DNA of 64,000 bases from the NCBI GenBank assembly GCA_014871385.1, contig CM026423.1, positions 8,890,803 through 8,954,802 of the forward strand, given 5' to 3'. Source of the stretch: Ceratodon purpureus. Taxonomy: Eukaryota; Streptophyta; Bryopsida; Pseudoditrichales; Ditrichaceae. Positions within the stretch are counted from its first letter, which is position 1; every line of letters starts with the position of its first letter. Made by a program: the position numbers and the translations under genes. A model generated the notes under the pieces. That model saw only the letters and a list, made by a program, of their open reading frames with translations. It did not search any database and was not told the origin of the DNA. This document shows positions 1 through 64,000 of the stretch, piece by piece.

Positions 1-374
1 TGAAAATTATGGAGATGCATATGGAATCCACTTTAGGCTCCATGAATATTTTCTCCAAAGTTTAGTGTAAAAAAACAATTCTTTCCCTGTAAAGCTCTTG
101 CAATTACATTTGTGTACCAAAAAAATTCAATGATCACATCCAAAAATTGACATCGTAGGAATGTGCCCAAAAAGTATAAAAGTCCAATTAAGGGTTTAAA
201 TGCTAAAAAACAATGTTTCGAATCGATGTTTCAAATAAATATTTCAATTGCTTGAAAAAATAAATTATTATTACAAATTAGCTTACCATAACTACATGAA
301 AAGATCATCCAAACTTTTAATTGTGAAAATATCTCGACATACAAAACGACTAACAATGTCATTCCAACTCCAAA
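1..374. other. AT-rich intergenic sequence, no gene seen
   Basis: AT-rich sequence with only short chance reading frames. I see no coding, RNA or repeat signal other than the start of the small palindromic element that follows. Confidence 0.5.
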
Positions 375-492
375 CACTAGTGAAAACCATGTCCTATTTG
401 ACCAAAAGATTTGGTCAAATTGGTCAGAAGTTGGTCACTTGTGTCCAAATTGACCAATTTTTTTGGTCAAACAGGACATGATTTCCACTAGT
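375..492. mobile_element. CACTA-ended palindromic MITE
   Basis: A roughly 118-bp imperfect palindrome. The left end reads CACTAGTGAAAACCATGTCC and the right end reads GGACATGATTTCCACTAGT. The arms contain complementary TTTGACCAAA/TTTGGTCAAA blocks. Termini beginning CACTA suggest a deletion derivative of a CACTA (En/Spm) transposon. The expected 3-bp target duplication is unclear because the last base on the right looks mutated. A second, cleaner element with the same ends lies at 44264-44404. Confidence 0.6.
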
Positions 493-2237
493 AAATACGG
501 AAGTAAAACATTCATGTTCTCAAGAACTTGAACCTCACAGGACTTTTTTAACATTTACATATGCTTGCTAGGTGACAATCTTTGACATGTGCCTCAGGAA
601 ACCATGTGAAGTACCCATTCATTTTCTTGGGAAAATTCTCGTTGACGGGATCATCTCAATATTTGGGTTCTTGGATGGGAATTATGGCCGACCAACAAGT
701 CTTCAAGCATCTAGGGAGGAGTGGAGAAGTTGAAGAGGTTCAAAGGTCTGGACAAAAAGCAGCAACAGCACTAGGAACTATCATGACACACTCAATCTAT
801 CTCATGTGAAAGAATTTTTCACCACATCACTCCCAAATGATCAAAATGGCTATTTGTTTCTCCCCCTTTTTCTGAAAGGGCCAGGATAAATGTATCAGCC
901 CAAAATCATTGTAGATGATTGTAGTTACAGAATTCTACAGTAACAGGTGGTTCCTTTGAGTAGTCAGAAGACCACACTATGATTGCTTGCAAGTACCAGA
1001 CATTCACCCATCAAGTGTCGACAGCATATACCCAAACAGTGCTCATTTGCAGCAGTGGGAGCAACCCCCAATGCACCCAATTGCACAGTCACCCAGTCCC
1101 TCATACTTACCCCTTTCCGCATCATTTTCTTGTCACCAACTGATTATTCCCCATAAATACACGTAGATAATTTGGATAGATAGCCTGACTCCACTCCTGA
1201 CCCCCACAACAGCTGTTGGTAAAGATACCTAAAATGAAAAAAAACTAGTTTTCCAGTATCTATATTTTACCCTCCCAAGAGAGTCCATAGAGGAGGAGAA
1301 TCCGAGGCATAAAGCTACAGACATGGGAGTAAACCGCACATGGCAAGAACTGGTCCAACAATTGATTATGTTCCTGTACAGGAATTGAAAGTAGACAAGC
1401 GCAGTGAATTAATCATGTCGCTACAACCACCACTGCCACACACAATCAACGGATATCATACAGTAGCATCCCATCGACGCTATCACTTGTGTGATACTCC
1501 TGACGCTCCTGCCAACGCAGTGCACCCATTGCAGCTTACACCCCCATAATATCACAATCAGTGGCTCCAGAACACAAGCAAACAACCAACATCGTCAAAG
1601 CTGACACCCCTTCTGCATGGCTCCAGTCGAATGATACTGAGCAATCGAATTTAACTCTTCTTCCCTGATCTGGGTCGCAGGAAAAATCAACTCCAGCGTC
1701 GCAGAGAATGGAGTTTACACAAAGCTGACATGGTGCAGAGACTGGACTGTGCAAGCGAAGCTCGGTCCCCAACTCGGCACCTATCGAAGTTGAAGTACTC
1801 GTAAGGACCGAGAGATGACGTAACGGTCGACAAGAACAATAACACCTTGCCCAGCTTCCAGTTGAATAACAAACAAAGACAGCGTCGTCGATCGGTAATA
1901 AAGGCGAGTAGCCGGCAAATCATTCATCAACCCAGTGGGTGTGGTATTAAACAAAGATACAGGATATATGTATGTGAATGTTTTTCTTTTTTTGTCAATG
2001 AATCCTTATCGGGGAAGACAAGGAGTACAAGAAAAAAAGGAGCTTAAGCGCACCATGATGCACCGGAGAAAATTGTTGGTATGATGTTGGTGGTTTTCTA
2101 CGTTTCCTAAAGGGGACTGGCTAGTGCTAATGATGCTGTTATGGTACAACACAAGGGGACCTATGTAATGAAAATCCTTTGTGTAAGTTGGAGGTGTCAA
2201 CAAATCCTATATGCACGGATGAATGGGCGCTAGAGTT
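493..2237. other. Intergenic sequence downstream of the HD-Zip II gene
   Basis: The adjacent HD-Zip II gene runs on the minus strand and ends at 2238, so the right part of this stretch should contain its 3' UTR and terminator. I cannot place a poly(A) site with confidence. Short open frames occur at 582-809 and 1340-1549 and on the minus strand at 1536-1923, but none resembles a known family. Confidence 0.4.
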
Positions 2238-3200
2238 TTAGCATGCGGCGCTCGACTGAGAAAAATGGGAGAACCCCGGCTTGGCGAATGTGAGCGACCT
2301 GTTGTCGACAGTGGCCACTCTCTCGCAGGAAGGGCACATGGTTAAGGTCGCTGCAGGTAGCGGCATGTAGAAGTCGTGGGAGATAACACACGGCGGCGCG
2401 ACCTTGATCGCGCGCAGCTCCTGAAGCTCCTTCTGGAGCCGCCGATTCTCCTCAGTCAGGGTCTCGCAACACCGCTTCAGAAGCTCACAGTCGACCTCCG
2501 TCTGCTTCAGCTTCGTCCGGGCGCGGCGGTTCTGGAACCACACCTCCACCTGGCGCGGCCGCAGGCTGAGCTGCTTAGCCAACGCATTCTTCTGCTTGGG
2601 GTTCAAAGTCGAGTGCTCCTTGAACGATTCCTCCAGCAACGCCGACTGCTCCTTACTCAGCCGCAGCTTCTTCCGCGTCGTCCCCTCGTCCTCATCATCG
2701 GACCCCCCGCGCGACGACATCTCACACCCCGCGTTCCGCTCCAGATCAAACTCATGGTGCACCTTCTCCCGGTTCCGCTTCATCCCGATGCTACTCGGCG
2801 ACGACACCACCGCCTCCTCCTCCCCGTCCGTACTCGGTATCTGGTTCACGTCAATCCCCCGCGGCGACACCCCCCGCCCCCCTCCCGCCCCACTCGTATA
2901 CGTCGTCACCTCCCCGTCCTCATTCCCACTCCCCGAGTTCGTCCGACTCCCTATCAACGGCTGCCATGCAAACCCCCGATACGACGTCGCCGAACTCGGC
3001 GCCTGCGAGTTCGAATTCGACTGCGAACTCGGCCGCATCGGCAACAAATCCAACTGCACCGGACACACCCTTCCTCCCCCTCCACCTTCCCCCCTATACT
3101 CCACCCCCAGCCCCAAGCTCGCCCCGGAGCTCGCCATCGCCCTCATCCTATGCACCTCCTCCCTCGCCCTCTCGCTCCCATCCATCATCGCCATCATCAT
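2238..3200 (-). CDS. Homeodomain-leucine zipper class II transcription factor
   Basis: A plant nuclear transcription factor that should bind CAATNATTG-type sites as a dimer. HD-Zip II proteins usually repress transcription and act in shade, auxin and leaf-polarity responses. The 320-residue product has a low-complexity N-terminal half with a short LGLGV stretch resembling an EAR repressor motif. A homeodomain follows at about residues 176-235, with [16 protein letters not shown] in helix 3. A leucine zipper with heptad leucines adjoins it at about 236-266. The class II signature CPSCE is at 289-293. I start at the first in-frame ATG (3200); the frame is open upstream but only from a TTG. No intron interrupts the domains, which is unusual because flowering-plant members normally have introns here. 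The class assignment is firm; the target genes are unknown. Confidence 0.93.
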
Positions 3201-3257
3201 CTCCTCAACAACAACAACACTTCTCTCTCTCAAGCAAACTCACACTTCCTCTCTTCT

Positions 3258-3278
3258 TCACAAGGCAAGCTCCTCCAT
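3258..3278 (-). promoter_or_regulatory. Possible upstream ORF of the HD-Zip II gene
   Basis: A six-codon ATG-to-TGA frame (MEELAL) lies 57 bases before the chosen HD-Zip II start, in a different frame. If the transcript begins further upstream, this would be a short uORF that could lower translation of the main frame. No transcript evidence is available, so this is only a candidate. Confidence 0.3.
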
Positions 3279-4490
3279 AGCCAGGGTCGCGTTCACACTA
3301 GACGAGACTGCGAGCGATTGCGGTTCCTGAGTGGTGATGAAATGAATTGGGCGAGGGGGAGCGGGGAGAAGATAGCGAGAATGGCCATGGGGCGGGCCCG
3401 GGGGTGGAGGTATAGGCAGGGAGCCGGGCCGGGTCGGGCGGGGCGGACCCGCGGGCACGGCGGGGCCGGGTTGGGGCGGATGATTGGGCTGGAGGGGGAG
3501 GTGCCAGGTGGGACGTGTGAACGGGGGTCGGGGGCCAACACGATGCCGGATCGTGGGGCTGGACGGTTGGGTTGCCCCCCCGGAGTAGGAGTGTCCCCTA
3601 GTGTTGTGGTTTTTTGTTCTTTTGGCTTTTCACATCCGATGTGGCAAATTTGGATGCCATGAGTTGGGGGGTTGGGATCCTATCTGGCCATGGTTCTTTT
3701 GGCGATTAATTTATTGGGGCAATTAGGGGCCCCCTTTTGTTTGTACATGGGGCTTTGTTGACATGGGGTTGAAATGGGGGAGTGGGGGAATGGGGTTATT
3801 TAAGGGGTTTTGGTTTTTTGGGGGGTTTTGGTGTTTTGGGATGGGTTGAGTTTTGTGTGTGCTGGAAAGGAATGTGTGTTAGTGGTGGCGAGATGGAGGG
3901 GTGGAGCGGTTGTGAGTGGTCTGATCATTGGGCCTGGATTTAGTAAGAGTGGGGGAATTTGGGCTGTGACAGTGGGTCGTGTTCTTGGATCAAATTCTTT
4001 TTTGGCTAATTTCGGAATTTAGGGTGAATTCTTGAGCGCTGTTTGTTTTGAAAAAAACAAAATAATTTGTGTCTTGTTCTTTTCTGGGGCTGTTGGAGAG
4101 ATTGAGGCTGTAATAGAAGCCCAGTGAAATCAAATATCTGCGATGTTGATTATTGATCTACTCAAGAAAGTTATTTGTGACTCAGAAGATTTTTGTGTAA
4201 TCAAAAATATTTCCCTTGGTGTATATCACATTCTTCTATACATGTGTAGGTCACACAAAATTCACATTTGTATATTATTGTTATTGGTTTCATTTCCAAA
4301 AGTTGTATAAATCATTTGAAAATAGTCTTGTATCATTATGAGGTTTTTTATCATCTATACTATGTTTGTTAATATCCGCCAATGTTAGATATATTGCAAT
4401 GTTGTATGTTATGGTAGTTAACTGATACTATAGAAACTTAAACCACTCATGGAAAGAAAATTTTAAGGCGGTTAAGTCCAAAATACTTTA
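3279..4490. other. G-rich upstream region of the HD-Zip II gene
   Basis: The 3300-3600 part is strongly GC-rich, with CGGGGC and GGGCGGG blocks, and grades into G/T-rich sequence up to about 4020, then AT-rich sequence. It lies upstream of the minus-strand HD-Zip II gene and is probably promoter and 5' UTR. The long plus-strand frame at 2376-3662 is a shadow of the GC-rich gene and its leader. I found no clear TATA box at a convincing distance. Confidence 0.45.
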
Positions 4491-5160
4491 TTATATGATG
4501 TTTTCATAGATCTGGTCTTAAAGTACATTCTAGTAATGGCTTTGATCAAATATCTTTGTCAGTTCTGTCCCTTGATCGAATATCTCTGTCACTTATGTGC
4601 CTTGATTGAATATCTCTGTCACTTCTGTGCCTCTCGTTCATGTAAGGCATAAGAAGTAGTGGCTTTGATCGAATATCTCTGCCAGTTCTGTGCCTTGATC
4701 GAATATCTCTGTCTTTTTTGTGCCTCGTTCAGCTAATGGATAAGAAGTAGTGGCTTGATCGAATATCTCTGTCACTTCTGTGTCTCGTTCAGGTAAGGGA
4801 TAAGAAGTAGTGGCTTTGATCGAATATCTCTGCCAGTTTTGTGCCTTGATCGAATATCTCTGCCAGTTCTGTGCCTTGATCGAATATCTCTGCCAGTTCT
4901 GTGTCTCATTCAAGTAAGGGATAAGAAGTAGTGGCTTTGATCTAATATCCCTGTCACTTTTGTGCCTCGTTCAGCTAAGAGATAAGAAGTCAAGCAGCTT
5001 TGACCTACTTTTGGGAGTAACTTGGAATGGGCTCCACTATTCATAGGTTTGCAGACAATGATATTTCCAGAGATGTCAGAGTCAAACAAAAGAACTCTAA
5101 ACTTGTAGTTGTCATTGACAGTTATGGATAAACCTGACACACACACATCACATATACCAG
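4491..5160 (-). repeat. Dispersed repeat with minisatellite and conserved short ORF, copy 1
   Basis: Read on the minus strand, a frame at 5146-4910 encodes 78 residues starting MCVSGLSITVNDNYKFR. It is followed downstream, from about 4945 to 4536, by a tandem array with a unit of about 30 bp centred on GAGATATTCGATCAAGGCAC. The 30-bp period keeps a reading frame (for example QNWQRYSIKA three times). A second copy in opposite orientation lies at 12330-12775 and matches over the ORF, the array and the flanking TTTTAAGAC/GTCTTAAA segment. I do not recognise the protein. Confidence 0.7.
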
Positions 5161-5760
5161 AAAGACAATAAACAATCTACACTTGTAGTTATCATCAACA
5201 GTAAATAGATAAATCTGACACAGACATCACATATACCATCAAATACAAACATCAATTCTACCAGATTACAATGAATGGATAGATTATAACTTTTAGCGTA
5301 TTCTTATTATTGATTAAAGTGTTTGAACAGATACAATATACATCTAGTACGCCATATGTGCCTAGACATTTGATCCTTAAAAGATATTATATGCAGATTG
5401 AAGGATTGTCACTCATGTTATGTACTTGTTGTTTTTTACATGAAAATACAATTTTATGGATCTAAGGCATTGAAAGTTTGTAAGTGCCTTCGTCGCGGCT
5501 ATGGCTGATGCTGCTTCTTTTCTTCCTCTCTCTCTCTATTTTTTCTTACAATAAAACTTACTAAAGATATTGCCTTTTCCCTTCTCTTATTTCTTTTTGC
5601 TCTTAAAATAAAACTCATTAAAGATACTACATACAGATTGAAAGAATGCAACCTATACTTATCATTAACGTATATACTTAAACAAAACCAACATCTTCTT
5701 AACAAACCACACTTTCCAAGTATACATATGCAACTATATTCAATTTCTAAAAGATCCAAC
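5161..5760 (-). repeat. Additional diverged modules next to repeat copy 1
   Basis: On the minus strand the segments near 5160-5240 and 5640-5690 repeat the start of the conserved ORF module. The second encodes LSIYVNDKYR, compared with LSITVNDNYKFR in the main copy. The flanking text AAAGATA..TAC/TGCAGATTGAA also recurs at about 5390 and 5620. The module was therefore duplicated several times in tandem and has since decayed. Confidence 0.45.
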
Positions 5761-8700
5761 TTTCTTCATATTGAAGAATCACAAATATCAATTGAAAACA
5801 TAGTAATTAAAGGAATAATATGAATTACATGTATGAACAAAAGTTGTAGACAATGAAATTTTGTACAACTAAGTATTCCGTTTTTATTACCTAATTTTTT
5901 TATAAAATATTTAATTTAAAATTGAAAACATTTTGTAATTTCATCACATATAAGATGTTGAGAATCTATTTGTAAAATTTGTTCTGATGAGTCGAAATGT
6001 GACATTCTAAGCACATCAATTTTTAAAAGACAACCAATAATAAAATAATAAAATCCTATTCAATAAAAATAAAAATTTCATTCTTACAATAGAGTATTTT
6101 GGAGGAGCAACAAATTTAAGATTTTTTTCCAAGGTTGAAGGAAGTTATATCATCTACAATACGAATTATTATCATAATTATTACAATTAACACAATGAAT
6201 ATGATATTTTGGGTCTATCTGTTTCAAAGAAATAAGGGAAAGAAGACTAGGGTCTCATCCTTGAAGGCATCATTACTGTATTCATTGGCTTGGAGCTCAA
6301 AGCTGATGAATCAGTGACCGGCCCAAGCTGTCGAAGCCACCTGATCCTCTCTCTAGATATGAAGGCTGGGCAGTTGCAATACGCCTTTGCAACGAACTTT
6401 CTTATTTATGTTATTCCAAAGATACAAACAAAAAATGAGAAGGAAACAGTTCCAGTTCCCAGAAAAAGGGTCTAAAAATGACTTCCAAATGATAAATTAT
6501 TTGTAGATCAATCATACCAAATCTGACCCTTCTTCATCATCCACCTGAGTTAGTCAGACACCTCATCCATTCATCCATCCAGGGACCCAACAACATGGGA
6601 GGAGATGAGATGCCTTTTGAGCACTCCCGGAGCCATGTTGCAAAATTTGATCAGGAATTCTGGATTGGCATATTAGAATTTTGTTTTATTTTTATTTGTT
6701 TATAATGATATTGAGGAAAGAAATCCTAGTATAGGCTATGTCCCAAGTAGTAACAGCCCACAGAAAGGGTTGCTACTTAGATATACTCTAAAATGATTTT
6801 ATTGATAGAGATGAGCATGAGCGGGTCCAAACAATGATCATTCGGCTCTTCCCATTGGCTACATGATGTGCCGGTTGTAGGGAAGCGATTGCAGATTCTG
6901 GTCATTGGATAAAATTACCATTTCAGCTAATTTGGAACTGTTTGAGGTTTCCTTTTATGGGAATGTATGAGGTTTCCTATTCTGGTAAGAACAAGTAGTA
7001 AAGGTTGTAAGTGCAAGGTCATGTCCAGACTCTTTAATTTTGGATTCCAGTTATATTAGCAGAGAGAATGTTCTTAAATTGCAATTTTGGTTAGGGGATG
7101 TAGTTTTCTCTCATCCTATTTGGGTTTTTTTTTACAGAGAGAGTTAAATCAGCTGCTGAACATGTAACCAATTGGATCAACCAGCCAGAGGGAGAGAATA
7201 TAGTTTTCTTGTCCCCAGAGGCAAAGACTTAAGTAAGATCTTCCATGCAAAGCAGGAAATGCCAAGTTGCGGTGATGTCCGCTAATGAATGCAATTTCCA
7301 CCAGGTTCTGAATATGTGCATGGAGATGATTTCAGTAGGGAAGGACTTGTCCATTTCGCAGCATAACAAACAGTGATGAACTCATCATTGTTGGGTCCCA
7401 GCAGTTGAATTTACGCGGAATTTTCATGGTTCCATTTTAGGTTACTCCCATGTAAATTCACACAAAGCCAAGTGTTATTCAACATATGTTATGGTGTTAC
7501 TAAATGGAAGGAATCTTTATAAATATTGTTTTGGAAAGAAGTTCCATATCAACAGAAGAAAGTTCTATTTCTGCCCCCCTGGGCTCCTACAACTTCAACG
7601 TAAATTATGCAAAGTGGCATGTCATAATTCAATCTATGATCTTAGCATATCCAAACAGTAGGAGTTTGTTATTTTTTAGGAACAAAAGCGGCACCAGGGC
7701 CCCAATGCTTAAAATGAACCAAGAGAAACAACACGAGGCCAGCCAAGCAAACAGTAGGTGTTTGAATCTTCCTAATGTTGTTTTTGATGGAATTCAGAAG
7801 CCTCAAGAGCAAAATAGTAATACAAAAAACAAAATAAGAATTCTAGGCTTTTATTGTTGTTTACAACATACAGTATGCACTTGAAATCCGATGCAACTAT
7901 TAGTTCGATGCTTCCAAGAGGAATGCCTCACTTCCCTTTTCATCAATTAAAATTTGAAATCATTTTCTTTCGCATAAGACATGATCAATTAGGCACTTCA
8001 ATTTTGGTCTTTGCAAATTTCTTTAAATACCTTCTTCCAAAGCCTATAAATCCCCAAAAATAATATCATTTTGAGATGCCGAAGAAGTTCGAGATGAGGA
8101 ATGGAGACAATATATATAAGAAGTTCAAGATGCCGAAGAAGTTCAAGTTTGGATTCTTGATTGGTGCCTTTATTTCAATCAATACTTTGAGGTTAGTCCC
8201 TGTGGAAAGTGATTTCTACGGTTGGCACACCGGAGTACTAATTCCGGTGGAAAAAAATGATATAAAGATCAGATGTGAAGCCATTTTTTTTTAAACACAT
8301 TTTAGAAACATTCTTTTGGTATGAAAATGTAATATTCAAAAAAATGATGATGTTTGTGTATTGAAGGCCAATTTTTTAATTTTTTAAATCATAGAAAAAA
8401 TATGTTATGATACTTTGAAAATGCAATGAAGAGATTGGATCAGTTTAAAGTTGATATATAAATTTCATTCAAAATTTAGTGATAAATATACTAATGGAAC
8501 ATGTTCAAGACTTCAAACTTAATGCTTCCTACAAAACTTTGTCGAACCATTTGGATATATGATTTAAAAAAAAAACACTACTGGTTTTTGAACCGAGCTT
8601 CCATACATAGGTTTACAATAATTATAGTAATAATCATGATCTTAACATTGATATTAATCTTAATGTTCATCTTTTCTTTACAGTGGATCTTTTTTCATTT

Positions 8701-8978
8701 TAATTGCTTTTGAACAATTTTTTTTCTTTTTCTTTTGTCATCAATACAAGATAGTGGTCTTCATTAGCCCTCATGTGGTTTTCAGGCTGATGTTGTGTGT
8801 GTTTGAAATTGGAATAAACTCCATCCTCTATGAATCAAATGGCAAGTTGAATGCATAACTTCAAACTCTTTGAATTGTGCTACTGTGCAAATCTTCCTAT
8901 CTTTCAAAAATCTGGAGAATGCTTCAGTGATAAATTCCAGCCCCTTCACTTTCTTGGATTGATAGCAATGTTACCCAG
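5761..8978. other. AT-rich intergenic sequence, no gene recognised
   Basis: Very AT-rich sequence with homopolymer runs. Short frames at 7504-7884 and 8076-8294 were inspected and show no known domain. The latter begins MPKKFEMRNGDNIYKKFK and has internal repeats of PKKF. No RNA gene or clear transposon end was found. Confidence 0.45.
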
Positions 8979-9058
8979 CGCACACGCAATGTTAGCCATC
9001 CCACACGCAATGTTTGCAATGGCACATGCAATATTTGCTATCGCACACGCAAGGTTTG
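8979..9058 (+). repeat. 21-bp minisatellite inside an open frame
   Basis: Four diverged copies of a 21-bp unit built on CACACGCAATGTTTGC. The period is a multiple of three, so the plus-strand frame 8851-9243 translates them as a seven-residue repeat (AHAMLAI, PHAMFAM, AHAIFAI). The surrounding 130-residue frame matches nothing I know. It may be a chance frame kept open by the repeat. Confidence 0.6.
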
Positions 9059-10559
9059 AAGAACTTTCAAACCTGTATACATTCACCATACTAAACATCC
9101 CTGTGATTAGAGATTTCTCGTTTAGAGGAGGGGAATTCAAAACCAATTCAAATTTGAGTTTCGTACACGTCGTTGACAAATTTCACAATGTGCGAGAAGT
9201 GAGTCACATGCAAGACATCTTCCCACTGTTGAGTCTTCCATAAATGCTGTGCAATGAATAAGATAAAAATGAAGCATGATTCACCTCACTTTTGTTGGAT
9301 CAACTTGGTCATTTTTCGGCACAAAAGGGCAAATTTCTCCTTTCTTGGGGCAAGCAATCACAAGAAAGTTTCCCCTCCAGGAATCTACCGTATTCAACTG
9401 GTTCTCTGCTGGTTAAGGAAAGCCAGGTTAAAGGTAAAGGACTCTAGATGTTCGATTTTCAACTATGTAATGATTATTATCATCACGCAAGCACTCAAAA
9501 AATCGATTGCAAAGCAAATATCAATTTATGCCACACCAAGATGCAAAAATGATGACCCTAGCTTTATCATATGCAGATTAAGGAAGGAAACTTAAACTCA
9601 CATGATCAAAAGCCTCTGAAAGAGCTGATTCAGAAAGAGCTTATCCATTCAGCCCTCAATCATAAGAGAGAGAATTATGTGCTGAGAGATATTCCACACC
9701 CACAAAGCTCCAATCCGTAATCCAAAACCCAAAAACCAAAACTTTCTCCCCCCCCCCCCCCCCCCCCCCCCGCCCATCCATAATCATCATATGTAGACCC
9801 GCTTAAAAGTTCAACCCACCACCCCTTTTCCCCATTTTCCAAATCAGCATGAGCATCATCCCCTCCAGGGCCCCCACAACGGGCCAAACCCAGAGAATAG
9901 AACCCCCAGCCCAGCAATCCAAACCACACACCCCAACCCCAAGTTCCAACCATCATGAGTGGAACGCGGCAAAAGGCCCCCAAAAGGACTCAATCATTGG
10001 CTCTACCCTAGAACCACGCCCTTAGGCCCACCCCACCCCACTCACTCGGTCTCATCCCCAAGCCCCTCCAACCCCAATCCCCAAAATTCAACCCCACACC
10101 CAACCAGTACAGGCTACAGCAATGTATCCTTTGTCAAATATATATATCCTCACCAAACCACAATTAATTCCTAAAACTACTCTCTTCCATCCATCTCTCA
10201 CCTCTACACATCTCGGCAATGTCAAATCTAGATTCATAGTTCTCTCTCTTGCAATGAATTCCTTCATTTGCTCCCAAAAAAAATTAAAAAAATCTAGATT
10301 CATAGTCACGTATTCTACATTCATCCATACCTTGCACGCATACGGAAATTTCATCCATTTACTAACCACTTTCATCTTTGGGGAACTTTCATCCCAGATT
10401 TGGCTTATTCGTCTCATTCGATGGTAATGTTTCTCATATTTTAACCTAAAATACTCAGAAGCCCTTTTCTCAGGTTTTTCTTCATTGCAGTCTGGCTGTA
10501 ACTTATATGCCGAAAACAATCATCCCCACCCAAATCAAAACAAAACAAACGCCCAGGCA
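9059..10559. other. Intergenic sequence with a 24-base poly-C run
   Basis: No recognisable gene. The stretch 9700-10100 is C-rich and includes an uninterrupted run of 24 C at about 9748-9771. A minus-strand frame of 143 codons at 10088-10519 is open but has no identifiable domain. Confidence 0.45.
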
Positions 10560-11640
10560 CTCAAACGACCGCCTCCGGTAGTAAAGACTTACAGTTATTG
10601 ACAAACAGTGGTAACAGGGGAAACGAACCAATTACCGGGAGGTAAACCAAGATGGATAGAATTTCAGTCCAGTGCCAGGGGCGGGGTAAAATGGCGATGA
10701 ATGATTACAGGGGGGAAAGATTCTTAAATTTTAGCTTTTCATGTGGGACAGGAACCATAATCATTTGACGGCAAAAGGACGGAATACAGAGGGGCAGGGC
10801 AGGGCAAGAGCCATTTAGGGCAGCCTGGGCAGGGGCAGAAACGAGGGGGCCCCACTTGATCCATCTCACGCCATCATGGCCGACCGCGGCTGACAGGCAG
10901 CCGTCAAGGCAATCATGACGGGAGTAATGGCGCACCCAGGGCTTGACCGGGGGGCCGGGTCGGCGACCGGGGGGCAGGGGCACGTGGGAGGGGCGCTGCG
11001 ATAGGCGGAGAGCCCCGCTGCGCCCAGGCGCCCCCCCAATAATGGCCTGACGCGTGCCGAAGGAATGATGGCGTGAGGGCGCATCAGTCGTGATGATGGG
11101 GCCCGGCAGCGGGGCGGGTCTTGTCCCCCGCTTTTCTGACACCACCTATGATTGGATTGATGAGGGCGTCGCCCGGCTGTTGGCGCGGGCCGGGCCAGGC
11201 CGCCGGGGCGGGCCGGGGCATTTATGAGGGCGTTGGTCGTGTTGAATGGAGGTGGTGGTGGGCCCCCCTTGAGGGATGAGGTGGCGTGGAGTTTTATATT
11301 TTTTAATTTTTAAAGGTTGAGGGGGTGGGGTTTTTGGAGTTTTGAGATTAAAAGAATATGGGGTGGGGTGGATGAATCATGGGGTTGATGGGATGTGATG
11401 GGATTCTTGTGTTGTTGTTGTTGTTGGGAATTTATTATTGTGGGAGTTTGGTGTTAATGGGGGTGGTCATTGGATGCTTTCGTGAACCAAGTTGTGGGAA
11501 GTATCTTGAACAGTTCCTTGTGTTCCTCTACAGTGACTTGGGTTTTGTGAGGGGATTATGTAGACAAAATGGTGCAGATTCTGTGGAGTGGGCCAGTGTG
11601 ATTGCATAGGAAACACTTTTTGGACTGTTGGTGAATTTAC
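10560..11640. other. GC-rich island without convincing gene
   Basis: A sharp GC-rich block (densest 10790-11230, with CGCGGGCCGGGCC-type sequence) in otherwise AT-rich DNA, grading into G/T-rich sequence to about 11600. Composition resembles the upstream region of the HD-Zip II gene. The minus-strand frame 10705-11145 is 146 codons of Pro/Arg-rich low complexity, as expected by chance in GC-rich DNA. It could be a promoter island, a first exon of an unannotated transcript, or a distal element. Nothing in the sequence decides. Confidence 0.4.
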
Positions 11641-12329
11641 CTATTTTGGGAGACATCTATTTACTATTTTAAAATGTTTATGTCTGATTTTATGTAAAAC
11701 ATATCATTGAATTGAAAAGTGAAGGATATTGATTTTATGGTTGGTTCAATAATTAATTGGAAGTGAATAACTGAAATATATTAGGCAGTTGAATTCCATT
11801 TTCAAGATCAGTGAAATCATAGATAAATGTATTCAGATGTTCCATAGTGCCAGAATGATCAATACTATTGTGGCTTTTGTTGATTTGATTTAAAGAAGAC
11901 CTAGTGGCAAATTATTGTCATTTCAACAATTTTTTTAACTTTCACAAAAATTTAGGAATTAAAAATAAAATAAAATCAGCTCTATGATTTTTTAGATCAT
12001 GATAATATGGTAGTGCTTAAAAAATGTTTAGACAAAAAAAAAAAAATTTAAAAAAAATTAGGAACAAAAAAATAAACGAGTTTGCGATAAAAGGAGGTTT
12101 GGTTTTCACGCAATTTCAAGGCCAATGTAAAATCCAAAACAAATTAAAATTTATTTGACACATAATTTATAGACTCTAAATAAAAATCTAAATTTTGGAA
12201 TATATTTCTATAGATGACTAAAATTTAAAGATCTTCTATCCTCGGGCCTTGGATGGTGCAGCTTTGAATTAGACATACTTAAATTAGAAAATAATTTATA
12301 CATAAAAAATTAGACCATAAAAAAAAATA
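11641..12329. other. AT-rich intergenic sequence, nothing recognised
   Basis: AT-rich with long A runs around 12030-12060. No gene, RNA or repeat element identified. Confidence 0.5.
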
Positions 12330-12775
12330 TATGGTCTTTCTGATGCATGTGATGTGTGTGTGTTAGGTTTATCCATAACTGTCAATGGCAACTACAAGTT
12401 TAGATTTCATTTGTCTGGCTCTGACATCTCTGGAGACATCATTGTCTTTAAATCTATGAATAGTGGAGCCCGTTCCAAGTTACTCCTAGAAGTAGGTCAA
12501 AGCTCCTTGACTTCTTATCTTTTAGCTGAACGAGGCACAGAAGTGACAGAGATATTTGATTAAAGCCACATAGAAGTAACAGAGATATTTGATCAAAGCC
12601 ACACAGAAGTGCTAGAGATATTCGATCAAAGCCACACAAAAAGTGACAGAGATATTTGATCAAAGCCATACAAAAGTGACAGAGATATTCGATCGAAGCC
12701 ACACAGAAGTGACAGAGATATTTGATCATAGCCACTACCAGAATGTATTTTTAAGACAAAATCTATGAAAACGTC
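12330..12775 (+). repeat. Dispersed repeat with minisatellite and conserved short ORF, copy 2
   Basis: Inverted relative to copy 1 at 4491-5160. The frame 12354-12563 (MCVLGLSITVNGNYKFRFHL...) aligns with the copy 1 frame without gaps over about 70 residues. It runs into an array of about six units (12535-12733) of roughly 32-33 bp built on GAGATATTTGATCAAAGCCA. The right edge shares TTTTAAGACAAAATCTATGA with the complement of 4505-4525. It is either a non-autonomous mobile element or a captured gene fragment. Confidence 0.7.
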
Positions 12776-13719
12776 ATACAATGAGGTAGTTTGGAGGTAA
12801 CCCCCTTAAAAGTTGTAGACCATAATTTTTGCATAGAAAATTAGAAATTAGTTTTTAGAATATGGTGTTTTTTTTAGTTACTATAAAGCTAAAGAATAGA
12901 CACATCCGATTATCTAAAAGTATTTAAAAAGAAATAGCAATTATATTCTAAAAATAAAATAGTATATTTTTACAAAGTGAAACAAATGGATTTTAATTGT
13001 CTCACAAATAAATGTGATGTCAATTGTGAATGTGATTTTTTTGAAAATAATCAGACAAAGGGAATTATAAAAGCTTCAAAGAAATATGATTTCTTCTTCA
13101 ACTAAGTAATGGAAAAATTATTTATGGTGCCCAAAGCAATATTATCTACTCTATGTGCAATTCCCTATTGTATGCTACAGCCTTCAATTACATTTGGACT
13201 TTTCCTTAATACAATTAACTAACAAGATTCCTTTTTAGAATGTCAATAAATTATGTTTTACAGTTAGGAAATACCACTCTATGAGGAATCAAAGTTTTCT
13301 CACTCTTTTTGGTTAGAATGTGATTTTTTTTCCTTTTACCACATAATAGACAATGATCTAATTCCGTTAAGGATTTATTTATTTTTAATTTGGAAATAGA
13401 CATGAATCTTTGTTTTGACTGTAGGAATTTACATACTATAACAGTCAAGATTAGAAAAAACACATAACAAGTATTATCAATAATACAAACCTATATTCCT
13501 TTCACAATTGTTTTACAATACTCCATGTCATGGCAACGTCTTGAAATTTAGTGCACAAGTAAGTAACATCATGTATTCCATATTAATATACGACGGCCAA
13601 CTTTTGTATCATAAAAAAGTTGAGGCAAAGAGAAGTCAAAGAATAATGATTAAGATAGAAAAAAACTAGATTTCTTACTTCGAATTTTATAATTCTCCAA
13701 TCCATGTGATCAAATTTAG
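12776..13719. other. AT-rich intergenic sequence
   Basis: No gene recognised. At about 12795 the sequence GGTAACCCCCTTAAAAGTTG resembles a decayed left end of the TTAA/CCCC element family, whose decayed right end may lie at 13720-13876. Pairing the two is speculative. Confidence 0.35.
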
Positions 13720-13876
13720 TACAACTTTTTTTGGCTTCGTTTTCTAGTACTCCCAAGCAAGACCTTACGGTTGAAGATGCTTAGATATTTTTCTCGGTTT
13801 TTGGGCTCTTTGCTTTAGAAATAGTAGTTTTGGAGTGTTTTTGGTGAAAAATGGTCAGAAAATTTGAGGGGTTTTA
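13720..13876. mobile_element. Decayed end of a TTAA/CCCC-type element
   Basis: This segment aligns with the right end of the large element ending at 49935. It has the subterminal motif CCTTACGGTTGAAG, then TTTAGAAATAGTAGTTTTGG, then TTTTTGGTGAAAAATGGTCA, then TTTGAGGGG. The terminal TTAA has become TTTT. It is a degraded member of the family described for 15650-17678, 38657-39516 and 48605-49526. Confidence 0.5.
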
Positions 13877-15645
13877 TAAAATATCATACAATGTGATCAA
13901 AGTCAAAATGATTGATTTTGAAATATTTTTAAGAAATCATCTCATAAAACAGATCTATTCGATAGTAAAAATAAACAATATTTGCATAATTCATTAACAT
14001 AAATTTTAAAAATTATGTGAAGTTTACAAATCTAAATTTTTAATCATCATCTTAGTCTAGAACTTGAACACACTAGGTGTTTAAATTACATGTGCACAAA
14101 AGACAAATTACATGATTATTTAATGTTAATGGTTGGGTTTCTCTTGATTCATATTCCAGAAACCAGCGCATCTATAATTTGGAATGGTTTCCGCAACACA
14201 ATGGATGGACTATTTGTCATCAGAGCATATTGAGTTTTAAACTTTAAGTTTGCAGGTATGGGATGATTGGAAATACCTGTCTATGGTGTCTACGGGGTTC
14301 AAAGCAAACGAGATGATTGGTGTGTTGGTTTCGTTGCGTGGTGCAATTAGTAGACCCCACATCCTAGTCATGTTGAATACAGGTACAGGTAGTGGGAGGC
14401 TAGTGCCGGGATGGGATGGGATGGGTTCCTGTCTGGTCCAGGCAATTTGTTGTGTGACCAGAAGGGTGATTGCGGATGGGCAGTTCACATGCAAAGACCG
14501 GTACCAGGGGGAGTGGAGTGGGTGATGAATCATGATAATGCGCGGTGTGGGAGCATTTGAAAGGAGCCTGAAAGTGTAGGAAAAGGGCACGGAGTAGTAC
14601 CTCACATGCAGTGGAAACAAAGTAGGGGTTGTCTTGAACAAGAAATGGCTTTAATATTGTCAATCATTGTTACAATGACTCAGTGGTGTCCGGGAGGGCG
14701 GTTCATTTTGATCCCGATTGTGTTCATCATGATGTTCATGAATATATATGTCTTTGTTTTTGTCATTTTTGAAACTGAACAGGAAATGATTCAAATTTCA
14801 ATTTATGGTTCATTTATATTTTCCTGATTCAAATTGATCTTTCTTATTCAAATTTCCTTTTCTTCCTTTGTTTGATTGTCTAGCTTCACTTCATAGGGAA
14901 CACATTGAAAGGTAAAGTTATGTACAATATTTATAGTCTGCAGACTTCTCAGGGCAGGTGAATTCATGCTGAAAAGCTTTACCATACACTGGAGTGCAAT
15001 CCAATATGGCCCCACTTTGTTATCATTTGTTGGATATGGATCAATCAAACTCTGGGGAATGTAAGATGGATGATTCTATTTGTGAAACTTTAAGCATTTT
15101 GACTCATGAAGCAGGGTGTCATGCACAAACACATTGTGTGTTTAGGGAGGAGCTACTAACTTGAACACTAATCAGAGCAATTGCATCACACTTGTGGTGA
15201 TATCACATTGCCATCACGGCCAAGTGGTTTGTTACAAAAACCACAACCACTTTGCACACTAAATGGCTTGAGAAGCATGTCTCAACCACACACAAAGAGA
15301 ATGACTATAAAGAAATAAATATTAGTGTCTTGACTATACATAAAATATAGCAAGTAGGTTGTAAATACATTCTTTATTTGCCCTCTTTGCCTATGTTGAA
15401 GCCTCTTTTACATCAACAAACCTTTAAAATAATCCCTTCACAAAACACAAAAGATATTCAAGTGAAAATCATTTTAGATCGGAGTGTCTACCATTCTTGA
15501 AATACTTTGGACATGACGAATCACGAATTGGAATTTGTACGATTAGTGGATTCGTACGATCCATATGCCACAATCTACATCAAACATCACACATAATCAG
15601 TGTTTTATGCCTTGAGTATTTCTAATTGATACACATTTAGCCCAA
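13877..15645. other. Intergenic sequence, no gene seen
   Basis: Overlapping short frames on both strands at 14237-14663 have no recognisable domain. No transposon ends or RNA genes were found. Confidence 0.45.
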
Positions 15646-15649
15646 TTAA

Positions 15650-17678
15650 CCCCTAAAGTTGAAAGGCCTCACAACTGCCAAAATCCCTTAAAACTAGACT
15701 CTTTCAATACAAGGTGTAAATTTTCAAGTTTTGATGTATTTTGGGGATGTAACCGTAGGATCTAATACCTTACTTGCATATGTACATGTACCCCATACCT
15801 CAAACCTTAGATTCAAAATCCTTACTATTTGTGAGATTATGATGTTCAAAGTTGGAAATTTTATTTATTTTTCCTTTTTGCAAATTGGGTTTTAAGTGTT
15901 TTAAGAGCCAAAAAAATCAATTTCTAAAGTAAATTTGATGTGAGGCTCTTCAAATTCTTCTTCCTAAATGGCTTTAGGAATATGCCTATGCACTTTTTAC
16001 CCTCATACAACCTATAAAACCTAAAGAAATGCTTGGATTTTCACATGGTGGTATACTAAAATTCAAATTCAAAGGTTGGTCTTTGATAGTTAAAAGGGCA
16101 TATGAAGAAATATTGGATTAAAAAACTGAGCAAGTGAGATCGTGCCTTAAAAGTTTATTTACATGTTCAAAAAAACAAAACTTGGAAAAAGTAGAATCTC
16201 AATTTTTAGTGAATGTTTGAATTTTATGTAATTTAATTAATTTTGGCAGATTTTGAGGATAAACGAGCATATACTCTAGTTTTGGGTAGATTTTAGCATG
16301 CCCAAATAGTATTTTCGAACTTTGACTGCAAATATCTCTCAAAGAAAAAGGAATTTTGAAGCATGAACGGTCTTATTGGAAAGGTATGGAAAAACTCTAG
16401 GATCTCCAAAAAAATGAACTTCATACGATCTATATTTAATAAGTGAGAGCCTGACCAAGTCAAATCAACCATGTTAGGGCTCATTTCAACTTTAGGGATT
16501 AAGCACATCCAAATCATATAAATTAAATGCAAAATAATCCTTATATCACTTGAAAGACCTTATATCTTTTGCTACACTAAAATCACCGTATACTCATCCT
16601 GTAAAAATTGACTTATGTATTCGGTGATTCATAATAAGCCTTAGCAATTCATATTTAAACAAAAATAATGGCCAAAAAGTGTTAAGTACAAAAATAATTG
16701 TGGTCCAATTGAAAAATTATGATGATCCTAAAGTCTTTGTAATATTAACTTCAAAATTCCTTAATGATTTTTCATCAAAAACACTTCAATATTGCCATTT
16801 GCAAAGTAAGAAGTAAAAGAACAAAAATAAATGAAGCTTTCTTTACATCTTCAACCATATGATTTTGCTTAACCCTTAAAGCATTAACTCAACAAAAATG
16901 GTATGATTTACGGTCTCGTCAGACTCCCCATAAGTCAATTTTTACAGGATGAAGTTGTAATTTTGCCACAACATACTTTAAAAGATATCCGTAGTCAAAG
17001 TTTAAAAATACTATTCGAGCAAAGTAAATTCTGCCCAAAATTGCAGTATATACTCAAAATTAGCCCAAAATTAATTAGATCATAGAAACTTCAAAAATTC
17101 ACCAAAAATTGAGATTTTTTATATATTTTTTTATTTAATTTTTTTTTTTTTCAAGTTTTATTTTTTGGACATGTAAACACAATTTGAAGGCACGGTCTCG
17201 CCGCTTGGATTTTCAATCCAATATTTCTCCATATGCCTTTTTTAAACTCATAGACCAAGCTTTGTATTTGAATTTCAACATACCTCTATGTGAAAAATCA
17301 AGCACTTCTTTGGGTTTTATAGGTAGTACAATGGAAAAGAGTGCATGGACATATTCTTAACCCATCTAGGAACAAGAGTTTGAAGAGCATCACAACCAAT
17401 TTGCTCATGATATTGTTTTTTTTTGGCTCACGAAACACTTGAAACCCATTTTGTAACAATGGAAAAAACTTTTTTTTCAACTTAAAACGTTATGATTTTA
17501 TAAACGGTAAGGAGTTTGAATCTAAGTTCTAGAGTACATATACATGTACAAGTAAGGTACTAGATCCTACGGTTATTTCTCTCCAAAATACAACAAAACT
17601 TAAAAACTTACTCCTTGTATTGAAAGAGTTTAGTTTTGAGGGTTTTTGGCAGTTTTGAGACCTTTCAATTTTAGGGGG
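15650..17678. mobile_element. Long inverted-repeat transposon with TTAA target sites
   Basis: The element is bounded by TTAA at 15646-15649 and 17679-17682. The left end is CCCCTAAAGTTGAAAGGCCT and the right end, complemented, is CCCCCTAAAATTGAAAGGTC. Similarity continues inward for most of the element: AACCGTAGGATCTA occurs about 100 bp from the left end and its complement about 105 bp from the right end. ATCCTGTAAAAATTGACTTA at about 16599 pairs with its complement near 16930. The 2029-bp element is thus nearly a giant hairpin with a central loop near 16640-16900. No transposase is encoded. TTAA sites with CCC termini point to the piggyBac superfamily; a TA-duplicating family is the alternative. 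Confidence 0.75.
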
Positions 17679-17682
17679 TTAA

Positions 17683-19144
17683 AATTCTAAATAATTGTGT
17701 AAATTTGAAGTAAATTTATCAAATCTAAAATAAATGGAATTGTTGTTATTATTTATTTATTTTTATCACATTCAAATAAGATCAACACACTTTGACTCCT
17801 CTCGGTGTAAATTTTTGAACCAAACAAGGTTTATTTTATGCTAGTATGATATATATGATGTTAGTTTCACGATATATCATAAAATCAATATGATATAGTG
17901 TACAAGAAACTATTTTTATGATATAGTCTACAAGAAATTTGTTCACAGATCTTTTCACAATGTTACACTCCTTTGCAGCCTTTCTAATGTTATTAATATT
18001 TTTTTTACATTCTAACCAAAGAGGATGAGAAAACTTTGACTTCCATAATATGGAAATTTTCCCACTATTGACGAAGTTTTCTTTAAAGGCAATCAGATTA
18101 TTACTTGTATAAAAAATCTCAAAAAGGTATGAGAAGGATGTAGCAGATTTTTAGTCGAGTAAAAATAACAACCACTATGATTTTGAACCAACAACATTTT
18201 TAAATACACATGTTTCATCTACATATAATATGATAATCTCAATGTCCTGGAAACAGTATCGTTTTTACACAAGAAAATAACCGAATTTCTCAATGCTTAA
18301 CCTTAGATTTGTGTGTAATAAAACTGATTTCTACAAATAATATTTACTCAACAATTAAGAAAATTGAGTTCTTCAATGGCAAAAATACAGATGATGATCG
18401 GTGTCAATGCGGCACATGGACTATTGCGGTATTTCAAAAATCATCTCATTTCTTATGTTGAATAATAACTTGGATCCATATTTCTTAAATCTAGATTCTA
18501 CTCAAGCCAGGCTTGCTGGGTCACACATCTTCATCGTTTAACGTAAACTCGCAACTAAATCATCATGAAAATCAGTCCCCGAGGGCCACAAATTCACACT
18601 AAAGGATTTTGAATAAAAGCCACAGCACTGATTATTTGAGGTTGCTGAAGTGCTGCGACATGACGTACAACGATGTTCGGAGAGCATTACGTCCTGTACA
18701 CTAAACTTGGAATACAGGACTTTTCTAGCAACAGTTGAAGCTTTGCAATGACCCGCAACTAGAAACGGTAATACTGTACTGTCGAGGAAGAATGCCTCTT
18801 ATGAGTGTCAGCCAACGAATCACTGTGCAAGAAACTGCAGTGAAACCAGAAAGGAAAGCAAAACTAGTTTCCAGCAAGGAACGTGCATATCCCTTACTTC
18901 TTGAGGTCCGTATCTTTCCTGCAGTTCAGTAGTAAACACAGAAAACTATCAGGACAAAACTAAAGAAGTGTTTTGGAAAAAATAACCGTCGTATCAGAGT
19001 TTTAGTCAATGACGTCCGCCTACATCTAAATCCGAATGTTTTCTTTTTATTCTTTCACTCTTAGCAGAAGAAATATCCATACTCTAACCTAGAGTGGCTA
19101 AAGACCTCTCATTACACAAAAAAAGCTAGATCTGTCTGCGCCCC
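17683..19144. other. Intergenic sequence downstream of MPC1
   Basis: AT-rich to about 18350, then mixed composition. The minus-strand MPC1 gene ends at 19145, so the right part probably contains its 3' UTR. No other gene was seen. Confidence 0.4.
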
Positions 19145-20283
19145 TCATATGTCTTTGAGAATGGCTGGCTCACGCACTACAGTACGTCTGCAAACACATG
19201 CATGCAAGGACATGAAGAGGGTGTTCAAATCAATAACCACAAATACTAGACGACCTTCACTGCAATTCCAACCTTTACAGGTTGTCCAATACAGCTTATA
19301 CATAGGCAGAAATTCAATTTGAATATGAGATGAACGGCATGAGGACTTACTGAGCGGAATACCATCGGTACCAGCGCTGGAACTGATAGAGCTGTACAGC
19401 TTCGTTGGAGACATGAACACCAAAGAGGAGATAGTTTCTTGGCTGGACCATCCATGCAAACCTCATAAAAAGGCACGAGTACACGCACATCACACCAGTC
19501 ATGTTTCCTGAAATCATTTCAGGTGGCTTCTGCGTGTCCACCAAACCCTGCAAAAACAGCAGGAGTTGTGTTAAGACACTTATATGTGTTGAAATAAACT
19601 GGTACTCAGCAAGGTGTAGCCTCACAAAAGAGTTAATGATCAGCTGATAAAGATCTAACAGTACAACACTTGTTTTGAACACATCCGTGTACAAGATTGT
19701 CTTCGATTAGTCATCACTTCTAATATTATCATGGTTCAGTTTTAGTGTAGCTTGCCACTCTTGTTCAAAGCCCGCCATCAGGGAAGCCCGTATTCGACAA
19801 GAAAGGAGTTTAGATTTTCTTATTGGCGAATTTCAATATCCAGGGCAATGGTACCTTGGTACGGCCACTCACAGGGAAGTGTTATCTGTTTCTCTCATTC
19901 CCACAGTAGAGAGCAACTGTGACTAATTCTACCTCTCCAAATACATAAAATGAAATAAAACTTGGAAATTACAATTTCTATAAATTTTACTAACAATGAC
20001 TACACGATCTTTCACATCATCTGACATACACAACAACCCGAAACCGCTAATCAATTCATAAACAGCCGATCGCTCGTATCTGCTCCCATTCTAACATCGA
20101 AACCTAAAATCCCGCACTCACTAATATGCGCATTCCCCAAACCAAACCCGTACAAGAAAGGAATCACCAATTAAACCAAGAAGCGCTTACCGCAGCTACG
20201 AACCCCCAGTTCGCCACCGGCCCCCAGAAGTGAGTGGTCTTGGGCCCCACGGGCGAGTTCCAGAACGCTCTCATGGCCGCCAT
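19145..20283 (-). CDS. MPC1: Mitochondrial pyruvate carrier subunit 1
   Basis: MPC1 pairs with MPC2-type subunits in the inner mitochondrial membrane to import pyruvate. Exons read on the minus strand are 20283-20191, 19547-19351 and 19187-19145, giving 110 residues, the usual plant length. The N-terminus MAAMRAFWNSPVGPKTTHFW and the core PPEMISGNMT, FMRFAWMVQPRNYLL and NEAVQLYQ are diagnostic of plant MPC1. Intron 1 (phase 0) has donor GTAAGC and acceptor TTTGCAG. Intron 2 splits the last Gln codon at GTAAGT, with acceptor TTTGCAG. If intron 2 is retained, TAA follows that Gln directly and the protein is 13 residues shorter. The first two exons are firm, the third is probable. Confidence 0.92.
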
Positions 20284-20824
20284 GATTCCTCCCCTCCACC
20301 CTATCCAACACCCCACAGAAAACCACACCACCTCAAAACCTAATCACCACATCAACACACCAAATCACATCCAATCACATGAATTCGAGATCTCCACTTC
20401 AAATTCACATTCCAGTTGCGCACAATCAAGGCAACCAGATGAAACCCCAGATTCCAAACCCTAACGGAAGAGAAAGACGAGAGCGAATGGGAGAGGGGGC
20501 GAGAGGAGGGGAGAGAGGGGTCGTTGGAGAGAGGAGCTTACGGAGATGCCGATCAGGTGGGAGCCGTGGAAGGGAAGCGTGGCGATGCGACGGTGCAAGG
20601 GCGGAGGTGGTGGTGATGGTGGGAGACAAGTGCAGGCCGAGTGCGCATCGATCTTCGAAGACGATGGCGACCGCGACGACGACCGGGCGCAGGATTCTGT
20701 TGCCGCGGAATGGTCGGGGGCTGGGGTCCTGTGACCGCGGGAGTGCGTTCCGGAATCATTGTGTGGGATTCGGAGACCTTTCTTTACGGTTTTGGGACAA
20801 CTCTTGCTGTTGAGTGTTCTTGTA
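20284..20824 (-). promoter_or_regulatory. MPC1 leader and promoter region
   Basis: Sequence directly upstream of the MPC1 start, pyrimidine-rich on the coding strand around 20460-20540, with TTAGGGTTTGG typical of plant leaders of housekeeping genes at about 20452-20462. A donor-like CCGTAAGCTC (near 20540) and an acceptor-like GGATAGG close to the ATG suggest a possible leader intron. Plus-strand frames here are not convincing genes. Confidence 0.4.
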
Positions 20825-20945
20825 TAGCAGGGAGCCCTCGCCGGAGGGGTTTCCGCGCAGGGAAACCCTCGAGGGCGAGGGCGGGAGCCCGAGGCCGAGA
20901 CGGGTTTCCCTGCGCGGAAACCCCTCCGGCGAGGGCTCCCTGCTA
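20825..20945. repeat. Perfect 44-bp inverted repeat (hairpin)
   Basis: The arm 20825-20868 begins TAGCAGGGAGCCCTCGCCGG and is exactly reverse-complementary to 20902-20945. The 33-bp GC-rich loop at 20869-20901 is itself partly repetitive (GAGGGCGAGGGCGGGAG). Exact arms imply a young insertion or active maintenance. No terminal duplication is obvious. Similar GC-rich text (GGAGGGCGTTCCG twice) continues to about 21030, so the hairpin may be one end of a larger insertion. Confidence 0.85.
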
Positions 20946-21084
20946 CGTAAACTCCGAGGAAGGCCCCCCATGACCGTGGAGGGCGTTCCGTTCTACAAGT
21001 TTCCCTCCCAGCTCGTGGGAGGGCGTTCCGCCTTAGAATCTACCGGGATTTCTAAAGGCAACAGGGTCTCGAGGGGTTTACGAA

Positions 21085-21235
21085 ACCGGGAGTCCCTATA
21101 TGAAGTGGGGGATAGAGTCTACCCATATGTAACCCTAATTTTGTGCTTTCTCTCCACCGCTCTTGAAGCTCTCTTCCAATAAGATTACTAGTCAAGCAAC
21201 CTTTGACCTATGAATGGAGTAAGTTACTATCTTCA
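21085..21235 (+). repeat. Dispersed 150-bp repeat, copy 1
   Basis: A TATA-like CCCTATATGAAG is followed by GTAACCCTAATTTTGTG, then CTTTCTCTCCACC, then GAAGCTCTCTTCCAAT, then AGTCAAGCAACCTTTGACCT. The same ordered blocks occur in the complement of 44530-44695 and in the plus strand at 57490-57625 and 62350-62500. The layout of a TATA box followed by a leader suggests the promoter end of a retroelement or transposon family. Confidence 0.55.
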
Positions 21236-22649
21236 TCTCGTTGAAGAAGAACATTAGTGGGTGTTAGAGCTCTGTGCGAGGAGCACGCGGAAAGTTAGCA
21301 ACGCTAAACGGCAACTTCGATTGTAAAGAAGGGTTACAAAGAATGATATAATGTATGGCTTTCTTATAGGGCGAAATTCTCTTTGGTGCCTGATATTGCA
21401 CTTCTTGTCGCCCATTGTACACCTCCCACTGTAATATCATTCCAATGTTTGAAATGATACGAAAAAAAACCCAATTTCTATCTATTATCGTGAAGATACC
21501 ACACTTCTTCCATCAAACCATGGCATGGCTTGAAAGATTAACAACAAGAAAATCATTGTCTACATTTTTGTTTTTGCAATTGGGTCCATTTCATCTCCAA
21601 TAAAATTGTGGACATTGTCTTGTTTGCCGAAGTTGGTGAATGTATAGAGTAGGACAAATTATCTAAGAAGCATTTTGCAACAAAATCAAGAATTTGTACA
21701 AAATTGACTTTGAGTGTTGAGTAATGGAACCTTTCAAACTCCCTACATTGAGGAGATGCCTTCTACTCACAAGTACTTTATTTTACTTGATTGTCGTACA
21801 TTGTATTAAGTTTGTGCTTAGATTTGTGTTCCAATTTGATGCCATGACTCTTGCACAAGCCATGGAAGTAGCATCTTTGCCTAATGAAAGTGGTTCCTGT
21901 AATGAAATCAAGGCAAGGATAAAAGCTAACATTGTTGTTGTATCGCCTAGCTAATCACAAGTATAATCGCGCAAGAAGATGAGTAGCAATCACATATTTG
22001 TAGTCCGCACATTGAAATCTACCATATCCAATTATGAGCATGCCTTAAATCTAGCGCACAATCAACTTTACATCCTCTCTGATACCCACCTTTCCAAAAT
22101 TGCTCATTTTATGAAAGTCTTGTAGTTTATTTTTGTTGAAAACAAGAATTTACTTGACTTGTTGTAGATGGAGAATGAAGCTTTCAAATAGGAGGAAGAT
22201 GCGACTGATGATAACTTATTGGAATCATGCAAAGAGCTCCATGAGGCCAACAAACAAAATCTGTCTTTTAAAATCTCAAAAACACAATACAAGCTTGGAC
22301 AAGGAAATGAGAGAAGATTGTATGCGGCCAATCCACAAGACTTCCTTCTTGAACAACGAATTTCCCAACTCTTGTAGGGTTGGGCGCACCAAATCTTCTT
22401 CAATAAAGTTGCAAAAGCTTATGGTTGTTGAACGATAATTGCCACTTTCATTATTTGTATTTTCTATATGTCATTGGCGCCTAGGCATTTTAGAATGCAA
22501 GACAAAGAACTCAAGTTAGAGGTGAAAGAAAAATGAATAACATTGTATATAAGCTTTGCGCCAGTCTGTTTTTTGGAATACCTTCTAAAAAAAGTCTACT
22601 GCTAAACTAGAATCTTGAAAAGGTTTCTTAGAGCCTTAAGTAGCAACTC
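21236..22649. other. Intergenic sequence with decayed coding-like frames
   Basis: Plus-strand frames 21724-21954 (containing DAMTLAQAMEVASL) and about 22167-22430 (ESCKELHEANKQNL and following, with internal stops) look like remnants of coding sequence. Their composition differs from surrounding AT-rich DNA. I cannot assign a family. A gag-like remnant is possible but not shown. Confidence 0.35.
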
Positions 22650-23161
22650 TTATGACAAAGCGGGTAGAATATACAAGCTATTGCACACCAAGTATACCCG
22701 CACTGAGATTAGGTTAGTGTAGACATAACCATCACATGCCCAGCCAAGGGGTGGTTGGAGAGGCCCAGTGAAGGCGATTGTGGCCACCAATGTGGCAATG
22801 AGTGAGGTTGCATTGGAAGCATTGTTGATGCTTGATTCTAAGTCACCACTTATGTTATCACCTTGTAATACCACCATTGTCTCGCCTCGTCATTAGCCAT
22901 CGGTCTAGGATTGGGAAGTTCTCCGGTTTTACAATTAAGTATCCATGTGTCAATGCCACCTTGGAGAAGCAAGTTGATGCAATTGATTTCGTTGGGCAAA
23001 AAGTTCTTTGATTGATGTTTATCAAAGTGAAGTTTGAAAAACTCATTTTTAAGACGTGCATAAGATTTGGAATTGGATAGCACATGAAGTAGAGCTAAGG
23101 TTTGAAATATCTTTACTATGAAGTTGAATTTTTTTTTGCAATTAAAGCAAGTATAAAGCAA
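22650..23161 (-). pseudogene. Remnant of an ankyrin-repeat protein with C-terminal PGG domain
   Basis: The minus-strand frame 23161-22850 contains NEINCINLLLQGGIDTW and ARQWWYYKVI. The overlapping frame 22877-22650 continues with SNATSLIATLVATIAF and LQPPLGW. The second block matches the PGG domain at the C-terminus of plant membrane ankyrin proteins, a hydrophobic helix with VATLIATVAF followed by PPGG. The frame changes between the two blocks and no intact ankyrin repeats are visible, so I call it a broken fragment. The PGG likeness is the stronger part of the evidence. Confidence 0.5.
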
Positions 23162-24410
23162 TTCCTTTGTTCAATAGAGCGGGCGATCCCTTCATTACTA
23201 ATGATGTTGTGTTGAATGAAAGGGTCATATATAGGAAATTTGAGAGTACTTTTGATTGCTTCAACTTCGCATGATGATACAAGACAATGAATGTCCCGCC
23301 AATGGTTTTGTGGCAGTTTTGAAGTCCAAGATTGTCTATAATTTTGATTTTTGACTTCCACTATACTTATATAACAATGATATGAGTATTTATTATTTTT
23401 AAAAATACATCACTTCTAATTTGAAAACTTACTATCTACTTATTCTACATCAAATACCACTTTTGTTTTTACAGTTACTGGAATTCACATCTTCATAGTT
23501 CTTCAACAACAAAAAACTCTATATGTATATAATATTAGAACAGTGCCCGTTGCAGTACAACAACAATGCAACAATGTAAATAAAATGAAAAATAATAATC
23601 ATCTTTAACCAACACTTCATGTTACAAACACAATTTGCTGGATAAATTTGTGACAACTCAAGCATTTCTCCTACGTAATGTAGCTTTTTTATTAAGTCTC
23701 AAAATGTTTCCAATGAGGTCAAACAATCATACCTTAGCCAATGGATACAATCAATCTCTGGTGACAATTTTAGGGTTAGGTCTTTTTTCAAGGATGAGCC
23801 ATTTTCATCCGGTTTTTTGATTTCATCTCTTCAACCAAAAGGAGTTAATCAAGTACGTGGATGGAGCCGAAAGCTCTTGTAGACAAAAATAAGATTTCTT
23901 TACAATCCTTTGCAATCATTTGTTTCATTGTGCTCGTAATGGCTTTATATTCAATGAAGATTTTAATTTTATTTTAATTTTTTATAATATTTCATTGATG
24001 TTGAACAAGTCTTTAATCTTTGTTCAAATGTTGCACTTTCAGGCTGTTTTTAAATTTTGCTGAGCTGCCAACTTTTAAGTTTCCAACGTTCCAGACACCT
24101 GATGTGGAATTGTTGCTCTTGAGGCAAGGGAAATGGGTGCGAGAATTTAACGTGTTTCTATTAAGGTAATTTGGCTTCCAATTTGACATGATTCAACTCT
24201 CATGTATGAGTACTTTAGGTTTTGATTGTGAACCAAATCGCGAAGGATTGGTGCATTAGACCAATCATCCACTCGAGCCGATTATGATGAGTTGTGTGAT
24301 TCCCAAGTTGATCATCTTTGCACATGACTTCGTTGATGAAGTACTCCCACGCACAAGTTTTTACACTGAATGTCAGATGAAATAATTGGATGATTTTTTT
24401 TGGGATGAAA
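23162..24410. other. Intergenic sequence, no gene recognised
   Basis: AT-rich. A short open stretch at about 24045-24170 (plus strand, with PTFKFPTFQTPDVELL) has coding-like residue use but is too short to assign. Confidence 0.4.
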
Positions 24411-24418
24411 ATGTGATG

Positions 24419-24486
24419 GACTTGTGACAAGAGTCGTGACAAGGGTCGTGACAAAGGTTGTAACAAGGGTCGTGACAAGGGTCGGC
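24419..24486. repeat. 12-bp tandem repeat
   Basis: About five diverged copies of GTGACAAGGGTC. Neighbouring sequence has no recognisable gene. Confidence 0.7.
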
Positions 24487-24694
24487 CTAGTGGCCTCGCC
24501 GTACCTGATGGAGCCGGTTCTCGCTTGATAATCAACTGCAGAGATACGGTTACCTAATACATAGTCGGTTCCAAGTTGAGTCTCGTCGACGTGGCGCTCA
24601 GCTATTGGCTCTGCGTAGGGTAGTTTTCAATTGATAACCCCCTTCAACAAAATGGTTATGGATAAAAGACGGATATGAAGGGAAGACAAAAATG

Positions 24695-24799
24695 GATATG
24701 AGGAAACGACAGAATAAGATATGAGGAAACGACAGAATAAGATATGAGGAAACGACAGAATAAGATATGAGGAAATGACAGAATAAGATATGAGGAAAG
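24695..24799. repeat. 23-bp minisatellite, 4.5 copies
   Basis: Four nearly identical copies of GATATGAGGAAACGACAGAA plus TAA (23 bp) start at 24695, 24718, 24741 and 24764. A partial fifth copy starts at 24787. The copies differ at only about one base, which suggests recent expansion. Confidence 0.9.
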
Positions 24800-25500
24800 A
24801 AAATAGAAATTTGAATTTCAAATTCACATCAAGATCCATCTTCATCGAGTTTCTGAACAAAAAGTGAACAAAATCCAAACATTATGAGGTGGCATTCAAT
24901 CGCACTCGAATATATTGACATCTGGAATTAAATCGACGCTTAGATTTAACATGTAGCAAATAGAAATCATTTACCAAATGAATCGATGAAAATGCACCTT
25001 AACATCCTAAAAAAGAACACTCGAGGAAATTTCACAATGATAGTGCAGCTTTTTAAGTTTCATTGACTCAATCAAATGAGGAATCTGATTACAAAATATC
25101 CTTGAAAGTAATTGCCCTACTTATGTACTTATCTTGCAATGTGCTAAAGTATTAAAGTGGTATGAAGGCTAATAGAAGTATCTAGAAGCTTGAAATCAAG
25201 CTACTGGCAATAACATCTTCAATCATCTACTACAATGATTAACCAAAGGTGCACGCAGAGCGTGTTCAAAATTTCAGCTATCACTAACATCAAAGTTCTG
25301 ATAGTTATAGATTGTATTCCCATAAACAGGAGCAAGTTGACGTTGGTGCCCATTGACAAAGGAAGGTTGAATGTTTTCAAATTGAGCAAGCATATTTGGA
25401 TCAAGTGCAGGCTCCACATTCCCATAAGCATGTACCTGAAAGCTATGATTCGGCACCTGAAAGTGAGTTTAATTGGTGGTTACAAAATTGTTGTATAAGA
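24800..25500. other. Intergenic sequence, nothing recognised
   Basis: AT-rich with short overlapping frames on both strands at 25219-25498. No known domain. The right edge may include the decayed 3' end of the recombinase remnant that follows. Confidence 0.4.
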
Positions 25501-27240
25501 ACTTACTGCATCATTGGAACTTATTGAGCCTCCATCATTGAAAACTATTGCCGCATCATTGGAACTTATTGAGCTTGCATCATTGCAAACTGTTGCTCCA
25601 TCATTGGAACCTATTGCTGCATCATTAGAACCTACTGTTGCATCATTGATAAAATTGCTACTTCAATCTGTTGGTTCCGCAATTGTTGATTCGACACTTG
25701 CTGCTGTAACTTTAATAGGGATGATGCTTGAGCTTGTTGCTCCAATGTATATGTTAATTTGTCTCTTAGAACACCATTCTCTCTATGCAGTAAGGCGAAA
25801 TTCCGTTGCATTGTGAATCTGGTTCCTTGTGGAGCTTCGGCAACTGATGGTTCATCTAGGTCAAAGTTATATTGGCTCCAAAACCGCATTTCTTCCTCCA
25901 CCAATGCAGCAGGAGTTGATAAAGCTGAACTTGATATTGGGGTTGTTGATGGAGTTGCAACCATAGGCACATAATGAAGAACTTTATTTCTTGATCGTAG
26001 CTCATTGTTACTGCAAACTAAAGAGGGTTGAATTGCAGGTGTGCATTCACCACTAGGTTGTAGCTAAATGCTTGAGGAAGGTCGAAAAGGAGCACTTGAA
26101 GATGGATCAGCCATTGATGTCCTCGACATGAATCTACAAGGCCAGCTCTCAATAAATTCCATGTAGCAATTGTACACAACATATTTTCAAATGCAATCCA
26201 ACAAACAAAGACTAAGAAACGCAATCAATTGATATTGGTCGTCACAATTATATGCATAGTTAGAAGTAGCATAAAACTGCAACAAACAATTCAACTATAG
26301 CATGCTACAATAGCACGCAATTAAAATGTAGTTATTATACCTTAAGGTTGATGATGGAATATTAGAAACTAGTTGTGGCCAACAAGAACTAGGTTCGTTG
26401 ATAGGAGTTGATGGTAAACTCACAGCTCTACCATCAATAGGCAAAGCATCACTTGTTGTAAATGAAAATCGAGAGCATGGCTTCGGTAAAGTTCCTGAAG
26501 AGGGATTCAATGGCCTCGTAGAACATCCAGGTCGAGGACAATCAGAATTCGATGAAGGTCCACCTGAATTTGACACTCTAGGTACATTTTCAATGGCAAG
26601 TAGGGGCTTAAGAGAACTGGAACTAGGAAGGCTACTTGAACTCAAATTGGATCTTACTCCTTCACCATCTGCATCACAAGTTTCAGTGAATTCAAAAGAT
26701 TGTCCAGATTGGATAGAACCATTTGCCGCATGCCACTCATATACTTCAACTTTGTAGTGTTTTTCAAAGATTCTATCTCCACTATCGGGTCGTGCCAATG
26801 CTTGTGCAGCTATGGTCGCCAATGAACCAACTCGATTGTATTTTTCTATATTGTTCATATTCCTATGGCCAGTGTTTGCAGCAATTGTTTTTAACGGGAC
26901 TCTAGCAACACACATCCTTGTGATACTTGTTACTCGGCCACTCTTATTAGTGTAGTCCCCTTGTAGACCTACATCTACTGCCATGTCCATCACAACATGA
27001 CACAAAGATAACTCTCCTAAATTGATTGTTGATTTGAACCACACAACATTCTTGGGGTGAGGAATAGGAGATAGAAACAAGTGAGTCGATTCTGGCAAAT
27101 TTGGTGGCATGTGAGCAGTCAAAGCCTTCGAGGTTCTTATCACATCATGGTCATGGGAGAAGACAAGCTCACGAAAATGCTCTGGTTGGTATTTCGTCAG
27201 GGTGGGTTTATGATTCTTCGAGGTTGTCTCCAGGTACTTG
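25501..27240 (-). pseudogene. Decayed tyrosine recombinase gene, DUF3504/Crypton-like, copy 1
   Basis: The minus-strand frame from about 27240 to 26295 holds the C-terminal catalytic half of a eukaryotic tyrosine recombinase. In order it reads SKNHKPTLTKYQ, VVWFKSTINLGELSL, YTNKSGRVTSITRM, ANTGHRN and IEKYNRV. Catalytic positions are K (26945-26943) in place of the usual His, R (26936-26934), the HR of GHR (His 26867-26865) and Tyr (26840-26838). A Ser-rich tail follows to a probable donor after AAG near 26341. A further segment, about 26130-25632, encodes RFWSQYNFDLDEP and a Gln-rich coiled coil, then Met/Gln repeats with several stops. A TAG at 26066-26064 and the later stops sit where Gln is expected. 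The N-terminal half and the first catalytic Arg were not found. Alternative: one gene with unusual splicing. Confidence 0.7.
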
Positions 27241-28892
27241 TGCGTAGATACAAAAGAATAAAATTAGTTAAGAGTGGAGTATCCTAGTGCATACAAGACC
27301 AATGCTCGTGGACTTGATAGCTAGTGTAATTTCAAAACTAAAAAATGTGATAATTGCATTACCTGATCATCTCTATACTTAATATATAATGAATGAAGCA
27401 TAAGAGATTTTTCAAGCATCTTTACAGGAGAAGGCTATTTCTTTGTACAATTATCATTTGCAATTTTTTTGATGTATGATTGTATCATTCAATGCTCCAT
27501 TTTCTATGGTTACATCCATAAACAATTGATCAATGCAAAGGCATGAAACATGCATAAAAGGATTTGTTGCTGCTATTTAAGACCTCTACCATGGCAAAGA
27601 TTGTCCTCAAGTTATTTTTAGACTAGTTTTGGCCAATTAATCATAGGTGGACAATTTTATTTTAAACTTCTGCGGATAAAATGTGAGCTTCCAAAAATGG
27701 TGAAATGTTACCAATTTGGTTGAAGCATGTGGATTTCACCACGTTGATGTCAAGTGGAAAAACACCATATTTGTTAAATTGAGACTTTTCACAGTCTCAA
27801 TTTAATGCTTGACTGTAGATTTTCATTGATTTCTTGATAGATTCTATATTTGTCAGATTTTTTTTTAGTATATATGGGAAGATATAATTAGAAAGTAAAA
27901 AAAAGTTTAAATTGTCTCAAAATAATTACTGAAATTGTAGGCAAAAAGTCTCAAAGTTCAAAAATTGTCTCAAAATTACGAATATGGTCATAAAAGAATA
28001 TTACCAATAAACTCTTGTAAAAATAATCATTTTGTTGTAGTGGCCACTCTTCTCATGAAGATTCTAAGTATATCTAGCAATTAAATTGTAATCCTTACAT
28101 ACTTCAAAGAGTGGGCCAAATAATTTGAAGATCCTCAGGCTAAAATAATAATGTATTACATGTTTAACATATACCATCCCAAATCCAATCTTCTATGAAG
28201 ATCAAAAGTATTCACGTAGCAATTAAATCTCAAGCAAATTCACATATTTTACACTTGATAACAATTTATGAAGCTTAAAACTTGAATGATTTATCCTACT
28301 TACTCATATAGATGTCTAAAAATAACAACCTCAAATACTCATAAAAAATCACATGAAAAAAAAAAATATCATTCTTACTGAACTCGTACATCAAAATCCA
28401 AAGTCTCCACAAGGAAAGTCATCCCACCTAAAAATCAATCCGACACATGCGCCCAATTGCTCGATCTGCAACCTCTCTCTCCGTGACGCTGCAATGGAGA
28501 TCGAAGCTCCAACCGAACTGGCACCAACTCCTCCAACAGTGCATGATCGCGCAGATATCAGCCCGCATCGCAACCAATCTCCGAAACATCACACGGAGGC
28601 CACAACCAAAGGGTGCCACGCTGCCATATGCAGCCTCGATGTGCGGTGGACATGCCATGCCTTATCTTCCCCCCTCAAGGCTCACAGCTGCCCCCCTCAT
28701 CCACTTGTCCCCTCTCACAACCATGCTCCCCATGTTCCAACTCACTCCAAAGCTATGTCCAACTCAACACCATCTTCAATCATCTAACTTGGCTCCTTAA
28801 TCACTGACAACTTCTCAAGGTTTGGTTTTGGATCATTGGTTTGGAAGCTGTGAGTGAGTGAGGGATTGTGTTGCAGTGAAGGCAAGTTAGCG
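27241..28892. other. Intergenic sequence and promoter of the LHC-like gene
   Basis: AT-rich to about 28350. From 28380 it becomes GC-richer and holds overlapping frames on both strands (28353-28800) without domains. The right end is the promoter and 5' leader of the LHC-like gene starting at 28893. I saw no N-terminal recombinase domain here despite looking for one upstream of copy 1. Confidence 0.4.
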
Positions 28893-31139
28893 ATGGCGCA
28901 GTGTGCGATGCAGATGCGGGCTGTGGTGAGCCTGGGGGATGTGGGAGTTTTAGGAGTGGAGAGCAGGACTGTGGGTGCTGCGTCCAGGTTGGCGAGTGTG
29001 TCGCAGGGGTGGCGCGCGGCCAATGTTGCGCAGCTGAGGGTGGCTGCTGCGGGGCGCGTGGAGTTGCAGCGGCAGTACAATTTGGTGGCAGGTATGGATT
29101 GGGTTGGGTTGCATTGCATTCGTGGTGGTTGGATTATGTTGGATGATGAGCGAGCTGAATTGGTTACAGGTAGTGGCTAGGGGTTACCAATTTGCGGTTT
29201 TGGATGTGGTTACCAATTGTGCACATCGCTGTGGTGGTTGAAGTTTGGTAGATGTGTTTTGAGGGTGTGGTGGTTTGCGCTGCGGGATCTTTGGCAATCG
29301 GGAGTGATGCGTGTTGAGATGTAATTAGAACGATAGCAGACTTCTCGGTTTTATTTCCTGAGCAATGTGCCCATCTGAAATGGGGATTGGGTTTTCTCGT
29401 CATCTACACTCGCATTGCTACTGTTCTGTTGGGACCTTGATTTAGAAGACCTAAATCAGAGCTGTGTAGATGTGATTGTGCGTTTGATGGGAATTAGGTG
29501 GTCACATGTTCATAGATTTACAGAATTTGTTACAAGTAGAGTCTCCTTTTATACCTTTCTTATGGTGCCAAGCCTCATAATACTTTGAAAAGACTATGAT
29601 TTACAAGCTTGTTATGTATGTAGGCCTAGGGCACACCATTAAAAATCGTGATGTAGAGAGCGATGTATTTTCATGCTTCGGTACATAATTTTTCTATTTT
29701 TTTATTCTTTTGGGTATGACAGTGCGCGCTGCCGGGGAGCCAGAGGGAGAAGGTGATGGGTCAGGATTTGGGTTGGGAGGCAAGGGGGCCTTCTTCGGCT
29801 TTGGCCGGTTCCAAGAGCTTCAAGTGGGTCGGCTTGCTATGGTCGGCTTTGCGGTAATATGTCCACCCTAAATATCACTGTCAAGTTGATTCGGTCTTTT
29901 TATCTTGTTTGTTGCCTCCTATTTACTTTGGTTGGAACTGACATGCCTTATTTGGTGCGTACACCAAACCTTATATGTTCAAATTCTCTATCCTCATGTT
30001 GTCACAGGATTATGGATTACTTTGTTTCGTATCACAACGATCCTCGGGGAATTGAACGATGTAGCCTCAAACTGAACCCCGAACAGGATTGTATTATCGT
30101 AGTGCTAAGTCACGCAAGTGCACTGTCCCCTGAGTAGACAGATGTAGATGGTTTCATCTGAAAGAAAATTCGCTGATTCACTGGCAGTAGTGTGGAATAA
30201 TGGTACTTCTAAGTTCTTGACGGGCACGCAACGCTCACGTTCATACGAGGGTGTTTTTTCTGCTTGCTTCCCTCAGATTATTTTCAAGAAGTATTTCCTT
30301 GGAATCTTAACTTGGAAGGCACCCGTCATGAACTTAAATCTTTGACAATGTTCAAGCCTCTGAGCTAGATCTAACAAGACGACGTTTCTCAAACTGTGCT
30401 CACTGGAGCATTATTTCATGTATCCATTCTTAGGACAAAATGAGTGTGACATTTCTAGCTGAATCAGGTTTTTATCAAGTGAAAGAGAATGTATCTGAGC
30501 TAGCCGTAGTTCATTTCAACGTTGATAGTCATGTGATGTCTCAGAAATTCTGTTGTTGGGGCTTTCTGTCACACTGCTATGCTTCCATAGCCTTGATTAA
30601 AGACTCACGTCGTTCATAGCCTTGAAAGAGTCGCATGTCTAGAATTGGTAATGACATTTAACTGATCAGGTGTCCATATGGAGTGGCTTCCTTTAACAGG
30701 CTGCTGTCATTATGGAGGTGATTACCGGTAAGGGTGTCCTCGGGCAACTAGGCATCAACCCTTTGGCTGTGAAGGGACCTTTCCTCGCGGGCTTCTTATT
30801 TCTCTTGATCGGGGGGCTTCTCGGTGGTTACGTTGTTATCAACAACCCCCCGGACACTACCAAGGCTCCTCCTAATGATGGCGATGGATTGCCCAGAAAT
30901 CCTCTCAAAACTTATGATCCCCAGAACATCGACCCTCTAACGACGTTCACCCGAGGTGGAGTGGTGGAACGTCCCAGTGGACAGGTAAAGGCTCGTTCTA
31001 TTATATTGCTATGCTCCTTATTTCTGCACATGCTCTATATAACTGGTACTAACGCTGTGTACTGGGTTTTCCTGTTTCTGTGCAGAAGGGCAAGGAGCCA
31101 TATGTGTCAGACCTGGATTTACCTCCACCAAAGAACTAA
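28893..31139 (+). CDS. Light-harvesting-like (LHC superfamily) thylakoid protein
   Basis: Four exons, 28893-29091, 29723-29853, 30700-30984 and 31086-31139, join with GT-AG introns into 222 residues. The N-terminus (MAQCAMQMRAVVSL...) is Ala/Ser/Arg/Val-rich with few acids, as in a chloroplast transit peptide. Residues about 93-125 carry one LHC-type helix, ELQVGRLAMVGFA followed by EVITGKGVLGQLGI. This is closest to the helix motif of PsbS (ELFVGRLAM, ITGKGALAQL). A second hydrophobic helix at about 137-157 lacks LHC residues, and a hydrophilic tail ends DLDLPPPKN. Such one- or two-helix relatives (SEP, OHP, LIL types) act in photoprotection and pigment handling. The family is clear but the subfamily is not. 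The open frame continues upstream only from a GTG, so the first ATG is used. Confidence 0.85.
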
Positions 31140-34100
31140 ACTGAACTAGTCGAAACTCCTCAGTTCGAATTTTGAGTACGCATGTAACATAATATTTGGG
31201 TGCTGTTCTGCAAGGGATGCAACCAATGGTCAGAGACATGCAAATCTGTCCTCTCAATCGTAGTATATTTTACGCAAAGCTGTCAACTGTATCATGTATC
31301 TTGCGCTTCAGGCATGAAGTAGTAATCTTTAAGTACTTTTTTGTACAAGTAACTGTAAGATTTGACATCATATCCAACATATGTTTTGGGACCACTTAGT
31401 CACCTATCTGATGTTTTGATCCGTGTGTAGCTAACAAGTTGCGGAACTGTGAGCAATCTACGAGCCACACAAAGTCTTACAGTGGTTTCACATGGCTGTA
31501 GTATCCATGGGCAGAGTCTGGAGTGCTCTTTCTTTTCTGTACAATTCAATTTTGCTTCTGAACCAACACTCATGATCGTAAACATACTCGTAATAACCAC
31601 TGCGTCATAGTCCGCTTGGCACCGTGGTCTATTGAGTCTCTTAAATGTATTCATATTCTGAAACCCACCCGTGTCGAATACTACTTCCTCATGGAGCAAA
31701 TTTCTCAAATTTGGTGTAGTCTGGGTTACTTCCCTTATTTATGCTGCTAGAATAGTTTGGTCCTCTGCCTCCACCATAGCTTCATCGCTTGGCATAAACT
31801 CTGTATAGTACCAAACAGATTCATACAAAAATGGCAAAAACTACATTTTACCAATCGTGAAAGATTCAACAACTGTGAGAGAGCGACAACACATCAGAGT
31901 CATTGTATATGAGCTCTAGGGTATCATCTATGAGTATATTTCATCTAAATGCTATAGTTCCTGATACTAGTTACTTTACTACCTACACAATTAAGTAATG
32001 GTGTAGTACCATCACCACCAGTGGTGACTGCTCTGTCGGGGCTATTTCTAGCCCCTGCGGCACTTGGCCCGCCCACTCCCCCACCCCACCTCAGCCCTCC
32101 CAAACTAAATCACTGATTATTGGCCTAAAATGGCCCATGGTCCCCATAGGCTCCTACCTCGAAATTGCCTTGCTCTGTACTCCATCTCTCCCATCTGAAC
32201 TGCACCTCTTCCATTTGAACTTCAACACAAGAAGGAAACATAAAACAATGATTACCTGCAGAAAATGAGGCGCCTTGTGAAGAAAGGAGAGGCCCGGCAA
32301 GCTGCCGGGTTGGAGCACTTGAAGGCCGTGGCCGAAGCGGCAGAGACCAGTGGAAAATCAACGGTGGGGGGCAGTTGGGCTCCAGAGCCGCCGCTGGTAC
32401 CGATACTGCGACCGTTTGCCCATACGGTGGCGATGCTCTAAAGAAGTCACTCAATTGCTTACCCAATTTACGACCTTGTGGTGTAGGAGTTAGTTGCTTG
32501 CTTAGTGAGACACATCCAACTGTGTTCGCATATTAGTGGTTCCATATTTAGTTTCCCTAACAAGTCTTAAGTGCTCATCAACCTCGCTGGACATGACGGG
32601 TTTGGTTTGTATATTCTTGCTTTTTTTTCTACAGTAAATGATCTCTTTATTTGTGTCAATTTTTTATTTTAAAAAAAGAAGCTTCATCCCTCTCTACATG
32701 CGTTCCACATGTCCACACGCATGCTCATATCTTCCTCAGCAATATTTAAATAGTAATGGTCTTACGCTTTTTGTGAATGGTTGAAAAAGAATTGATTTTT
32801 AGAAGCTCATGTCTCCTTCAATTTTGGATGTCTAACATTGATCTTTAATTATTTGGAAACAACATGATAAAGACTCTAAGTCTTTACACTAAGACAAAGT
32901 CCGGCACTCAAGCGTTGGGCAGGGAGCTGGGCTGCGGCACTCAACAGCGGCCTCTCCATCTAACCCTCTATTGTTACAACAAATGCAATAATTTACCTTT
33001 TTTCATGAGTTTTACCTGTCATAGTAACTTCATTTTCTCACCAACTAAGTGGCTTAATCTCAGAAGTTTTCTCATTGTTTCGGTGAGGCACCTGTATTGA
33101 ACATCTCTCTCTATATTGATGACAAATAGCATATTTTATGGCTCCATGACATAGCTCTTGAATGTTTCTGAATGTGAAGCTTGTACGTGTAAATGCTCTT
33201 GAAATGTCTCTCTTGTTGTTTAGAATTTGAATTTGGAAAAATTAGAAGTTGCTTGGTGCAGGATTGGAGGAAACAAAGGTTGTTGGTTGATAACATTGTT
33301 GTCAAGTACCTTGATGTGGTAGAGAGGGTTGCAAATTTGGTCTCGAATCATGAGTAGCACCAATTTGCCTGATCCTCTATGCTTTCACATAGCAATTTAC
33401 TAAAGCTTTTGTTAGGGGCGCTACTTCTTACGATTGATGCGTACAACAAAAAGATCCAATGCAAAGGTAAAGTTCCCTAGGAGTGATATCCTCGGGCTGG
33501 GCTACTTAGCCATCTTGAAACAACCATAGAGGTAACTATCCTAACCAAGTCAAAGGACCCAAAACCTGAAATCATTCATCAAAATTCTTGCACAACTTCA
33601 GTGACTACACAACTACCTACCCTCGCAAAACCTGACACACCCCACAACTTGTTATAACTACATAACTTCCTCACCATAGGTTTGCATAACTTCTTCTACT
33701 ACCTCCTCTCCATATATCACACATATGTATGCATTGAATCAAGCAAGAGAGTCGTAATACATTCTAAAATGGAATAAGTTATGTGGTGCATATCTTCTGC
33801 AAACACATATCAACTTTGAAGAATGTAAGAAAACATGTATATATAATGAGTGAACAAGTGTTAAACAATAAGATAAACTAAAACTCTGAAGTTGAATTTG
33901 GAGGTGCCACTACATCCTTGAAAGTGTGAGACATGTATAAAGATGGTTTATCCTTGCTTCGAAGCCATGTGATTGATTCCGCCAATCAACATTTTAAGGA
34001 AGGTATTGCTCCTGTGGGCTACATCCTTGTTATCTACACTCACTCGCTCATAGGATTGTCTATTGTGTCCTACTAATTCACATATATGGAGGTGAAGAGA

Positions 34101-35860
34101 TACATATGGTAATTCCATGTCATACTCCACATCGACCTAGATTGTCTATTAGGACGCCATGTATGCAACACGGTAAGTATTTACCTAGTTAGTTGCTTAC
34201 GCCGAGGTTGACCCGAGACAAATCTTATTATGTCGTGTTAGCGAGGCCTGTTACGACGCGATATGTCATGTCGGCATGTCACGACATGGATCGTCACGAT
34301 AAACACCGCGGGCCGCTCCCAGTTGTTAGGGCTTGTTGTAGTGTTACATGCCTAATTTAAGCAATATTTAAGTATTTTGTGACACTTTTAATTTTAGTAG
34401 TGTTAGAACAAGTGCTGGAGTGGATTGTAGACTTCTGTTGAGTAAATTGAAGCCTAGCCTAGATGATTTATTATATCAAAACCCCAGGTTTAAGATAATG
34501 CTATCGTTCCTTAGATATTTTTTCCAACAGTGTTCTGTCTATTTTTGAGCTTGCAAGGTAACTTAGTGGCATCAACCACTTTGAGAGTGATGCGCCAAGT
34601 TGTCAACCAAGGTTTAAGTTAAGCATTCGTCACCTTCCTGGCGTTGAGGAATAGTTCTGCATGTTGAATTGTTATTGCTGAGTGGATAATTGGCAGCAAA
34701 CAACAGAACGAAGTTAATAAGTTCTGCATGTTGAGGAATAGAACTGAGTTAATAATCTAATAAAATAATTGCAAATATGATAAACTATTCCCAAATAATG
34801 ATTCCGCAATCTCCCTGAGCCTGAAGACTCTCGGACCGAGGTTGCATGCAGAAGACCTTTAGTTGATACCGATCGAATCCCAGACCCCGTCCGGACATAT
34901 TCGTTATAAATTTCAAAAGAAAGCTAATTTACAAGGATGGAAAATGTGAAGCCATGCAAGCATTAAATCAGATGGCTGCACGTGTACTCTTGTAAAAAAC
35001 CAACGATATATTTGAACAATATTCGATCGAAGTAAACACTGGCTCCTCGACAGTTTCCTAGCATTGAAATCTGTTTTTATCTGTCAAACAAATCGGAAGG
35101 AACCAAAGTTCAACTTCGAATAACATTCAGTGCATATTTCAATGCATTTGCATGTACCAAAACCGCAACACGTGTTTGATGTTCACAGGAACGTTCCATC
35201 TGAATATCATAAAAAACTGCTCAAAAATAATTAAATCGATTGCTTCAAAAGATCAGCTGAATACTAGGTCGAATATACTACTCTGTAGTACGATTCAGAT
35301 AAGCCACATTTCTACATCCAGAAAACTTAGAAAATACAACTGCATGCACAATATGAGTCACTCTGTCGAGGTGGGTAAACGGAAGCTAAAAGTGGCACCG
35401 AGGTTTTGTGCATGCATCCGTATAGATGCTCTGTCTCTTCTGCACACTTGAATAAGTTATATGTAATCTATTTAAATATGGCATGCACGATTGAAGTCGC
35501 AAAACCAGATTTAATCTCTGCATTCAACGGAACCTGAACAGGACCTAAACACACATTCACGTCTACATACTAAGTTAATTAGTGGTATGTGATGTACAAA
35601 GGTTGCTCTTAATCACCTGAGCAGTAACAGCAGTTCACACATTCACGCCTCCAAGAAATTGACAGGTAACGTGATGCAGATTCACAACCAAGACATGGAA
35701 TGTGATTAATATTAGATTATTCAAACGCCTTTCAAAGAGGACATACTTATTTACATTGCGAACGACCTTCTAACACTCATTCACTGCGAAATCAGTGATC
35801 TCACAAATGCTCCCAAATGAAACTCAAAGTTCTAAAGATCCAATCCACTAATCATGTCAG
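31140..35860. other. Intergenic sequence between the LHC-like gene and desiccation gene 1
   Basis: The first few hundred bases are probably the 3' UTR of the LHC-like gene. A C/G-rich block at 32000-32450 with short palindromes (GGGGCTATTTCTAGCCCC, CACCACCAGTGGTG) interrupts AT-rich DNA; its ORF (minus, 32125-32466) has no known domain. A local duplication of GTTCTGCATGTTGA is seen at about 34655 and 34720. A GC-richer patch at 34200-34320 has GTCACGACATG-type repeats. No gene recognised. Confidence 0.4.
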
Positions 35861-37618
35861 TTAGTAATCATCGGGATCCAAGTAACTAGCAGCAATGACA
35901 CCCTGAGCACCCTTGGGGAAGAAGCCTCCAGGCTTTGAAGCATTCCCTGTTCCATACACAGTCTCCAGCACTTGTTGAGCAGTTCGAGCATACGCCACAG
36001 AGTTGTTGTCTCCTGCCAGAATGTTGCCTGTGACTTTCATTTCTGCACCCAGATACTTGGGCACGACTAAACCTTCGTCCACAAGAGCATGGGAAAGGTT
36101 GTTCCTCAGATTGGAAATGGCGTTGCTGAAGTTGGCCACGGTGTATTTGTATGGGGGCACTATCTTGTCCTTCATTCGGTACATCTCGGTGCGAATCACA
36201 GCGTCTTGGCCTGATTCCACTGCCAACAAACCGGCAACAAGCTGCACAACAACAAATTTAGGAAGTGATTAATCACAACTGATAATCATGATTTCGGAAA
36301 CCCCCGAGGATGACATAGTTCCTTCCAAATTCTAGAGGTATTAACAAGATTCTTCAGAGTGATGTGAAATATCTCTCAGAAGGGATTTTCTTCTCTCCTA
36401 ATAATGCTCCTTATACAAAGTACAAATGGACATCTGTTAGTAAAACAAGATTTCAAACTTGTCCACTTAGCCAGTGGTCTGCCTGCTTCTATAACAGCAA
36501 ACCGCAATGCCATTGCACTATGGCCAGCACTGGGTTATATTAGAACGAGAAAACAGAGGACATCCGATACAATTAGGGAGTGCTAGCAACGAGATTAACT
36601 TCACATGGAGTCCTGTTTGCTGGACAAGACTTGTGGCCAATCTCCATAGATTAGTGACTAGCTAATACAAAACTCATAGAACTGTTGAGGGAAACATTAC
36701 GCTAGGGAAAGCCAAGACTTCCAGACAGGAATCCCATTTGATTTGAGATGGCTCTCACTCTCTTTTGACTCAAATCGTAAATGAATGAAATGACAATCGA
36801 CTAGAGATTCGTTCAAAAGCTGCGGAGGTTCAGAATGGAGGCTGTATGCAGCTTCTTACCCTCTTTGAGTTGTAGCCCGTGAGCAGAGGATTGGAGCCCA
36901 CATAACCTGTCAAACCAACATAAGGAATAGTGTATGTAGAGATGAGGTAGTTCAAACTATTCCTGTAAGGATCAAAGGGAGGGTTCAGCTTGTGGCCGAA
37001 GGTAGCTAAGAAGGCCTCGTCCATGGTGTGAGCCCAGTTCTTCTTGCTGAGATCTAGAAGTGTACGGGGGAATGCACAATGGGGTCTATAATCCAACAAA
37101 GCCTTGATAGCCCTGGAACCAAAAACACACAAAAAAGCATCAAATACTGATCCATCACTAAACAGTACAATTCAGTCATGCATGCTTCAAATCCCAAATT
37201 CTCAATCCTAATCTTTCCTGCAGAGCTCAGACCAAGAGTCTCATAAAACCGAAACTTACCTAATGTGACCCACTTCCTGAAGACCAAACTGATAGAAGAT
37301 ATCCTTATAGTAAGGATTCAGATTGGCCTTCTGAACTCCAATGGGGGGAGGGCCTCCATCAACCAGATACTTGGCTTCAACATCCAACCCATAGCCAACA
37401 GATCCCCACAGGAAATACTCAGCTTCGAGATACTCCAAGTTCAAAGCAACTTCAATTAGCTCTTTGTCGAGGACGGTGCTCCCATTGCTCTTCTTGCAAC
37501 TGTACGTTATGTTCAGACCCCCGATCATAAGCTCATCATCATCAGAAGTGGCTGAAGCTGACACAACCAAGCTCACAGCAAGAACTAAGAAGACCCAATT
37601 AGCTCCGGACGACCCCAT
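35861..37618 (-). CDS. Desiccation-related protein PCC13-62-like, copy 1
   Basis: Exons on the minus strand are 37618-37260, 37112-36860 and 36241-35861, giving 330 residues. It belongs to the ferritin-like PCC13-62 family, first described in the resurrection plant Craterostigma; the biochemical role is unsettled. The N-terminus MGSSGANWVFLVLAVSLVVS is a signal peptide, so secretion is likely. Ferritin-like helices carry LNLEYLEAEYFLW and GLQEVGHIR (Glu/His candidates for metal ligands), then AVESGQDAVIRTEMYR. NGS near the N-terminus is an N-glycosylation sequon. Introns are in phase 2 and phase 0, as in the other two copies. An in-frame ATG eight codons upstream (37642) exists, but I chose 37618 because MGS begins all three copies. 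The product ends YLDPDDY. Confidence 0.92.
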
Positions 37619-37736
37619 CTTGAGAGAACCAGCTGCATGCATTCAAGGAGCACAGGCCCAAGTTGAGAGTAGACAGTGGAAGTGATCAGACAGAGAAGCA
37701 CTAAGTGTGATACTATGGGAGTGAGACATGGGCTGA

Positions 37737-37743
37737 TTTATAA
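37737..37743 (-). promoter_or_regulatory. TATA box of desiccation gene 1
   Basis: TATAAAT on the minus strand, about 120 bp before the chosen start codon. This spacing is similar to the TATAAATA seen 124 bp before the start of copy 3. Confidence 0.55.
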
Positions 37744-38652
37744 GGAGGCTCTCGGAAGTGAAGGGAGGTAGTATCAGGTGGACGCATCTAGTGGAAATTG
37801 GGTATACCTGTCAATAATGTTTCATTTTTCTTATAGTTTATGGATACCACCTGCTCTGCAAGAGGTGCTTCCAGAATGGCTGTTTGTAAGGTCTCTGATG
37901 CAAAATTTCTGCCTCTCAAATGGCACTGTAGAGTTTAGAATGTTGGTTTGACTGATTGAAATGAGGGGAGTCTGGAGAAATTTTCATGCTCATGGAGTGT
38001 GGAAGTCCAAAAGCAATACTATCCGTGTGCCACATTTGTAAGAAGGTTAAATGATGTAAGCTAGTCAACTGTTCGTCATCTTGTTGGAAAATGTGACTTG
38101 AGGCAGGTCACTTATTACCTGTTACATGCAGTGATTGAATTATTGTGCTAAATCATTGCTAAAATTGGAAGAGAAAAACCACCGGCATGCAAGTAAGGAT
38201 CGGATTTAGAACATTTTCAAAAAATAGAGTACCAACAAGAGAGACTTCAGATGAAAGATTACAATGATCTGCTCAATCTGGCACTCTTTGTTTGAATCCA
38301 TCAGCAGTTTCCGTTTTACGTATTAATCTTTGATTTGTGAGCAGTGTTCACTTACATAGACTATTTAGTACAAACCATCACTATCTCAATGCTTCTCAGG
38401 CCTCATGAGTTATTTTCCCTCTTTACACTATCACTTTCTCACTTCTCAACGCTTCTGAGGCCTCGTGAGTCATTTGTCATCTTTCCACTAGGGTAGGACC
38501 TTCAAAAATCGTTAGGTATTGGAGCTGAGTCTTATTTCTATTATTAGAATTACTGATTTTTTGGCTTTCTTCGAGACATTGTTGAGGGGATTACAACAAA
38601 CTTTAAATTGTATTTATTGAATATAATATCAATTAGTTGTGAATTATTAAGT
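37744..38652. other. Upstream region of desiccation gene 1
   Basis: Presumed promoter sequence on the left, then AT-rich intergenic DNA up to the TTAA-flanked element. Nearly repeated text CTCAACGCTTCTGAGGCCTC/TCAATGCTTCTCAGGCCTC occurs at about 38388 and 38446. No gene seen. Confidence 0.4.
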
Positions 38653-38656
38653 TTAA

Positions 38657-39516
38657 CCCCTAAACGGCCATTGTCCTGGAATGGGCGTTTTTGAAATTTG
38701 GGCAGGTTCCTAAAAATTCAAATTTACTTGAACAATTTTGAATTTTTTTGTGGTAAAAGGTTTTTTCAAGAGGTTTATGGGGATATTTTTTTTATTTTTT
38801 TTGGATGAAGTGAGAAAAAGTTATGCTCCTCTGAGCATAAAACGCCCTTCCGCGGGCAGGCTCTCAGCCACTGTGAATGCAGCAATTTCTGCCCAAAACT
38901 GCCCAAAACTGCCCAAATCTGCCCAAATCTGCCCAAATCTGCCTAAAGACGAAGCTTTGAAATTCCACCAAAAATTGAGATTTTGATATTTTTCAAAAAT
39001 AAAAATTTCTATGTATTGATAAGGTAGTAGAGCATGTTCTCACCGTTCGGATTTTTAATCCAAATTTTTTTCACATGCTATTTTTATTGTCAAAAAACGG
39101 CCTTTGTTTGTGAATTTCAGTATACCCCCTAGTGGAAAATGATTGTTTTGGCAACCTTCTACAACTTTTTTGAATATAATTTTTTTAACACAATTAGCTA
39201 ACTCAGTCTTCTTTGACGTGCATCAAAACCCCCAAATTCCATAACGGAAAAAAATGGTTTTTTGGGCCTTCAAAACTCTGCTGATCCCTTTTTGGCAGGG
39301 AAAAAAAACTTGTTTTTCAACTTTGAACATTATGATCTTGCAATTGGTGAGGAATGAGTGTGTATGATTTGGTGGACATGTAGACATAGAAGTTAGCTAC
39401 AAGATCTTACGGTTAGATGTACTAATTAAGACCCCGAGTTTGCAAAATCAACCTTGCTTTGAAGAGGGGCTGTTTTCATGCAGTTTTGATGAAAAACACC
39501 CTTGGCCGTTTAGGGG
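38657..39516. mobile_element. TTAA-flanked CCCC-ended element, 860 bp
   Basis: TTAA flanks at 38653-38656 and 39517-39520. The terminal inverted repeat CCCCTAAACGGCCA is perfect over 14 bp at both ends. AGATCTTACGGTTAGATG lies about 100 bp from the right end. The interior (CACCAAAAATTGAGATTTT, CTCACCGTTCGGATTTTTAATC) is related to the right half of the 15650-17678 element. A short array of GCCCAAAACT/GCCCAAATCT units sits at about 38890-38945. No protein is encoded, so it is non-autonomous. Confidence 0.8.
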
Positions 39517-39691
39517 TTAAAGTTTATGATGTGCATGATAAGTGCAATTGATGTGATTGGGTGTTTTCATGTAAGGTTGAACAATATAATGTTGTTATAA
39601 AGTGATGTTTATGATTTATATTGGTTTTGTGGAATAAAATATTCAAAAATAAAGTTCCATTTTCTTCACCATACAATTGTACAATTATATA

Positions 39692-39950
39692 CTCCCTCTA
39701 TTTCCAAAAGAAACCATGGTTTCCACAAAGTCTCTGTTTCACAAAGAAACCATTGTTTCATTATTACCAGGAAGTCAACCATCAATATACACATTGAAAA
39801 CTGTGTTAAGCCAAATGGCATTATGGCACTTGAAATCTGTGTTAAGCCAAATGACACTTTCAATTAAAATAAGCAAAATTAAAGGGGGTGTCACTGTGCT
39901 TAATCCTGGCCCGAAAAGGAAACCATTGTTTCTTTTGGAAACAGAGGGAG
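39692..39950. mobile_element. Stowaway-type MITE (Tc1/mariner)
   Basis: Ends are CTCCCTCTATTTCC on the left and GGAAACAGAGGGAG on the right, with TA immediately outside both. These match the Stowaway consensus CTCCCTCYGTTTC with TA target duplication. The 259-bp element has subterminal repeats of GAAACCATTGTTTC and no coding capacity. Confidence 0.85.
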
Positions 39951-40703
39951 TAGTGTTTTTCGGTTATTGAAACAATGTTTCTAAAGCACCATATCTTAGA
40001 TACTAGCTATAGCAAAGCGCTTTTGGCACAAAGTATATTCTCCAATGATTTGCACCTTGTACATAACTTCAATCATGATGAATAGTGATTTCATACACGA
40101 TTAATTGGATATAGGAAATCAATTGAAATTTTGACAAAATTGGTTATGGTGAACTGTTAGCCAGATTGTATCCATGACATACTAATCTTCATGAAATGGA
40201 GTTATAGATGTCATGAAATTGATTTTGAAAAGTAATGAATATACATATCATGAAATATACTGTGAAATTCATTGATTTTTTTGTTAAATTGAAGTCTATG
40301 TAGTGGAATTGGACAGTGATTAAACTGAAGCTAGTCACAGGTTACACTAAAATTGATGAAAACTATTATGAAGTTGTTTGATAAAATTGTAAAGATCAGT
40401 TTGCATAACTGGGAATTCAACTTGTGAAAGGAGAAATTCGTGGTCAAGATTTCTGAAAAGCTACAAAACAAAGAAGTAGAGTTTAGGCTGATGCATAGTC
40501 CAAAATAGTTAAACACTGAATTTCCAATGAAGAGTTGCCACAATATAGTCTGTACTGTGATGTGCTCAAAACTCACCACACATATCTACTGCTACCTTTG
40601 TTAACCTCTACAAAGCTCTCACACCTCTTCACAATTCCTCAAACAATCCAATATATCCCACAAATAAACAAACAATCAAGTATCCAATGCTTTACGCATT
40701 ATT
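39951..40703. other. Intergenic sequence downstream of desiccation gene 2
   Basis: AT-rich; the right end should contain the 3' UTR of the minus-strand gene ending at 40704. Nothing else recognised. Confidence 0.45.
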
Positions 40704-42147
40704 CTACTTCTTCAACAAACTGGCAGGTATGACACCCTGTGCTCCCTTGGGATAGAAGCCTCCAGGCTTTGAAGGATCCCCTGTTCCGTAGACAGTCTCC
40801 AGCACTTGCTCACCAGTTCGGGGGTACGACACGGAATCCTTGTCTCCAGACAGAATATTTCCGGTGATGTTCCCTTCGGCACCCAGATACTTGGGCACAA
40901 CCAAACCTTCATCCACAAAAGCATGGGAGAGGTCGTTCCTCAAAGTGGAAATAGCATTGCTGAAATCTGCAACTGTGTAGTTGTAAGGAGCAACTTTCAT
41001 GTCCTTCACCTTGTACATCTCAGTTCGAATAACAGCATCCTGACCTGCTTCAATTCCCAACAAACTGGCGACAAGCTGCGCAAATAACAGCAATAATCAA
41101 ATGTCAAAGATTGAATTAAGGGCAGATATCCCATTCTCAACGGTCTCTAGTTTGAACAATGTTTCTAGTAAGAGAGATTCAAGTCCTTCAGCAACATTTG
41201 AAGAATGGAGATAATTTCTCACTTTTTAAATATGTTCCTATCAATCAAGACTCAATGACCAATTACCAATGAGACGCAGAGAGAGAGAGACTTTTAGATT
41301 ATCAATCATTTAGAAACCACTAAATTTTGAGCATTTGTCACAAATTTCCAAGTATGTGATTAGTTTCTCTTACCTTCTTTGAGTTGTAGCCTGTCAGCAG
41401 AGGAATGGTACCCACATATCCTGTCAAGCCAACGTAGGGAATAAAATATGTAGAGATAAGGTATTTCAAACTGTCTTCATAAGGGTCATATGAAGGGCTC
41501 AACTTCTTGCCAAACTTGGCCAAGAAAGCCTTGTCCATTGCATCAGCCCATGTCTTCTTGCTGAGGTCCAACAGAGTCCGGGGGAAAGCACATCTGGGTG
41601 GAAAATCCAAGGCTGTCTTGATTGCCCTGCAAGATGAAAATGAAAATGAATTAGAACATTGCTGCAAATCTGAAATCTCGTCATCTTGTAACTCCAACTG
41701 CTCCCAATTGCTCAAAGTCTCCCAAGCTACAGCAAGTAAACTTTGAAATTTCAGCTCCAACAACAAAAACAATATCATGAGAAAAATTCCAGTTCCCATG
41801 CACTGTGTATACCTGAGATGACCAACTTCCTGGAGACCCATCTGCTTGAAAATATCTGTATAATACGGATCCAAATTCGCCTTCTGAGCGCCAATCGGTG
41901 CTGGTCCCCCATCCACCAAGTACGGTGCAATGACATCCAAGCCGTAGCCATAAGATGCCCACAGGAAATACTCCGCCTCGAAATATTCCAGATTCAAAGC
42001 AATTTGGGAGAGCTCCTTGTCCATCACCGTGGTTTTGTTCCCAGCGTAGCACTTGTAATCTATGTCATTGCCGCCAGTCGCTGCAGCGCTTCCCAGTAAC
42101 GTCAGGAATATGCACAGAGCTAGAACTGGCAACCTGGGTGACCCCAT
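40704..42147 (-). CDS. Desiccation-related protein PCC13-62-like, copy 2
   Basis: Exons on the minus strand are 42147-41813, 41626-41374 and 41075-40704, giving 319 residues. The signal peptide is MGSPRLPVLALCIFLTLLGS. The family helices LNLEYFEAEYFLW and GLQEVGHLR, then GIEAGQDAVIRTEMY, are conserved. The NKT sequon after the Cys near the N-terminus is shared with copy 3. It lacks the acidic C-terminus of copies 1 and 3 and ends PASLLKK. Intron positions and phases and the 253-nt middle exon are identical to the other copies. Its start is about 3.2 kb upstream of the end of copy 1 in the same orientation, with the 860-bp TTAA element and a Stowaway MITE nearby, so these two are a tandem pair later loosened by insertions. 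Confidence 0.92.
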
Positions 42148-42284
42148 GTTTGCTAACAGAACAGAAACCTGCAGTACTCACTCAAGGAAACAGCAATCTA
42201 GAGTAAGTGGATAGAACTACAGTGGTAGTTCTATAATACAGATACTGTTGGGCTGTTGCTTGGAGGAGAGAGGAGAGGGGTCAG

Positions 42285-42294
42285 TATATATATA
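42285..42294 (-). promoter_or_regulatory. TATA box of desiccation gene 2
   Basis: TATATATATA about 140 bp upstream of the start codon of copy 2, consistent with the spacing in the other two copies. Confidence 0.5.
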
Positions 42295-44263
42295 GAGGTC
42301 GTTGGAAGGAGGCTGCTCTCGTCATCATTGGAACCTTTAGAATTATTTTAAAACACCTTTGAGGGTGAGTCAGGGCGGAGGGCCATGAAGGTTGACGAAT
42401 GCACTGAAAGAATATCGTGGGAGCTTGCATGCGGAACGGCTGGAGTGCAAGGTGTGTGCAATTGGGGCCTACTGTAACTTCTTTTTGAATTCAAGGTGGA
42501 ACCGGTGTGTACTGATGCATCGTTGATCATCAGTCAAGGGAGTTTTGTGGAAGTAACGTAGAGATGAGTGTTTCCTGTCAGGGACGTCAGGTACCGGTTG
42601 CTGTCTCCTATAATTGCATCTGTGTCAACTCAGTAGTTTCTAATCCAGCTACCTTGATACTTGATTACATATGGCATCAAAATTACCAGTTTGGTTACTT
42701 GGTATAAGGTCATGTGTGTCCATGGTTTATTTCAAATATTTGTAGAAAAATTGTAACATATTCATTGTTATCAGAGAATGGATTTGAGCGTGGTTGTTTT
42801 TCGTATAAGAAAATCATAATCACAAGTCTGCTTCATGGCATAAACTAACATGACTGTCCCCTACCTTGCTGTACATGTGCTTGTGGAAAGGGGTCTGGGC
42901 TTTGGAGTGATATGAACTTATGAAGGTGTGTGGGGGGCAAGTATTGGTGGAGAATTGAGTACTCGGTAGAATGCACCTGAGGTGGGACAAAAAGCAAATG
43001 TTAGGACTGCAGTACTTATCACCTTTACTGGTGTAGATGTGTATCTACCCACAATAGAGGATAGTCCTTGTGAATGAATAAACTTATGAATGAATCGATT
43101 GTGACTGATGCTACCCCGTGAAGAGATAGAAGTTTGGTCTCTTTATTCTCTCCCAATGACTCATGAGTGTGACTCGGTGCTCAAACTTGTTGGCTCTAAT
43201 TTTCTAGTCTTGCCCGCTGTGGGGTTCCTGGTCATGAAGAAAGGGGTTTTTTTTTTAAAAAAAATTGTGCTAAATTAGAGGCAAGTGGCCTCAAATTACC
43301 TTGCAGAGCCCCACTAGAGAATGCCAAATTTTGAGTGGTTATTACGAGCACCAACTTCTAAATTGTTATTTGGGAAGCTTACAAAATGGATTGGTTCAAA
43401 TGTAACGTTGAAGGTCAAAAATTTGATAGATATACATTTGCATAACTGCATTGTAAGTCGTGACATGTACATAGTACAGTACATGCAATTTTCAGTGGAA
43501 TTTTTTGTCTACAGTAATGTACTTATTTGTTTTATGAAAGATCATTTTTATTGATTTTTTCTCAAAAAATGAAAACTGAGAAATTTGGTTCATGAATCAT
43601 AAAGGTAGAAACTTAATTTTTTCAAAAAGATTAAATATTCTTTCGCCAAGTGATGAACCTGCTATGGTGTTTTGGTATTGCTGGTGAGTTCACTTTTGCA
43701 CCAGCTGATCTATTTTGTGCTAAAACAACTTCCCATTCCCAGAGTCCACGTCCTCCTTGCTCACCCCCAAATTTTACAGCTGTCCTTATATTTTGCACTT
43801 TTAACATTCTGTTTGCAGGCAAGTGACTTTAAGTTGGAGGACATATTTCAACCAGATGTACAATTCTCAACATAAGTTAGAAAGAAAGTTTCTGGCACAG
43901 TTTCACTTGTTCATGGCCCCTAATAACTTTTCCCAGAAGAGTTCACATCTTTGCAAGGAAACAGAAAGCAACTAAAATTTTCAACCTTGACAAAATCATT
44001 TGGTGTTTTAAAATTCCAAGGACCTTACTGGCATAGTTGATGATGAACATATGTCCGCTCATAGCATGGCCACACCAGACCAGTTCAACCCAGAAAACAC
44101 TACTAACTAGCCCACATTCAACTGTGTGGCTTTCTGTGACAATTCAGGCACCCGGGATGGCTGAAGTGGCTGGAGGGAGGCATTGCATCCAGCCACCAAC
44201 CTGCCCAACCAGAACACAGGGGCAACCAATTTTGAACTCCCACCGACTTTGCACCCTACCCAA
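42295..44263. other. Intergenic sequence with a decayed hairpin-bearing repeat
   Basis: Left part is the promoter side of desiccation gene 2. The stretch 43090-43320 (TTTGGTCTCTTTATTCTCTC ... GAGGCAAGTGGCCTC) is homologous in order to the MITE at 56205-56545. No gene was found; the ORFs at 43321-43554 and 43672-43875 have no known domain. Confidence 0.4.
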
Positions 44264-44404
44264 CACTAGTGGAAAAGGTGTACAACTACACCAGAGATGA
44301 ACACCAAAAAATGAACAATTACACCAAAAATTCAAATTTCTTGGTGTAATTAGTCAATTTTTGGTGTTCATCTTTGGTGTAGTTGTACACCTTTTCCACT
44401 AGTG
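44264..44404. mobile_element. CACTA-ended MITE with CAA target duplication
   Basis: A 141-bp near-perfect palindrome begins CACTAGTGGAAAAGGTGTAC and ends GTACACCTTTTCCACTAGTG. CAA is repeated directly outside both ends (44261-44263 and 44405-44407). CACTA termini and a 3-bp duplication fit the CACTA superfamily. Confidence 0.85.
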
Positions 44405-44529
44405 CAAATTCAATTAATGTGTGGATTTTTAATACTCTGTATCACCTTGAATTATTATAAGGAATTGTACGTTTAAATTCTCTGCATTTTAAATTATTCT
44501 TCTTTGTCCTCTTAACTGGGAAGTCTCGA

Positions 44530-44695
44530 GTGAAGACATAAAGTTACTCCATTCACAGGTCAAAAGTTGTTTGACTCATAACACGATTAGAAAAGAGCTC
44601 CTGAAGAGATGGAGAGAAGGCACAGTATTAGAGTTCACAAATGGGGAAAGTCTATCTCCATTTTATATAGGGGGACTCCCAATTTAATGTTCTAA
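44530..44695 (-). repeat. Dispersed 150-bp repeat, copy 2
   Basis: On the minus strand it shows, in order, CCCCCTATATAAAATGG, ACTCTAATACTGTGCC, TTCTCTCCATCTC, AGGAGCTCTTTTCTAAT, GAGTCAAACAACTTTTGACC and GAATGGAGTAACTT. These are the same blocks as 21085-21235. It lies just outside the left end of the large TTAA-flanked block. Confidence 0.55.
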
Positions 44696-45739
44696 ATATC
44701 TGCTCAACAAAAATCGGTAATTATATTTATGACATAAATAATGTACCCATTTGAATTCTGATAAAGTTAAAACAATTAAGATTGTTTTTAACCCCTAAAG
44801 TTTTTTCACTATGTTTCTAGGAAGATAATCAAAAACTGCTGTTTTTTTACATAGATTGTGAAGTCAAAAAAAATCTTTCTTAAACTTTCAACCGTAGGAT
44901 CTTGAAAGAAACTACAATTTTGATGTTGAGGAAAAAATTGACCGTAGATATTGTGAGATTATAGCATTTGAAGTTGCAGAAATTGATTTTTTGGATAGTG
45001 CGAGAGAGGATCAACAATGTTTGACTGCTTGTGGTGTGCAATTTTTACATTGCAAGGGTTTGGGGTTTTAGAAATTCACAATGAACACTTCGTCAAATAC
45101 ACGTGTACCAAATATGAAACTTAGTGGACAATTAGAACATATTGAAAAAAAGCTTGCAATCACGACATATGTAAAATCCCTCTCACTTTAAGAGAAAATG
45201 TTTTTATTTTTATTTTTTTATTCCCGTTACTCAATTCCACAGAACTTGACAATCCGAACAGGCAAATCATGAGTCATAACATTTTCTTCAAGATGAAAAG
45301 AAAACCATTGAAAAATCCAAAAATACAAACACAGATGAGGAAACGTCCAAAATAAAATTAAAAAACAAGGCTAGGAAAGCGGGTAGAAGGCCAGCCCACC
45401 CGTGCAAGGCAACCCCGATGGACCACACCCTACACTGGACCAAGCCTCAACCCCGCCCCAACTTGCTCAGCAAAGTAACCCTGCCCCACTACGCTTGGTC
45501 ACAAGGTCGTACTGTCACCCCGCCCTGACCCGGTGCCCCCTCCTTTGCTTGCCCTGACCCGCACAGGCTTCTATATAAAAAAAAAATATGAATTGCCAAG
45601 ACTCTTAAAATGGATTATAAAAATTTCATTCAAACAAAAACCAAAAAATATATACATGAATTGAAGTGTGAGAGTATAATACTAACTATCTCCACTTCCT
45701 CAAACTTTAACTTAGTGATTAAGCTCTAAACACTCACAA

Positions 45740-47905
45740 CTACATGATCAAGCAAGAGCCACAACCCTCCACACCACAATGCACATGAATGTAACCGCCT
45801 AGAATGTTTTCAATGTTGTCTTTTGAAGAAACCTTTTCTTTCGACAATTTAAACCATGAAGGAATTTTAAACTCACTGAGTACATTTGTTGCCGCAATGG
45901 GATCCAAAACATTAACAATAGTAATAGGACAGTTGGAAATATTCTCAAACGAAGGACCCGAGTGCACATGATTAACAACCTTTGGAACCTTTGATAAACA
46001 TGCAGACTCCATTCGCCGTTCAATGTGCACTTTGATGAGCTTCTCTACACCTTCGATGCCGGCAGAGCTTGCCCAAAAGTCATCATCCCAAGTCGGATTC
46101 TGTAAAACATTGCTTTGTAGAACAGGTCGAGAGCATGTGGATTGCACACAAGTTGAATTGATCATTGATGGCACATTGTTTTGCAAAGCATGTGCACTTG
46201 TGGATTGCACACAAGTTGAAGTGCTCATGGGTCCAATAGTATTTAGCAAAGAACTTGATAACGTTTCCACAAAACTTGAACTCATTGACATGCTGCCATA
46301 ACCAATTTCAGGAGATTGAGATATCTGCCCTTGTTTATGCATCTCCTCCTCCTCCAATAAAGCTTCTTCAAAACTCAAAGACTTGCCATCCTTATCCTCT
46401 CCAGCAATGATCTGTTGCATAACACAGTCATGAAACATCTTGTTGCCCCGATTGTACCTAAATCAAGTAAAACGTTTAATTTAGTGACCACACTTAAGAA
46501 ATCAAAAGATAAATGTTCAATGTTAAATTACAAAATGATACAACTTTGAATATCAATAAAAGGTTCTCACTTTGCATACGACCTCAGATCTCGATGACCT
46601 GTGAGTTCCATCCCATATTCCACTAGAACTATTGCATCCTCTATCCAAGTGATTCCAGTATTTCGACATGTCTTGTTAGTAATATGTTTTCCTACTAACT
46701 AAGGTATATCTTCAATCATCCTTTGGGTATACTTTCCAAGTGTATGAACCCCAACAAGAAGTTTTGAGTACCAAACAGGGTCATTGATTCAACACTTTCC
46801 TTTTGGAGTTAAGAAAAGTGAATGAGGTCGAGGTTCTGATTCTAACCAAGTAGGACGATGGGCCATCAAGATTTTAAACATGTTGACAACATCACTCAAA
46901 TGGCAATCAACAGGTTTACGAAGCTGATCTACATAGCAACGAGAGATATCTAAACGCCAATTGTTGGATGCTCCTTGAGAAAAACGAAGCAACTCACCCA
47001 AAGGACCCTTATGCAATGAAAAATCTTCAGCGCTTACTTTCTTGAACTCACTTCCTCCTCTAACAAAGAAATGCTTCATGCAAAACAAACCATCATGTGA
47101 TTTGCACCGCTTGGTGTTTGCGCTTGGCACTTTTCTTGACTCAACATTAGTGATTCCTCTAGGGAGTGAGGACATCACTACTTTTAGTTGCTTTTTCCAA
47201 ACCTACAGCCAAACTTCAAGTGGCCGCTTCATCTCCAACAATTTTGATACGTTGAAACCTTGCATCTTTGAAAATATTGAAAACTTGATAAGGTTTGGAT
47301 GTTTCAATCGAACGTTGAGCTTGTCGAGCACAAATCAATCTATTGAAAGCTCGTAATAGACCCTAAATGCTATTTCACATACTAAAAAATGGAAATTAGT
47401 GTCACAATCACAATCTACAATTTAATTAATTCCAAAATTGATGATATTCTTTCATGCAAATGTGCATATGATTTAATTGAATACTTTAACTCAAGAACAA
47501 TCAGAGTTCATAAAATTGAAAGCTAGTTGACATTCCAAATCATATGGTTTTCTTGCAATTACATACCTACTAGGAGGATACAAAGGCGCACATGTAAAAT
47601 GAAGTCACAGAGCAGATCAACCAATGGTTTGATGGATTCCTGCTTAAACATATCTTCAATCAACTATTGGGTGTCCAATCCACGAAAAACACGCCAATCG
47701 TCAAAAGCATTACGAGCCCAAATTTCTGCAGCCTTACTCCTTCTACGCCCGCCCGCATCAACATTTTGAACTTCTTTAGGATTGATTTTGCCAAAACGAT
47801 CACTAAGCTTCTTTTGTTAGTGAACCAACTCACTTAAGGACTCGCAAATTGTTGTTCCTTTGCAAGCATCTATAACCTCGGTCCCATCGCATGCACCTGT
47901 GACAC
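45740..47905 (-). pseudogene. Decayed tyrosine recombinase gene, DUF3504/Crypton-like, copy 2
   Basis: Minus strand. Exon A (about 47905-47571) holds an N-terminal core-binding-like domain, GRRRSKAAEIWARNAFDDWR. An intron with donor GTAGGT (47570-47363) follows. Exon B has LLRAFNRLICARQAQR, the first catalytic Arg in FFVRGGSEFKKVS (47061-47059), RPHSLFLTPKGK, DPVWYSKLLVGVHTLGK, ITNKTCRNTGITW (K 46674-46672 in place of His; R 46665-46663) and LTGHRDLRSYAK (His 46596-46594). A 112-nt intron (46570-46459) splits the Lys codon before the catalytic Tyr (46457-46455) of KYNRG. Exon C is a long tail ending CLIM (stop at 45740). Stops at 47666-47664 (TAG), near 47175-47215 and near 46790, plus frame shifts, make it a pseudogene. 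More complete than copy 1. Confidence 0.75.
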
Positions 47906-48604
47906 TTCATCGCATGGATCTCAAAAGTCCTCGTTGTTTAAGCACGGTAAGCTCCTGGACCACGGTGGTTCATGGAGCTTACCCTACACATTAGCCACCT
48001 CACTAACATCCCCATGGAACTATTTTCCTATGCCACCTCATTGCAGGCCCAATTTATAGGATTCATTTCCCGCCACCTCTTCCCTTTGCTCCTGAACCTG
48101 TCTTTGTATTTCATGAATTGGTTGTGAGCAACCTCGAAACGCAAGTTTAGAATTTTACAAGAAAAAATGTTATACTGAAGATGGTAGGATGACAAATAGA
48201 TAAGCTAAAAGATAAACTTTAGGTTTAGTTCTTAGCCAAATGAAATTCATCCTAATCATTGGTAAAGTGAATCTTTCCTTTCATTCTCATATATGTTTCC
48301 TAAAAAGATTCAAGTAGTATTTCATGTGCTTGCATAACTTGCCAAAGCATATTTTCATCCTAGACTCTTTGTCTTCTTTTGTTCCTAAAAAATTGTTTTT
48401 TAGGTTTTTTTTTTTTTTTCACTTAAAGGATGGACAATAGTCTTTATTTTGACCATTTGTATAGGGACTTCATGAAATAATAGAATTTCTAGGAAAGAAA
48501 TATATATTATCATTCTTGTTTATTCAACTTAATAAAAATATTGTTCTCAACACGCTACAATTGTCTTCAGTGTGCAAAGTTCTATATACAATTAGCTAAC
48601 TTAA

Positions 48605-49526
48605 CCCCCTAAAGGTCCAAGGTGTTTTGGCACATCCAGAACCAAAAACTGCAATTTTTTACCACCTCGTGGAAGTTGATGTATGTTTCAATATTTTTTA
48701 ACGTTTTTGATACTTCCAACCGTAAGATCTTCATCCTACATACTTGCATGTCAAATATTCAACTCATGGATCTTTGCCATTTGTGAGTTTATAACATTCA
48801 AAGTTAATTCAAAAGTTTTTTTGGGCCTTATCTAAAAGGCATAGTCTAATTGGTGCAGAGGGGGACTTGATGATTATTATTCCAAACACTTTTTTCATAT
48901 TTTTTTCCATGTAGGTAACTAAGTTGGGCACCTCCATGCAAAATTTTGGAGAATTTTTTTTGAGTTTTTGGCCTTCATGCAAATTATTTTCCAGAAGGAG
49001 GTACAAAATCCACAATATGGTAAAATTTAAATAACGTAAAATGTTTTTGGCATGAAAATAAAATAAACGGCGGAAAGTTGCATCTATAATTTTGTAATTT
49101 TTTCTTAAAGAAAAAAATTGAAAAATTCCTAAATCTCAAATTTTGACAATTTTTGAAAGGAAAAATTGTAAAATTACAAAAAACTTGGAAGCGTGCTCAT
49201 GTAATTTTTGGAGGCTGCCCTTGTAAAATTGGTAAACTTTTTGACTTGGGTTCCTTTGAATTTTGAATAGTAATTTGGTTATGAACATTTTTTTTTTAAA
49301 TTTGAAAAAAAACCTAATTTTAAATTGCCGTATTTTGACTTGAAACCTAGAATTTCTAGATGAAGGTTCTAAAATTAGAATTTGACTTTGCAAATTTTAC
49401 CACGTAGACATTGCGGTAAAAGGAGCACTCAGTAAAAATCTTAGGCCAAAATCTTACTTGTATCCTCTTCACCTAGGCTTCCCAAAATAGCAAAAACCAC
49501 AATTGGGTTACCTGGACCTTTAGGGA
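48605..49526. mobile_element. TTAA-flanked CCCC-ended element, 922 bp
   Basis: TTAA at 48601-48604 and 49527-49530. The left end is CCCCCTAAAGGTCCAAGG and the complemented right end is TCCCTAAAGGTCCAGG. CAACCGTAAGATCTTCATCC lies about 115 bp inside the left end. The interior is closely related to 60950-61880: both have GGGCCTT..., GACTTGATGATTATTA, CATGCAAAATTTT and CTTTTTGACTTGGG in the same order. Non-coding. Confidence 0.8.
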
Positions 49527-49939
49527 TTAATTATCTTTGTTATGCACCAGAACTCACAAAATTTACAATGCATATACCTAAAGAAAAAAATGTCAGAGTG
49601 TGTCAATTTATTTAAAAATCGTGTCAAAAAAGTTTATTTTCAAATTTCAATTCCTATAATCTATTGATCTCTTCAATTGATTGTGATGAAATTTTTTGAA
49701 CCATATAGAGAGAGAAAGAGAGAGAAACTTCGGTCTCTAGAGGAGACCGACGTGAGTTAAGTATCTGTTCGATCCACCTCCAATCCAATGCTCAAACTAT
49801 ATACTACAATAAACTAAGTGAAGATCTTACGGTTAGAATTGGAAAATAATGATTTTTTAGTCATTCATGCTTTTTACATTAGAAATGGCAATTTGGGAGC
49901 GTTTTTTGGTGAAATATAGTCATGGAACTTTGGGGTTAA

Positions 49940-51646
49940 GCGGGTGGAAATAAAGGTAGAACTCTAGTTTTTGCCCAATATGGGAGCATGTTTGTGCATA
50001 CAACTATGCGAGTGGACAAAGAGCAGATAATTGTGCTTTCATAAGTGAATGCAAGTAGTAGCATGTGCATACATTCCTCATTTCTAAATCTTCAAAGCAA
50101 AGAACAAGCTGAAGAACTATGTAGTTCGAGTGCGCTTAAAGCATGTGTACGGCAATGCAGTTTAACACATGGATGTCAACGTTTTTATTCTTGGTATGGA
50201 TCTTGCATTTCATTAGCATCATGAAAGATAATTATGGAATCTCAATGCAAAACAAACAATTACTATTACTAGACGAACATGGATCACATGTCACCTTAAC
50301 AGACTAAAGAGCAAAGTCTTGGCATCATCTTATTGCCGAGCCACACAAGCCACACTAGAACCATTAGATGTAAGCATATTTAAGCTATTTAAAGTAGCAT
50401 TTTGAGCATGCAAAGATCATCAAAAAATAAACAACAAAGGCATAGGTGCATCTAAAGAGGACCTTACAGACTAGGTATTTCAAGGACTAAGGAAGGCTCT
50501 TATCATGGTCAAAATTTAGAAAGGATTTGCATGTTGCAACCAATAGAATTTGGCCACTCAATCCATGTGCCATGAAAAAACAAATAGCTCATAGTTTATA
50601 CTTTGCCACTGGAGCTGAATCAGACATGTTAGGCGCAAAGGAATCTCACTTTGACGACTTGTCCGCCTATAGACACAACGATGAGGTGCATTGGATTGAA
50701 GCTTTCAATCAGGTAGGCGCTACAGTCTACAGACCAAGATCGGCAAGAACCGTTGGCTAACCTCCATTTCTTTGTGGAGTTGAATCTAGAGTTTTGGTCC
50801 AACGCTAATGGCAAATGTTGATATGGACCCGATGGCAATTATGGCTTCGTTGCAACATCATGCAACATATTTGCTCTTTAACACATATCGAATCACTCCG
50901 TAAACTTGCAGTAATCAAGAGCCTCTAGTCAAAGGTTATTATGACCTTTGAAGACTCCATCAACACAATGGAAGTCAAGGTACTAAAAAATTTGATTATT
51001 GCAAAAGAGAGGGAAGAACGCAAGATTCAAGTAGACGGTCCAATCAAAAGAAGAGAAGACTTGGAAGGAGACGGAAAAGGTCATATGTCATATGTAGACT
51101 GAGCGACAAAAAGCAAAGCCCGAATCGAAGAACGTGAAGAAGAGCACAAGTTGAAGAATGCGAAGGTGAACGAGAGTCCAAGAAGGTGAAGAAAACCACA
51201 AGCCGAAGAAGGTGAAGAAGAGCGCGGAGAGGGATAGGAGGAGGAGGGGCGAGCTTGCTAAGCGGTGGAGGCACTTTAGCACTTTCATGGGTGACGCAAG
51301 ATTGGTGGTCCTCTTCGCAGATCCAATGCAAGCGGGGTCAAGTTTGGTAGCGAGAGCCATTGTCAACAACCAAGAAAAATATAACCATCAATGAACGCCA
51401 CCTTTCAATTGACTTATATTAAATTATAATTTAACTTGATTTTGACTTAAGTTTAAGTTAACTACTAAAGGCTTAAATTGCACAATGTAGGAAATAATCT
51501 CAACCTCTAGATTATCTATTGTAATTTCAACAATAGCAAAATCCACTAAGGAATAACAATTGGGAATGAAGTGGCAAATTTTATGTCCCTATGAAAGTTA
51601 ATTTGGAAGATAGCTTGGACATGATAAGATATGATGGTAGATTACT
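49940..51646. other. Intergenic sequence with a decayed charged reading frame
   Basis: The frame 50527-50760 and a Lys/Glu/Arg-rich stretch at 50941-51390 (REERKIQVDG, EEREEEHKLKNAKVNE, later ERDRRRRGELAKRW), broken by stops and frame changes, look like a decayed coding region. No family recognised. Confidence 0.4.
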
Positions 51647-51650
51647 TTAA

Positions 51651-52761
51651 CCCCTAAAGTTCTTTGATACCTCATTGTGGTTGCAATACTTCTGGGCACG
51701 CTATTTTAAGCTCCTTGATTTTTGGAAACTTCTAATATTTTTGCAACACATAATTTTCACTAGTAGCTTTTTATTGGCACAATTTCCAAAGAATTTGAAG
51801 TTATGATGCAAAAGTTATGGATGATTAAAAAATCTACTCTGAATTTGGGCAGCCATTAACCAATCAAAATCTCCCAATTTTTGCCCAAGTTGCCCATCAT
51901 CCACAAGGGCAGAAAGTGACAAGACTAAATTTTGAAAAGTGAAAGGCTTGCAAAATAATGGGCCCAATATTTTCTCATCTATACACATCAATGATATTTT
52001 TCATCTAACATACATTTTTCATCAAACAAATTGTTTCTATTTAGAGGGATTGTCTTTATTCATTCAAAGTTTCATCCAATTGAAACTATCATTGATAACT
52101 CAGTTTGCATCCAAAATACATTTTCTATTCACATAAATTCGTACATCCAATCTTCAGCTTTCATCTACATGACACACTTTTACCAAAACTGCCCTTCAAA
52201 ATTAAAGGAAATCCTACCATTCGTACTTCATAAATTTCCATAAATTTGAGTTTTACTCCGATTTCATTGTAAATTTTGATAGTCTTTTTCTCATTGACAA
52301 TAACATATCTAGGGTTTGGTTTTTCCAATTGGACATTTTTAAATTATCCTTTTGCTAGTTCTAAATTTGAAGAAAGTAAGGCATTTTCAGCATATTCTCA
52401 ACAAGAAAATAAGATTTTTTCCCTTCCCAAGCCTATATAGGGTTCAAACTTAGTAAGGGTATAGCTAACTTCCACATCTACAAGAATTGATGACGCTCCA
52501 TAGATCAAATGTGTTTGAAAACTTAGGTGTATTGCTCGGGTTGTGTCAAAAAACTTTTACAGTGTGTTCATGCCTTATAATCTTCCAATCTATACAGTGA
52601 ATTGTGCTTTAATTTAGTATATACCTTTTTAGAAAAGATAAGTACAAGATCTCAGGTTAAATATTCCAATTTATGTTTAATCTAAGAAATGAATAGGTTG
52701 TTGTAAATAGGGGCTTATATCTAGTAGTTTTGGCTTCAAAAACACCAAGAAAAATTAAAGA
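51651..52761. mobile_element. Probable TTAA/CCCC family member, right end decayed
   Basis: A clean left end, TTAA (51647-51650) then CCCCTAAAGTTCTTTGATAC. The likely right end near 52761 is degraded (AAAAATTAAAGATTAAG). About 110 bp inside it the sequence CAAGATCTCAGGTTAAAT resembles the family subterminal motif. Interior AT-rich, non-coding. Confidence 0.5.
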
Positions 52762-55003
52762 TTAAGATAGGAGCATCACTAAATGTGAAGGATTACTATT
52801 GTTCCTTGCACCAATAACTGGGAGTAGCACAAACCAATGTAGTATCATGGAAGTAGTTCAAATCATCATGACTCTTACATAGATTTTTTATTTACTTGCA
52901 TATAATTTTGGTAGTCTCCTAGTAACGGTTGCTAAAACTTTTACTTTTAGACCTTTGGGAATCCATAGAAAATTTAATGCAACTCCAAAAACTTTGAATT
53001 TTCTGCTTACTGAGAATATTCTTTCTAATTACTCAACCTTGGTGTTTTTTTATTCACACTATTCCATTTAACTAACAAAAAGGCTCTCAAAGTGGCAGTT
53101 TCTTGTGCTGCTTCCTTATATCAAAGCATCTCCAAATTTCAGAGCTGGACTTGTGATCACTACTTGTGGATTGAATTACATGTCCAATGTGGTCCAAGCT
53201 GCTACCTTACACCAAATCACCTCAGAATTTTAAAGCTAGACTTCCGATCACTACTTGTGGATTGAATTAAATTGAATGCCCAGTGTGGTCCTAGCTAGTG
53301 GTCCCTCAGAACTGTAAACGTCAATTGTTGATTGTTTGGATTACTTGGGCTTAACTGTGTTGCCTTTCCTCAGCGCAAGGCAAGAAATCCATTTGCTATG
53401 CATGGTCCGGCACTCACAACATCCATGTTACATTGACCACCGCAAACTGATGGGATCGCTCTGATTTTTCCAATTTGTGCAGATTCAGCAAATCACACAA
53501 GTTGGCCCCAGCAAAGTATGTTCTGATTCAAAAGACTTTTGGCTAAATAGCACCAGTATTTTCTCAAGGTTACAACTCTTCACCTAGGATGAATATTATT
53601 ATTATATATATATTTTTTTTTTGAGACACACGGATTACGAATATTATTTAGAAGAACAAAGATATTGATATATTCACGCGAAATAATATCTACAAGGTAA
53701 AAAGTATACTTTTAATAAAAAGTTATATATTTTGGAATGAATTAGTGTAATGGCACTATGGGCCAAAAGAAGTGTAGAGCATGCCGAGACAGAAGGCTCT
53801 TCCTGAGTGTGGATGAGTGTGCCGGTGTGTGGAGCCGGTGTGTGGAGCAGGGCAGAAGGAGTGCATTTAACACGCATGGCCAAGTGGCGCAGACAACGGC
53901 CCTCGCTGCCATGATCCATAGCTTGCATGCCCGAAACCTTCACTGCCCCCCGCTTGTCGAACCCCACTCAACCATACGCATGGCGCACCACAGCCCCAAC
54001 TGTAGCCCTCCCAATATTCAACTGCACATTCTCAAAAAAAGGATACCCCCTCTCTTTACAATATTTTCTCAACGAAATAGTCTAAAAATATGACAAAGTC
54101 CACACAAAACCAACTAAACTATACTTTGATGTAGGACTCATCCCCCAACATGGGCACTCCAATAATCAACCGTTGAAACCTTTGAACTCACTGCAGGAAT
54201 CCAGGTTATGGTTGGATGTTAAATGCCATGCAGTTCAGTTCTATCAGTGCCAATTGTCAGTGATCGGACACCCCAAGTATGCACGGTGTATCGGTTTCTG
54301 AGTCAGCTGAGATTTGCCTTTCTGGAAATGAGACTTTTCTGATCTATCTGGCGCGAGACGAGAGCTCCGACGCTGCATTGCAGTTGGAACCTGGGTAGGC
54401 GAGGAACGTGAGGAAGGAGTGAGGGAAGTAGCTGTGGAAGCGGTCAAGGAAGCGGTCAAGGAAGGGGTCATGGAAGTGGGGCAGGCATGAGAGACAAAGG
54501 CGATCTGGGAAGTTTTGGAAGGCTGGTGATAATGATGAAGATTGGAATAAGTTCATTTCGGGGATGATGCTTTGCCCGGGTGCTGCGACGGTGCGAACAC
54601 TTGCAGGATTCGGATAGCGCTGCTGGAGCCTTTTGCTTGAGCCCGACGCTGTCCACAGGAATGTCGTTGCAGGTTGGTCAGGAAATGATGTCCACCTTCA
54701 TACCTCTGTGCTTTGCCAAGTGGTTTTCTTTATATTATTTCTATTTTTTTAAATTATTTCTTAAATGATGGAATGTACTATTTATCAGACCACCCTAGCT
54801 CGCAGCTGGCGAAAATTGTTTTTTTCCTTTTAGTTGAACCCTTGGACTGTTGGAGGTTTCCGATCTTAGTTGAACCTGGAGAAGCTTTGGGAGCAAATTT
54901 GAAGTCTCTTTCTTATTCTCAAACAGGCCATCTAGATCCCAGCTACGTAGATATTCGCATGTGTATCGGATGAGGTAACTCGCTGGGATCAATTTTTGTG
55001 CAC
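52762..55003. other. Intergenic sequence, no gene recognised
   Basis: A duplicated segment, CAGAGCTGGACTTGTGATCACTACTTGTGGATTGAATTA-like, occurs at about 53140 and 53235 with moderate divergence. A GC-rich patch at 53800-54010 and a 12-bp tandem (GAAGCGGTCAAG, about 54440-54470) are present. ORFs at 53758-54093 and 54580-54973 have no known domain. Confidence 0.4.
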
Positions 55004-55006
55004 TTA

Positions 55007-55262
55007 GAGCATCCCCAGTAAGCCTGTAAACCTGTAAGCCTGTAATCATGAGAACGTCGTTCTCCCAAACCTAAGTGTCTTTCCGAAGCAAAACATTCCA
55101 AAACAACTTACAGGTTTATAGGTTTGCCCCTAAAAAACCTTCCAAAACCAGGTTTCAACCTGTAAATTACAGGTTTACAGGCTTGATTCCCCGGCTGGCC
55201 TGAACCGCAATTCACGTCTTTCCACATCTTTCCGTTTACAGGTTTACGGTTCAGGGATGCTC
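55007..55262. mobile_element. GAGCATC-type MITE with TTA target duplication
   Basis: Left end TTA/GAGCATCCCCAGTAAGCC, right end GGGATGCTC/TTA. Internal repeats of CCTGTAAACCTGTAA and their complements make it strongly self-complementary. TTA duplications fit the PIF/Harbinger superfamily. Two further elements with the same termini lie at 62552-63405. Confidence 0.75.
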
Positions 55263-55265
55263 TTA

Positions 55266-56204
55266 GGGCCAGTTGAGATTATGCCTAATATGCCCAAGCT
55301 CAAGATGAGAGGATAACCGTCACTTTTTTGGACCAAACTATGTCGAGAGGGCAAGCCTTTGGGCAGAAAAAGTATATTAAAGTAATCCACTTGAGGCCCT
55401 TTGGCTGGTCATAGTGTGAAGCCCCGAAGTTTAAGTCCAACGGTCAAGACTTATGATCTAAATATTTAAAAAATTATAGAAAATTAGAAATTTTTTGAAA
55501 ATTTTGAAATAAAATGAAAAGTCTAAAAATAAATGAAGAATGTGTAGATACGATTTCAGCAATATATACATTGTTATGATAAAGTTATGACTAAATGAAA
55601 TTCAACTTATTTTTGGACCAGTATTAGTAAAAGAATCATTAATAAAGCATGACAAGACTTGTGGAGTATAACCTGTTCTTAATAGCCCAAGAGTCTTGTC
55701 TTAGAAAAGGCCTTATGTATCGACTCATTTGAATTCATATGTTAAGCATATCTTATTAAATACTATAATGATGATGAAGACTATAAAGATCTTATTATGC
55801 ACAAAATGATGGAGGTTATAACATTGGTACCTTATAATTTGCACAATTTAAACAATTTTTGATTAATTTATGGCATTTTTCAATTTTGATGATGTTATAA
55901 CCAACAATGGAGTAGATTGTAGACTGATGGTTACAATACTTAAGTTGATGAATTGTTATACCAAAACATTGGATTTCACCATTGTAGATAAATCTAATAA
56001 ACAATCGGAAATCTATCTAATGCACATCCAAAATCTGGTGGTTGGTAGGGAGGAGTCACTACATGGGAATCATATCGGACCTAGGCTAACAATTCTGGTG
56101 ACTCATAACGAAAACAGGCTGGTGAATTAGACCAAACTTGCCCGAGTGGTGCACACACATAATACCAGATAGTGCACACACTAAATTCATGCTCTAAACC
56201 AAAC
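55266..56204. other. AT-rich intergenic sequence, nothing recognised
   Basis: No gene, RNA or transposon end was identified with confidence. Short frames at 55816-56130 overlap on both strands. Confidence 0.45.
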
Positions 56205-56545
56205 TTCAGTGGCACCGGGTCTCTTTATTTTCCCCCATCAAGAGGTGCTACCAAACCATTTAGTTTGGTTCGGTTGCTAAGCTCGGTGGGTTCCATTTTG
56301 CTGCCCCTCCCTGTTGTGGGGTCGTGGGGTCCTTTTTTGGTTTTTTTTTTTATAAATTTGGGGCCATAGGCCCCAAGTTACCCCAGGGAGGTCCTCATGA
56401 GATCATTACAACCCCCACTCAAGGCAAATAATAGGGGCAGAGATTTGCCCCTCCCCTCCCCACCCCCCGACCCTGGCATCCGACCCACCCCCCAAGCACC
56501 GCTTGATGGGGGAAATAGACAGATCCAGTGGCACCTGGAATTGAA
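56205..56545. mobile_element. MITE with ~45-bp terminal inverted repeats and internal hairpin
   Basis: The left arm (CAGTGGCACC...TTTTCCCCCATCAAGAGGTGCT) is complementary to the right arm (AGCACCGCTTGATGGGGGAAAT...GGTGCCACTGG read on the opposite strand). In the middle lies a small hairpin GGGGCCATAGGCCCC after a T-rich run. A decayed relative is at 43090-43320. Ends are approximate and no target duplication was confirmed. Confidence 0.65.
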
Positions 56546-57484
56546 TCTTTTGGTTCTATTGTGCAACAAAAAAAAACAATTCGAATGGCACAAGGCCATT
56601 GACTTTGGATATCATAATTTGTATTCTCTACACAAGGATTGCAGTTTTCTTTTCACAAGTGATCTGGTGCAAGAAATTCAACATAACGTGTGCCAAAAGA
56701 TTCTGTGTACAATTTTACAAACTCTACATGGGAATTTAAATTACAGTTTTTGCACATTCTCTCACACACAGCTGCAACTGAAATGCTTGCAAGCATAGTA
56801 CTCCTGCAGTACAGGAAGTTCGTACCAACAAGGAAGTTGTACATCTTTCTGGTGCATCAACCTTTGACTCTGGTTTCTATCATAGATATACAAGCTCTAG
56901 TGTCCTCTCTCAGCTAAGGTAGGAGCATCAGTAGCTCGGAAGGACCAAGTGTTGAGTCTAGATGTGCCAATATTTGGGAGTAGCATAAATGAACAAGTGG
57001 CAATATGGAAGTACATCAAATCAAAACTTGGAGTTTTTTAGGTTTTAGTTTACTTGCACTTGGTTTGGATAGTTTCATAGTTTTGCTTACTAATTCATAT
57101 CAATATAAACCTCTAAAAAATCTCATATCAAATCAAACACAAGTAAAGACATTGTTCTTATTTCCCGCCAGAACGACGTCTCTATTTTCCACATTTTTAA
57201 GTATTTTTCAAGATTTCTTGAAGGAACGAACACTTTATTGCACATCAACGCTTCCATTGAATTGGACAATTGACAAGTTGGACTGTCTAGAACTTGCAAA
57301 GATTCCATTTGTTCATGCTCCAATTTTTTGTAAAAATCATAGGCCTTCTAAGTATTTGAACGGTATAATTTACACTTGTTAATGCAATAATAATAAAATA
57401 CACATAATTTCAATTCAAAATCTAAAGCTTACCTAGGTATTACATTAGAATCATTCAAATATCACATAAATATCATACTTAAAC
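56546..57484. other. Intergenic sequence, nothing recognised
   Basis: AT-rich; an ORF at 57005-57382 (125 codons) has no identifiable domain and its shadow is also open. Confidence 0.4.
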
Positions 57485-57625
57485 TAGAATATAAATATAT
57501 AAAGTGAAAATGGGCCTATGTCATTTATAACCTTAATCTAGTGAGGACCCTCCAACTCTCTCGGACCTCTCTTTCAATCACACGAGGAGTCAAACTTCCT
57601 TTGACCTCCAAATAGAGTAATCCTA
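57485..57625 (+). repeat. Dispersed 150-bp repeat, copy 3
   Basis: TATAAATATATAAAG, TTATAACCTTAATC, CCTCCAACTCTCTC, ACCTCTCTTTCAATCA, AGTCAAACTTCCTTTGACCT and AATAGAGTAATCC occur in the same order as in 21085-21235. A fourth copy is at 62350-62500. Confidence 0.5.
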
Positions 57626-57907
57626 AGTAACTTCTTATCAATACTTTGGACTTCCGCTTTAATTTACCAAAGAATCTTAGTAAAAAGAGGATAATAGCTG
57701 GATGACCTCTTAAACTTCCCGTACCTTTCATGAAATATTCACAAGCTGGAGCGTCACACATGAGCAAGAGTAGTAAACAACTATACACGCACCCCACTGA
57801 CATCAGCAAGCGTAAAGCAGCTCCGAAGCGCTCACTGCATAGTGCGTCGTGCCCATGGCCCCATAGGATCACTCCCCAGGCACAGCGCTCGCTCGCCAGG
57901 CGTACCC

Positions 57908-57915
57908 CATGCATG
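57908..57915 (+). promoter_or_regulatory. RY-like element upstream of desiccation gene 3
   Basis: CATGCATG about 50 bp upstream of the TATA box of copy 3. RY motifs are bound by B3 factors of the ABI3 class, which control seed and desiccation genes. Position and context fit, but an 8-mer alone is weak evidence. Confidence 0.35.
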
Positions 57916-57960
57916 GCCGCCACGCCCAACATTCAGCGGGCTCGGCCCTGGCAACCACCA

Positions 57961-57968
57961 TATAAATA
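57961..57968 (+). promoter_or_regulatory. TATA box of desiccation gene 3
   Basis: TATAAATA in a GC-richer promoter, 124 bp before the ATG at 58085. It is a close match to the plant consensus. Confidence 0.65.
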
Positions 57969-58084
57969 ACGATATCCCTCTTGTCTTCCTCGACCAGCAC
58001 TATCATTCCAAACTGTGTTGTATGTACAGTGATCACTCCTGCTAATCACTTTGCTAAGAGCTTCGAGCATTGCCATCTCCGAAG

Positions 58085-59408
58085 ATGGGGTCTTCCAAGG
58101 GGCTTGCTCTTGGCGTCTGCGTGTTCCTGTTGCTGGGACTTGCAGCAGCCACTAACGAGGATCTTCAGATTGGAGGTCTGAATATTGACTACATGTGCAA
58201 GAAAGGGAACAAGACCACTGTGATGGATAAGCTGCTTGCTCAGGTTGCTTTGAACTTGGAGTATTTCGAAGCTGAGTATTTCCTGTGGGGATCTGTTGGC
58301 TATGGGTTGGATGTTGCTGCCAAGTACCTGGTCGACGGTGGGCCCGCTCCCATCGGTGCTCAGAAGGCTAACCTGAGTGCTTACTATAAGGATGTCTTCT
58401 ATCAGATGGGTCTGCAGGAAGTGGGTCATCTGAGGTGAGGAGATTTGATCATGGAAGTGGTTCACATTGTTATGGAAGTGATTCTGCAGTTATGTGGATA
58501 GGTACTTGGTTTTGTTGGTTTTTGAAGGGTTGGGATGTGAGTGTATGATAGTTGCATTGGAGTGGCTATGGATTGATTGTGTTCTTGACGATGTAGGGCT
58601 ATCAAGACAGCGTTGGCTGATCCTCCCAGATGTGCATTTCCCCGCACTCAGCTGGATATCAGCAAGAAGACATGGGCTGACACCATGGACAAGGCTTTCA
58701 TGGCTAAGTTTGGCAAGAAGTTGAGCCCTTCCTTCGACCCTTATGAAGACAGCTTGAAGTATCTCATCTCCACATACACCATTCCTTATGTTGGCTTGAC
58801 AGGATACGTTGGCGCCAGCCCTCTCTTGAAGGGCTACAACGCTAAGAGGGTAGGATCCGATTGACCAAAACTCACATTTAGTTCAACAGTTGGGTCAATT
58901 CACAGGAGTTGTATGTTCCGTTCTTTACATTCTTTCATCTCAATATTTTCTTGAATTGTTCTTTGATAAGCTGAATAATTGTGGTTGTGTTGGTTATGGC
59001 ACATTCATGCAGCTTGTGGCAGGTTTATTGGGAGTGGAATCAGGCCAAGACGCCGTTATTCGCACTGAAATGTACCGTCAGAAGGACAAGAAAGTGGCAC
59101 CATATGAATACACTGTTGCGGATTTCAGCAATGCTATTTCCATGTTGAGGAACAACCTATCCCATGCTTTTGTGGACGAAGGCTTAGTGGTGCCAAAGGA
59201 GATCGGTGCCGAGATGAATGTTACTGGCAACATTCTCTCTGCAGACAAGGATTCCGTTGCTTATGCTCGTACCCCTGCTCAGGTGTTTGCCACTGTTTAT
59301 GGAACAGGGGATGCTTCAAAGCCTGGAGGTTTTTACCCTAAGGGTGCCCAGGGCGTGATTTCTGCCAAGCTCTTGCACAAGGATGGAGATGACGAGAAGG
59401 ACGACTAG
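58085..59408 (+). CDS. Desiccation-related protein PCC13-62-like, copy 3
   Basis: Exons 58085-58434, 58597-58849 and 59013-59408 give 332 residues. The signal peptide is MGSSKGLALGVCVFLLLGLA. A CKKGNKTT segment holds the conserved Cys and glycosylation sequon. Ferritin-like helices are LNLEYFEAEYFLW (about 57-68) and GLQEVGHLR (about 109-117), then GVESGQDAVIRTEMYRQKD. The C-terminus is acidic (KDGDDEKDD), extended relative to copy 2. Intron phases 2 and 0 and the 253-nt middle exon match copies 1 and 2. It lies on the opposite strand, about 16 kb from copy 2, so an inversion or an independent dispersed duplication separated it. An in-frame non-ATG extension upstream is ignored. Confidence 0.93.
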
Positions 59409-60945
59409 ACAACTGTAACTATAGTTCGAGAGTTTTTGGTTCTCAGACGGTGTTTGTTCATTTGTATTGAAACGTGAAGTATTGAGGGTTCATTGTGTTC
59501 TGTGTAGAGGGTGGACAATAAGCGTGGTAAGCTGAAGTGTATATAGCGCCATGTAAGTTTATGACAATTTTGTCGAACAGTCTGAAATGAGAAATTGATC
59601 GTGATTGTCTAATCAATCACAGGAGACTATTGTTTGCACCTTATTTGAGGCTACCTACATTCAAATCTGTGAAGTAATTTGCGGAGTGAATATTTGTTTG
59701 TAATGTTCCTGTTACCATATGTCTGTGATTTTAACCATTGTTATGTGATTTTCTTATCTTCCAATTGCACATTTCTGCTTGTTCACGGTGATTATCAATG
59801 ACATATTCATATTAAAAAAGTTTCTACGATGTGATAATAGTGAAATGGTGTAACCGAATCTGTCACCGTCGTCACTGTTCAAATATTATGTTATCCATAT
59901 ATAAAGTGAATTTTGTGAGAATTGTGCAAGGTATGATAAATGTCGTTGCAAGATTTGAATAAGTTAGCTCTTGCTCAGATAATTTGCAAATCGACTTCTG
60001 TAGATGTCTATATGATGTTTGGTTACAAATTTCATGAAATCTTCTGTACTGAATCTTTATTAAAATTCATCATCAAAAACTCATTCGAACTTTGACGTCC
60101 TGGTTCTCAAAATATGATAAAAAAATGATAAGGTCTTTCCGATGTCAGCTTCATAACAATTTCATTTTAATCTGTAAACAGATTTTATTGTAAGCATATA
60201 TTTGCGAGGAAAAAGAATCATTTTCAATGCAGATCAAAATTTCTGTATGATGCATCAGATTCTATTAAATAATATTACCTAGGGTTATGCAATTTTAGGT
60301 TATATAAATATTACGCAATACGGATGAATCTTCCAAATTGCAGGATGTTATTTCTATAAAAAAAGAGGTTACAGACAGTAGAATTTGGACACCGAATGCG
60401 TCACCTGAATCCATACTGGGAAGCCAGATGAAGTGATTATTGGTTTGTCAGCTGAAGAAGGAAGGTCATTGTACAGTCACATCTAAATGCGGAAGAATTT
60501 CAACCAGATGACATTCACATGAAAAAAACAATAAACTTTGGAATGCAATGACTTTCTCAAAAATGGATAAATTCATGAAATTTAAACTCAATTGGAATGT
60601 GGCTATAATGCTCTTCAACAGTATAAATAATATGAACATATAAACCTAGAAAACATGAAAATATTTTTATTTTTCTATGATTCTATCTACCATCTAGTAC
60701 TTGCACCCCTTGTTGAAATCAAAACCTTCGTGACATTAAACATAGATAGAATGAACTTTTTCAATTGCTCTAAAGAGATTTTATGCTATACTTCTTGGAT
60801 GGTATGCTACAATTCTTGCTTATTCTTTGACATTTTGTGTTGATAAAGCAATTCTTTTCTAGTTTAAATGATGAGTGGGTTTGTTCAAATGACTTCATAC
60901 CAATCATTTACTATTGAATGTTTATAATTTTAAGCAAAAGCTAAT
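59409..60945. other. Downstream region of desiccation gene 3
   Basis: The first 200 bp probably carry the 3' UTR. The remainder is AT-rich with no recognisable gene. Confidence 0.45.
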
Positions 60946-60949
60946 TTAA

Positions 60950-61880
60950 CCCCTAAATGTCCTTGTGTTTTTGAGAGCTTGAATCCTCAAAACTGCGAAT
61001 TTTTACCACTATGCCCTCCCGAGGATATGAAACAAATTTTTGAACTTTTTTTGAAACTTCAACCGTAAGATCTTGTACCTAACCCTACTTGAAAGAACTG
61101 ATCCAAATTTCAACCGTTGGATGTTATTCATTAGAGAGATCATATTGATCAAAGTTTCAGCAGATATTTTTTTGGGCCTTGGCCGAGTGGCATGGTGCAA
61201 ATGGGCCAAAGAGAGACTTGATGATTATTACTTCAAAAATTTTGGTCGCATTTTTTTCCATTTAGCTAACTAGGTTAGGTATGCTCATGCAAAATTTTAG
61301 GCTAAAAAAAACGCTTTTTAGACCTTCATAAAAATTATTTTCAATAAGAAGGTATAAAATTGACAAAATAGTAAAACATGCATTACAAAAACAATTTGTG
61401 AGCTTAAGAAAAAGCGAACGGTGAATAGGTACCTTTATAATTTTTTGATTTTTGGAAAATCTTGAATTTTTTGATTTTTGAAAAATCTTGAATTTTGGCA
61501 AATTTTTAAAGGAAAAATTCAAAAATTACTAAAACTGTAAAGCTTGTCTTTGTAAGTTTTGGAGGCAGTCCTTGTAAAATTGGTAAACTTTTTGACTTGG
61601 GTCACTATGGAATTTGAGTAGTGCTTTGGTTATGAACATATTTCAATTTTTGTTTTTTAAAAAATATCTAATTTTAGACTGCCCGTTTTGGACTTGAAAC
61701 CTAAAATTTCTAGATCAAGGTTCTAAAATTGGAATTTGGCTTCAAATTTTTTACTACAGAGACCTTACCATAAAGGGAGCATCCAGTAAAAATATTGAAA
61801 AAAAATATTACTTTTAACCTCCCCATCTAGGCTGCCCGAAATTGCAAAAACCCATTTTGGGTTTTAAGGATAGTTAGGGG
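60950..61880. mobile_element. TTAA-flanked CCCC-ended element, 931 bp
   Basis: TTAA at 60946-60949 and 61881-61884. The left end is CCCCTAAATGTCCTTGTG and the complemented right end is CCCCTAACTATCCTTAAA. CAACCGTAAGATCTTGTACC lies about 110 bp inside the left end. It shares its interior with 48605-49526. A local duplication of TTGATTTTTGRAAAATCTTG is present near 61445-61495. Non-coding. Confidence 0.8.
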
Positions 61881-61884
61881 TTAA

Positions 61885-62349
61885 TTGCCTAATGTATTGG
61901 AGTGTTTGATAGAGTTTCATTTTATTCAATGTGATTTCAAAACAAAGCTCTCAAATATAGAGCCAAAAGGTGTAGCAATGCACCTCATTTGTATTGTAGG
62001 AAAATTTTAAGACGCACAATTGGACAACTTGCAAGTGTGGTGTCTTGCAATTTGATTAGTCAATAGCCTAATATTCTTCTATTTTACCATAATTGTCGAA
62101 ACTATAGCCCAAGACATACTCATGATCATTGCAATGGCGAAAGACCTCATCCTACCACTATGCATTTTAACTATTAGTACATCCTCACCATTTCTTTCTA
62201 TACATGCGCGCCTCTTAAAAAACTTGCAACAAAGTTCATCAATGACAACTTTATCTTTTAAACCCACTCAATCACCTAAATACATAGGAATTGATAATTT
62301 GAACTCACAAATTTCCACTAAACTAAATTGCCACAATTCCACCAATACT
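61885..62349. other. AT-rich intergenic sequence, nothing recognised
   Basis: Short overlapping frames only. Confidence 0.45.
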
Positions 62350-62500
62350 TAAACTGGAGTACGAGTATGTAAAGCCAGGACACAATCAACAACATTTGTA
62401 ACCCTAATCCTATGAGAGCATTCCACCTCTCTCAAAGCTCTCTTTGAATCACAAAAGTAGTCAAATTCTTTTTGCCTCAAAATATAATAACACCGAGGTA
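62350..62500 (+). repeat. Dispersed 150-bp repeat, copy 4
   Basis: TTTGTAACCCTAATCCTATG, CCACCTCTCTCAAAGCTCTC, TTTGAATCACA and AGTCAAATTC align in order with the copies at 21085, 44530 (minus) and 57485. The TATA-like start is weaker (GTATGTAAAG). Confidence 0.5.
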
Positions 62501-62551
62501 ACCACGATAGTGATTGCGGACAGGCTTCGGACTTTCAGTTTAACAGCCCAA

Positions 62552-63405
62552 GAGCATCCTTAGTTGTCCCTTAAGCCCTTAAACCTTCATCCGGCTTCAT
62601 CTGGATTGAAGGCTTAAGGGTCCTCTAAACTCCTAGTGATGACCTCTAACATCTTTCTCATCCAAGCCGCAACCTCTAAATTTCAGCTCGTTCAAGGTCA
62701 CCTTTAAATCGTTAGAAATAGAAAATTTCAAGCTCTCACCTTTTTATCTTCTTTCCACTACACATGGGTTTGGTTTTCTTTTGCAACTTGCTGAAAGATT
62801 TCACAACAAACAAGTAAAGAAACAGTTTACAGGTCACCTTTAAGGGAGGACCAAAATTCCACTCAACAATTAATTGTGATATAACTGTCCGTCGAAGAAC
62901 CTTTAGGAGCTTAGAGCATCTCCACCCCTCCTCTATTGCGTGTTCTAATTTTGGCGTTTCCAATATGCGCGGGAGATATCGTTGGGTGGTCATGTGGGTG
63001 CAGCGAAGGTGTCAGGCATTTTACCGTAGAGGGGTGGGGGCCGGTTTCTTTGTGAGCCGTGAAAGGCTGCGAGGGCCGGATCTCTGTAATGTAGTGCTAC
63101 GAGCCTTTTTCGGGGATAGGATTGATGAATCCCCTAGTTTTTGGTTTTTTATTTTAGAATCTCTAGAGGGATGCTTCTAGTGTAATTTGAGGCCGCAGGC
63201 CTCATTTCTGAATTCAAAATCACCAAAAATGGTCGTGCAATGGCCGAACTGAGAATTTCAGGGTTTTGAGAAAAAAAACCCATAGGCTCCTAAAAACGCT
63301 CGTAGCACTAAAATACGTGGGCCCCTTGATAGAGGGTTTCGCGTGTCTCGCACCCTGCGCAGGAGTGGAGATGCTCTTACAGCAAGGGAACTACTGGGGA
63401 TGCTC
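62552..63405. mobile_element. Outer GAGCATC-type MITE, host of a nested insertion
   Basis: The left end GAGCATCCTTAGTTGTCCCT matches the complement of the right end, GAGCATCCCCAGTAGTTCCC. The 463-bp element at 62914-63376 is inserted inside it. The target duplication is imperfect (CAA and TAA). Confidence 0.55.
62914..63376. mobile_element. Nested GAGCATC-type MITE with TTA duplication
   Basis: Left end TTA/GAGCATCTCCACCCCTCCT and right end AGGAGTGGAGATGCTC/TTA form near-perfect inverted repeats with TTA on both sides. It contains a small hairpin GAGGCCGCAGGCCTC, similar to those at 43290 and 56370. Confidence 0.7.
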
Positions 63406-64000
63406 TAATCTACATAGTCTTGTAAGTCATGCGACATAACTCAACCCAAACAAACCTCATGCATCCACGACATCAACAACAAGGACAACTGCTAACGAAT
63501 GAGGCGCAAGAAAACGCAACACAAATCTCACCGTCCATCCACCGAATCGACGGCGCAGATGCCAGCAGCGCCGTTTCGGACTCGGGACGGTCGGGACACC
63601 CCCAACAATTCCCCAACCGCGCCACTGAACCCAAAACCACCCGTCATCTACAAAATCACACTTCAAAACTAGAATTTACTCGATAGTGTCGCAATAGCGT
63701 GCGGTGACGCGTTTTGCGAGCATGCGCCTGGGTGTTCCTGTGGCTTCCAACTTCCACCGGAGCGAAGCGAGCGTGGCGTCTCCCAAGTCTCGAAGTCTCG
63801 ACCCTTCGGTGCGATCGACCATCGGCCCTCGCCTTTGGGCGGTCCAATTGCGCCTCTGGGGTCGCCTCGCAACCCCACAACTCCTCGCTCTTTCATGTGC
63901 GGGAAGCGGAGCATGAATTCCCGTGTCGGTGCTGATCCCGCGCTGCCAATTGGCGATCATCTCAGCGCTTAGGGTTTGCGTTCGGGTTTGCGCTTCCGCG
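63406..64000. promoter_or_regulatory. GC-rich edge, possible 5' region of a gene beyond the window
   Basis: CpG-rich sequence with pyrimidine-rich stretches and TTAGGGTTTGCG at the very end, a motif common in plant leaders of housekeeping genes. Open frames on both strands at 63656-63960 are as expected from high GC content. No start codon with a recognisable protein is visible inside the window. Confidence 0.3.

Follow-up and report, generated by a model that had tools for sequence, protein, structure and literature searches.

Decayed moss genes for tyrosine recombinases with lysine in place of the catalytic histidine as very probable relics of a DNA transposon family

Two loci in a 64,000-nt stretch of the genome of the moss Ceratodon purpureus (GCA_014871385.1, contig CM026423.1, 8,890,803-8,954,802, forward strand), hereafter the window, raise the question of what kind of gene they once were, and of whether the Lys that both carry at the position of an active-site His is ancestral or a product of decay. 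Each codes for the C-terminal portion of a tyrosine recombinase (YR) in which the motifs run in the order W[FY]..G, TNK[ST]xR, TGHR and KYNR. The initial annotation had described these motifs on the minus strand, and we read them at the places it gave: VWFKSTINLG, TNKSGR, TGHR and KYNR in copy 1, and VWYSKLLVG, TNKTCR and TGHRD followed by an intron in copy 2, where joining gives AKYNR. It had also described the copies as differing widely outside the motifs, which they do, with 46 of 132 aligned residues identical (about 35%) and mismatches at codon positions 1, 2 and 3 of 68, 55 and 86, respectively. Yet their likeness goes beyond chance and marks them as homologous: the Smith-Waterman score is 112, as against a maximum of 53 over 2000 shuffles, and tblastn on the window finds copy 1 with copy 2 as query at E 4e-8 and copy 2 with copy 1 as query at E 8e-6.

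The assignment to tyrosine recombinases was borne out by profile matches, obtained both for the window copies and for relatives elsewhere in the same genome. Copy 2 matches the Pfam model DUF3504 at E 1.4e-5 (25.7 bits, below the curated cut-off of 29.7), and copy 1 weakly matches Phage_integrase at E 0.016 over residues 1-163 (15.4 bits, below the curated 27.1) or E 0.059 with the whole open reading frame (ORF). None of the four shuffled copy 2 controls scanned, of eight made, matched either model. Among the relatives, two of the eight proteins scanned passed the curated Pfam cut-offs, namely the spliced protein of L001 with DUF3504 (34.9 bits vs. 29.7) and L043 with Phage_integrase (29.0 bits vs. 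27.1); the other six lie below, as do both window copies. These curated matches in its members place the family in the tyrosine recombinase superfamily, and the lack of any profile match, one of two outcomes that the initial annotation had named as refuting it, did not occur. Elsewhere, just two matches were obtained in PHROGs, both close to E 0.1 and one, with copy 1, to an entry labelled "integrase"; NCBIfam had none, and a PDB search returned one unrelated weak match with a single sequence and none with a two-row profile. Relatives were absent from IMG/VR scans, prokaryote contig scans and tblastn on phages, and Rfam found nothing over the window.

Table 1. Features of the two recombinase copies, in window coordinates
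Feature	Position	Strand	Basis and remarks
Copy 1 ORF, 322 aa	26295..27263	-	Phage_integrase E 0.016, weak; homology to copy 2 and L038
Copy 1 TSKN, putative hairpin Lys	codon 27218-27216	-	read in copy 1 ORF
Copy 1 TNKSGR	Lys (AAG) 26945-26943, Arg 26936-26934	-	translation
Copy 1 TGHR	His codon 26867-26865	-	translation
Copy 1 KYNR	Tyr codon 26840-26838	-	translation; no intron at this place
Copy 1 decayed 3' part	25503..26147	-	coiled-coil-like frame, Gln-rich repeats, several in-frame stops
Copy 2 N-terminal YR piece (KLSDRFGK..CDFILHV)	47583..47810	-	translation; in-frame stop 47666-47664
Copy 2 second YR piece (GLLRAFNRLICARQ..DVLTP)	47162..47362	-	stop 47218-47216; frameshift at end
Copy 2 catalytic exon	46571..47163	-	WY..G, TNKTCR, TGHR; DUF3504 E 1.4e-5; stops 46791, 46701
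Copy 2 first Arg (KHFFVRGGSE)	codon 47061-47059	-	first-Arg profile E 4.6e-9
Copy 2 TNKTCR	Lys (AAG) 46674-46672, Arg 46665-46663	-	translation
Copy 2 TGHR	His codon 46596-46594	-	translation
Copy 2 intron, 113 bp, GT..AG, 75% A+T	46458..46570	-	splits Lys codon preceding catalytic Tyr
Copy 2 last exon, with Tyr codon 46456-46454 and Ser-rich C-terminal tail	45740..46457	-	translation

Both copies are pseudogenes. Copy 2 is broken by four in-frame stops (47666, 47218, 46791 and 46701) and a frameshift near 47163; its N-terminal piece resembles a relative's exon with ..SEIWARNAFDEWRRFRG.., and its second piece a relative's exon with ..MLRAVGRLIRARQEQR... The intron that had been proposed to split the codon before the catalytic Tyr held up as a 113-bp GT..AG intron, and the join yields KYNR as in copy 1. 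Copy 1 (68% identical to L038) lacks the first-Arg exon, none being detectable by profile in window positions 26801-31500, and its stop-rich 3' part probably represents another exon belonging to this gene; a tail of this kind also occurs in relative L050 (..RFAMQKNVALLRRENGILKQQL..). A palindrome upstream of copy 2 (GGTAAGCTCC..GGAGCTTACC, 47946-47983) was considered as a recombination site and set aside; no other exact copy of it lies in the window, and it is unlike the ends of the elements delimited below.

The host assembly (362 Mb, one moss genome) gave 163 exon-level matches. Many of them lie on one contig of 110,524,308 bp (110.5 Mb), probably a sex chromosome. Among 70 distinct loci examined, a chosen set and not a random draw, the His position is occupied by Lys in 68, by Glu in one and by Arg in one, and never by His; after clustering at 80% identity, Lys is found in 32 of 33 clusters, the short row L073 (Arg) being left out. 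The Arg of KxxR is retained in 65 of 71 rows and the catalytic Tyr in 55 of 71, with gaps accounting for 11 of the remaining 16. A scan of 75 sources detected a first-Arg exon in 48, and RGxxE is present in 42 of 51 first-Arg stretches. Family members display the catalytic pattern R..(H/K)xxR..(H/W)..Y (copy 1 without the first Arg), and the catalytic set comprises the first Arg in the RGxxE exon, SK, Lys for His (TNK), Arg, GH and Tyr. The Lys of SK, including that of TSKN in copy 1, is what we take to be the "hairpin Lys". The genes have introns, and relatives carry long Ser- or Gln-rich tails.

That the Lys stands where the His is expected is suggested by the alignment register: placing His there in silico raises the Phage_integrase score of copy 1 from 15.4 to 21.4 bits, and a 12-row profile puts the Lys opposite the His of HxLR in two recombinases of solved structure, 3nkh (E 0.069) and IntI4 2a3v (E 0.24), both weak matches. 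The damage to both window copies would suit a loss of His by decay from an ordinary R-H-R-Y recombinase, a possibility to which we give almost no credence. Lys prevails throughout the loci examined, among them loci whose frames are long and open as well as young copies that are nearly identical, and neither exception has His: L013, with eight stops, carries Glu, and L073 carries Arg. Intact relatives with His, which the initial annotation had named as the sign of a copy-specific mutation, were looked for among the 70 loci, and there were none; copy-specific decay of His is contradicted by this census. Copies 1 and 2 belong to separate deep groups, and the comparison accordingly supports KxxR as ancestral to the radiation within this one genome and not decay; the initial annotation had proposed such ancestry for a plant lineage.

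Several relatives look mobile, and recently so, as judged from near-identical copies on different contigs and, for two pairs, from differing flanks. A 10.85-kb element is present on two contigs (C3:8969283-8980139 and C11:12603652-12614506), 99.83% identical and delimited at both ends in both copies by flanks unrelated on either side, with its intron-bearing recombinase gene contained in full between the two ends of the inserted element; no target-site duplication was seen. In a second pair (C6/C9), the two longest pieces are 96% identical and the flanks differ on both sides. A third (C5/C9), which is 99.1% identical over 7.7 kb, ends sharply on one side; its left end is indistinct, with 96-97% similar pieces resuming further left. 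Three loci on three contigs (L026, L027 and L028) are 99.9% identical over 2.5 kb. Element ends differ between the two groups, and one group has hairpins at its ends. By eye, GT is present at seven of eight junctions of two families, with GG at the C6 right junction, and this GT may just belong to the ends of the element itself. One element end pattern reads GTATAGGGTNNAGCCCC. An end-pattern search of the window found no element ends around the two copies, and the single match of each short pattern (52436 and 30823, plus strand) is taken as chance.

Two other readings were weighed. The genes could be a domesticated, non-mobile family of DNA-binding proteins such as KIAA1958, ZMYM and QRICH1, expanded by gene duplication, which would agree with their introns, with their long tails rich in Ser or Gln, and with the matches to DUF3504 and, weakly, to QRICH1 (E 0.88). 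However, KIAA1958, ZMYM2/3/4, QRICH1 and WOC are described as having lost the catalytic Tyr and the second Arg (PMC3212892), residues kept here in most rows, and near-identical copies sit on different contigs, with flanks differing on both sides for C3/C11 and C6/C9. We regard domestication as very improbable and reject it on the mobility evidence from C3/C11, C5/C9 and L026/L027/L028. DIRS and Ngaro elements likewise contain YR genes, so that the recombinase could be one part of a larger retroelement with its reverse transcriptase elsewhere, and the 10.85-kb element does hold several kilobases besides the YR exons. Against this, none of its ORFs of at least 110 aa looks like a reverse transcriptase by eye; Pfam was run on the YR and one 175-aa ORF, and the latter has no family. 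Self-comparison of part of the 10.85-kb element and of the C5 stretch revealed no extended repeats at their ends. On the evidence of this one element and the C5 stretch, we hold a retroelement origin to be very improbable. A 2012 study describes complete versions of one DIRS1-type class as unknown from streptophytes, in the portion drawn on here (PMC3537659).

In our view, the window loci are highly likely to be degenerate members of two old groups of YR DNA transposons whose radiation took place within this moss genome. The best reading is that these transposons would have worked in a Crypton-like manner with the active site R-K-K-R-H-Y. The recombinase would cut the element out through a 3'-phosphotyrosine, and the excised element, probably a circle, would insert at a target whose identity with the element ends is confined to a very short stretch, perhaps GT; so short a shared stretch would leave no target-site duplication. 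By analogy with SSV1-type integrases, the Lys of KxxR would do the work of the usual His. On balance, we favor a wider picture in which mosses harbor a large lineage of YR DNA transposons that has been active recently and has not been described before. The catalytic His would have changed to Lys once, early, and the Lys would have persisted in at least two deep groups; the elements would reach about 11 kb, have terminal hairpins in one group and insert without target-site duplication.

The sections of the literature on land plants that we consulted contain no account of such elements, nor is a YR DNA transposon named there for any land plant. With its many matches, some near-identical across contigs, this moss offers a plant system for catching such elements moving, and the fixed Lys poses a testable question, namely whether in a eukaryotic recombinase, as in archaeal integrases, Lys is able to take over the role of the catalytic His.

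How do these elements compare with known systems? One candidate identity was the Lanisha superfamily, which is reportedly from Ceratodon and is said to have been proposed by authors studying this same moss. It was rejected, because Lanisha transposons (Maumus, McDaniel and Carey 2020, cited in PMC12730594) are described there as having an EnSpm-like DDE transposase, whereas the moss elements have a YR. Domesticated DUF3504 genes share the DUF3504 domain with the moss family but differ by the losses mentioned above, while moss copies mostly keep both residues and look mobile. Among tyrosine recombinases, KxxR has a precedent in the SSV1-type archaeal integrases, which have R..KXXR..Y and demonstrated activity, according to the part of PMC8371274 used here, and the moss family displays the same pattern with the same substitution in the tetrad. 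The likeness is one of motif, the moss sequences matching the DUF3504 and Phage_integrase models; moreover, the SSV1-type gene belongs to an archaeal element and is split on integration, whereas the moss gene is eukaryotic, intron-bearing and whole between the element ends. With Cryptons, the moss elements very probably share being DNA elements; their YR is DUF3504-related, and no target-site duplication was seen. They differ in having Lys for the His of the R-H-R-Y tetrad, in the hairpins at the ends of one group and in their host, a moss, which lies outside the animals, fungi, oomycetes and a diatom reported in the pertinent sections of Kojima and Jurka 2011 (PMC3212892).

Both recombinase loci of the window are decayed, and reading the two translations bears out the motif order that the initial annotation had described. 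In copy 2, an N-terminal piece is followed by a piece with ..LLRAFNRLICARQ.., by KHFFVRGGSE (the site of the first catalytic Arg), VWYSKLLVG, TNKTCR and TGHRD, which a 113-bp GT..AG intron separates from KYNR; there are four in-frame stops (47666, 47218, 46791, and 46701) and a frameshift near 47163. The open frame of copy 1 contains TSKN, VWFKSTINLG, TNKSGR, TGHR, and KYNR, and several stops interrupt its 3' part. While a profile scan of window positions 26801-31500 did not find the first-Arg exon of copy 1, the same profile recovers that of copy 2 at E 4.6e-9. At the Lys that precedes KxxR (Lys where R-H-R-Y recombinases have His), which we take to be the hairpin Lys, copy 2 has Asn and copy 1 has Lys. 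When the two copies are aligned, 46 of 132 residues are identical, with a score of 112 against at most 53 in 2000 shuffles. By codon position (1, 2, and 3), the mismatches number 68, 55, and 86, respectively, as would be expected had the protein sequence been conserved over a large part of the period after the copies diverged. The profile match to tyrosine recombinases by which the initial annotation had proposed to judge the assignment was obtained. Copy 2 matches Pfam DUF3504 (E 1.4e-5) and copy 1 matches Phage_integrase (E 0.016; whole ORF, 0.059), both below the curated cut-offs; the proteins of eight relatives gave two matches above them (loci L043 and, spliced, L001) and six below. Four shuffled sequences (of eight made) scanned against Pfam matched neither family.

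Recombinase loci, elements and other features (positions without a contig name are window positions)
Feature	Position	Strand	Basis or remark
Copy 1 open frame, 322 aa	27263-26295	minus	translation
Copy 2 recombinase pieces	47810-45740	minus	translation
C3/C11 pair	C3:8969283-8980139; C11:12603652-12614506		99.83% identical
175-aa frame	L077 6-533; C3 near 8.9706 Mb	minus (L077)	in C3/C11 element
C6 element (L003, L005)	C6, around 84.557-84.563 Mb		in array of about 44-bp units
C5/C9 pair	C5:6458973-6466658; C9:11776701-11784380		7.7 kb, 99.1% identical
Homeodomain-leucine zipper gene	2238-3239	minus	HD-ZIP_N domain, Pfam
Ferritin-like gene, three copies	35861-37642; 40704-42177; 58058-59408	minus; minus; plus
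Near-perfect inverted repeat	44264-44404		67-nt arms, 93% complementary, 7 nt between
Direct dispersed repeat	48594-49532 / 60939-61886		71% over 969 nt
Inverted repeat pair	15646-16344 / 16976-17682		75%
Tandem arrays around TTGATCGAATATCTCTG	4542-4990; 12330-12814	opposite orientations	related

The plant-like genes of the window are the homeodomain-leucine zipper gene, the ferritin-like gene and a mitochondrial pyruvate carrier. The ferritin-like copies, whose DNA is 72-82% identical by pieces, presumably resemble desiccation-related PCC13-62 proteins; in the two of three that were scanned, PF13668 is strong for 41338-42177 and weak (E 0.066) for 58854-59408. From its sequence, the near-perfect inverted repeat looks like a small hairpin element.

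To test whether Lys truly stands where His is expected, we replaced it by His in silico, which raised the Phage_integrase score of copy 1 from 15.4 to 21.4 bits and left the score of copy 2 unaltered because its DUF3504 match stops short of the Lys position (residue 150 of the piece). With 12 moss sequences combined into a profile, Lys falls on a His in two weakly matching chains, within HILR of integrase 3nkh (E 0.069) and within HTLR of IntI4 2a3v (E 0.24). Human QRICH1 (9hjt) was also listed, weakly (E 0.88); of the six chains in the list, three are neither recombinases nor their kin.

The assembly searched comprises 362 Mb in 151 contigs, with the window at C3:8890803-8954802 and contig C6 at 110,524,308 bp; a size of 110.5 Mb is given for a Ceratodon purpureus sex-chromosome assembly (PMC9273592). 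Two loci exceed the cut-off of the PF12012 profile in the moss assembly and none does in 14 control genomes. A search with one exon from the C6 locus yielded at least 163 exon-level matches, the loci being fewer since one gene may match exon by exon. Our census combined 30 loci returned by this search, copy 1, and 40 stretches chosen by hand (not at random) from the listed matches, mainly for covering the Lys position or for long open frames. Its 71 rows represent 70 distinct loci, L008 and L016 being the same. Relatives with His, which, if intact, the initial annotation had regarded as the sign of a copy-specific mutation, number zero among the 70 loci: 68 have Lys, one has Glu (L013, which carries eight stops) and one has Arg (L073). 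The Arg of KxxR is retained in 65 of the 71 rows and Tyr in 55 (the remainder being 11 gaps, two X, two Cys, and one Ile). Of 75 sources scanned for the first-Arg exon, of which some overlapped and some were not long enough to contain it, 48 had it; RGxxE is present in 42 of 51 stretches. After L016 and the short row L073 were dropped, 69 loci formed 33 clusters at 80% identity. Removal of five decayed representatives, including L013, left 28 rows for a quick tree, in which support is weak for 10 of the 25 inner branches and the midpoint root separates two large groups, with copy 2 in one and copy 1 (near L038, 68% identical) in the other. Since copies in separate groups both have Lys, this residue predates the split or arose more than once. 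Several independent changes appear less likely from these sequences; with Lys in 32 of the 33 clusters, the earlier proposal that it is ancestral and not decay is supported within this one genome.

The gene, with its catalytic residues, belongs to elements that moved in the recent past. The two C3/C11 copies have unrelated flanks on both sides, and the C3 copy lies 14.5 kb right of the window. Their match starts three or four bases ahead of the common end GTATAGGG (8969287 and 12603655), which makes the element 10.85 kb. The left end, GTATAGGGTGAGCCCCCC, is immediately followed by a strong hairpin and the right end is GTAGGGTGTTACGT. A 175-aa frame on the strand opposite to the recombinase gene, for which a Pfam scan found no family, is perhaps a second gene. 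In protein, the copies on C6 and C9 are 45 and 42% identical, respectively, to copy 2, whose tree group they share; they have a common stretch in pieces (6.2 kb on C6, 5.5 kb on C9; the two longest pieces 96% identical, shorter ones 80-94%), with left end GTATAGGGTTAAGCCCCGG, then a palindrome of about 105 bp, and right end GGTGCTTAACG. These two distant families thus have GTATAGGGT and a left hairpin in common. No target-site duplication was seen at the junctions of either pair. By eye, all but one of the eight junctions show GT, which may merely be part of the element's own ends; the exception, on the right of the C6 copy, has GG. The C6 element sits within a tandem array whose units read CACGT-AACATTT over the insertion place, and this array could yield an exact comparison of filled and empty sites. 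In the C5/C9 family, from the other group, the right end (..CGGCAACTAC) is sharp and the left end ill-defined, 96-97% similar pieces resuming further left; these ends are unlike those of C3/C11 and C6/C9. In the gene of this family, FLVRGHSEL holds the first Arg and a 731-aa open frame the remaining catalytic residues. Both C3/C11 and C5/C9, the young families that were read through, have all six residues (R, hairpin K, K, R, H, and Y).

Tyrosine recombinase chemistry would excise and integrate the element, likely via a circle, with a crossover needing at most very short homology; Lys would stand in for the His that aids acid-base steps at the scissile phosphate. Among the papers listed for plant elements of this kind, none dealt with tyrosine recombinase DNA transposons in a moss or any other land plant. 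One table column of a plant transposable element atlas has 535 "Crypton" entries (PMC8729191), so automatic annotations exist, as far as that column goes, and the family could already bear a name in Repbase or the Ceratodon genome paper. Lanisha was ruled out, being an EnSpm-like DDE superfamily (PMC12730594). The moss elements would work like Cryptons, but miss the R-H-R-Y definition at one residue, Lys for His. They are unlike the domesticated DUF3504 genes, in which Tyr and the second Arg were lost (PMC3212892). That catalysis with Lys for His is feasible is supported by SSV1-type integrases, which are defined by R..KXXR..Y and have demonstrated activity (PMC8371274).
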